Shown piece by piece: positions 1-64,000 of a stretch of DNA of 64,000 nucleotides. This stretch comes from Chiridota heheva. Taxonomy: Eukaryota; Echinodermata; Holothuroidea; Apodida; Chiridotidae. The notes under the pieces are model-generated. The model saw only the letters and a list, made by a program, of their open reading frames with translations. It searched no databases and was not told where the DNA came from. The stretch covers positions 1,057,501 to 1,121,500 of the forward strand of contig JAIGNY010000196.1 in NCBI GenBank assembly GCA_020152595.1. Direction: 5' to 3'. Position numbers and translations under genes: made by a program. Position 1 is the stretch's first letter. Every line of letters begins with the position of its first letter.

Positions 1-3165
<3,165 letters not shown>

Positions 3166-3262
3166 GACACACACATACATACACACATGCATACATGCAT
3201 ACATACACACATACATATACACATACATACATACATACATACATACATACATACATACACAT
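3166..3262. repeat. (CA)n/(CATA)n microsatellite
   Basis: Runs of ACAC and CATACATA with a few CATG interruptions, directly abutting the end of the 300-bp tandem repeat. Confidence 0.95.
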
Positions 3263-3354
3263 GCCAGCATGACTGCATAAGGTTCCTTATGCTAATAGCA
3301 ACCCAATAATGCATGTTGTTTACCCAACTTTGTGGCGGAAAATTATTTCTGTAA

Positions 3355-3415
3355 CCACCCCACCCCCACCCCCACCCCACCCCACCCCCCACCCTATCCC
3401 CACCCACACACACAC
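3355..3415. repeat. C-rich tract, G-quadruplex-prone on minus strand
   Basis: Repeated CACCCC/CCACCCC blocks ending in (CA)n. The minus strand has many GGGG runs separated by one T, a sequence pattern that can form G-quadruplexes. The overlapping open frame is compositional. Confidence 0.85.
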
Positions 3416-5463
3416 TTTAACTTTGGCAAACAAATAATTGTATAATGATCTACAATGATCTGTATGAGTATGAGCAATTTATGTGAAGAAAATAACTTCT
3501 CCAGAGATCAGCCTGTTTTTTTTATTTATAGAAAATTGTGAGTCGAGCTTTCACAACTCGTTAATTTATTATATGAGCACATGTGGTCAAACAAGAGAGT
3601 ATACATTTTGAGCCTTCTGTGAAAATAAAGAAATTGAAACGGATCCACATCAAGGCTCGTCGTGCTTCAAAAAAAGAAGAGAAGCTTGACAGCCACAAAT
3701 AAATTTATGACTCTAGCGACAACTTTTCGCTTTTATTCTCCTTAACCTGAGAAAATGATACACCTGATCCTGCTATACTTGTTCAGCTTCGTAAATCTAT
3801 TTCTCATTTATATCCCAAGCTCTGAAATTGGATGTTTGTTATCTAGCAATTCTTCGTTAAAAGCAGAATGTAAATCATTGTATATTGTGCAATGACTTAA
3901 CGCACAATCCTTAAGGGAACAAGAAATTATCATCGGTTTATATTGTCTAATTTAGCTGCGATGCTGAAATTCAACTCACCATTCATTCTTGCCACCCTCC
4001 AATGACGTAAATGAACCTACTATACTCTAAAAATCATCCACAACGAGTTTTCCAAAGCGCGTCTACTTCGGGCCAATGACCGACCTCTCCAGCCAAGCGT
4101 TAAATTTGCATTTTCCATTAAAAGGCGCATGCGTCGCTTGCTGTTAAGTAATAAATCAATACATCTCCTGTCTCTTACTAATTTCTTAAGGTGTTCCAAA
4201 TGGAAAACCATTAATTTCTAAAAGGAAGAAACTCCCTAAGAGAATTGGCAAAAAGCAACTGAAAATAGAGCTTTATTTTGAAAACAAAAGATAACAAGTG
4301 GAATAAAAAAACACACATACAAAAAAAAAAACAGGTTTAATCTAATTCGTTTTGACATTCCAGCGTGCCTTCCGTTTCTCATGCTCATTGGTCGTAAGTT
4401 TGCGTGAATGCAAGGCAGAACCGGTTTGTTGCGCTTGCCCGGTGTTAAAATGACGCATGCTTGTCGAAGTGTGAAATGCAGAAGTTTAAAATACTTGACA
4501 TGCTCGCGGCTTGTAGCACCATGAAAGAATTAAGAGCGTTTGTTTGACATTACCAGAACGACAATATATTGAAATTTGCAGCCAGTAGTGACATTTGGTA
4601 ATTAACTTACATAGGAGATTAAGAAGTGCTTCACTTGCACCATGGCACTGTTTATCTTAATGCATTGCCACATTGTTTTCGTGCATGCCGATGTTTTCGT
4701 CACTGTGGATGCGATTAATTGGCATCAAGAAATGTACGTTGAAATCTTAAGTTGAAGGAATAATACAAATGTATTAAAAAAAAAAACGTCACTGACATTG
4801 GTACACTTATAAATACTTTATAAAACAGTAATACTTCCACAAAACTAGCATCATCTGATAACAGCATGTAAATTTCATTGTTTGATAGCATTGATGTCTT
4901 GCTCATTTTCCCAGACATGCCAGACACAAAGACAATACATCTTGAAAATCATGTTACACAGTTCCCATTTTGACTCATAATTTTCAAAAATTCGATTTTT
5001 CCGAATCTTGATCTAAACTTTCCCGATTTTTTTTTCTGAATAATGATCCTAAATTTTAAGAATCCTAGATTTGTTTCGAGTAATGTTCTTCAAGTTTTCT
5101 ATTTTTTATATGGAACAGAAAGGAACTGATGAAGCTTTCTTTTTTTTTCCTTCTTCAAATTATCCGGAGTATCCCTCCTGCCTCTTCCCCCCAATAACTA
5201 TGCGCTACTGAAGCACATATTTCATTCAGAAACTGTTAAGTCATCTATGATATGATGCTACTGTTTGTAACAATGTGGTTTATTTTAATGAACCTTATCT
5301 TATTGGTTTTCTTCTGTAAATGTCAACACACCAACAACAATCAGACAATGCAAGAGGTCTGCAGTCAAACAGTCAAACTATCAAAGCCAAACTGCAACAC
5401 GAAGATTCAGGATTTACAATGTCTCATAACTTTTCTGAATTTTCTACCAGCATGTGTTTCTTT
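3416..5463. other. no supportable gene
   Basis: AT-rich, with only short unrelated open frames (for example 4,020-4,211 minus) that show no familiar motif. Nothing further was seen. Confidence 0.5.
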
Positions 5464-6043
5464 TTAAAGGAATATTCGTATGATTTTTCGTAACCTTTCA
5501 TAACAAAGAGAATAATTTTAGAAACAATTTAGAACACAAATCACGTTAAAATGTTATTCTTACCAGGAGATATTCAAATTTTAGGCTTCACAAAAAATTT
5601 CAATAAACGAATAGGAAAAGACTCAGTATGTCATCACAGCAACACATTCTCCCACAAAGTTGATGTCTTTAATTAAAATCTATCATCCTTTTTTTCTTAG
5701 TAAAACCTGCTAGAAAAATAAATTGATGAAAGTTAGGTATTCATATACATAGCCAAATATACCCTACTTCAATAACTTTTAGAAAATTGTTTTTAATCAT
5801 ACAGAAGCAACCAATTAATGTTCAAAGAAATACATATACATTTGCAATGATATTTTTCTCTATGACATCATCAAACTGTCAAATACGAATTCATCAAAAT
5901 AAAAAAATACAATTGGGAAATCTTTAAAAATCCTTTTCTCCTAACTGGAATATGATATCAAACTGATTTTTGTACCAAATTGGCTCTAAAAGTTTGCTTT
6001 TTCAAATAAAATGTTATACCAAACCATGGGAATATTCCTTTAA
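5464..6043. mobile_element. TTAA-flanked MITE (TTAAAGGAATATTC ends)
   Basis: Both ends read inward TTAAAGGAATATTC, a 14-bp inverted repeat that includes a possible TTAA target site. The 580-bp AT-rich interior has no open frame of note. TTAA target use would suggest a piggyBac-like source, which is inference. A lone right end of the same kind occurs near 56,224-56,240. Confidence 0.5.
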
Positions 6044-6411
6044 CGATTTTTTTCTTTGTTTAATCATTTAAAAAAGTCTGGCACCCATAATGCCTCTGAA
6101 ATGAAAATGATTTATCAAAGGGCATCAATCCTGTCAGAGTCATTGTGAAATGCTCTTAAAAGTTGAGATGATTGTTTGGTGACAATTATAAAAGAAATTG
6201 CTTTGAAGAAGAAGTTGAAGAATACTTCTCGGCTAACTCCTAATCTTACTTCCTTTAGCTTAATATCTGAATATAGTCCTACAACAACATTTCTAGGGTA
6301 TAGGCTTCATGGGCGTAGGAGCCCATTTTGATTTTTTGGGCTGTAACGACTTGCCCGAAAAATATACCGCCCCCTCCAATTTTCAACATGTTAATGTACA
6401 TATCATAATAG

Positions 6412-6821
6412 CAGTGGCGTAACTAGGGTTCTGCGGGCCGGGGGCGAGAGGGATACGGCGGGCCCCTTGGTATCAAGTGGGTAAATTTATTATAAAAACA
6501 ACAACTACGCTACGCGCCACCTTGGTTGGCGCGTAGCGTATGAAGAAAATTTTGGAAAAATGCCTCCCAGACTGCAGGAAATGCCTTTAAAAATCGAAAA
6601 AGAGTGAAATACTTTTCCTTGATTTTATAGGTGTTGCTCAAATTGTTATTAACTTTTGTTATGTTTTTACAAGCTGATTTTGGCCCAGAATGGGAACCAA
6701 AGGTGCAGGAGTCGGATCCTACATATTTTTTCGGGGCCTGCTGCCTGCGGGCACCCTTGGGCCCGGCCCAGGCGCTTTCCCCCTGCCAACCCCCCCCCTT
6801 TTATTTGTAATTACGCCACTG
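6412..6821. mobile_element. hAT-like MITE nested in the hAT relic
   Basis: Starts CAGTGGCGTAACTAGG and ends TTACGCCACTG, an 11-bp terminal inverted repeat with the CAGTGGCG start common in hAT elements. The inside is GC-rich (GGGCCC-rich near both ends), unlike its surroundings. A perfect 14-bp stem hairpin (TACGCTACGCGCCA with a 7-base loop) sits at 6,506-6,540. The flanking 8-mers are similar but not identical, so the TSD is unclear. An open frame at 6,690-6,872 is a by-product of the C/G-rich tract. Confidence 0.6.
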
Positions 6822-7044
6822 TCATATAGGCATGCATCGGTTATTACATCGCATGCTAATTACATACATTAATTTGCCGTGTTACCCTTCCATATTGGTT
6901 ATAATTTTTGTGGAAGTCGTTACAGTAATAATGATGATAATAATACTATAAATTTAACCATTGAAAAACACACTGGTGAATTACCAAATATATAGGTGCT
7001 GGTGCAATTCAAATCACCTGGCATTTTATTCACGAAAAATCCCC

Positions 7045-7257
7045 TCAAACAGTTGTGCATATTAGGCATGACTGGTTGAATCGTTTAGCTGTAAAAAATG
7101 TTCTCAATGAAAGTAAGAATTTCTGCTCCGCCTGCTTCCAAAAATATTCATAATGCCTTATTTGTTCTTGTATTATTCTGTTCGTAAACTCTCGTTCAAT
7201 GTTCAGAATTGCAAGGTTATGGAGTCTGTGCTGTCTTATATAGGCCCGGAGGGCCAA
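7045..7257 (-). pseudogene. hAT transposase C-terminal remnant
   Basis: A 70-codon open frame, stop to stop, containing RLHNLAILNIEREFTNRI, which resembles the LxxLxILxIEREL-type segment at the C-terminal (dimerisation) end of hAT/TTF-type transposases. No ATG start, no N-terminal catalytic region and no BED zinc finger remain. Its position between the CATGRGCGTAGGAG termini with a matching 8-bp TSD supports the family call. Confidence 0.6.
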
Positions 7258-8122
7258 TTATGTCAAAACTTTCTTTTACATTAGTAATGGCGAATTAGTC
7301 GGGCAAGCTTAGAACTTTATTTTAATCACCAAGAAGGTTTTTTAAACTATTGATTTCCTTTGGCTACATCATTGCAATTTATTTTTCTTTCAGAAGGTGC
7401 CCCGGCGGTGGCACTCTCCCGCAAAGTTATACACACGCTTGCTATCACTAAATGAAAATACTCCCCTATCCTTGAAATGTTCCCCTCCAGAATTACCCCG
7501 TTCACTTATTAAGACTTTCTCACCTTTTGATAATTTCAGCGTGATCTCCGTCTTTAAAAGTTCTAATTGTTAAACTTTATTTTCACTAAATTGATCATAA
7601 AAACCTTCCTTAAATCGGGTGCAATTTAGGTTCGACCTCTTTGCGTTCGATGTTGAAGTAGCAAACTAATTGATATGACTATGAGCTTTCCAACAAGGGC
7701 GTGAAATTAGGCACTGATTCTCGGCCTCAAGTGACCGCCGGCCGGTAAAATTACCTTGTGGAAATTAGTGGGATGAAGAATCCAACCCATTGGTTCAACA
7801 CCCCTTTCTTTTTAAATCGCGGACCACTTTTTTCAAGTACCCTTTAGTACCCTTTTTTGCTAATTCGCGGTCCGCGTTAGTTGCGAAAATTTCCCCCCTT
7901 TTCCGCGATTTTCATAACGCGGATACGTACCAACGGTTTATGTTAAGTGCCACCGCAAGGGGAGGTGCCTGAAAAATAATCAGAATATTGCCCGAATTTT
8001 CACAGAAATATTTTGTTGGCCTCCCCCCCCCTCCCTTCCTTTTGCCTCCTACGCTCATGATAGGCTTGGAGTTACCTCTCCCATATCAAGCTCACAGCTT
8101 AATTATTTTTCATATCATATTT

Positions 8123-8436
8123 GGATTGATAGTATCTTTATGTAACTCGAGTTCAAGACATTGAAATTGATGAACATCTCTTATGCACTTAGTAGACGAA
8201 GCTACTAACAGACTAAGCGCATAAGACATTTTCATCAACTGAGCAGGATGAATAAGTAGATAAGTACTCTCCAGTATATTCAGATTGATGGTATCTTAAT
8301 GTAACTTAAGTTCAAGACATTGAAATTGATGAAAATCTCCTATGCGCTTAGTATAGACGAAGCTACTAAGTGCATAAGACATTTTCATCAACTGAACAGA
8401 ATGAATAAGTAGATAAATACTCTCCATCCAGTTCAT
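8123..8436. repeat. tandem pair of about 157-bp units, each a fold-back
   Basis: Two head-to-tail copies (about 8,123-8,277 and 8,280-8,436) share GTTCAAGACATTGAAATTGATG and GACATTTTCATCAACTGA-type blocks. Within each unit TTGATGAAAATCTCC-TATGCGCTTAGTA is inverted to TACTAAGTGCATAAGACATTTTCATCAA, giving a hairpin of about 70 bp. Probably a duplicated small fold-back MITE. Confidence 0.75.
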
Positions 8437-8519
8437 AAGATTTGCAGATGATTAAAGGATTAAATCAGTGATCAAATAAGTACATCTTGTATGAAAAAAT
8501 AACTTTTAAATATTCTTAT

Positions 8520-8893
8520 TTGTGTACAAATGACTGATATGGGAGAGAAGGTGTTGTAAAAAGTTGGCGCCTTCATACTCTTATATACTCATTTTCTTCA
8601 AATTTGTTGATAAAATTTTACAGAAACTTAATTTTCATATTTTGCTAATTGTTTTTTCCTTTGAACTTTCTTCAGGTGGTAAATTGTATTTACCTTACTT
8701 GATTGTTTTCCTACTTTCGTGACATATCCATTGGTATGTAAGCCACGAAATCGCAGGACACATAAAAATAGCATACATTAAAAAAAAAGACTTTGTACAC
8801 TTAAGGAGTGTGAAGATGTGACGTCACAGCTAATCTATTTTTCAGTCGTTTCTACACAAATGACACCAAAAGCTGTTTGTTTCCTTTGAGTCC
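8520..8893. mobile_element. long-TIR MITE family, partial copy
   Basis: Contains the family's internal blocks: AAAAGTTGGCGCC, CTTTCTTCAGGTGGTAAAT, ACATATCCATTGG, AAATCGCAGGACA, GACGTCACAGC and CAGTCGTTTCTACACAAATGA. The outer TTAAAGGATTAG ends are lost or too diverged to see. Confidence 0.65.
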
Positions 8894-11800
8894 TCTTGAT
8901 GGACTTCCTTGACCACAGTGAACTATTCCTTTCATAAGTTCAATGGATTGTCAATAGGATACCTGTTCATGTGGTACGTATTTGCTTGAAATTTCAATAT
9001 TAACTTTTAACACCTGAAAATGGTCAAAGGAGTTAATGTTCAATTTCTAACCGATTTTGATTGTCATTTTTTGCTATTATGAGATTATGTTGTATTTTAA
9101 TGCACAATTCCGGCATATAATGTTGTCCACCTGTCTATGTACTGTACCTTTAACACTTTAATGATTTTCTTATACGAATCTTCGAACTATTCAATCGTTT
9201 TTGCTCGTTTTAAATATCTTTTTTGTCAAATCTGAAATTCATTCTGAAATCTTTTAAATTACTGAATATCCCCTTATGAATATATAATAATAATAAAATA
9301 TGTAACAGTTAAGAGTTGAGCTGCCGGGAGCAATGACCGCGGGCTACCCATAGTTCCACATGTTAAAGTGAGTGCTCCCCGATAAGGTCACGACCCGCCT
9401 ACCTCCCATTCGTATTTACAACGCATCCATTTGAAAATCCCCAGAGAAGTTGTCATGTTTTATTGGGTGAAAACAGAGCGATAATGTACGAAGGGTGCGG
9501 CGCTGCGCAGAAATAACCCAGACCAACATATACCAACGTTTATCCTTCTCAATCAATTCGCTATATATTGAAAACCAAGGGCACAAAAATGATTTTTCAA
9601 TTTGTGTTTTGACAGGTTTATTTTTTGACACGACCTGACATTGAAATATGAATAAATCATGTCACCACCACCAAAGGGTAGAACGAGGGTACACAGATCA
9701 ATCAACCATGGTAATTTCATGGGACTTTCATGCATGGAAAACATTCTTTAGGAAACCTAATGATATCTTGCAGGATAAATATTTGAAAGCAGATCATACA
9801 TGTCATACCAAAGGTTTCAGACAGTCCCGGTGTTTACAAATAAGAACGTCGATCATATTTACAGTAATTTCTTGTTTTGTAACAACCACCCAACCTTAAT
9901 ACTGTTTATCTCCAACTTATTATACAAAGGTAAAACTAACAAAACACAATTCAGATGGTTATGACCCTCAGATTGCTCTTAAAAAGAAGTCCAAATCAAA
10001 AACCCTCCCTCGAGATAAGAGTACAAGCTCTTCCAATCATCCGTTACAAATTGTATAGGGTGATTAACCGCCCCTTCTTTGCCCTTTGGGTCCCTGTTGT
10101 CCATCCCCAAGCTACGCTGCTCCCTTGGTCCTCGTTGAAAGGAAGACTATCATTTCTCAGTCAATCATAAATCACTTTTAATGCTTTTTCCAATTTCAAA
10201 AAATCTTGTCATAACCCCAAATTGGGGTGATCGAGGCCATTTTCCTTGACACATGCCTGTTTATAATCGGTCATTTTTTAGGTGAGTAATCTCTCTATGT
10301 GTGTCATTAATCACGAAGGTAGGAAACCTGTGTGATTATGAAAGAACTATCGCAGAAAAATGCAGTATTCCAGCTAAATATATGTCCGAGTTGATGTATG
10401 GGGTGCTATGCGCGCGTGTAAGCGTGATGTAAACCAAGGCGTTATGTTTTTGTAGGCGGAAAACATTGGTGTAATACAATCAAGTGTGGTATATTACATG
10501 GGCGATAATTAGACCCGTCTGACATGCTTTGTAAATGTTTAGCTTGTAAAAGTAATAAGTGGCCTGAAGATTAAAACATTGTTTTTGGCAGTTGTTAATA
10601 TAAACCGTCATAAGGTGAATGATAAATACTTATGTCATAAAGGAATAGGAGCGTATATCCATTGGACGCATGACGTGCAGAGCTTACATTAGATTGGAAT
10701 TGCTATCTTGGGGTTGCCTTAACAAAACATGACCTATTTTCACGCATCTTCAAATTGAAAATTGCTCAGTCGGGGAAGAAGCAAACAGATTTAGTATATA
10801 GTTTTGATATTTTCAAAGTAGTTAGGTTTCAGCACTGCAGCATACGGAATTGACAAAAGACAAAGTCTGCAAAATGGACCTGTATACGTATATAAACTCT
10901 CTCCACGTACAGTTCCAAAAGAATGAGAGAAAATTATGATACCCTTTCCATTGACCCAAATCATTTTATTTCAGGCCCGAAATATGTACTTTTTTTGTGG
11001 AAATCTTTCATTAACTCGCAAACCACCATAATTTATACACCCCATGCATAGCAAATCCAGGAAAGGGGGCCAGAGATTTAATGTAATAAATTTTCTGCAT
11101 TTTCCAAAATTTTTGATATCTTTCATGAAATTTTGGAACAAAAGATAGCAACCTACAACTATTTTCCATACATTGATTTTTTATACATATATTCTACTTG
11201 TTGATTTTAATAAAAACCGACATTATTGATTTAAAATTGAATTTTAAAACAATTTAATAGATTTTTCATCCAAACTTACTTAGGAATGAATTTTTTTTTA
11301 AAGTTAGCATTTAGGCCAACAAGGTTTTTTGATATTAACGGTAAAAATCTGCGAAGCATGATTTTCAGAAGAGATTACAATTATAGCAGACAGCGTTTTA
11401 TGGAAATAAAAAATAAAGTTTCTAACAATTTAATCGTAAAAAACAAGGTCAATTACTGATCTATGGCAATACATTTTGAATTCCTCCCATTCATTTGTTT
11501 TGAATCATAACATAGTTGATCGTAAACCTTACAAACATTTTCATTTCTTTCCTCTAAATATTAAGAGTTTACCTAGAAATCCAGTTTAATTCTACCTATT
11601 TTTAGTCATAATTTTTTTAGATATATTCATCGATAAGGTTAAAGACTCCACCGGAAAGTCTATTAGCTATTTAACAACAGCAGGTTGGTGGAACTCCGGA
11701 ATCTGAAGCTTGGTTTGGTTACATCTATCGATTCCGTTATTCAGACAGAATTGATCTTACCAATTATGACCTATTTGTAACCCCGACCTATCTTCAAAGA

Positions 11801-12378
11801 AGGTGCTAGAAGGAAACTTGTTTCGAACAAGGAAGGAAATTAGGAATTTCCAACTATCTGCGACATATTGGCTATAGCTGTTTTATTTACCTGGCTGGAG
11901 AAGTTACCCTTTGTCTATCCGCGCGGTCAATCCCCTTGCCCATCGTCCATCCGTCTTAAATGGACAACGCATATCTTACAACAGGAAAAACAGGTCACAG
12001 ACTAATGCTTTCAAAATTGAATTGAGTAAATATCCGAAGGAGTGTCGCATACTACATGTGCTGAGGGGCTTGTCTGTCATCGGCACAATAAACGTGGTTC
12101 ACCGCCGTCCCGAATGAAAACTAGGAGATGTGTCTATTACCTTTGAGAAATGTCTGATATATGTATGAGCAAAAGTTCATTTGTCAATATGTGAAGCAAG
12201 GAGACATTAGGAATTGTTCCATATAGAACACTTGGTAAACCAAGGCTTAATCATGGATGGCTACTGTTCAATGAAAGCATGCCGATGGTGTAGCTTATTT
12301 CCTTTATCAGAATATTAAACTCATATTGTCCTAGAAAATGTCACCTGACTGAATGTAGAATACAATCATAGCTACTTT
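8894..12378. other. no supportable gene
   Basis: AT-rich, with scattered GC-richer patches near 9,310-9,420 and 11,900-12,120. Open frames at 9,416-9,631, 9,648-9,899 and 11,911-12,117 have no recognisable domain. The 11,900-12,120 patch could be a conserved non-coding element or an unrecognised exon; sequence alone cannot decide. Confidence 0.4.
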
Positions 12379-18865
<6,487 letters not shown>

Positions 18866-19119
18866 TACACTACATTCTATAAAGGGAATGGTCAAATTTG
18901 ACCATGACACGATCAACTATGCACCGATCCTCTATGGTCAAAATTTAACAAAAATATCATCATAATATAATCAAATTTGACCATAGTATAGTTAAATTTG
19001 ACCGTAGTATGGTCCAATTTGTTGTTCAATTTTGACCATACTTAGATAGGTGCATTATCAGATTACAGTTGATCATATCATGGTCAAATTTAGCCTTTCT
19101 TTTTAGAGTACATTCTGTC
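18866..19119. mobile_element. fold-back MITE with repeated TGGTCAAATTTGACCA palindromes
   Basis: The left end (ACTACATTCTATAAAGG..AATGGTCAAATTTGACC) is imperfectly inverted at the right end (..GGTCAAATTTAGCCTTTCTTTTTAGAGTACATTCTGT). Between them at least six full or half copies of the palindrome TGGTCAAATTTGACCA occur (AAATTTGACCATAG, TATGGTC and so on). Structure suggests a small non-autonomous inverted-repeat element; the superfamily is unknown. Confidence 0.6.
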
Positions 19120-20640
19120 TTTACAGTAAAGTGAACGTTATTTTAGCATTTTGGTTTTATTATCAAAATAGGTCTATGCATGGAAGGAGAAAATAGCCAT
19201 CAAAAAATAAACGCAAATTGTGCAACGATTGTCACTTTGAAACCCCTTCTCATTGAGAAAGATTTAGACAGAGACAGTAAGTACATTTCAGTGTTTCTTT
19301 TCCCCCCGTTACTCTGCATTGTTTTCTATTGTTAAGATATAAAATTCATTGCACGTACAAATATTTCTGAATAGAATATATAGTATTGAAATTTTAAGTT
19401 TAGGTATAAAAGTTGTAAATAGTTTCCTTGTAGATCATTTCGCAAGTTTTTATTTCTTGTCTTTAAAAAGAAAACGAAAAATAGTATATATGAGACTAGT
19501 ATGTGTTGTCATGTATTTGTTCTGTTCGTTTTTTTTTTTTCGTTTCAGTGTTATGCCAGATATATTATGTTATACCTCCAATGATGTAATTCACTTGTAA
19601 ATAAGCGAGCGTATAGAGGTTTAAACTGTAAAGGTATACGTTTTAAATTTACAACAAACTTTTGAAATAAGCTTGAATCCTAAAGTCTTTATTTACTGTC
19701 AAGAGCATCTGCAGATCGGTAGTTTCCGAGTACAAATGTTTGAAGAATTTATAATGTATTCAAAAGTTGTGATGTATTAAAAAGTTTACTTTACTAAGTT
19801 TCTGATAATGAAAATCATCAGACATGTTTTCTCAACGTAAGTTTAATAGATGGAGCATTGGAGCTTCAAAACCTCATGGTAGTATTCAACTGCTCCTATT
19901 CATCATCTTCAAAGATTTGAAAGGGTTGAAAACAAAAGTTACATATTAAGACTTAAAATTCAAAGTACTATGAAATAGTCAACTTTCTCGAATTTTGATG
20001 AAGCTTTTTGTCATTTCATGGTTTATACATTTTCTACCAACTAAAGAGAGGAATCTCGTTCAGTATTGTTCGTAAAATTGCGATGTTTACATCTTTCAAC
20101 GTCACATCCGGTTGTGGATTGATTTCAATAAGTACATACTGAACGCATTGTGCGAGTATGTACAGTGTGCTAGTCACTTCCGCGGCGTTTATTGAATGGT
20201 TGTTGGTATTTTTTCTTTATGACCAACAGACGAATCAGAAACGTTGGCTTTTATTATATATTACTGTACATCTTAAGACGATATATGGCCTTTTCAATGT
20301 TGCTACCTGTCCATTGAAATTTAAATCGTGTAATATAAAAAAAAATCTGTAAAAATAAAAAAGGTTTCACAAAAATCATTTAAAATTTCATAATTTTACA
20401 GCATTTTGAATTTGAAGACCATTTTATGATAAATTATGAAGAAAAGAATTTCCTCATTTGAAACTTAATATTTTTACCTTTATTTGAATGGGAGCAGTTG
20501 AATATAAATAAAAAGTTATTGTCTCCACCATAACCTCAATCCAAATTTAGCAGGAAAATTCACACAGCAATTTAGAGAATTACATTTCATACATCATGCA
20601 CAACTATTACATACATTAAAATGTAGTCGGGTTTTATTAA
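19120..20640. other. no supportable gene
   Basis: AT-rich DNA with only short open frames and no recognisable motif. Confidence 0.4.
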
Positions 20641-21650
20641 AGGATTAGTTCAGTGGTCAAGCATATCCAGCTTATATGATAGAGGACTTCAACAGAAACA
20701 AAATGGTGAAGAAAACATGCAAGGATTAGTTCAGTGGTCGACGACGACGAGTGAACACACAATTACAATGACGGGGTCGTCACCATGCGTATTCGGTTAT
20801 GATAGTAACAATGCTATCACGAAACGCTTAATACGACCTGAACGAGAACACAGGTACGACGTACGGACAGACATAACATCGACAACCAAGTCAATGTCCA
20901 CGGCCTTTGATAACCAGTTGTGGTGCACTCGCAAGTTCAGTGGTCAAGCATGTCCAGCTTATATGATAGAAGACTTCAAAATAAACAAAATGGTGAAGAA
21001 AGCATTCAAGGATTAGTTCAGTGGTCAAGCATGTCCAGCTTATATGATAGAGGACTTCAAAAGAACATAATGGTGAAAAAGCATTCAAAAATCGTATCAT
21101 GTTAAGGAGATATTCAAGTTTAAAGTTTGGTATTATTTGTATAGAAACGACTAAAATCAAACTAGTTGTGACGTCACAGCCTTATATTCCTCTAAGTCTT
21201 TATGTATTTTAATTTATAATTTTATTTTATTTTTTCACTATTCAAATTATTTTTCTTCAAACTTTCTTCAGGTGGTATATCATAAATACCCTTCCAAGAT
21301 TTAGTTTTACTACTTTTTTGACATATCCCATGGTTTATCCCACAAAATCGCAGGACAATATATGATAGATTACATAAAGATTTTGAAGAATCTGAGGCTA
21401 TGACATCATAACGAGTTTGATTTCAGTCGTTTTTATACAAATGATACCAAACTTTGAACTAAAATATCTCCTTCAACGGAATACGATTTTTTGAATGCTT
21501 TCTTCACCATTTTGTTTCTTTTGAAGCCCTCTTTCATATAAGCTGGACATGCTTGACCACTGAACTTTGAATGCTTTCTTCACCATTTTGTTTCTTTTGA
21601 AGCCCTCTTTCATATGAGATAAACTTGTCGGACCACTGAACCATAAGTAG
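20641..21650. mobile_element. long-TIR MITE, copy with multiplied ends and nested SINE
   Basis: Starts TTAAAGGATTAGTTCAGTGG. The terminal module (GGATTAGTTCAGTGGTCAAGCATGTCCAGC-type, then AACAAAATGGTGAAG) is repeated three times on the left (about 20,641, 20,721/20,936 and 21,010), and the inverted module twice on the right (about 21,480-21,560 and 21,568-21,650). Left and right arms are inverted copies meeting through AGAAACGACT / AGTCGTTT. A SINE fragment (20,739-20,930) interrupts the second left module. The 99-codon open frame here spans SINE and MITE and is spurious. Confidence 0.85.
20739..20930 (-). mobile_element. tRNA-type SINE, 5'-truncated copy
   Basis: Matches the body and (TCG)n tail of the full copies at 31,511 and 55,670: GACGACGACGAGTGAAC at the left, then the GACGGGGTCGTC and GGTACGACGTACGGACAG blocks. 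The tRNA-like head is missing, so the copy ends just after TGTGGTGCACT. Orientation is minus, as judged from the head of the full copies. Confidence 0.85.
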
Positions 21651-22902
21651 GAAGCTACATTGTGCTTTTAACGTTTTTTAATTTAAATGTTCATCTAAAT
21701 TTAATCATCGATAGGCATACGGCCATCCAGCACATTGCGCATGGGTATACTGAATTTACACTTACAATAAGTCCATTCTACCAGTCTACTAATTTAGATT
21801 AAAATATTCTGGTGTAATTAGACAAAGTACTTATGACGTCATTTCAGTGTCGGAGAAATACGTCACTGATTTTAATCCATAGAGCCGTTGTGTTTATACG
21901 TTCAAATGATCAGATCGTATTAAAGTATTATTTACAATTATATTAGGTAACTATTTTTGCCACCTAAATCAATTTGGAAGAAGAAGAAAAATCAATCAGG
22001 TAAAACAGTGGTTCAATTTTCAAGATACATTAACAATTGTTGAGACAGTGAGGAAACTCATCACACCAGTTATTTTACACAATACGTTTTTAATTTCAAA
22101 CTGGAGTATCCCCTTAATAAGATACTGAAGTACTATGTTTCTTTACAAGTATTTTCTTTAAATATAAGTTCTTTTTAAAATTTAAAATGAACTTGCTGGA
22201 TCGAAAACTGAACATTTTAACATTTTCTTATTAATATTGATTAGGGCGTCCAACCTTTACATGACGGAAAATGAAAATTTACATCTGTACATAAGAAAAT
22301 GAAAACTTATAAATTGACGACATCACAAATCTGGGGATATAGTCTGAGCAAAAAATAAGCAAGAAAAATAATTAACAATATCTTATTTATTTTGATGGAA
22401 ATTTGAATGATTTTCAATATATCTTTAAAGATTCCAATTTTCTTTTTTTCTCACCGAAATATTAACTTTTGCAAAGGACAGTGTATTTCTGTGTTTTGCT
22501 GTCAACAAATAGGATTTTATAGAATTCTTTTCTCCCTTTTTGTTGAATTTGCGTAATAATCATCAAAAAAAGCTTTGAGCGTCTATTTTAATATAAATTC
22601 TAGCACTGTCAGACTGTCTATATAAGGATTAATAACCATGGACAAGTACAGGCAAAGATAGCTAAATTGCGTAAAAACACAGTAGAAACAAGGACATTTT
22701 CAAACAAAATTGATTTAAAAAATTTCACAGTCCTTTGAAATTTGAAGATCCTTTGTTTTGTTTTTATGCATGAAGAAGTATACAGCTACCACATTATTGT
22801 TATGTGTATAATATATTTTTTTGATCTTATACCATGAGTAAGTTGTATGTGAGTAACTGCTTCTGATAACACATTTATGGATCTATGCTGTACACCACTA
22901 AT

Positions 22903-23068
22903 CAGTGGCGGCGCTGCGGAGGGGCATGGGAGAGGGGGATTTTCCCCCACGAAATTGCTTTGCCCCCCCAAAAAAATTGTATAAATATTTTGTCTGATAA
23001 ATCGGCTTTTCCCCTATGAGACAAAATTGTCCCTCTCCCCCATGACCAAATTCCTAGCGCCGCCACTG
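22903..23068. mobile_element. hAT-like MITE with 8-bp TSD
   Basis: A 166-bp element with termini CAGTGGCGGCGCT and AGCGCCGCCACTG as perfect 13-bp inverted repeats. It is flanked by CCACTAAT (22,895-22,902) and CCGCTAAT (23,069-23,076), an 8-bp target duplication with one mismatch. Subterminal C/G-rich tracts are also inverted. Non-autonomous, with no coding capacity. It is related at the tip (CAGTGGCG) to the element at 6,412. Confidence 0.8.
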
Positions 23069-23157
23069 CCGCTAATCCCTTGCCGAGTGGAAAAGACATT
23101 CTCATCATTTTCAAATTGAAATGAAGTAATCAAATCGGAGAAGTTATTAAATTGTTA

Positions 23158-23655
23158 AAAGGATTAGTTGATTAATTTTTCATGTAATCTGAAAGAGGAC
23201 TTCAAAAGAAACAAAATAGTGAAAAAGCGTTCAAAAATCTTATTCCGTTCTGAAGATATTCAAGTTGAAAGCTCTGTTTTGTCTGTGTAAAATTTTAAAG
23301 AAAGTTTATTTAATTATTTCACTATTTAAATTATTTTTCCTCAAACTTTGTTCCGGTGGTATATTATAAATACCCTTCGTAGATTTAGCTTTACTACTTT
23401 TTGGACATATCCCCATGGTTTTATGCCACAAAATTGCAGGACAAAATATGATAGAATACATAAAGATTCTGAGGAATCTGGGGCTATGACATCACAACTA
23501 GTTTGATTTCAGTCGTTTCTACACAAATACTACCAATCTTTAAACTTAGATATCTCCTCCTTTACTGGAATAAGATTTTTGAATGCTTTTTTCACCATTT
23601 ATTTTCTTTGGAAGTTCTCTTTCAGACACAATGGACTTGCTTGACCACTAAACAT
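23158..23655. mobile_element. long-TIR MITE copy
   Basis: Left AAAGGATTAGTTGATT, then GAGGACTTCAAAAGAAAC; right GAAGTTCTCTTTCAG and CTTGCTTGACCACTAAAC. Internal family blocks are GGTGGTATATTATAAATACCC, TTGCAGGACAAAATATGATAG and CAACTAGTTTGATTTCAGTCG. Arms are inverted copies of each other. Non-coding. Confidence 0.8.
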
Positions 23656-25347
23656 GAAAGCTGCCTTACTGGTCATACATCAAATATTTGGAATATCGAG
23701 AATCATTGATCAGCCAAAGCTACACCTGTACACAAGTTATTTTAAAGAATTCTAAGATAGTTCTACTATAAGTTAAATGTGTTTTTTTTTTTTTTTTACA
23801 ATGATTAAACGAAAAATACAGATCTGTCGACATATCTTTAAATGTCTTTTAAGATTTCAATACTATTCTAACAGGGAATAAAACGGAATATATCAATATA
23901 ATAATTCTTCACATTCCTTGTTAATATCATACTGCATATCCCTACTCCCCCAAAATCTAACTATACCCGCACAAATAGTTGGTCAAATCCTCCCTTACAT
24001 TAAGTTAACAATAAAACTAATATAATATTCCCATAACATGAACATGAATACTTTTCCATACTTATTTTTGTACAAGTTTATACTGCCCCCTGAAGCAATT
24101 TTAACTTCCTTTTAAATAGAATATTAAATCTCTCATCTATGAACACAGAAGATTTCCTTCACTTTCAAATTATCATTCCATATTTCCTATCTAAACCGAA
24201 AGAAATCTCCGCACAAATTATAAGATAGTTTAATAAGTTGAACTTTGATAGAAGTAACTGAATCAAAGTTTTTTTTTTTGTGTGTGTGTGTGTGGTGTGT
24301 GTCATGCACAGTGGCAATAGAAACAAATTCGATACCTGTTGCTGGCGCTATGTGAAATTTCCGCCGTTCAGGCTTCAATGATTCAATTTTTTAAAGCGGA
24401 AAATTATAATGCCAGACGGTTGAATAGGGTTAAGAGTTAAGAGTGTAGAAGAATTAAATATATATATATATACCAGACTTAAAAACAGCCGTTTGCTTGC
24501 AGTATCTATTGAATTATAATTGAGATAGATGACTAAGTAACGTACAGTCAACATTTTTAAGAAGGGTATGCACCCGAATTACAGGTTTGTTCAAGATTAA
24601 ATGTAAATAGTTTTGATAATAAAGAAAATGACTGGCATTTGATTTTTCAGGCACATGAAAGTCCTCCAAAAGTGTCTTAAAAATTTCCTCGATTTTACAC
24701 CATAGAAGAAAGTTTTTAATATTTTTCGCATCGTGAATAAATCGACATAATCAAAGACGTATTGATCTAAACATTTAAGACTTAATTGTGCTGAACGAAA
24801 TATCGCATTTAAATTCGATACACCATACTTGACTTAATAGCGCGCATAAAGAAAGCAATATGGATTACAAACTCGCTTAAAACGGCACACAATTCATAAT
24901 TCTGAAAACTTTTTTATGAATTTAACAGACATTTCTAAAATCACATCTGAGTTAAGTGCTTCCGTATCTATCCAAATACAACTAATTCTTAGTCCTATGT
25001 TTCCGCTGCTCGTCTAGTGAAATGATCTCAGCTTTTGATTCCGGGAGGTCTGGGAACTACAAAGGTCAAAGGCCCAAGTATAATTGCTATAAAAACTTCT
25101 AATTCAGCATAGCTAATATTTAAAACCTACATTATGCCAAATTCTTATGCTTTTAATCGATATACATTAAAAAATACACAATATTTGTTTATTTCCATAT
25201 CGTGCCGTTTAAATTTCGAATGAATTCAAAGGATTAAGAAAGTTCCATAGAAAAACAGTTCTTTTTTCGAATATTTTGAAAATCAAGTTTAGTTTTTTTT
25301 TTTCTACTTCATTCTATATGAAAATGTATTGAAATATTTTAACTTAC
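23656..25347. other. start of Pax1/9 intron 2; no exon recognised
   Basis: AT-rich DNA on the 3' side (minus strand) of the Pax1/9 paired-domain exon. A GTGTGTG tract lies at 24,281-24,300 and a short TA run at 24,458. The next coding exon would need a phase-1 acceptor; none with convincing Pax1/9 C-terminal coding was found. Confidence 0.4.
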
Positions 25348-26007
25348 CCGATGCGTGATCTGCTAATGTTGCATGCCGAAAACCTAGGATATCATTAACT
25401 GAGTGCGATGACGGCCAGTGACAAGCCCGGAATGGTCCACAGTGTCCACCCGCTGCGGCAGCGGCGGCTGCTGCCGCTGCCGCCGCCTTTGAACTGACAC
25501 CCCCTGCCACGGGCGATGGGGTACACGGGTAAGGGTAGATTGCTGTGTTATAAAATGATCTGTGGGCGTCCTTAGGGTCATACGGGTGATGCTGGAGATG
25601 TGATATTGTACTGTTTCCTATTTTGTTTCTTAGAATTCTGCTTATTGAACTGACGGAAGGTACATTATATTTATCGCATACTCCTTCAGCTAAAAGTTTG
25701 TCTCTGATTTCCCAAGCAAATATTCCCGGATCCCTTTGCTTATATTCCCTTATTTTCTTGACGACATTCGGCGTGGTGACCCTTGGTTTACTCCCGCCGA
25801 TGGCTCCCGGTAGTATTGACCCTGTTTCGTTGTACCGTGCTAGTATTTTGCTGACACATCCATGTGAGACCCGAAGTTGGCGGCTGATGTCGCACGGTCG
25901 GATACCAAGCTGGGCTAGCTCGACGATGCGGAGTCGAATAGCATTTGGTAGAGGACGCCCATTGACGAATACGCCTCCCAGTTGATTGACTTCTCCAAAC
26001 GTTTGTT
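25348..26007 (-). CDS. pax1/9: Pax1/9 exon with paired domain, poly-Ala and octapeptide
   Basis: Encodes a paired-box transcription factor of the Pax1/Pax9 group, a nuclear DNA-binding protein; in deuterostomes the family patterns pharyngeal endoderm (family knowledge). Reading in, [20 protein letters not shown] opens the complete paired domain (about 128 residues), with the PAI half followed by the RED half ending near [11 protein letters not shown] linker rich in His, Tyr and Pro follows, then 12 consecutive Ala codons of mixed type, then the octapeptide HSVNDILG, which in this family recruits Groucho/TLE. No homeodomain follows, as expected for Pax1/9. The acceptor is on the minus strand at 26,010-26,008 (CCTTCCACTCCAG, pyrimidine-rich). 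The donor is G|GTAAGTT at 25,348/25,347, leaving phase 1. The open frame runs upstream through the acceptor to an ATG at 26,071, so an alternative first exon is possible, but the splice signal is strong. Downstream exons are missing. The assignment rests on near-diagnostic paired-domain sequence and is very secure. Confidence 0.97.
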
Positions 26008-28769
26008 CTGGAGTGGAAGGATACATGCCATAAAAAGCCATTAGTGGGGATTGATTATTATAGAAATACATGAATCTTTGAAATTGTTACAAACTTTTAC
26101 ACAAGATTTCAAAACTTTTTTTTTTTAATATCTCAATTAAAAGTTGGGAAAATAAAAAACAATTCAATACATATGTCACGATATATGTTTTTTTTTTTCC
26201 CTTCCACACAAATGAATGAAACGAAACTTCCAAAAAAGTTTATAGTATTAGTTATCTCTCAATTGTACATCGCCACCACCAAAATCCTCCAAAGCACAAA
26301 ATGAACTTTCCAAGAATGGACGAAATTCAAAACACGACCACATCACTCTCAAACACTTCCAATAAAATCACTAAAAAGTCAATGTTTACAACGCGAAAAT
26401 CTTGAGCTTTCAAACTTTACTTCAGCATGGAACAACTTCCCTGGTCAGCAGAGGTCGCTTATGCAACAAACAAAAAAACACATTGCCAAACAACAAATAT
26501 CAATCATTGATGAAAATAGAATAAGCACAACTTTTTTGGCGATGACTGCTTTTCAACTACCCTTGCGGTAAGGTCGACCGAGGCCTATAACAATGTCACC
26601 ATTATCTCCCGCGAGATTTCACGGTACAAAAAATAATAATGATAAAAAATCGTCCAAATTTTTAACATGTAAATCAATTCTTTTCAGGTCTCCGAGAACT
26701 TTTATAGAAAATATTATACAAGAATCCTATACGTCATGAAGCGCAGCGATCTATGGATTCATACTATGTTTTGTTCTTTTTAGCAGTTTGTCAAACTTTC
26801 TGAAAATTGATCTTCCAACTGTAAGGATAGCTCTCTTGTTTTCTAACTTGTGAATGTGAACTATTGACGCTTCGGTTGTATTGTTTGAACAACGTGCGAC
26901 ACATTTCCGCCAATATATTTCACTTCATCCAAACGGATTACTATCATAATAGCTGTGGGCAAGTTTACGTTGAGTCTTACGCCACACGGCCCGAAGGAAC
27001 GACGGCCAAAAAGTCAAGCAAAAAAAAAAAAAAAAAAGAGTATTATCTTTACTACTCATGAAAGCTATCACAACGAGTGTCACGCTGGATAAAACTTATT
27101 CATTGGATGAAAAGGGACATTTTAATTACTGCTCATTTAAATGTTTCAGTGTTACGAGCGTCGAATAATGAGAAGGTGTGATTTAAGCTGTCACTCGTGC
27201 TAATTATACCTCACTAGGGATGGACATTGAATTGCTAATGGCCATAAAATGGGTTTGGCGTATTGCGCATGAACTTCCAAAACCTAACTTATTTTTAAAA
27301 GCTTGGCACTAGGGTTGTTATTCGTCCACTTTAACTTTAGAGGGAAAAAAATAAATGAATATATTAAAAAACAAAAGCGGTTTCAATTTGTTGCAGCTTC
27401 TAAGGTAGGCTTATACGGAGGAAACAGAAGTAAGAGGTATAGTTTCCATTTGTTATACTCTATCCGATCGTTTAATCTCTATTTCTCAAAGTAAATCAAA
27501 ATTGATGTGAAAATGAAATTGTACGCATGATTTAAACGCATCTGTGTTCTGTGAAGTCAATCAGCAAAGCATATGGAATTATTACCAAAGCGGAACCGTT
27601 AATAAAAATAAAGATACAGCGTTCGAACAAAACTGAAAACAGAAACATGCACAGCACATCGAAGCATTTAATTTCATGATAATCACACGCTACATCTGCC
27701 TTGGTTTGATATTGCTCACAAATTTCGCACTTTTTATATAAACAGACAGCTACACTTCACTTCTGTTACTTGGAAAAATATGGTTGGATTTTCAAGCGGA
27801 TTAAAAATTATTTGATTCAAGATCTATTTGTCTGTGGGCAACAGTATCTATACTATTTAACTAATCAATTAAAAGAATAGCAAAAACTCCCATCAAACTC
27901 AGATATAAATCCCTTAAGCTTTTTTGTCTGTTGGTATTAACAGATTAATGAGCAAATCTTCGCTATTTTCATTAGTAAATCCTTTGTTTTATTTTCTTTT
28001 TTATCATGCACCACACTGACAATTGCTTTACTGGGAAGAGCTGATTTGGACAACACCCGCAATCAGCATTTTGATGGAGCAAGTATTAATTTCTCATCAG
28101 CGATTGAAATGGGGGGAAAAACGTAAACAGGTCAAAAATTGCAACAAGATGTCTTCCTGTCAGCCTGTTCACGTCACGACTTATCTTTCATGTGCTAAAA
28201 ATCCTTAAACATTGATACGCCAAAACTTGAAAACCACATGCTAATTTCAAAAATTAAAAGACTGTTGTTCTTAGATCTTAATGCTGCAAAGAAAATTATA
28301 TAATATTGATTCCTTTTTATAACTAAACAGCTCAAGAAAATATTCAACTCTTCAAATTTGTGATGTCATCAGTCAGTCAATGAAAGAGCTCACCATCTAT
28401 TGGCGTAAACACAGGTAAATGCATTGTTTATCTCTTTTACTTACACGTTTGAGAGATGGACACTGCTGTATCTAACCTGTCTAACCAAATCGGAATTTAT
28501 TTTGATCTTTAAATCTCATTTGTTGCTTCAGATGTTTTGTATTTATACAGAGGCATATTCATACAATATAGACCAGCAGATAGCTCTTAAAGTATACAAC
28601 TGTTTAAACTTTCATATTTTCTCATTTATATGCTTTTTTTGCTATCCGAAATTTTGCGCTCATGATTCAACGTTATACAATTAAGTTAATCTTGATTCGG
28701 AAAATATGATATCTCTGAATTGCGGGCCATCCCGGTACCATTTTATAAACAGTATGTTTAGTTTTCGAT

Positions 28770-29436
28770 TTAAAAGGTCAGTTTAGTGGTCAAGTAAGTC
28801 TATATCAAAGAGGATTTTAAATGAAACAGAATAGTGAAAAAACCTTTAAAAACCTGATTCCGTTAAAGGATTAGTTCAGTAGCCAAGCAAGTTTATCTTA
28901 GATTAAAGCGGATTTAAAAAGAAAGAAAATAGTGAAGAAAACAATAAAAAATCTGATTATGTTATTAAAGGAGATATCTAAGTTTAAAGTTTGGCATCCT
29001 GTGTGTAGAAATGACTGAAATCAGACTAGTTGTGATGTCACATCCTTAAATTCCTCAAAGTCTAGCATTTGTCCTGCGATTTTGAGGTTTAAAAAGCATA
29101 GGGTATGTCGGAAAGTAGTAAACCTGAATCTAGGAAGGGTATTTATAATATACCACCTGAAGAAACTTCGAGGAGATATAATCTGGACAGTAAAAAATGT
29201 AAATAAACTTTCTTTAAAATACATTAACAATTGTTAAGAATGTGAGGATGAAGACACCAACTTTCCCTAGTAGACTTACTACACCAGTCATTTCTACACA
29301 GATAAGACAGCGCTTTAAACTTGAATATCTCGTGAACGGAATAAAAAATTTGAACGCTTTTATCACCATTGTGTTTCTTTTGAAGTCGTCCATCATATAA
29401 GATGGACATGCTTGACCCCTGAACTAAACTTTCAAC
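28770..29436. mobile_element. long-TIR MITE copy with doubled left end
   Basis: Left end modules at 28,770 (TTTAAAAGGTCAGTTTAG) and 28,864 (TTAAAGGATTAGTTCAG). Arms of about 150 bp are inverted: AGAAATGACTGAAATC on the left against CCAGTCATTTCTACACAG on the right. Right end CTTGACCCCTGAACTAAAC. The central part holds TTGTCCTGCGATTTTG and ATATACCACCTGAAGAAAC. Confidence 0.85.
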
Positions 29437-29445
29437 AATATAATA

Positions 29446-29900
29446 AAGTTTACAATTCCGTCTCATTTGGCTATACAACTGTACAAACAACTGTACAAAC
29501 AACTGTACAAACAACTGTACACACAACTATACAAACAACTGTACAAATAATTGTACAAACAACTGTACAAACAATTGTACAAACAACTGTACAAACAACT
29601 GTACAAACAACTGAAATCAAACTACTTGTGACGTCCCACCCGCACATTCCTCAAATTCATGGTGTATTCTGATAATTTTTGTGTGTAAAACACTTGGTAA
29701 GGTAGGGGTAATTAACATCAACCACCAAAAGAATGTTTGAAGAAAGAAATTAAATTAGTAAATAAATACATTAACAAGTGTTGAGAAAGCGAAGTGAGGG
29801 CGCCAACCAAGTACATTAGCTAGTCTATTATAGTTGCAGTACTTTCTGCACCATCATATTTCTCGTTCTTATTTGCACATGTTTCATATAAGCGGAACTT
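29446..29900. mobile_element. long-TIR MITE fragment invaded by a 12-bp minisatellite
   Basis: AAAGTTTACAATTCCGTCTC resembles the family's arm, followed by the 12-bp array. The family's ACTGAAATCAAACTA..TTGTGACGTC block then resumes, as do later blocks (CAACCACCAAAAGAATGTTTG, ACATTAACAAGTGTTGAGAA, GGGCGCCAAC). The end at ~29,900 is diverged. Confidence 0.65.
29473..29612. repeat. minisatellite, 12-bp unit (CAACTGTACAAA)
   Basis: About 11-12 tandem copies of a 12-bp unit with few changes (TAATTG, TATAC). Because 12 is a multiple of 3, one frame stays open (Thr-Val-Gln-Thr repeats), which explains the overlapping open frames. Confidence 0.98.
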
Positions 29901-30165
29901 ATGATTTGCATAACCAGGGATTAACAAATTCATACGACGATTAATCCTTAACATATTTGTGTTGGATGATTAAAAACAATGCATTTACTTAATTAAGATA
30001 ATAGAAAAGTCTGCCATGTTATACTTGCATCTCAGCATACCCCTGATTCTGTAAAATTTCATGCGGATTTTTGTTATTTTTATGGATTTTAATGGGTTTT
30101 TAATCGCTTCTGTTATTGTTACCTCGTACACCTAATTCAGTTTAGTTTTCAATCAATACATTTAA

Positions 30166-30735
30166 GAATTCATTCAGTGGTCAAGCATGTCTATCTTGTA
30201 TGAGAGGACTTCAAAAGAAACAAAATAGTGAAGAAAGCATTCAAAAAACGTATTTCGTTAAGGAGATATTCAAGTTTAAAGTTTAGTATCATTTGTGTAG
30301 AAACGACTAAAATCAGACTAGTTGTGATGTCATACATGTCATAGGCTCAGACTTCTCATGTATTCTATTATATTTTGTCCTACGATTTGTTGGCTTAAAA
30401 ACCATTGGATATCCTAAGAAAGTAGTAAAATATAATCTTATAAGGGTAATCATAATTTACCTTCTGAAGAAATTTTGAGGAAGAATGATTCAAATAGTAA
30501 AATTGCTTAATAAATTTCTTTAAAATACGTTAACAATTGTTAAGAATGTGAGGATGAAGACGCCAACTTTCCATAGTAGATTTAATGCACTAGTCATTTT
30601 TCACAGATAAGACAAAGCTTTAAACTTAAAAATCTTTTTAACGATAAAAATGTTTTGACCGCTTTCTTCACCATTTTGTTTCTTTCTAAATCCTCTTTCA
30701 TATAAGATGGACATGCTTGACCACTGGACTGACCC
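30166..30735. mobile_element. long-TIR MITE copy
   Basis: Left AATTCATTCAGTGGTCAAGC, right GACATGCTTGACCACTGGAC. Contains GAGGACTTCAAAAGAAACAA, TTAAGGAGATATTCAAG, AGAAACGACTAAAATCAGAC and GAAGACGCCAACTTTCCATA. Arms inverted as in the other copies. Confidence 0.85.
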
Positions 30736-31088
30736 TTTGATCTGTTATAATACAAACTTTAATCTAACACGCGAGCTTGTAAGAGATTTCTGATACGATT
30801 TTCGGTGATATTGTGCCGCTTTGTTTTGATATCCCTAAGAAATCATTCTTCGAGTACCATAATCTATTTGTCTTTATCATTTTATATATTTCTTCATTTC
30901 TGTTTCCCTGGCAAATTTTATATCTGACTAAAAGTTAATTCTTGTAGGTTTTCCTTTGGCAACAATCCCAACGTATAGATGATTTCACGCTTGGGTTTGT
31001 TGGTCATCAGATGCATCGTTGTAATCTGCCCATGCGAATTAATGACGTTCTTTTTCAAAGTAAAAACTTCAACCATAGATAATCAAAG

Positions 31089-31116
31089 ATATATATATAT
31101 AGTATATATATATATG

Positions 31117-31168
<52 letters not shown>
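31089..31168. repeat. (TA)n microsatellite
   Basis: About 80 bp of TA with several G interruptions. Confidence 0.97.
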
Positions 31169-31173
<5 letters not shown>

Positions 31174-31510
31174 AAAACACCCAACAATTAGTGGGAAATG
31201 TGACCACTTTAGATTTAAAGTGCCACTCCCTCTGCCCCTTGAGTTTACTCTGCTGCTATATTGTGTACAAACCGTTGCAAGGTAAGAGTGACGTCAAAAC
31301 ATGGCATTGCCATGCATTCTTGATACAAAGTATTAGGCACATGAAGAGATGGGTAAAATATTTTCAGATTGTCTGATTGTTTGCATCATTCAATCTCATC
31401 TCTATCAATTCAAAACCCATTTTTCAAATCATTTTAGTAAAGACGTCATATCAGAGTAATACATATAAAAATTGTCATGAAAGTGCATGCCCATATAACA
31501 TGACGTCACT

Positions 31511-31791
31511 CGACGACGACGACGAGTAGTGAACACACAATTACAATGACGGGGTCGTCGCCTGCGTATTCGGTTATGATAGTGACAATGCTATCACGAA
31601 ACGCTTAATACGACCCGAACGAGAACACAGGTACGACGTACGCACATACATAACATTGACAACCAAGTCAATGTCCACGGCCTTTGATAAGTAGTTGTGG
31701 TGCACTGGCGTGTCTACCCAACCCAGGCTTGAACCCAGGGCCTCGTGGTTTGTAGACATGTATGATAACCGCTACACCACAGTAGGTAGAC
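31511..31791 (-). mobile_element. full-length tRNA-derived SINE with 13-bp TSD
   Basis: The tRNA-like head is at the right (minus-strand 5') end: A box TGGTGTAGCGGTTATCA and B box GGTTCAAGCC, with a perfect 7-bp acceptor stem (TGTCTAC at 31,711-31,717 pairing with GTAGACA at 31,786-31,792). A body of about 180 bp follows and then a tail of TCG repeats at the left. A perfect 13-bp target duplication ACATGACGTCACT flanks it (31,498-31,510 and 31,792-31,804; one boundary base is ambiguous). Pol III promoter boxes are as expected for a SINE. The best-preserved copy in the window. Confidence 0.93.
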
Positions 31792-32525
31792 ACATGACGT
31801 CACTACTGCACCAGTCACTTTTATGAGCACACTTGTTGGAATCTTTGTAATTCGATATTTACCCAAATTACCTTCTATCATATAAAGTACACATGCACGA
31901 CCACGGGAGTAAACTTTTAATCAATTTATATTGTATGGGGTTTTCCATCGATATGAAATAAACAATTACCATATGTTGAATTTTTCACAAATTTAGTCAA
32001 AAAGGCAACATTAAGGTTTATTTCACTCATGTTTTGGTCATATATGTTTATATCTACGATATGCTACTTTTTATTTACTCCTTATACATATACTGAATCC
32101 ACGAAAAGTGCAGGTAGAAATTAAAAATTATTTTAATGGTGCAAGCTTGAAAAAAAAAATTTACACGAAATTATGACGGAAAAATAAACCATCATATACT
32201 GATGTAGGTATATAGTCTCTATACGCTAAGCCTGCAAAGCTCTTAATATAAAATCGGGTAGCAACTTCTAAGATTTGCAAGGCTTAGTGAATATCATCAC
32301 TTTCAGGGCTAACGTCAGAGGAGGAAAAAAAGCGTCACCTTTCCCCATTGGAAAACATCTAGCCCCGGCGTTAGAGATTGTTTACTTGTCAGGAAACGAT
32401 TGATAAGAGTAAATGTAGCTGAAATATTTATCGATTATTCCCACCTGGAAAATCAAGTGACCCCTCCGCCGTCACCTACAATCTCAGGAAGTAACGTCAT
32501 GAGCGCTATGTCTCCATCAATCAAG

Positions 32526-32799
32526 CACGGCGCACGACATGCATCGCGCACGACATGCATCGCGCACGACATGCATCGCGCACAACATGCATCGAACACG
32601 ACATGCACGGCGCACGACATGCATCGTGCACATGCACGGCGCACGACATGCATCGTGCACATGCACGGCGCACGACATGCATCGTGCACATGCACGGCGC
32701 ACGACATGCATCGTGCACATGCACGGCGCACGACATGCATCGTGCACATGCACGGCGCACGACATGCATCGCGCACGACATGCACGGCCACGAAATGCA
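32526..32799. repeat. GC-rich minisatellite, 29-bp main unit
   Basis: Begins with 15-bp CGCACGACATGCATCG-type units, then about five nearly perfect 29-bp units (CATGCACGGCGCACGACATG + CATCGTGCA; starts at 32,602, 32,631, 32,660, 32,689, 32,718). It then degrades rightward to about 32,910. No stop codons occur in most frames, so six-frame translation gives several false proteins of 105-162 residues. Confidence 0.97.
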
Positions 32800-34569
32800 C
32801 GGCCTCGATATGCGCGGCCCACGACATCCACCGCGCACGACTTACGTGGCTCACGACAAGCAAGGCCCACGACCCGTGCGGCCTATGACATTTGCGACCC
32901 ACGAAATATGCAATGGGCATGATTTTCTCTACAGTTTGAGAATACCGTATGAAAAGTGTGAATCATATTGTACATATTTACCAGCAGGCTAAAAGCTGAT
33001 AAGGCAATGTTTAGCATGCATATATACCAACGACAATGATGAAGAAGCGTTCCCATTTTTGACTGCTCAAAAATTTGAATGATGACGAAAATGACGATGA
33101 CGACGACACAATAACTGAGAGAAGAAAATCACAGAGTTAGTATAATTAGAAAACTACAGTCGTTTTGAAAATCTTCGAAGTTTGTTTAAATGAACAGAAC
33201 ATGACTATATGTCATTATCATCATGTACAAAAGAAATTGACGGAATTACATACAGATTTTGAGCTTTTCTCCCTGCAGTTATCAACTCACAACTTAAGCA
33301 CACATTGATGTTTAAATATTCACTGTTCAAATTTTCTCAAAATTTCATCAGCCATTTCTTGAAAACTAAACTATCTATTTCCAAAATTCAATTACTGTTC
33401 TATACCCAATACAAAACAAAATCACTTTTATACTCCTTCCCATTATACGCCAATTATGCATATTAATAGGAACATTTATAACACACGAGAATATTGAAGT
33501 CATGCAGCCATATTGTTCAGATATTGCGATAAAATGTCATAGTTTCTGTATTTGAAATATCAAAAATCATTGTCTTAAAAAACATTTGAATTTTTAAAAT
33601 GGCCGTTTCGCGCCTAAAAGCCTAGCTCTATTGTCCATTTGATTTAATATTTCGAAAACGGCGTTGTGAACATATTAGATGGGAGTGGAAAATGTGTAGT
33701 CATGACAGTAATTAAGGTATTTCCATAAGTTTTAAGTTTCCCCTAGCAAAGATATTTTTCCCAGACGTATTTTAAATTTGAAAAATGTAACATTGCATAA
33801 GTCTTGAACGTTAGGATAGCAAAGGATCATGGAAAATATCACAAAATGGCGGCTTCTATGTAGCAAATTGTTCCCATTAATAGGAACATTTATGTTATTA
33901 TTAATAGGCATGCTACCGGACTGCTAATTGTTATCCAACAATGTTAAAGCATTAGCTGTGAAAATAAACACCTGCTAATGATCAGATCTATAGATAGATA
34001 TTAGTGTAGGCCTATTAATGTAATTACAGATTAATCGAAGTAATAATGTGAATCGATCCATAATGTAATGTTGTTGCAATTGATTTGGCAACGTCACAAT
34101 TCATGCTCACGTCATGCACGTAATCATTTTCTAAGCTAAAAATTATTACCTCAATATTTTCAACGAATTTATGAGACGGAATATAATTCAGCCGTCTGTT
34201 TACAGGGTTATGGTTTGTTATATAGTTCATGTATCCATGTCTTTATAGTGTATATAATTTTTTCTTAAGTCTTTTTTTATAAAATCTTTTTGGTTAGATA
34301 TATAATGGTCAAGTTTCCTTTTTGTCTGTTTATGTACATTCTTTTTATTGTTTCGATCAGGAAACCAAACATACTGCGTCTCATATGTATCATTTCAGCC
34401 AGTCAGCAACAATTTTAACCCACATGGAGTTTAATACATAATTATATTTTTTCATTAATGAATTATAAAGAAAAGTGAAAATACGTTTCTTGGTTCGCGT
34501 TATAGATAAACTGACTTATTTGCTTATTTGCGGTAAAATGTTATACCGTATACGGTCTATATATAGGAA

Positions 34570-34720
34570 GAAAGATTGTTGTAAAAATTGTAATAAGTGT
34601 TTAAAAAAGTGAGGATGTGGGCGCCACCTTTTTGTAGATTTCTAACTCCAGCTGACCAGTCAGTTATACACAAATGAGAAAAAAGCCTAAAATTAAACAT
34701 ATATTCGTTAATGTTCAATG
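34570..34720. mobile_element. long-TIR MITE fragment
   Basis: Contains family-like blocks TAAAAAAGTGAGGATGTGGG, GCGCCACCTTTTTGTAGA and GACCAGTCAGTTATACACAAA. Only a central/right part is visible. Confidence 0.45.
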
Positions 34721-34791
34721 TGGAATACAAAATAGGCGTAGTCAGGTAGTTGAAAAACAGATAAGTTCTAATTCAGTAGACCTCGGTAGAT

Positions 34792-35332
34792 CTTGCACCA
34801 ACATATCTTGCACCAACAAACCTTGCACAGACCCTGCACAGACCCTGCACAGATCATGCACAGACAGACAGACCCTGCACAGATCATGCACAGACCCTGC
34901 ACAGACCATGCACAGACCCTGTACTAACAGACCGTGCACCAACAGACTCTGCACCAACAGACCTGCACCAACAGACCCTGCACCAACAGACCCTGCACCA
35001 ACAGACCTGCACCAACAGAACTGCACAAACAGACCGTGCACCAACAGATTTTGCACCAACTGACCCTGCACCAACTGAACCTGCACAAACTGACCCTGTA
35101 TCAACTGACCCTGCACCAACAGACCTGCACCAACTGACCCTGCACCAACAGACCCAGCACCAACAGACCTGCACCAACATAACTGCACCAACAGACCCTG
35201 CACCAACAGACCGTGCACCAACAGATTCTGCACCAACTGACCCTGCACCAACTGAACCTGCACCAACTGACCCTGCACCAACAGACCCTGCACCAACAGA
35301 CCATGCACCAACAGACCATGCACTAACAGATA
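34792..35332. repeat. minisatellite, about 15-bp unit (CCTGCACCAACAGAC)
   Basis: Over 30 copies of a 14-15-bp unit with variants (CTGCACAGAC at the left, CTGCACCAACTGAC in the middle). Length variation between units shifts the frame, yet stop codons are rare, giving false open frames up to 193 codons on both strands. Confidence 0.97.
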
Positions 35333-35715
35333 GCTTATACAATAATATTAACCTTTCTGCCTTTACCATTTGGCTTTTGTATGCGTTTCAACATTTTCTT
35401 GCTCTTTTTGAAATATGAAAGCGTTTTTTATTTACTAATTTTACTTACTTACATGTATAGTCTCTCATACTTAATATTACATTTGATAAAGCTTATAACA
35501 GTTCGAGCGCAAATGAAGAATTATAGAATTAACAATTTGATTCATTGACTATCTTCAGGAGATGGTATACGACAAAAACAGAACTTAAATTTATAGGAAC
35601 AAGAAATAGTTTAATGAGCTTCAAATAGCTGAATAGTTTATCCTTAAATTATTTGGGATTTTGTTATTTATTATTCTTTTCTTCCATTCATGATACAACC
35701 AAAATGGTATGGCAG

Positions 35716-36120
35716 TTGGAGGCAGGCCTGATTGGGGGTGTGCATGACCTTCTTTGTTGCACCGACATGACCGAGGATAACAACTTACAGACTTATGTTC
35801 CGTCACATCTGGAACTATGATGGGCTGATGGGTTGAAGAAAAGCTCGCAAAACAGGGAGTGTACGGAAACAAACAAAACAAAAGAGAACGTCAAAATATT
35901 GGGTCAAGATATAGTTTGATAACCTTAAAAGTAGTTTGACTTTCTTAGATTCTTTGGGTTAGTCAATTTGTAAAAATTTTGGATTCCGGCATGTATAATT
36001 TTTTTGTACATTTATGGTATAGCTAAAGTCAGCAGCTGGGCGATGTGTTCCTTCCTTGTTGCACCAAGGATAACTCGCACACTTATGTTCCGTCACAACT
36101 ATCATGATGGGTTCTGTACC
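35716..36120. repeat. two diverged copies of a dispersed segment
   Basis: 35,745-35,825 and 36,045-36,115 share CTTTGTTGCACC / CTTGTTGCACC, AGGATAAC and CTTATGTTCCGTCACA followed by ATGATGGG. An old local duplication or two copies of one repeat; nothing coding. Confidence 0.5.
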
Positions 36121-36180
36121 ACCTCCCTCCCTGCCCAAGACATGAATGAATCAAAATTCGCAACTTTGCATATATTTTTT

Positions 36181-36256
36181 TGGAGGGGGGGGGCGGGAAG
36201 AAGGGGAGGGGGAGAGGGGCGGGGGGAAGAGAGGGAAGGAGAGGGGGAGGGGGGTT
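36181..36256. repeat. G-rich purine tract, G-quadruplex-prone
   Basis: On the plus strand about 75 bp of GGGG runs separated by A or AGA, with one C block. Polypurine and able to form quadruplex or triplex DNA. Overlapping open frames are compositional. Confidence 0.9.
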
Positions 36257-37839
36257 ATCCAATCGGGAAAAAATGGAGAAACGAAAAATGACGTCAAAAC
36301 AATGAAATTGTCTTTTTGCAGTCGTTTTAACAACTATTTATTTGGTACTTTGTTTGGCAATGGTGGTCTTATATACAATCATAACTTAAGGACGCCATAG
36401 CATGAATCAATCAAAATACTTATCGATCTTTAAAAAATATAGAAGATACGTCTATTGTTTAAAAAATGCAATGAATTTTCACAAAAACCCAACATATTTG
36501 GTAATAAATTGTATACTATGTACTTTATACAATATAGGCAGTTTATATTTCGTAATAAAGTTTTTTAGTTAGAACGTAGCGCGCGATTTCATTTCGAAAA
36601 TTGACAAAGCGTATACGGAGAGCGACAATACATCTTACCCTTCTTATAGACAATTTTATCATTACATAAAATGCAACCACATGTTTCCACCACCGTTCCG
36701 TCTCCCCGGTGAGATTTTTCTTAAAGTCCAATAAATTCGTCTAAAAACCAGAACTGATTACAACTGAACTAATCAAACATTTTAAGTACATATTAATTTC
36801 AGTGTAAGAATATAACGGGTTATTACGCGTTCCGGTAAAGAAAAACTTTAATACCATGGTAAAATGTACTCATTTGATAAACGAGGGGGGACATAGTCTT
36901 TCATTAAATTCTATTTAAATTAAGTATTAACATGCGTGTGTACATTTATGATGCAAAACGAAAATAATGAAATATGTTAATTGACATAAACATTAGCTAT
37001 ATTGACTGATTGACAGATGAGACTTGCTTGACTAATTGATTTTCAGAGGGGCATTTTCCCACTAAGTAATGCAAATAGGCCTGCTACTATATAGGACTTA
37101 TTACATGGGCGAATTGCCACCAACATTGGCTGATTGGTCTCCGTATCCATACACCGTCCTGCTTGATCAATTATCTTTAAAAGGTGTGTTCAGGGTTCCC
37201 GGTACAGTTGTAAAGAATTGTGAAAAGGGTGGTGAAGGGATATTACATACTATTTCTATTGTTTAAAGGTCATCTATCGTGATTAAAATGTGGCGGCATA
37301 CATTTTATTTGAAAACGATACTGATTGGCCTATCAATGTGAAGTGCACCTTGTGCCATTGTGTTTCGACCAATCAAAACACAATAATTGAATTCTTTTTA
37401 CCCCGTGCGTTAGAAACGACAACTGGCCTTTAAAACTAAATTGGCCATTAGAAGCAATTTTAAATTATACTTAGAACATTATTTACATTTTAAAAGTAGC
37501 GTCTTCATGTTCAAAGCTATGGCTGATCAAAATACCCAAATTTTTAGTTTAATTTTGAGAATGATTTCATTCTCCTTTGTAGGGTCAAAATTAGGATTGC
37601 TCTAAGCAGACCAACATGGGCAGAACATGCACGAAAATAACAAATTATTCCGTTGTAGGGCAAAATGAGCTTCACATAGCCATTCCAAATCAATTTGTAT
37701 TCCCAAATCAACCTGGTCACAGATAATCATGCCAAAATAAGAAAGACATGACCAAACAAAGAACTTTTACGCGTGCAATTATATAGCTATACCCACATCA
37801 TACAGTTATGGTTAAATGAACAGCAGCCTGTAATCATAG

Positions 37840-38312
37840 CCATACCAAAATCACTTACGCATACCCATACCAAAATCCATTAGGGGACCTACGCATACCC
37901 ATACCAAAATCCATTAGGGGACCTACGCATACCCATACCAAAATCCATTAGGGGACCTACGCATACCCATACCAAAATCCATATACCCATACCAAAATCC
38001 ATTAGGGGACCTACGCATACCCATACCAAAATCCATTTACGGGGACCAAAATCCATTAGGGGACCTACGCATACCCACAAAATCCATTAGGGGACCTACC
38101 ATACCCAAAATCCATTAGGGGCATACCCATACCAAAATCCATTAGGGGACCTACGCATACCCATACCAAAATCCATTAGGGGACCTACGCATACCCATAC
38201 CAAAATCCATTAGGGGACCTACGCATACCCATACCAAAATCCATTAGGGGACCTACGCATACCCATACCAAAATCCATTAGGGGACCTACGCATACCCAT
38301 ACCAAAATTTAA
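37840..38312. repeat. minisatellite, about 34-bp unit
   Basis: Units of CCATTAGGGGACCTACGCAT followed by ACCCATACCAAAAT, about 12 copies, several shortened (near 37,980, 38,040, 38,080). The array decays rightward to about 38,462 with CCATACCAAAATCA-type remnants. Non-coding; the minus-strand open frame (Val-Gly-Pro-Leu-Met-Asp-Phe-Gly) is a repeat artefact. Confidence 0.97.
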
Positions 38313-39410
38313 TGCGTATAACCATACCAAAATCAATTACGGAGAATTTTACCAAAATTAGTTACGCACAACCATACCGAGATCAGATGAGCAAAACCAA
38401 ACCAAAATCAGTTACACATAACCATACCAAAATTAAAAACGCATAGCCATACCAAAATCATTAATGCGTAAGCCCACACTTTTGCCGAGAATCTCTAACC
38501 AAGGATAATCCCCCACGAAGAAAAATGGCATGCACGTCCACACTTTTTGAGGTTACGTTATTACTATTTCTTTTCCCAGAGCTCCGCCTTCCCCCACAAC
38601 AGCAGTAAATCTTGCGCCGTCTCAGCCCGAAGGTCCCGGTCTTGTCCCGAAACCTATTACGCACATTCGATGCAATCTATGCTTCCTTCCTGTGCCCCTA
38701 CCAGTCAGTCTGAGTCAGTCAGTCAATGGTTTGAGGAAAAGTGACGTCAGGCTGTCAGGGGTTTTCGGAATGACGTGTTGCCTCTTGTTGTTCTCCATAA
38801 TAAAAGAACAATTGTGGTCGGGGAGTAACTGAAGTGATTAATATTTTTTAAATAATCTTTTTTTTGTTTATTAGAGATGAATAAACTTTAATATGGAAAA
38901 AGTTTCCCCAGAAGCTATATTTGTTTAAGGCGAGAGCGTTGAATTTCATTTGTCATTCCAACGTGGAGTATTTTTGAGCGTTAAAAAATTGAGCATGGAT
39001 TTTCACGTTCTTGAATGAAACCTGTATGTGGCAAAAATATCATACGTCAGTATACGTGAGAAAACACGAAATATGACGAACACAACGTGATATTTGTACG
39101 TACACATTAGGCCATTCAATGGCTTGAAGAAAGCTTTTTTACAACTTCATGATCTTTCTAAACAGCTAAAGGTCAGTGAAAACCTACAAAGTGATAATTA
39201 ATTAAATATTATGTGAGATACATCATCAGAATAGCATTTGTTAGTTTCTGAGTTGTTATTGTTGTTTGTGGTTTATAATCACGATAGCAGACGCCCTCTT
39301 CATGTAAAGTACTGGTTGGAGACCGCCCGTGGATCAATCCCCTGGGGGCACTTTGTCAAGGTGAATTATTGGTTTCAAGTTTTTCAAACTTGGGTGATTT
39401 TTTAGTATAT

Positions 39411-39525
39411 GTGCAGAAAATGTAATGTGCAGAATATGTAATGTGCAGAATATGTAATGTGCAGAATATGTAATGTGCAGAATATGTAATGTGCAGAATA
39501 TGTAATGTGCAGAATATGTGATGTA
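39411..39525. repeat. minisatellite, 16-bp unit (GTGCAGAATATGTAAT)
   Basis: About seven copies of a 16-bp unit, nearly identical, with the first and last units diverged. Confidence 0.97.
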
Positions 39526-39833
39526 CGGTGCAAACAGCCAAATAATGAAGATATTTGCTTAATTTGTTTTAAATTCCAGTCATAAAAAATGATAGGCAGA
39601 TAGGAACATCTATTCAAGAGTATATTCTTACAACGATAATTTAAAACAAAGGACTTACTCTGTCACTGAACGAAAGCACTGGTTATAGAAATTCCAGCAA
39701 TATTTTATATTTCACTTCAATATCGGTTCTTATTGAACTGTCAAAATATCGCATTAAATCAAATTTTAAAGTGTTCAGGAGATTGTCTATCATGCTAATT
39801 TTACGAGGTATTGTGATAGCTTAGAAGTTCTCC

Positions 39834-40274
39834 GAAAGAATTAGTTCATTGATTAAACAAACTCATCCAAAAAAGACGACTAGAATAAAATAAACATATA
39901 TGTTGAATAATTACATTGAAATCCTTCTCCGCGTTATGGAGATATTCAAGTTTGGAAGCCATGTCTCATTTGTGTAGAACTGGTACTAGTAGAATGACTG
40001 GTGTGAAAAGTTTATTGCAAAAAGTTGGCGCCCTAATCATTATTTTCTTAACAATTTTATTGTAATTTTAAAAAAATTATTTGAAATTTTTCTCCAAAAT
40101 GTCTAAGTGGTAAATTGTAGTTACTTTAATAGATTCTGTTTACTGCTAACCTTTCCATTTCCAATAGTTTTCAAAAAATCAAAGAGAAAATACAATAAAA
40201 TACATAAAGACTTTGAAGAAATGTCATAACTGATAGTCTGATTTCAGTCGCTTCGACACAAATGAGACTTATCT
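39834..40274. mobile_element. long-TIR MITE, diverged copy
   Basis: Starts AGAATTAGTTCATTGATTAAAC. Contains GAGATATTCAAGTTTGGAAG, GTGTAGAACTGGTACTAG, AAAAAGTTGGCGCCCT and GATTTCAGTCGCTTCGACAC, with the right end merged with the next copy. Confidence 0.6.
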
Positions 40275-40945
40275 CCTTAAATGATTAGTTCAGTGGTCAA
40301 GCAAGTTGATCTTTATATGAAAGAGGACTTTAAAAAAACAAAATGGTAAAAAAAGCATTCAAGAAGATTTTCAAGTTTAAAGCTGTCTTATCTGTATAGA
40401 AATGACTGGCGTAGTAAGTCTACTCTGGAAGGTTAGCACTTTCATTATCACATTCTTAACAATTGTTAATGTATTTTAAAGGAAATCTATTTTTTTAAAA
40501 AAAATAATAGGCCCATATGAATTATCATTCCTCGATGTTTCTTCAGGTGGTAAATTATAATTACCTTTACCTGTTTACTAGATTCTGTTTTACTACTTTC
40601 CTGACATATTCAATGGTTTAGAAGTCACAAAATCCGGCGCAGGACAAAACATTATAGAACACATAAAGATTTTAAAGAATCCATAACTGTGACGTCACAA
40701 GTCTGATTTCAGTCCGTTTCTACACAAATAATACCAAGTTTTAAACTTAAATATCCCTTAACAGAATATTTTTTAATGCTTTGTTCAGCATGTTATTTCT
40801 TTAGAAGTCCTCTTTCAAGATGGATTTGCTTGACCCTGAACTAATCTTTTAATGGTTCAAGATATTGAAGTAGTTTCTTTACCTTTTGAGGGGTCCTCTT
40901 TTATTTAAAATGCACTTGCTTGACCACTGAACTAATTCTTTAACA
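40275..40945. mobile_element. long-TIR MITE copy with an extra right end
   Basis: Left TTAAATGATTAGTTCAGTGG. Right arm TCAGTCCGTTTCTACAC, ending CTTGACCCTGAACTAATC near 40,850. A second right-end module follows (AATGCACTTGCTTGACCACT then GAACTAATTCTTTAA, to about 40,945). Arms inverted around AAATGACTGG / CAGTCCGTTT. Confidence 0.8.
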
Positions 40946-41499
40946 GTACTCTTCTTCCCTTAATGCATTACCACGTGATTGCGAGAGGCAGGCAAACAGC
41001 GAGAAACACGTTGCTCTATCGAGATTGCGGTATAAGCTTCAAAGTTTATGTGCAGATGTCCGTTTCAGAATATTAGCACAATGGTCTTATTTTGTACACT
41101 TTTATTGGTACCCTATTTTTTGATTTTGGGTTGCTCATGTCATGGTCGATAAATGTTTGAATAATTTCAAATATGTAAAACATTTGCGTTAAAGGAAGTG
41201 GAATTAAGATCGTAATATAAATCTTAAATCTCTCTCCTAAATTTCAAAACAAAACTTTTTTTGAAAAAATTGATTACAGTTCTAGTCTCCAAGACTCTAA
41301 ATTAGTGACCTGATGACTTTTAAAAAGAAGTCAGAGGTGGTTTATTACGAAATAATAACATATTGTTAAATCTACATAATTTATTTACATATTCTGCGCT
41401 CTTTATAATCTCAGGGAAGTATTTAAGTAAATAATTATACCCACCAAGTATGCATGGAATAAGTTGTAAACATTAATATATTTTGAACGAGAAATCTTA

Positions 41500-41575
41500 G
41501 TTAAATTTAAGTTTATTACACTTATATGGCGCATTATTTAAAGACCTTATTCTAATGCGCCTTTACAAAATATGC
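41500..41575 (-). mobile_element. probable LINE 3'-end fragment
   Basis: On the minus strand, TTGTAAAGGCGCATTAGAAT followed by AATGCGCCATATAAGTG resembles the GCGC-hairpin 3' ends of CR1/L2-type LINEs (compare TAAGCGCC..AAATAACATT at 58,650). Short and without coding sequence. Confidence 0.4.
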
Positions 41576-41947
41576 ATATAAAGAAAAAAAATACAAATGT
41601 GTAAATAAGATAAGCATGAAATATAAAGAAAACAAAGAACAAGAAAATTATGAGGAGGAATTGATATATCGGATTCGGATATTCGTTCGGGTACTGAATG
41701 TTATGTCTTTATACTCTTATAGGAATCACAAATTGTTTTGCTTTACATTTTACAATCAAAGGAAAGTCAAAAAGAAAGTTTTAAGAAGCAACAAAGAAGT
41801 TGAAAGAACATCAGAATCGAAAAAATACCATTTTGTTACTTTGAATTTTTGAACAGAATTGTATCGCCGTACTTATCAAGAATAAATACAGCGCATCAAA
41901 TAGATACCTCTAAGACTGTAAGATGTTCGTAAAACTGTTTGAAGGAA

Positions 41948-42205
41948 AGGTATATTGCCATAAATAAATTTAGAAGTGAACCTCGCCGTGCTGGTAACGT
42001 CACTTCCGGTTCTCGATTTTCCTCATTAATTGCGAGAAGTTTGTGATGATATCGATAGCACATGTAGGCTCCAATGTTCGGTCCAGCTGATGTGTGATCG
42101 ATAATATCGCAGATTTCTCACAATCAATAAGCAAAATTGAAAACCGGAAGTGACGTTACCAGCACGGCGGTGTTCACTTCTGAATGTATTTATGGGACAA
42201 TGCCT
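41948..42205. mobile_element. MITE with about 55-bp inverted repeats
   Basis: AGAAGTGAACCTCGCCGTGC at 41,971 is inverted as GCACGGCGGTGTTCACTTCT ending at 42,182, and TGGTAACGTCACTTCCGG is inverted next to it. Outer flanks (CCATAAATAAATT / GTATTTATGGGA) continue the inversion. The interior is about 80 bp. Non-coding; superfamily unknown. Confidence 0.75.
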
Positions 42206-42251
42206 TTTGTTTGAACTAAAACAATATGTGGATATTAGAGAGAGAGAGAGT

Positions 42252-42453
42252 TGAACACACAATTACAATGACGGGGTCGTCGCCTGCGTATTCGGTTATG
42301 ATAGTACAAATGCTATCACGAAACGCTTAATACGACCCGGACAAAAACACAGGTACGACGTACGGACAGACATAACATCGACAACCAAGTCAATGTCCAC
42401 GGCCTTTGATAACCAGTTGTGGTGCACTGGCGTGTCTACCCACCCCAGGATTG
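42252..42453 (-). mobile_element. tRNA-type SINE, head-truncated copy
   Basis: Same body as at 31,511 (CACAATTACAATGACGGGGT, GGTACGACGTACGGACAG), running into CTACCCACCCCAGGATTG at the start of the tRNA head, where it breaks off. The tail end is GAGAGAGAGAG instead of (CGA)n. Confidence 0.85.
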
Positions 42454-43195
42454 AAAATGATAAAACCACAGTTAGATGTGGGACATTAACTTAGTCGGGC
42501 CCTTTTAAATGCTTATCATATTTTTGATTAAATATATTAACGTACCCTTAGAATATTGTTATGCTAAATATTATAATTTTTAGTTGTATTTCGAATTTTT
42601 CTGTATTTTGTACGATGCTGAATAGAAGTTATCTGGCAACAAATTGATGACGTCAGTAAGTACTATCCTGCAATGTATGACTGTGACATCACTTCGATTT
42701 ATTTTAAGACGAGATCGCCCTTTAAACAGATACATGCAGGTAACTTCAATATGCTAAAATATAAATCCAATAAAAACTTAAAATATAGCAAATATTTCCA
42801 AATAATTGATTGAAAACTGATCATGTAACAGTTGTTTAAATGGTCGGTGTTAATATGCAAATGTTTATGTAAATTTGTTATAGGCAAACCTCTCTGTTAT
42901 CGGATTTTCTTGTAAAAATCTATTATTTTTTAATCATGAACCACGAATTTTTCAAGGATCTCACATTTTGTTGTTGTTGATCATAATCATTCACGAATCA
43001 AATTTTATATAGATGAAGAGGTTAGTCTTAGAGACTAAAAATAAGAACAAAAATATAAATAATTGCATAACATATTTTACGCTGTTTTACTGTTCATATA
43101 TCACAAATTTTGCAAAGTTGTGTACTCAAATAGCCATGAATAGAATATTAGATATAGCCTACTATTGACAAAATGTAAAGACTACTCTGCTCAGA

Positions 43196-43463
43196 TAAAT
43201 ATAAAAAAAAGGGAAAATATAAGAAATAAAGGGAACATTTTAGAAATAAAAGGAAAATATAAGAAATAAAGGGGAAAATATAAGAAATAAAAGAAAAGTA
43301 AGAAATAAAGGAAAAAATATAAAAATGAAGGAAAAATATAAGAAATAAAGGAAAAAAAGTAAGACATAAAGGAAAAAATATAAAAAATAAAGGAAAAATA
43401 TAAGAAATAAAGTAAAAATACAAGAATTAAAGGAAAAAATATAAGAAATAAAGGAAAAAATTA
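43196..43463. repeat. purine-rich minisatellite, about 20-bp unit
   Basis: About 13 irregular copies of GGAAAAATATAAGAAATAAA. Almost pure purine on the plus strand. Phe/Leu/Ile-rich minus-strand open frames are artefacts. Confidence 0.95.
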
Positions 43464-43610
43464 TTGTAGCTGTCCCAGCTATATCAAGAAGTTCGGATGT
43501 AATATAATGTTTGGCTTTGGCAAAACATCTAATCAACGTTCAGCTGGATATTAAATTTAAACTCTTAAAAGGGTCTTCATTTACTGAAAGCGAATGACCT
43601 GCCTTTAGAT

Positions 43611-43694
43611 TATCATTATTATTATTATTTTTATTATTATTATTATCATCATTATGATTATTATCATTATTATCATCATTATTATTATTATTGC
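43611..43694. repeat. (ATT)n microsatellite
   Basis: ATT/ATC trinucleotide tract with a few interruptions. Confidence 0.95.
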
Positions 43695-45432
43695 ATAAAT
43701 TAAGTATATTGGATCTTGTGTCTGCCATGATTCGAAATTGTAAAAGTTTTCCAAATTTGAAGGCTTTTCATATTGAAAATTCAGTAACTCTTTTCTTTAC
43801 AAAAAGTAATCAAAAAAGCACAATTATAATATTTTCGATATAAGGAAAATAAATTTAATAAAATAAATTTCCTTTGAGAAACTGATGAAAGTAAACTGAG
43901 ATTAATATGTTATTGTGATTGATTTTTGTTTGTGTTTTTTTCTTTCTTTCTGCAGTTGAACTTGACTCCACTCCGAAAGTCTTAATCTATATAATCGCCT
44001 TGGAACTGCATGTTCGTTCTTTGTTCTTCTGCCTTCGCTGCCCCACTCTGCCCATCTCAACACCCCTTCCTCTCTTCTTTATGCCTTATCAAGTCTTTAC
44101 AAGGTAATACAGACCCACGGGGGTACCACCCTTTACGATGGACGTCAATTATAACACAGACTGGCAGAAGTGTTACTTTCCACGAGGTGAATATATATAT
44201 ATATGACTGACGAAGGTATCAATTTTTCCGATGTATTGATGATTTAAAAGATTTGCTGCATTTTGAACATGAAGAAGAGTTTTTTTTTGTTTTTTTTTTT
44301 GTCAAGATCTACCGAAAAAATAAATGGCGGCGAAAGAACAATCATTTTCCGTTGTGAATGTTTCATCAAAAACTCATATAATTCTGCCACAATTAAAAGT
44401 ATAGTACTTAAAGATGATGCAGCAAGATGGTATTTGATTAAATGGACTTGAATCCAGGGAGCCAGCATTTTAAATTGATCAATAACAGATCGATCAAATG
44501 GAGGAGTCAAAAAAAATAATGAGGCTTCCACTTTATAAACCGATATACCTCTTAATTTATTTCATGTCGGCATTACTTTTATTAGTCTCTTCCAGTCGTT
44601 GTTGCTGTCATTATTACATTTTTGATCATTAGTACATTTAATGATTCTTGTTATTGTGTATATAGTTTACAGCAAGTTTATTAGAATCGCATTAACATTA
44701 AAACGGCTTAATTTATTATACCATACCAGTGACCTTTGACACTCAAAAAATAAACACAAAGATAATCATCTTTTGTCGTGTTTATTAGCTTTTTGGACCT
44801 TAACTAGATCACTATTAAATTAATTTCGCTATCACAAATATCGATTAATTTTTAACACTTTCGGCGTTGATTAATAATATGTAGTCACTTTGACAATAGT
44901 TACACGAATTTTGGTACGATTTTGTCCATGCAATTCAGTAGAATTAACAGGTTTTTTCTTATTAAATATACCACTTCTTATCATTATCATCATTATCATC
45001 ATTATTATTCATTTAAATGCTATCTTCTGAAACATTGTAGAAAAAGTTCTAAACATCAAAAAGATTATTCCTATTGTTCTTTTCATTAATCTTTTGCCAT
45101 TAGTTAGAACTACTAATTCTTCCATTCAAATCATGTAAGTTGATCTGAAATTTCTTATTTTCCTTATTACAGCACCTGGTACTTAAATTTTAAAACAAGA
45201 ATAAAGAGATTTTTCTATATATCAAAATTAAAAGAGCAGAATAGAAACATTATTCATTTAAATGAAATTTGATGAATAACTTTCACCGATTTCAGATATT
45301 TAATAAGTCACGCAAAAATATGCAAGAACGTATTTCATGCATATTTACAAAGGAAGTGTTTATCGATATTGGAATATTAAGAACATTCACTGATGATTCA
45401 CAAATTCTTCTTTTCCAATTTTTTATTTTTTA

Positions 45433-46011
45433 TTAAAGGATTAGTTCAGGGGTCAAGCAAGACTATCTTCTATTCCAACGAAACAAAATAGTAAAGAAAA
45501 CATTCAAAAATCTTATTCTGTTAGGGAGATATCTAAGTTTAAAGTTTGGTATCCTTTGTGCAGAAACGACTAACATCTATCTGACTAGTGATAGCCTCAG
45601 ATTCCTCAAAGTCTTCATGTATTCTATCATATTTTTTCCTGCGATTTTGTGGCTTAAAAACCATGGGATATGTCAAGAATAAAGTCAGAAGTCAAACTGA
45701 ATCTAGGAAGGGTATTTATAATATAACACCTAAAGAAAATTCGAGGAAAAATAATTTAGATAGTGAAACAAATTAAATAAACTTTCTTTGAAATACAAAA
45801 GCAATTGTTCAGAATGTCAGGATGAATACAACAACTTTCCATAGTTGACTTACTACACCAGTCATTTCTACACAGATAAGACAGTCTGCTTAAAACTTGA
45901 ATATCTCCTGAACGGAATAAGATTTTTGAATGCTTTCTTCATCATTTTGTTTCTAATGAAGTCCTTTTACACATAAGATGGACATGCTTGACTACTGAAC
46001 TAAACTTTTAA
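45433..46011. mobile_element. long-TIR MITE copy, TTAA at both ends
   Basis: TTAAAGGATTAGTTCAGGGG on the left and CTGAACTAAACTTTTAA on the right. Arms inverted: AGAAACGACTAACATC against AGTCATTTCTACACAG. Central TTTCCTGCGATTTTGTGGC and GGAAGGGTATTTATAATAT. One of the cleanest copies for judging the ends. Confidence 0.88.
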
Positions 46012-47994
46012 GTGCAGAGAAAAAAATATTTCAAATGCCTAAGAAAGTATGGACACATGACGGATACGGTATGTCACAAAATATCTGTCATATTATTTTG
46101 GATACATATAATGGATTCATTTTATTGTTTTGTTTTGGCGCATTACAAGATGGTGATATAGATATGGGTGTTATGTCTTTATCTTGACAACCAACAACAT
46201 TTTAGAAACGAAATCATTTGAGTGATTGAATGTTGTTGTTCTTGTGGCGCCATCGATTGAAAACATTTACTTTTGATAACTAATTGATTACCATTAAAAG
46301 AATAACATATCTAAAATCAGAGCAACACTAGGTAGTAACAACTGTAAACAATATAGATGATATCAACGGATTCAGAGTATTTGCGTGACTTCAACAATTC
46401 AACTGGTAAACTCAACAACAAAAAGTTGATTATTTTAATTCTAAAACGAAACAGTAATATAAATTGAAGGGATATTAACATTCATTTGAATTCTTCATTA
46501 CATTTAAAACGAAGGAAATGTCACACAAACTATATTCCTTCAAACTATTAAGTAACATTTGTACCAGCATTCGGTTTGAACTGCTGTATCGTCTCATTGC
46601 AGCGATCATGCGTTGACTGCCCGTTTAGTTTAATTCAATTTGTTGTGATTTGTTCCATATATTTAATTCAGACACAACTGCAATAACATTAAATTAATTT
46701 CAACAATATGCGGTTGGTATCAACCTTGACTTTGAATTTATATTTACAATCAGTAGTCACCGTCAAAATAAAAATTGATTAAATGTGTATAAACAGATAA
46801 AGAAGAACGAATCAATTGTCTTACAATTTTGAACTCCAACAAAAGAAAAAATAGCTTTGCACAACTTGACTGTCAAAACAACAATCATGTTTGTTTCGTA
46901 CTTTAGTAAATAAGAAATTCCAAAAAGTTGAACAACTGAAGAAATGAGTGGAACTTTTGGATTTTTTTTTGAAGAAAATATATTTATTTTGATGGAGACT
47001 CATGAAAAATTGTAGTTTTTTCAGTTTATAAAGTTGAACTAAGATATTGATATTTGTTTAATTCGGTTGCATGGAGTATATCCAATATGCCAGCAAAACA
47101 AATTTAACAAAGAAGTTATTCGGCGACTTATATTGTAATGTAAGAAAACTGTTAGAAAAACTACTTGTAGAAAAAGTATATGCGACAACCTTTCACCCTC
47201 CGCTGGCATGTAACAGTGTAAAATCGGAAATACTCGATTTTTTCAAAAATTCTAAAGAAGGGATGAATCCGTGAACAGTTCTCATTGCAACAACTGATGA
47301 AGTTATGTTTGTCGTTAAATGTTAGGTATGTTCGCCCCACACATTCAATTTGTACAAAGTTTTCCTCGAGGTAAATTTTGAACAAAGGACGAAAACTGAA
47401 ATTGAGGTAAGAAACAAAATCATTAAAAATCTGTTAAAAGTACGAATGAACCACAAATAGCCATTTGGATAGTTTTTGTTTGAATTATGAAGTAACTCAC
47501 TTTTCTTTTTTATTTAAAGCTACCAAATGGTTCCTTTTTTTAATTTGTTTTCATTTATTATTTTTCTGCAATTTCCTAAACTTTCAATGCATTTAGTTTT
47601 CTTAAAACATATCAAATTATCAATAAGTCATTATTTTAATTTCAACGTAAATTGGATAGACGTATGTATTCTCCAGATATTTAGAATAACAAATCACGTG
47701 ATTTCAAATTGCAAAGGCCTAAAAAATGAAAACGGTTTTTTATCCTCTAAAAGAGAAACTAAACCAACAAAAAATACCGGTCAAAGAAATTGCAATTTAT
47801 GATATTTACGGCTTAAATTAGACAATTTGGTTGAGTTTTAAATTTCTGCAAGCTATACACCTGCTGATGCGATTCAATTGCAAATGAAAATTTTCAAAGA
47901 AAACATATGTGATCAATAACTAAACCGAAACATGTATTTTTTTATGTTTTTTTTGGTTTATTTAAATGGCAATTATTTGAGAAAAAGAGCTTAC

Positions 47995-48058
47995 CCATTC
48001 CCACAGTTCGTCCAAGTAGCATCCGCGGAACGCCACCGCCGACTGAGCTCAAATTCAT
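47995..48058 (-). CDS. pax1/9: Pax1/9 first coding exon (5' end)
   Basis: Candidate first coding exon, about 22 kb upstream of the paired-domain exon. The frame has ATGs at 48,058, 48,022 and 47,998 and ends ...ATG G|GTAAGC, an excellent donor at 47,995/47,994 in phase 1. Joining to the acceptor at 26,007 gives [10 protein letters not shown] in frame, matching the vertebrate Pax1 start (M-E-Q-T-...) and the Pax9 pattern, where exon 1 contributes little more than the start codon (recalled, not checked). The third ATG has the best start context (G at -3, G at +4), so the real coding part may be only 47,995-47,998. The two upstream ATGs, beginning M-N-L-S-S-V-G-G-G, would add 20 residues. The exon is locally GC-richer than the introns. 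Phase, splice sites and homology agree, but no transcript evidence is available. Confidence 0.75.
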
Positions 48059-49243
48059 GAAATCCAGGGTCGCGTCAATTCGAACAAATTGATGAAAATT
48101 AAGACACCGTGGTCTTTGATGTTCACCTTAAAATTTATATCAGGAACGATGAAGATTACACCACAATATATTTTTTCTTTCGAGAAAAAGAAAAATAATT
48201 TTTCGTTTTACCGGATTTAATTTAATTCAGAAAAGAAAAACAAATCAAAACGATTCACAAAAATGAACGTGGGTGACGAACTTCTGCCGTGGATGCGGGC
48301 ATGGCATGAACGCCTAAGTGTCTTCCACGGTCACCGATATACAGTTTTTTTGTTATGAAAACTGGTGACAACGAAAACAACTGGAAGAAGAAGTGTTAAA
48401 TCTGATGATAAACTCAACACGTGAAAAAGAAACAGAGTCACTGGTGACAGCTATCATGTCACCGAGCCCGAGCATGAACTTGGCGGCGATTGCGTAATGT
48501 GTTCGCTAAAGCAGTCAAGCGATAGAAAAATTCAGTCATGGATCTCCACGTATAATGACGAGGCTAAGCAAAGAGTAACTCGGGTTCACTTCCGTTACTC
48601 GGTTTCTTTCATGATTGGCTGTGTATAACTTTGAGGAGCGATAACAGATTTCTGCATCTCAAAGTTGAAAACACGAGGGTTTCCCCAATCTGGAGAGAAT
48701 TCAATGACCGACCACCTGGCAGGTAACCTCTGACCTCGATTAAGGACATGAGGGGTGATTGACTTTGTTACTCACTCATCGATCACTTTTTGCCACAAGA
48801 ATGTTTGTCCTATCAGTGCTACTTAATTTATGACTAAGTTCATGTCTGCATTGTGATTGGCTCATGTCTTTGTTTCTTGCATGTTCTCTTGACTTGGTAG
48901 AAAACGGCAACTGACTTCTGTACCCCTCTAAAAAGAACTGAACTGTAACTTCGGAGATAGGCTGGCAGGATATTTTTATTTTACGAAGGTTTGAAATCTG
49001 TACGGGAAGAATGTTGGTTAGGGTATATGCTGCCGTGATTTACGAGCAATCTCCACTGGGGATAACTAGGCTTTCTTCTTACATTTAATTCTCTGCAGAT
49101 GTGTCTGAAAGTTTTCTTCCATTGCTTGGAAGACAGTAAGAGATACGGAATAGATCGGTTAATCAGTTTTATCGCTGACTTTGTCAGGCATATGCAAGCA
49201 ACATGTTTGACTTGGCCTCCTCAGGGGATTTTCATATCATTTC
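48059..49243. other. upstream region of Pax1/9; no gene seen
   Basis: Somewhat GC-richer than average near 48,000-48,620, with CpGs, compatible with a promoter and 5' UTR of Pax1/9 on the minus strand. No second gene or clear regulatory motif can be named. Confidence 0.35.
48130..48145 (-). promoter_or_regulatory. TATA-like motif upstream of Pax1/9 exon 1
   Basis: The minus strand reads TATAAA at 48,139-48,134, about 75 bases before the first ATG of Pax1/9 exon 1 and about 136 before the best-context ATG. In such AT-rich DNA a TATAAA hexamer is common by chance, so this is only a positional suggestion of a core promoter. Confidence 0.15.
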
Positions 49244-50049
49244 AAATTTCATTTTTCCATCTTTCATTGAAAAGTTTTGACGCTATTATAGATTAAACTA
49301 AATTGATGATAAATTTGCCAAATGTGCATCAACGTTAGTTATCTCTTTGTTGTGAAGCAAGTTGTATTTTTCAATCATATATGTACATTTGTCCAATAAT
49401 TTTTTCAAGATTTAAGTGGCAGTTTTCCATCAAACGTTTTTAGAAGTAGTGAAAGGAAAAGTCGCAAAAAGAATAGTATACAAAGATCATTCAAGTTACT
49501 CTTAATTTACTTTATACAATAAATTTCGGATAGTGAAAACGGTCTTGAAAAATGTATTCCAACTCTCTGCATTGACTCATGTTTGTATTACTCGTATATA
49601 TCTTGAAGATTTTACAAAAATTGAAGATCGTTTTGCTCATAATATCAATTTCATGCTCTCTTTAAAATAAGAATGAAACAATTGATTTTTGCTTTAGTAT
49701 AGGTGTCGATATTGAAGGAAGAGAATTGTGAACTGGTGAAGAGGCGACTAGGCCTATCATACCTTTTTCCGTTCAAGAGATATCGAATTATAAGTTTGTA
49801 TGAAAATAACTCGTGTATAAAGTTTTCTGTGCAAGAATGACGTCACACCTCACTTTTGTGACATTTAAGGAGGGAATCTCGTCTTAAAAAATTTGCTTCA
49901 CCCGTCATCAATTGAAATCCGATACAAACTAGAACCAAATAGTTCGACCAATCAGAAACGCTGGACTGTATAGTATTTCTTTTTTTATCTCCGCATTATC
50001 CATGTTTACACGATATCCGACTTTTAATGTATTGTATTGAGAATAGATT

Positions 50050-50342
50050 TTAAAGCTGCGCTCGGCCGAAAAGTGAGGGCGTATTTAGTGTGAGTCTCTC
50101 ACTAAATCGAATACCTTTGCGGTACAGATTATCATAGACATAACTAAATCCCGGTCCGAGTACTCGAAATTTGTACGTGTTTTCCCATTGACATTTTGGA
50201 ATTTGTTCGCTTGCGCGCGATGGGTGATTTTTTTGTAAAAAGATCATAAAGTGATCTGTTGGTTAAAATCCACAGATATAAAATGTATCTATGACATTAG
50301 CAAAAACTAACGCCCTTACTTTTCGGCCGAGAGCACCTTTAA
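50050..50342. mobile_element. TTAA-flanked MITE with CTCGGCCGAAAAGT ends (copy A)
   Basis: About 32-bp inverted repeats: TTAAAGCTGCGCTCGGCCG then AAAAGTGAGGGCG on the left, and on the other strand TTAAAGGTGCTCTCGGCCG then AAAAGTAAGGGCG. TTAA at both ends. The interior has a secondary inversion (GTGAGTCTCTCAC). The 65-codon open frame over it has no known similarity. Confidence 0.85.
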
Positions 50343-50514
50343 GTGTTTTCACTAATTAGAAATATTTTTTCAAAGTTTCTTTAGGTGGTAAAAATAAAAG
50401 AAAGCGATTTAGAAAACTTCATACTATTTTGAGCTGCCTTCCCAATCATACATTAAAAACTTGCGTGTACTGCATAACAACAATCTTATTCATTTTTGTC
50501 TTTTATCAGCAGTA

Positions 50515-52115
50515 GGCCGTATGGAACGCCATTTTAATATTTAATCTGGAATTTTAGATATCTAAATTTTATTAATTTTGAATATTCAAATTGAATTTCA
50601 TAAGAATTGTGTTTTGGATATCAAGAATTATATTTTTGATATCCAAAATAGAGTTTCAGATATCCAAAATTAAATTTCAGATATCCAGAATTTTTTTGAT
50701 ATGAAAAATTCTGATTAGAACTTGAATTTTGGATATCCAAATCTAATTTTGGATATCAAAACTTCCATTCTGGATATTTTTTGGGATATCAAAAATTCCA
50801 TTCCTGATATTATTTGGATATCAAAATTTCATTTTGGATATACAAAATTGAATTTTGGATTTCCAAAGTTAATTTCAGATATCAGATATTGTATTTTTGA
50901 TTAAATTTTTTTGGATATCCAAAATTCAATTATGGATATCCAAAATACAATTTTGATATCAAAATTCAATTTTGGATATCCAAAATTCTATTTTTGATAT
51001 TAATAATATAATTTTGGATATCCAAAATTCATACTCTGATAATTACCATATGACCTGTAGTGAAAATGTACTAATTAACGTATGTGCTGCGGGACAAATG
51101 AATTATGATCGTGTGTATGCGCATTAGCAACATGCTATACGGTATACTATCAAACTGTACAGTGTACGTACGTAGTAGTAGATGTACTATAATGTAGATG
51201 TAGCTATGGCGTGCACGGTGGGGTCTGAAGGCAGCCCTAGATCGATATAAGAGCTCACTGCTACTGCTTGTACCTGCACCCCGGACCGGATCCGGGGTGA
51301 CCGACTGGAAGTCTTCGTCGTCATTCCTAGCACAAATCGCGAACTCAACATTGTCTATTAGCCGAAGTATTTGGGCAACTTCCATATTGACCACGGCCCG
51401 ATCCCTGCATGACATGTGCATGTGCTGTGCAACATGCAGATATTTAATTGCCGCGCGACGTAATCATGACCTGCCATGATTATTCATATTGCACATGGAA
51501 TTTCAGATATCCAAAATTGTATTTTTTATATCCAAAATCCAATTTAGGATGATATACAAAATTTAATTTCAGATATCAAGATTTGATTTTAGATATCCAA
51601 AATTCTGGATTAAATGACAATATGGCGTTCTAGAATTTCGTTTTATTATTTAATCTGGAATTACAGATATCTGAAATTAAATTCTGAATATCAAAAATTC
51701 AATTTTTGATATCTGAAATTCAATTTCAGATATCTAAAATTATATTTTTGATATCTGAAATTTAATTTTGGATATCAAGTATTCATTTTAAACGAAGTCT
51801 AATTTTCGATATCTGTAATTGAAATTTTGATGTCTAATTTACAATTCTTCATAACAAAAATTGAATTTTTCATATCCAAAATAAAATTTTGATATCCAAA
51901 ATTCAATTTTGATATCTGAAATTATATTTTGAATATCTAAAATGGAATTTTGGATATCTGAATTCAATTTCAGATATTCGAAATTCAATTTCAAATATCC
52001 AGAATTTAATTAAAGATATCGAAAATTGTTATAAAAATTCAATTTTGGATATCTAAATTTAATTTCAGATATCTTTAATTCCAGATAAAATGATAAAATG
52101 GCGTTCCATACGGCC
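50515..52115. mobile_element. GATATC-rich fold-back element (copy A)
   Basis: Outer inverted ends GGCCGTATGGAACGCCATTT (50,515) and its complement ending at 52,115, with GTA on both sides as a possible 3-bp target duplication. Inside, about 540 bp and 630 bp are packed with near-palindromic AATTTTGGATATCCAAAATT / ATTTCAGATATCTGAAAT units. They surround a GC-richer core (about 51,050-51,480). An internal junction near 51,611-51,660 (..TGGCGTTCTAGAA..TTTAATCTGGAATT) looks like an inner pair of ends, suggesting a composite. Resembles fold-back transposons in architecture; no transposase seen. Confidence 0.8.
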
Positions 52116-53023
52116 GTAACTCGGAAACTGTGTGCCGAAATTTTAAAACTGTTTTGATTGTAGGCCATAACTCGTTTTGAAAAAAAAAATTTTGAAAAAT
52201 GAAAATAAAATTTCATTTTTCCATCTTTCATTGAAAAGTTTTGACGCTATTATAGATTAAACTAAATTGATGATAAATTTGCCAAATGTGCATCAACGTT
52301 AGTTATCTCTTTGTTGTGAAGCAAGTTGTATTTTTCAATCATATATGTACATTTGTCCAATAATTTTTCAAGATTTAAGTGGCAGTTTTCCATCAAACGT
52401 TTTTAGAAGTAGTGAAAGGAAAAGTCGCAAAAAGAATAGTATACAAAGATCATTCAAGTTACTCTTAATTTACTTTATACAATAAATTTCGGATAGTGAA
52501 AACGGTCTTGAAAAATGTATTCCAACTCTCTGCATTGACTCATGTTTGTATTACTCGTATATATCTTGAAGATTTTACAAAAATTGAAGATCGTTTTGCT
52601 CATAATATCAATTTCATGCTCTCTCTCTAAAATAAGAATGAAACAATTGATTTTTGCTTTAGTATAGGTGTCGATATTGAAGGGAGAGAATTGTGAACTG
52701 GTGAAGAGGCGACTAGGCCTATCATACCTTTTTCCGTTCAAGAGATATCGAACTATAAGTTTGTATGAAAATAACTCGTGTGTAAAGTTTTCTGTGCAAG
52801 AATGACGTCACACCTCACTTTTGTGACATTTAAGTAGGAAACCTCGTCTCAAAAAATTTGCTTGACCCGTCATCGATTGAAATCCGATACAAACTAGAAC
52901 CAAATAGTTCGACCAATCAGAAACGCTGGACTGTATAGTATTTTTTTCTTTATCTCCGCATTATCCATGTTTACACGATATCCGACTTTTAATGTATTGT
53001 ATTACAAATAGATTTAAAGCTGC

Positions 53024-53301
53024 GCTCGGCCGAAAAGTGAGGGCGTATTTAGTGTGAGTCTCACACTAAATCGAATACCTTTGCGGTACAGATTATCATA
53101 GACATAACTAAATCCCGATCCGAGTACTCGAAATTTGTGCGTGTTTTTCCATTGACATTTTGGAATTTGTTCACTTGCGCGCGATGGGTGATTTTTTTTG
53201 TAAAAAGCAGTGATCTGTTGGTTAAAATCCACAGATACAAAATATATCTATGACATTAGCAAAACCTAATGCCCTCACTTTTCGGCCGAGAGCACCTTTA
53301 A
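53024..53301. mobile_element. TTAA-flanked MITE with CTCGGCCGAAAAGT ends (copy B)
   Basis: Duplicate of 50,050-50,342 in the second segmental copy, with TTAA termini intact and a few small deletions. Confidence 0.85.
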
Positions 53302-53473
53302 CTGTTTTTACTAATTAAAAATATTTGTTCAAAGCTTCTTTAGGTAGTAAAAATAAAAGAAAGCGATTTAGAAAACTTCATACTATTTTGAGCTGCCTTT
53401 CCAATCATACATTAAAAACTTGCATGTACTGCATAAAAACAATCTTATTCATTTTTGTCTTTAATCAGCAGTA

Positions 53474-55073
53474 GGCCGTATGGAACGCCATTTTAATATT
53501 TAATCTGGAATTTTAGATATCTAAATTTTATTAATTTTGAATATTCAAATTGAATTTCATAAGAATTGTGTTTTGGATATCAAAATTATATTTTGATATC
53601 CAAAATAGAGTTTCAGATATCCAAAATTAAATTTCAGATATCCAGAAATTTTTTTGATATGAAAAATTCTGATTAGAACTTGAATTTTGGATATCCAAAT
53701 CTAATTTTGGATATCAAAACTTCCATTCTGGATATTTTTGGGATATCAAAAATTCCATTCCTGATATTATTTGGATATCAAAATTTCATTTTGGATATAC
53801 AAAATTGAATTTTGGATTTCAAAGTTAATTTCAGATATCAGATATTGTATTTTTGATTAAATTTTTTTGGATATCCAAAATTCAATTATGGATATCCAAA
53901 ATACAATTTTGGATATCAAAATTCAATTTTGGATATCCAAAATTCTATCTTTGATATTAATATTATAATTTTGGATATCCAAAATTTATACTCTGATGAT
54001 TACCATATGACCTGTAGTGGAAATGTACTAATTAACGTATGTGCTGCGGGACAAATGAATTATGATCGTGTGTATGCGCATTAGCAACATGCTATACGGT
54101 ATACTATCAAACTGTACAGTGTACGTACGTAGTAGTAGATGTACTATAATGTAGATGTAGCTATGGCGTGGACGGCGGGGTCTGAATGCAGCCCTAGTCC
54201 GATATAAGAGCTCACTGCTTCTGCTTGTACCTGCACCCCGGACCGGATCCGGGGTGACCGACTGAAAGTCTTCGTCGTCATTCCTAGCCCAAATCGCGAA
54301 CTCAATATTGTCTTTTAGCCGAAGTATTTGGGTAACTTCCACATTGACCACGGCCCGATCCCTGCATGACATGTGCATGTGCTGTGCAACTTGCAGACAT
54401 TTAAATGCCGCGCGACGTAATTATGACCTGTTATGATTATTCATATTGCACATGGAATTTCAGATATCCAAAATTGTATTTTTTATATCTAAAATCCAAT
54501 TTAGGATGACATCCAAAATTTAATTTCAGATATCAAGATTTGATAGCAGATATCCAAAATTCTGGATTAAATGACAATATGGCGTTCTAGAATTTCGTTT
54601 TATTATTTAATCTGGAATTACAGATATCTGAAATTAAATTCTGAATATCAAAATTCAATTTTTGATATCTGAAATTCAATTTCAGATATCTAAAATTATA
54701 TTTTTGATATCTGAAATTTAATTTTGGATATCAAGTATTCATTTTAAACGAAGTCTAATTTTCGATATCTGTAATTGAAATTTTGATGTCTAATTTACAA
54801 TTCTTCATAACAAAAATTGAATTTTTCATATCCAAAATAAAATTTTGATATCCAAAATTCAATTTTTGATATCTGAAATTATATTTTGAATATCTAAAAT
54901 GGAATTTTGGATATCCGAATTCAATTTCAGATATTCGAAATTCAATTTCAGATATCCAGAATTTAATTAAAGATATCGAAAATTGTTATAAAAGATTCAA
55001 TTTTGGATATCTAAATTTAATTTCAGATATCTTTAATTCCAGATAAAATGATAAAATGGCGTTCCATACGGCC
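53474..55073. mobile_element. GATATC-rich fold-back element (copy B)
   Basis: 1,600-bp copy of the element at 50,515 in the second segmental duplicate, with the same ends and GTA flanks. Its core open frame (54,028-54,378 minus) differs from copy A mainly by amino-acid-changing substitutions, so it is not a maintained protein. Confidence 0.8.
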
Positions 55074-55142
55074 GTAACTCGGAAACTGTGTGCCGAAATT
55101 TTAAAACTGTTTTGATTGTAGGCCATAACTCGTTTTGTTGTT

Positions 55143-56019
55143 TTAAAGGATTAGCTCAGGGGTCAAGCAAATATGCAAGAGGACTTCAAAAGAAACAAAA
55201 TACTTCATAAAGCATTCAAAAATCTCACTCAGCTCAAGAGATATCTAAGTTTAAAGTTTTGTATCATTTGTGTAGAAATGACTGAAACCAGACTAGTTGT
55301 GATGTCATAGCCTCAGATTCCTCAAAGTCGTTATGTATTCTATCATATTTTGTCCTGCGATTTTGTGGCCTAAAAACCATGGGATATATCAAAAAGTAGT
55401 AAAACTGAATCTAGGAATGGTATTTGTAATATACCACCTGAAGAAAGTTCCAGGAAAAATAATTAAAACAGTGAAAAATTAAATAAACTTTCTTTAAACA
55501 TTTAAAATACACTAGCAATTGTTAGGAATGTGATGATGAAGACGCCAACTTTCCATAGTAGACTTACTATACCAGTCATTTCTACACAGATAAGACAGAG
55601 CTTTCAACTTGAATATCTACTTAATAACGGAATAAGGTTTTTGAATGCTTTCTTCATCATTCTGTTTCTCGACGACGACGAGTGAACACACAATTACAAT
55701 GACGGGGTCGTCGCCTGCGTATTCGGTTATGATAGTAACAATGTTATCACGAAACGCTTAATACGACCCGGACGAGAACACAGGTACGACGTACGGACAG
55801 ACATAACATCAAAAACTAAGTCAATGTCCATGGCCTTTGATAACCAGTTGTGGTGCACTGGCGTGTCTACCCAACCCAGACTTGAACCCAGGGCCTCGTG
55901 GTCTGTAGACATGTATGGTAACCGCTACACCACAGTTAGTAGACAATTCTGTTTCTGTTTCTTTTGAAGCCCTCACTTATAAAAGATAGACATGCTTGAC
56001 CACTGAACTAATCCTTTAA
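55143..56019. mobile_element. long-TIR MITE copy with nested full-length SINE
   Basis: TTAAAGGATTAGCTCAGGGG on the left and CCACTGAACTAATCCTTTAA on the right, giving near-perfect ends with TTAA. Arms inverted: AGAAATGACTGAAACC against CCAGTCATTTCTACAC. A SINE with its own 11-bp duplication sits in the right arm (55,670-55,945). Without it the MITE is about 590 bp. A lone second left end (AAAGGATTAGTTTTATG) follows, sharing the TTAA. Confidence 0.9.
55670..55945 (-). mobile_element. full-length tRNA-derived SINE nested in MITE
   Basis: Same structure as at 31,511: (CGA)n at the left, body, tRNA-like head at the right with acceptor-stem halves TGTCTAC (55,864-55,870) and GTAGACA (55,939-55,945). 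Perfect 11-bp target duplication ATTCTGTTTCT (55,659-55,669 and 55,946-55,956), taken from the host MITE's own sequence, which proves the SINE is younger. Confidence 0.93.
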
Positions 56020-56380
56020 AGGATTAGTTTTATGATCCTACGTGTGTATACGTGTATATACGTGTATATATGTGTCTATAGAACAAAAAGACACATAAGA
56101 ATGTGTCTAACTCAAAGCACTGTTCATTTTCTGGATGAAATAGACCAAATTGTTTCTTTCTCAGTCCTTTATTTGTAAATCATATATACAGACACATGAA
56201 AGAAAAAGACATAAACAAATTCACGGGAATATTCCTTTAAGACAAAATTAAAAGAAATATAACACTACAAATTATTACAGGATAACTTTAAAAAAGGATA
56301 TTGCCAGATGACAAAGTAAATAGTCCGAAAGTGATATTGGAAAATAAATAAAAGAAAAGAAAGGCCTAGATATAGGTTAC

Positions 56381-56927
56381 GGGATTAGTTCAGTAGTCAA
56401 GTTCATCTTATATGAAAGAGAACTTTCAAAGAAACAAATTGATAAGGAAATTATTTCAATATCTTAATTGAGTTAAGGAGATATTCAAGTTTAAAGGTCT
56501 GTCTTATCTGTGTAGAAATAAATGGTGTAGAAAGTCTACAAAGTTGGTTCTCTCGTCATCACATTAATAACAATTGTGAATGTATTTTAAAGAAAATCTA
56601 TTTAACAGTTTTATTATTTGAATTATTTTTCTCAAACTTTCTTCAAGCAGTCAAGTGGAAGTTTATAATTACTCAAGGCTTACTATAGATTGTATTTTAC
56701 TACTTTCCTGACATATTCAATTTTTGAAGCCAAAAAGAGCAGGACATACTATGATAGAATTTATGAACAATTTAAGGAATCTGAAGACGTCGCGTCACAA
56801 CTAGTCTGATGTCAGTCGTTTCTACACAGATGATACCAAAGTTTAAACTAAAATATATCCTTTAACGGAATAAAATTTGTGAATGATTTATTCACCATTC
56901 TGTTTCGTTTAAACAAATCCTTTAAAT
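56381..56927. mobile_element. long-TIR MITE copy
   Basis: GGGATTAGTTCAGTAGTCAA on the left. Contains GGAGATATTCAAGTTTAAAG, TGTGTAGAAATAAATGG, CTGATGTCAGTCGTTTCTAC and AACGGAATAAAATTTG. The right end is diverged (AACAAATCCTTTAAA). Upstream 56,020-56,380 holds (GTGTATAC)-type repeats and a solitary GGAATATTCCTTTAA end. Confidence 0.75.
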
Positions 56928-57019
56928 AATAATTCGTTGTTCAAACAACGAATTTTAAAACTAAATTGAAAAGTAATAAAATGGTTAAGTAAATACCTTC
57001 AAAAAAAAAATACGCTTTA

Positions 57020-57345
57020 ATACCTTATCTGTTATAAGGTGATACTTAAATTAAAGTTTTTTTTTTTATGTAGAAGTGACAGGTGTTTCCTTAAAAATTT
57101 TGTTTAGTAATTTGAAATTACCTTAATGCATTCGTGTTTCCTACTTTCCTGACATATCCAGTGGTTACATTTAATCCACAAAGTTTCAAACAAAGGTGAA
57201 AAATATTCAACGTAACGCATAAACATGCACTTTGACAAACGTGAGGCTATCGCCACAACGTACTAATCTTATTTCAGTCGTTTTTACATCATTTTGTTTC
57301 TTTTGAAGTTTTATTTTATATCAGATAGACTTCCTTTGGCCACTT
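57020..57345. mobile_element. long-TIR MITE fragment
   Basis: Family blocks TATGTAGAAGTGACAGGTG, TTTCCTACTTTCCTGACATA, TTTCAGTCGTTTTTAC and TTGTTTCTTTTGAAG in the usual order, with the ends decayed. Confidence 0.55.
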
Positions 57346-57549
57346 GGATTATGCCACACGAATAATGACAACCCATACAAGTCATGATGACACATTTTAC
57401 ATCTTAGGTTTGGTAGTTTCAATGGGGAAAATTATCTATTGAATTCTCATTGACTTAGAGAGTGAAAAACATTTTTTTCTTCTTCGGGATACTGCTTAAC
57501 AGTCCCAAATGAATAAAACAAGCAGGAGTGGTGTGCGCATGAAATGTAT

Positions 57550-57864
57550 TTAGTCCAGGAGTTGTGTTTCTTGTGATTTTATAAGGTAGTTGCTGACTGC
57601 TGTTTTAAAGTGATCTGCTTTGGTGATGAAGGTAGTAGTTTCGGTGAGGTTCTTCCAGTCCCTAATGGTACGTGGGATGAAGAAGAACTTGTGACAGTTT
57701 ATTTCGGTGTGATGTTTAATAAAGTTGTTAGCTTTTGAGCGTCGAGTTTGCCGTTGGGCTTGTAGCCTCCCGTACCGGAATAGCCAGTGCCTCCATAAAG
57801 CCTTGTGTAGTATGTAAAGTCTATTTGCCTTTCTTCTGGTAGAAAGACTATTCCACCCAAGTTT
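57550..57864 (-). pseudogene. non-LTR retrotransposon ORF2 C-terminal fragment
   Basis: On the minus strand an open frame from about 57,864 to a TAA at 57,552 reads LGWNSLSTRRKANRLYILHK, then later HKFFFIPRTIRDWKNLTE. The LGW..L..RR...RL..L.K and FFFIPRTIRDWN.L-type motifs are typical of the C-terminus following the reverse transcriptase in many animal LINEs. 5'-truncated, with a stop immediately upstream. A different family from the fragment at 58,117 on the opposite strand. Confidence 0.8.
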
Positions 57865-58116
57865 CTATATGAGGCTTGTTACACTTTTTTCGATATTCCA
57901 CCTCCGAAATGGGGGCGACGGAGACGGGGTTTTGAGGGAAGTTTATCGCCCCCTTTTTTTTTTTTTTTTTTACTGAGGAAAAATATAATAATAAAAATAA
58001 TGAATGAAGATAATGATGTACCATTACAAAATGGCGCAAATCGTAGGGCTGCAGGCGGAAAGGGCTTAGATGGCTTCTTAAGAATAATTAAAAAAGGACT
58101 ACCACCCACACGCTGA

Positions 58117-58620
58117 GCGCCGCTTAAAACAATTCTTAAAACAAACACATGTCACCACCTAGTTCGTGCTTTAATCACATCCAGGTTGGACTACTGCAAC
58201 TCACTCTTTACTGTTATGTCTCGTAGAGACTTGACAAGATTGCAGCGTCTCCAGAATAGAGCAGCGCGTCTGATATTCGGTGTTGGTAGACAAACTGATC
58301 CAGGTCCATTGATCAGCAAGCTACACTGGCTACCAATATCAAAACGGGTCACCTACAAAACACTACTCTTCATCTACAAAATCCTGAATGGTGAGGCCCC
58401 TTGGTATTTAAAGGATATGATCAAGATAAGAAAACCCGCACGTGAACTCAGATCGAGTAATGACTCCACCCGACTTCACATACCCATATCCAATTCTGCC
58501 TTAGGTGACAAAAGATTTAAAATACTTGCATCCAGATCCTGGAACACTTTACCCACCCACATGAGAACTTCTCCATCCACCACAGTATTAAAAAAACTCT
58601 TAAAGACCCACTTATTTTGA
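58117..58620 (+). pseudogene. CR1/L2-type LINE ORF2 C-terminal fragment
   Basis: Open frame from just after a stop at 58,114 to TGA at 58,620 (167 codons). It contains HHLVRALITSRLDYCNSLF, LQRLQNRAARLIF, LHWLPISKRVTYKTL and RSWNTLP, the conserved tail of CR1/L2-class reverse-transcriptase proteins. The polymerase active site and endonuclease are absent, so it is 5'-truncated and dead. Confidence 0.92.
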
Positions 58621-58717
58621 TATTTTTCATTTTGTTTTTATTTTACTTTGTAAGCGCCATGGTACTTTGGTGAATGGGTATTTAAATAACATTTATTATT
58701 ATTATTATTATTATTAG
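58621..58717 (+). mobile_element. 3' UTR and (ATT)n tail of the CR1/L2 LINE
   Basis: After the ORF stop, TTTGTAAGCGCCATGGTACT and GGGTATTTAAATAAC lead into (ATT)n at about 58,697-58,717, the usual short-repeat tail of this class of LINE. It places the element's end about 90 bases before the unidentified gene's start codon. Confidence 0.85.
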
Positions 58718-58809
58718 GTCCTCGCTGCTTGTGAATGTAATCCCCAATTCGAAATCTTGCTGTCTACCATATTATTTATGTGCTACCAAATAGTTAAGCG
58801 TCGGTGGAA

Positions 58810-58985
58810 ATGGCGGACGTTTTTCGTCCTCCGCATAGCGAAGAACGTAAAATTGACCATGAAGAACCCAGATCGAGTGTTCTGGAACCCACACAATTTG
58901 GAGAAGATACCCTAACCTACTCACGTCACGTTGTGGACAGAGCAAAAAGAAAAATTTCAAACCTAAAAAGAGAAAATTGTTTGAA
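58810..58985 (+). CDS. unidentified gene, exon 1
   Basis: First coding exon of a gene I do not recognise. ATG GCG GAC at 58,810 has a good start context (GAA before, G at +4) and an in-frame TAA five codons upstream, fixing the start. The 58-codon peptide begins MADVFRPPHSEERK; it is charged and ends in a basic, coil-like stretch (RAKRKISNLKREN). The frame meets a stop just beyond the proposed donor AA|GTAAAT (58,985/58,986), a weaker donor, leaving phase 2. That phase matches the acceptor of the next exon exactly. The stretch has few simple repeats and coding-like codon use, unlike its surroundings. It resembles a cytoplasmic or nuclear coiled-coil protein, but function is unknown; it is not an obvious member of the Pax9-linked genes slc25a21 or mipol1. 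Confidence 0.6.
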
Positions 58986-59938
58986 GTAAATATTGATCTT
59001 TTTGAGTAACAGTATGCATATGTGTTATTTTCTATATACTAATTATGCGATTTTCCCAAGTTTAATTCTGATTCTAGCCTAACGTTACTTACTGACTTGA
59101 AGTTGAAAGGGGTTATATATCATTACAGTCATGGATTCAAGAATCATTTTACATGTTTTGTGATTTTTTAAATTATTTTTTATTGAGACTTTCTATGCCA
59201 AAACAGCTAAAATGAATACCACTAGCTTTTACACGAATCTTTGTAAGCCCTAGCTTGATTTTATGCCATTGTATTTATGTATTTGAACTATTTTTGTTTT
59301 AGATGTGGGTCTCTAAGCCAAGATTGTTTAAAAAAAGAGGAATAATTCTTACGTTTTAGCTTTCCGATCAAAACTTGTTCTTCAGTGTGTATTGGGATGT
59401 GCATTTTCATTTAACTCATTGAACAATAAACATTGTTATCGATCATTTATCGGTTTACAGATATCACGCCGAAAAGTCTGATGGAATCAAGCCCATTGTT
59501 TATGTTGCATCTTGTTGCACACACCATGTGTATTTACAGTACTAATGTTAGCCCTGTTTTTAAACAATTAACACGAGTGGTGTGACTGGTGTCAGAAATT
59601 CTGCTTTATTTTGAAGAAGATATCTGTTGAGATAACAAACACATCTTTTTAAAACAAAGAAAATTCAATAAAATATTACAACCATTCACAAATGATTGCC
59701 GGAATCAAGATTTTGAATTGAATAAATAAGTTGTTCGATCACTACGATTACCAAGGCCATTTTGGAGAGGGTGTTGTTACTATTACATGTTCTGTTCAGT
59801 ACCTAAACATGAGAACATTAAAAAGTGAAAATTTCTTCATCAAGTAAAATTATAAATTGAATTGAATCTGTCAATTTTAATCCTATTGTATACCTAATAA
59901 ATACACTTTCTGTTAACAAATGTCCATCAAGATTCCAG

Positions 59939-60101
59939 ACTTCTGTCTTTTATCACTGAATTATGTGGCCAGATAAATGTTGAGTGTGATGCATTGTTGA
60001 TAGAGTGCTCCCTTGTTCAAGCAGTGAATGGTAAGATGGCCGACATCAAGCAGCATCTAGAGTTGAAAGATAATCCACAATTATCTTTGCTAAAAAGCCA
60101 C
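59939..60101 (+). CDS. unidentified gene, exon 2
   Basis: Second exon of the gene starting at 58,810. The acceptor reads ATTCCAG|AC at 59,938/59,939 and the donor CAC|GTAAGT at 60,101/60,102 is near-perfect. The first base completes a Lys codon begun in exon 1. The open frame reads LLSFITELCGQINVECDALL and on through IECSLVQAVNGKMADIKQHL to LLKSH, leaving phase 0. Cys, Leu, Glu and Lys content and amphipathic spacing suggest helical or coiled-coil structure. The match of phases between two independently chosen splice sites is the main support. No catalytic motif or known domain is visible. Confidence 0.6.
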
Positions 60102-60630
60102 GTAAGTGGACAAGGTATTTTGATTTTGGTGCATTTAAGGAATTATTGCACAACATTCTGTGGATATTTTCACTTTACAAAGTGAGTATGTTGTGGACAA
60201 AATAACATTGTTGCCATGAACAAATGGGCTTAGCATTGTTTGTAACGATGATTAGGCCTAGCACACTGTGTATTGTGCTTGTATTCTGATGACTTTTTGA
60301 GTTTGTCACGATGGACAAATCAAAGTTATTGATGCTGTAAAGGGAAAAAATACTGATTTTTCTTTGAACAATTTGATTCTCAAAGTAAATGTTTAGTGGT
60401 TGATATATGGGGAATGGTTAGAATTAAAGTTTTGAGGCCAAATTTTTGTTTAAGGGAAACACTAATTATTGTAATGGTAAACAATAGAAATGATTGTTTA
60501 TCGGTTATAGAGTGTATACTATCCTATGCCCTAGTACTGCTGCATTGATGAGTGGAGTGTGCGAACCATTTTGCCCTTTAACTGAAATAAACAAAAACAT
60601 GTGCATAATTAATGTAGATCCTCATTTTTA

Positions 60631-60690
60631 GGTTAGGTTTAGGGATAGGATTAGGGTATAGGATTAGATTTTAGGATTAGTTTGACATTG
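60631..60690. repeat. degenerate TTAGGG-like patch
   Basis: GGTTAGGTTTAGGGATAGGA and following TTAGGG/ATAGGATTAG units, about 60 bp, imperfect. Could be an interstitial telomere-like patch or simple sequence. Confidence 0.5.
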
Positions 60691-61750
60691 TTAAAATTCC
60701 TCCACGCCGTTATTCAGCTTTTTTCTTTAGTTTTGTTTAAAATGGCTACAAAACGCAAAATTTGTGAGCTCATAAAGTATTATCCTTTTTAACTAAATTT
60801 GAGCGAAAAAGCATAAATAAACTCAAATTTCTTTGCATTGGTTGGGAATCAGTTACGTGCGGTCATACTATTTTGTGCCAGGACAGCCCCGCATCATGCC
60901 CGCATGAAATTCTATTGTTTTATTGCTCATATGATATTCTTGATGTTTTAAACATAATATTTTCCTTTAATATTACTCGTTCATTTTTATTAAGAAACAC
61001 TGGTAACATAGCCTTTTTGATTCAACAATATATCTCGTTTAGGTGGCGTGATGCCATGTGATACAGAATGTGATCACAAACATAATCCAAAGGAACAATT
61101 ATTATATTTTAATTTTTGCACTTTGAGAATATTTTGGTTGTTTGTCATCTTTAACATATTGAAAACAAATGTGTATGTGCGTCAAACACTAAAAATATAA
61201 TGCGGGCAATGTTATTTTATGTGAGCTGGTGCAGGCTATGCAGGCAGAGAATAGTACGACCCGTTACATGCGTGCTGCAATTTTTCCAGAACGCTCACCA
61301 AAAATTGTTTAAACATTTATTTTTTGAAGTTTGACAAGTTAATATAAGAAAACGAAATACTTTAAGATTCACTTCTTTAGGTAATGCCCAACATCTTATT
61401 AAACATAGATAACGAAAACTCTTCATAAAAGCATTAACAAAAAAGTAACAAAGAGAATAAGCCTAGTTGAAATTCCTAATACAGAAATGACAAGAATTTT
61501 ATGTAAATAAACTAGAACTCCCGCTTAACTGAAAACCCTTGACCTTAAAACTTAAGACCAATCAAATACAAAAATAAAGTTAGTTTTATAACTCTCTAGA
61601 TAAATTAAATAATATTACAAAAATGGAATTTTTTAGCCCCCTTATACAGGTATATTCAAGAGGGATTTACATGCAAACATAGCTCAAAGTTGAAGCATGC
61701 TGCCACAATTTACGGTGCAAAGGATGCTCCCCTCTTAAATGCTGAGCACA

Positions 61751-61825
61751 AGCAAGAAGGCAGTGGGTCCCATTTAGCAAGAAGGCAGTGGGTTCCATTT
61801 AGCAAGAAGGCAGTGGGTCCCATTT
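61751..61825. repeat. 25-bp tandem repeat x 3
   Basis: AGCAAGAAGGCAGTGGGTCC + CATTT repeated three times with one change, next to the tRNA-like sequence that follows; probably part of the same SINE. Confidence 0.95.
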
Positions 61826-61839
61826 TTAAAGTCCTTTGG

Positions 61840-61915
61840 TATGACTTGCCTGGGATGCGATCCCATGACTTTCCTTTACTGGAAATTGGGTGTTCTACCA
61901 ATTGAGCTAACTGGG
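61840..61915 (-). mobile_element. tRNA-derived SINE head or tRNA pseudogene
   Basis: On the minus strand TAGCTCAATTGGTAGAACA is a classic A box with D-arm, and GGGATCGCATCCC forms a T-arm with a B-box-like loop (normally GGTTCGAATCC). The acceptor stem ends do not pair, so it is not a working tRNA gene. It is distinct from the other SINE family in this window. Confidence 0.65.
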
Positions 61916-62770
61916 TTAACTGTATTATGTTAAAACGTGTTAAGCAAATTCAAGTTTTAGTGTACTGATTTCCAATTTAAAATATCTCGTATCGAAAATC
62001 GATTTATGCAAGATTTCTGCACAAATTGTTTGGAAACACATGTGAAGCCCATTGACTTTAAGTGCGTAACTTGATTATTTATTAAAATTGTTTATACTAT
62101 AAATCAGAGGTTCAGTAAAGTGCATGAGTAAGAGTATGAAGATTTGTAATAGCAATATTACAGACATTTTGAAAGAACTAAGACCTCACAGTTCACTATA
62201 TCAGTATCACTGATTTCAACTATTTAAACTTCTTGCATGATTCAAAAAGGGGCAGGGGTCACTGACCAAAAAGGGCATTTTTATGGCATCAAGGGCACTT
62301 TGAAGGCAGGTGTGAGCCACTTAAATTGTAAATAAAATATTCCATATTATTTGTAATAAGAAAACACATGAATGAACAGTTTATCGACATGTAGAGGCAA
62401 ATGAGCTAAATTACTTTACTTTATGAAATTTCTATAGAGTATTTGCATTGTCACGAACCATGCATTAAATTCCCGTAATGCACTGCCTTCAGTATATGGT
62501 TTAGTCCATTTTACAATAGGTAAATTTTTTATCGAAGTGAAAAAATATATGTAAACTTTTCTCGTTTTTCATTCTTTTTGTTGTTTTTAATGCATTTTAA
62601 CCTTCCATCTCCTCACTATCCTAATTCTTACACCATAAATCATTAACACCCTCTTGGCACATTTGACTCTGACTGTCGCAGTGCCACTAAACATCAATGA
62701 ACCAAACCTTTAATGCATTTCAAACAATCTAAGACGGAAATTTTCTAAAAAGATGAATGTAATTGGCATT

Positions 62771-62895
62771 GTGTTTATATGCGTATTTAATGCGCGGTTC
62801 AAAGGATTTTGCACTTGCGAATGACCCTCCTGAAATCGATCATTCTACTCGGGCCAAAGTCCTTTGACTCGTGAATTAAATACGCATATAAACAC
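62771..62895. mobile_element. 125-bp inverted-repeat MITE
   Basis: Perfect 21-bp terminal inverted repeat beginning GTGTTTATATGCGTATTTAA at 62,771 and ending at 62,895, with the inversion continuing imperfectly (TCAAAGGATTTTG / CAAAGTCCTTTGA). The centre is GC-richer. No clear target duplication. Confidence 0.8.
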
Positions 62896-63011
62896 TCTAC
62901 GTCAATATTAATCTTCAATTAAAACAATCAAAGTAACAAAAAAAAATATCAAACAATCAGTTGAAAATTGGCCATTTTACAGCATTCTGGAATCTTAGGC
63001 ATTAATATGCT

Positions 63012-63260
63012 AATACCTCTGCCAACGAAGTTGTACGGAGGTTATATTTTTGCCTGTGTTTGTCTGTTGCTCAAATTGTCATCAACATAATCTCAAGAAC
63101 TCGTGATTGAATTTTGATTAAATTTGGTGTGTGGTTTTGTTACTTCTTCATGAAGGAGTGATTAAAATTTGGGAAATATTTGAACAGAGGAAGGGCAGAA
63201 ATAGAGGGTGGTATGTTTTAGGGTGAGATTTGTCAAGACTCAAATAACAGTACTTGAAAC
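63012..63260. repeat. probable dispersed repeat
   Basis: CAACGAAGTTGTACGGAGGTTATATTT-like start, then GTGTTTGTCTGT and AATTTGGTGTGTGG, resembles a GGAGGTTATGTTTT..GTCTGTCTGT repeat common in marine invertebrate genomes (recalled, unverified). No second copy is in this window to prove it. Confidence 0.35.
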
Positions 63261-63886
63261 TTTCTGATGGAATGTGCTGAACAATGAATTCATGCCCTGA
63301 AAGGAAACCCAAACAATCAATTTTCTGGACTCTAAAGAAATCAATTCAAAAGATTTCTGGTATCAAAGAGAGTCAAAACAATTGCATGACAGGAAAATGA
63401 TGGAATGTGAATCTTGCCTGCCCCCTCTAATAATCGCTCCCCGTCATTTTTAATGGTAACAACGACGCTTTACTTATCGAATGACTTTCTAACGTAACCA
63501 AGCAGAAAATATGCAAAGAGTATATTCCATTAATAATCCATACACGATAATGCTAAAAACACAAAAATCGCTTAAAGACACTAATACCATAGGCCTAAAG
63601 GAATTGCTGTTCTTTTATGAGTCACATTTTTTCCTTCATACTTTATGAATGCTTAGCCTAGCCTGAATAAAATGGAAAACAAATGAAATCAATTGGAAGG
63701 TAGATCCTGTAGTGTTTAGAATGCAAATGGCAATACAGATCAACAGTGAGAAAGAGATTCGTTGGGGATATAACTTGTTTTTTTTTAAGGATTTCTGAGG
63801 TAGATTATATTGGAAGGGGGAATGAACTGGGGGCAGGGGTATGTGCTTTAAAGAGTGCCTTAATTCTAGTTTGTTGTGTATTACAG

Positions 63887-63976
63887 GATGACCTTGGTAT
63901 TAACTTTTGTCAATACTTTGTTTTTGAAATGTCTATCATAATTCTTTGTGGTGAAGCAATTTTTGACCAAGAGTGT
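63887..63976 (+). CDS. possible further exon of the unidentified gene
   Basis: A pyrimidine- and T-rich tract ending TATTACAG|GAT (63,886/63,887) opens a phase-0 frame, as required after the exon ending at 60,101. It reads DDLGINFCQYFVFEMSIIIL and reaches TGT|GTGAGT at 63,976/63,977. The 30-codon peptide is hydrophobic and Cys-rich. Both splice sites are good and the phase fits, but the 3.8-kb gap may hide other exons and the coding character is weak, so a chance open frame is quite possible. Confidence 0.3.
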
Positions 63977-64000
63977 GTGAGTATTTACCACACCCGCAAT

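What the first reader, a model, noticed from the sequence alone, without database searches (positions are those of the whole stretch)
25348..48058. Pax1/9 start codon on a tiny exon 22 kb upstream
Seen: donor ATGG|GTAAGC at 47,995 and acceptor CCACTCCAG at 26,008 join in phase 1 as M-E-Q-T-F-G-E-V. Known: vertebrate Pax1/Pax9 proteins start M-E-[QP]-[TA]-[YF]-G-E-V, and in Pax9 the first exon carries just the start. Inference: the intron position is ancient, and here the true coding part of exon 1 may be only 4 nucleotides, making it easy for gene finders to miss.
Basis: partly seen in the sequence, partly recalled or inferred. Interest (0 to 1): 0.7.

Follow-up and report, generated by a model that had tools for sequence, protein, structure and literature searches.

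The report
Pax1/9 start on distant first exon
This stretch holds an invertebrate (probably echinoderm or hemichordate) version of the developmental gene Pax1/9, whose start codon most likely sits on a separate exon 22 kb upstream of the main one, an old intron arrangement that human PAX9 seems to share; real, but a conserved and largely expected gene structure.

Summary
The sequence facts are right. On the minus strand ATGG|GTAAGC ends at 47,995 and CTCCAG| ends at 26,008; joined they read [13 protein letters not shown] in phase 1. The gene is Pax1/9. The acceptor is well supported: 87 of 11,105 AGs score as well, CTAAT lies at -34, and the five Pax matches of this genome with a visible paired-domain start all have a phase-1 acceptor there. 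So the intron is an old Pax-family intron. Exon 2 has no methionine; a transcript using this acceptor must start translation upstream. The donor at 47,995 is the best candidate, not a proven one: of 63 donors scoring at least as well, it alone follows an ATG directly, and among 20 frame-compatible ones it has the highest upstream CpG o/e, though by construction the lowest donor score. No RNA evidence was available. "Only 4 coding nucleotides" is open: in-frame ATGs at 48,058 and 48,022 allow 64 or 28 nt; the last ATG has the best context. A read-through start at 26,071 is a rival. The contig carries Nkx2.1-, Nkx2.2-, Pax1/9 and FoxA-like genes in deuterostome pharyngeal-cluster order. Ordinary, conserved gene structure; useful for annotation.

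The parts
48001..48800 (-). CpG-rich stretch directly upstream of exon 1 (presumed promoter)
   Evidence: 41 CpG, o/e 1.18, 15th by CpG count of 1,109 overlapping 800-bp windows; centred windows at 47,995/48,050 are less striking (5-13% of windows reach them); the 600 nt upstream of the donor have o/e 1.39, reached by 3.1% of 1,482 control stretches. Promoter role inferred.
48134..48139 (-). TATAAA-like element (weak, could be chance)
   Evidence: Read directly; such a 6-mer is common in AT-rich DNA. No start-site data.
47995..48127 (-). Open frame of exon 1 up to the donor; the 5' end of the exon is unknown
   Evidence: in-frame ATGs at 48,058, 48,022 and 47,998; context features (purine -3, G +4) 0, 0 and 2 of 2.
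47995..47998 (-). ATGG: proposed start codon plus first base of codon 2, directly before donor GTAAGC
   Evidence: of 63 donors of equal or better score in the sequence held upstream of the acceptor, the only one with ATG directly before its last base.
26008..47994 (-). Intron 1, 21,987 nt, phase 1
   Evidence: the junction is inferred, not observed in RNA.
26040..26044 (-). Branch-point-like CTAAT, A at -34; no AG between it and the acceptor (previous AG at -69)
25348..26007 (-). Exon 2 (660 nt): EQTFGEV, whole paired domain, octapeptide HSVNDILG; ends GCATCGG|GTAAGTT, phase 1
   Evidence: Pfam PAX 6e-68 over residues 26-148 of the joined protein.
26008..26071 (-). Rival start: in-frame read-through of the acceptor from ATG 26,071 (also 26,041 and 26,026), [28 protein letters not shown]
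   Evidence: frame open to 26,086. Acceptor evidence speaks against it; the CpG evidence is mixed.

Best explanation
This is a Pax1/9 gene of a deuterostome (probably echinoderm or hemichordate), lying in the pharyngeal gene cluster. Transcription starts from a CpG-rich promoter near or above 48.1 kb on the minus strand. The exon that ends at 47,995 carries the start codon and is spliced over a 22-kb phase-1 intron to the exon that encodes the paired domain. The intron is the old intron that precedes the paired domain in several Pax classes. Translation starts at the last ATG (47,998; 4 coding nt, protein MEQTFGEV...) and/or at the first in-frame ATG (48,058; 64 coding nt, 20 extra residues). 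Shown: the splice-site sequences, the frame, the shared phase-1 acceptors, the absence of Met in exon 2. Inferred: the promoter, the use of this donor, the choice of ATG.
For: The joined frame gives the Pax1/9 N-terminus. Acceptor: 87 of 11,105 AGs score as well, the only AG scoring above 1.1 bits within 300 nt upstream, CTAAT at -34. All 5 Pax matches with a visible NQLGG start (of 8 matches; the other 3 are C-terminal half exons) have a phase-1 acceptor directly before the paired domain. Donor: 63 of 6,633 GTs upstream of the acceptor score as well; 20 of these are compatible in phase with an in-frame ATG; 47,995 ranks first of the 20 in upstream CpG o/e and is the only one of the 63 with ATG directly before its last base. 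Best context at the last of its three ATGs. Human PAX9 has its start codon at an exon-intron boundary (title only). Two lamprey Pax6 genes and mammalian Pax6 have only a few residues in the first coding exon (passage in PMC6925180).
Against: No RNA evidence. No related animal genome could be searched, so conservation of exon 1 is untested. The donor score is ordinary (4.4 bits by a recalled human-like matrix); since it set the threshold it is the lowest of the 20 candidates, some of which reach 7.6 bits, and 7 of the 20 (itself included) have an ATG with both context features. Centred CpG windows do not separate exon 1 from exon 2: at 800 bp both have 31 CpG, reached by 6.4% of windows. An exon beyond contig position 1,221,500 or in stretches that read N cannot be excluded. 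The two upstream ATGs argue against a 4-nt coding part under strict first-AUG use.
Confidence: 0.75

Rival explanations
1. The protein starts on the paired-domain exon itself: a proximal promoter makes transcripts that read through the acceptor from ATG 26,071, 26,041 or 26,026 ([28 protein letters not shown]), and this is the main form.
For: Frame open from 26,086 with three in-frame ATGs; the glutamate is kept because the intron ends in G. At 800 bp the region around 26,007-26,100 is as CpG-rich as that around 47,995 (30-31 CpG), though it includes the exon itself; the 200 bp around 26,300 have o/e 1.24.
Against: The acceptor is strong and shared with four other Pax genes. The 200 bp around 26,100 are CpG-poor (2 CpG), and further ATGs lie just upstream. 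An open frame of 26 codons is not rare (about 13% by my estimate from base composition).
Confidence: 0.12
2. The acceptor is used but the start codon lies on a different upstream exon, inside intron 1 or beyond 48 kb.
For: 19 other phase-compatible donors with an in-frame ATG and a donor score at least as good in the sequence held upstream, 2 of them (28,394; 29,640) in intron 1; 6 of the 19 have an ATG with both context features.
Against: None of the 19 has an ATG directly before the donor's last base, and all have lower upstream CpG o/e (0.17-0.87 against 1.39); the pattern M-E-Q of vertebrate PAX1 (recalled) is given directly by 47,995.
Confidence: 0.13
3. A sub-case of the best explanation: same splice, but the main start is ATG 48,058, so exon 1 codes for 64 nt and the protein has 20 extra residues (MNLSSVGGGVPRMLLGRTVG-MEQTF).
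For: First in-frame AUG of the open frame; no other ATG between 48,127 and 48,058. Mammalian PAX1 also has residues before MEQTYGEV (recalled).
Against: Poor context (T at -3, A at +4) against G at -3 and G at +4 for 47,998.
Confidence: 0.4

Closest known systems
Vertebrate PAX9 (and PAX1)
   Same: Protein start M-E-[QP]-[TA]-[FY]-G-E-V (recalled and from the finding); start codon at an exon end, paired domain on the next exon. The match of exon 2 to a recalled human PAX9 is 67% over 230 columns.
   Different: Two more in-frame ATGs upstream in exon 1; intron 1 is 22 kb. The human exon boundary was judged from a paper title only, its phase is recalled, and human numbering seems to include a further exon upstream.
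Other Pax genes of the same genome (read by me as Pax6, Pax3/7, Pax2/5/8 and one more)
   Same: Phase-1 acceptor directly before the paired domain.
   Different: Pax1/9 has two more codons between the acceptor and VNQLGG; the others start x|GT or x|AT.
Deuterostome pharyngeal gene cluster (PMC11175523, passages)
   Same: On this contig in order: Nkx2.1-like, Nkx2.2-like, a partial homeodomain found with an Msx query, Pax1/9, FoxA-like.
   Different: Spans about 770 kb; slc25a21 was not found on the contig at E 0.001 nor in 264 kb around Pax1/9, 39 kb of which read N; cnga, mipol1, xrn2 were not sought, and of egln only the 264 kb were searched (no match reported).

Membership tests
Pax1/9 | Paired domain of Pax type | tested here: met
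   Pfam PAX E 6e-68; best of the 8 matches in the genome, 228.7 bits.
Pax1/9 | Octapeptide H[ST]V[ST][DN][IL]LG (form given for lophotrochozoans in PMC5333810) | tested here: inconclusive
   HSVNDILG is present; it departs from the printed pattern at position 4 (N for S/T), and the pattern was made for another clade.
Pax1/9 | No homeodomain | tested here: inconclusive
   PF00046 is not among the 3 Pfam families found on exons 1-2 (PAX and two 'homeodomain-like' HTH models that overlap the paired domain); downstream exons were not found.
Pax1/9 | N-terminus M-E-[QP]-[TA]-[YF]-G-E-V | tested here: met
   MEQTFGEV after the inferred splice; the motif itself is recalled and taken from the finding.
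Pax1/9 | Linkage to Nkx2.1/Nkx2.2/FoxA (deuterostomes) | tested here: met
   Same contig, same order; the classes were assigned by eye or against recalled domains.
Pax1/9 | Linkage to slc25a21 | tested here: inconclusive
   No match near Pax1/9; 39 of 264 kb read N; the laxer search did not complete.
Pax-family intron before the paired domain | Phase-1 acceptor just upstream of VNQLGG | tested here: met
   5 of 5 matches with visible start, out of 8 matches.
PAX9-type 4-nt coding first exon | Translation starts at the ATG directly before the donor | not testable with these tools
   Needs RNA or protein N-terminus; the sequence allows 4, 28 or 64 nt.

The most novel reading that the evidence does not exclude
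Pax1/9 here has two promoters that make two N-termini: a distal one giving (N-extended) MEQTFGEV over the 22-kb intron, and a proximal one reading through the acceptor in frame to give [28 protein letters not shown], with the acceptor's branch point overlapping one of the proximal start codons (26,041), so that the choice of promoter and splicing exclude one another.
Probability: 0.1. Interest if true: 0.45.

Novelty: new member of a known kind. Interest (0 to 1): 0.3.

Why it matters
Pax1/9 is the classic gill-slit gene of deuterostomes. If the start codon sits on an exon with as few as 4 coding nucleotides, automatic gene models can miss or misplace the N-terminus and the promoter, and searches for Pax1/9 regulatory DNA will look 22 kb from the right place. 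That the Pax genes of one genome share a phase-1 intron before the paired domain gives a simple rule for correcting Pax gene models. It changes no concept.

Tried and rejected
Species: I first guessed a spiralian, even a cephalopod, from the number of Pax genes and the 1.1-Gb genome; the planned reflectin search did not complete. The guess is rejected by the Pax6 paired exon of exactly 347 bp, the size published for Echinodermata and Hemichordata (passage in PMC4488758), by three posterior Hox-like genes on one contig (classes recalled; 13 of the 14 fetched homeodomain stretches gave a readable frame in that script, L044 did not), and by the pharyngeal-cluster order. slc25a21 was sought and not found. 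Downstream Pax1/9 exons were sought by motif and not found, so the gene model is incomplete at the 3' end. Rfam: 0 hits at gathering threshold in the window. The nearest solved structures are other Pax paired domains, 4 distinct sequences, Pax5 best. The splice matrices are recalled human-like approximations, not trained on this animal. Dropped before counts: AG or GT sites touching N; the 3 of 8 Pax matches without NQLGG.
Full report
What is there. The minus strand of the window carries the paired-domain exon of a Pax1/9 gene at 26,007-25,348 (Pfam PAX 6e-68). The finding's two splice sites are at the stated places: ATGG|GTAAGC with last exon base 47,995, and CCACTCCAG| with last intron base 26,008. 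The join is in phase 1 and reads [13 protein letters not shown]. Exon 2 ends GCATCGG|GTAAGTT at 25,348, again phase 1. Exons further 3' were sought by motif and not identified.

The acceptor. By a recalled human-like matrix, 87 of 11,105 AGs in 264 kb of this contig (39 kb of which read N) score as well or better. It is the only AG above 1.1 bits in the 300 nt upstream (5.8 bits), with a CTAAT branch-point-like motif at -34 and no AG between it and the site (previous AG at -69). The own-genome search gave 8 PAX matches (only best candidates are scored, so this is a lower bound); 5 of them include the NQLGG start, and all 5 have a phase-1 acceptor directly before it: Pax1/9 CCAG|AA CAA, Pax6 GTAG|GT CAC, Pax3/7 TTAG|GT CAA, Pax2/5/8 GTAG|GT CAT, and a fifth Pax gene TTAG|AT GCC (class names by my reading; sites chosen by eye, scores). 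In the four others an in-frame stop lies within 15 codons upstream, so an acceptor is needed there. This is the best evidence that the Pax1/9 site is a true and old intron end. That human PAX2, PAX3, PAX6 and PAX9 also have phase-1 introns here is recalled. [quoted passage not shown] Passages of two other papers place c.409 in exon 3 (PMC10086135) and amplify exons 2-5 only (PMC10890363), so by that numbering the human start may be on exon 2. For Pax6, a passage of PMC6925180 says that two of three lamprey Pax6 genes have only a few residues in the first coding exon, as mammalian Pax6 does.

The start exon. Exon 2 encodes no Met, so a transcript using this acceptor must bring its start codon from upstream. 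In the sequence held upstream of the acceptor (to contig position 1,221,500, with parts reading N), 63 of 6,633 GTs score at least as well as the donor at 47,995; in the window 9 of 2,116. Of the 63, 20 are phase-compatible with an in-frame ATG, 3 of them in the window. The donor at 47,995 is the only one of the 63 with an ATG directly before its last base, and among the 20 it has the highest CpG o/e in the 600 nt upstream: 1.39, against 0.17-0.87 for the others; 3.1% of 1,482 control stretches reach it. Against it: since its own score was the threshold, its donor is the weakest of the 20, and 7 of the 20, itself included, have an ATG with both context features. The 800 bp from 48,001 stand 15th of 1,109 overlapping windows by CpG count, several of those above being tandem repeats; but windows centred on 47,995 and on 26,007 are equal at 800 bp (31 CpG each, reached by 6.4%), so CpG does not by itself tell the two possible starts apart. 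The motif alone is not strong: ATGGGTRAG is expected 0.65 times on both strands of the window and ATGGGTAAGC 0.08 times.

How many coding nucleotides. The exon-1 frame is open to 48,127 and has ATGs at 48,058, 48,022 and 47,998, giving 64, 28 or 4 coding nt. Context features (purine at -3, G at +4) are 0, 0 and 2. By leaky scanning the last ATG would be the main start; by strict first-AUG use the first would be. A TATAAA at 48,139-48,134 may or may not matter. I hold the short form slightly ahead of the long one.

Rival. The frame also runs through the acceptor to ATG 26,071. The acceptor evidence speaks against this as the main form; the CpG evidence is mixed (2 CpG in the 200 bp around 26,100, but o/e 1.24 around 26,300). 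It is not excluded as a second promoter.

Which animal. The Pax6 paired exon is 347 bp, the size reported for Echinodermata and Hemichordata (passage in PMC4488758). One contig carries three posterior Hox-like genes, the last in opposite orientation (classes recalled). Contig C189 carries, in order, an Nkx2.1-like homeodomain (544 kb), an Nkx2.2-like one (717 kb), a partial homeodomain found with an Msx query at 53% over residues 2-46 (830 kb; not read, class not established), Pax1/9 (1,083 kb) and a forkhead domain closest to FOXA2 (87% over 101 residues, against seven recalled Fox domains) at 1,313 kb. This is the order of the deuterostome pharyngeal cluster given in PMC11175523, which says that the complete cluster has so far been found only in deuterostomes (passages). 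slc25a21, its usual neighbour, was not found.

Verdict. It is a new member of a known arrangement.

Noticed in passing
G000:C189:544073-1313023 (L029, L030, L001, L045): Nkx2.1-like, Nkx2.2-like, a partial homeodomain (Msx query), Pax1/9 and FoxA-like domains lie on one contig in the deuterostome pharyngeal-cluster order, about 770 kb in all.
   Followed up: partly
L004-L007 (G000:C1360:1412640-1478009): Two Pax genes in tandem about 63 kb apart: one that I read as Pax2/5/8 and a second, diverged one with NQLGGTFANGRPLPNYIRHQ.
   Followed up: no
window 50605-52090 and 53570-55048: Two similar blocks of GATATC-rich tandem repeats about 3 kb apart, each with a similar 130-aa frame (51071-51463 and 54028-54420, minus; compared by eye), perhaps a duplicated mobile element.
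   Followed up: no
window 58117-58620: Frame that looks like the end of a non-LTR retrotransposon reverse transcriptase (LDYCNSLFTVMSRRDLTRLQRLQNRAARLI), judged by eye.
   Followed up: no
window 2036-2336, 12379-12672, 16112-16534: Three long (TA)n tracts of about 290-420 bp downstream of the Pax1/9 paired-domain exon.
   Followed up: no
G000:C1576:503768-640864 (L039, L040): Gsx-like and Xlox-like homeodomains 137 kb apart on one contig: ParaHox genes still linked (classes recalled).
   Followed up: no
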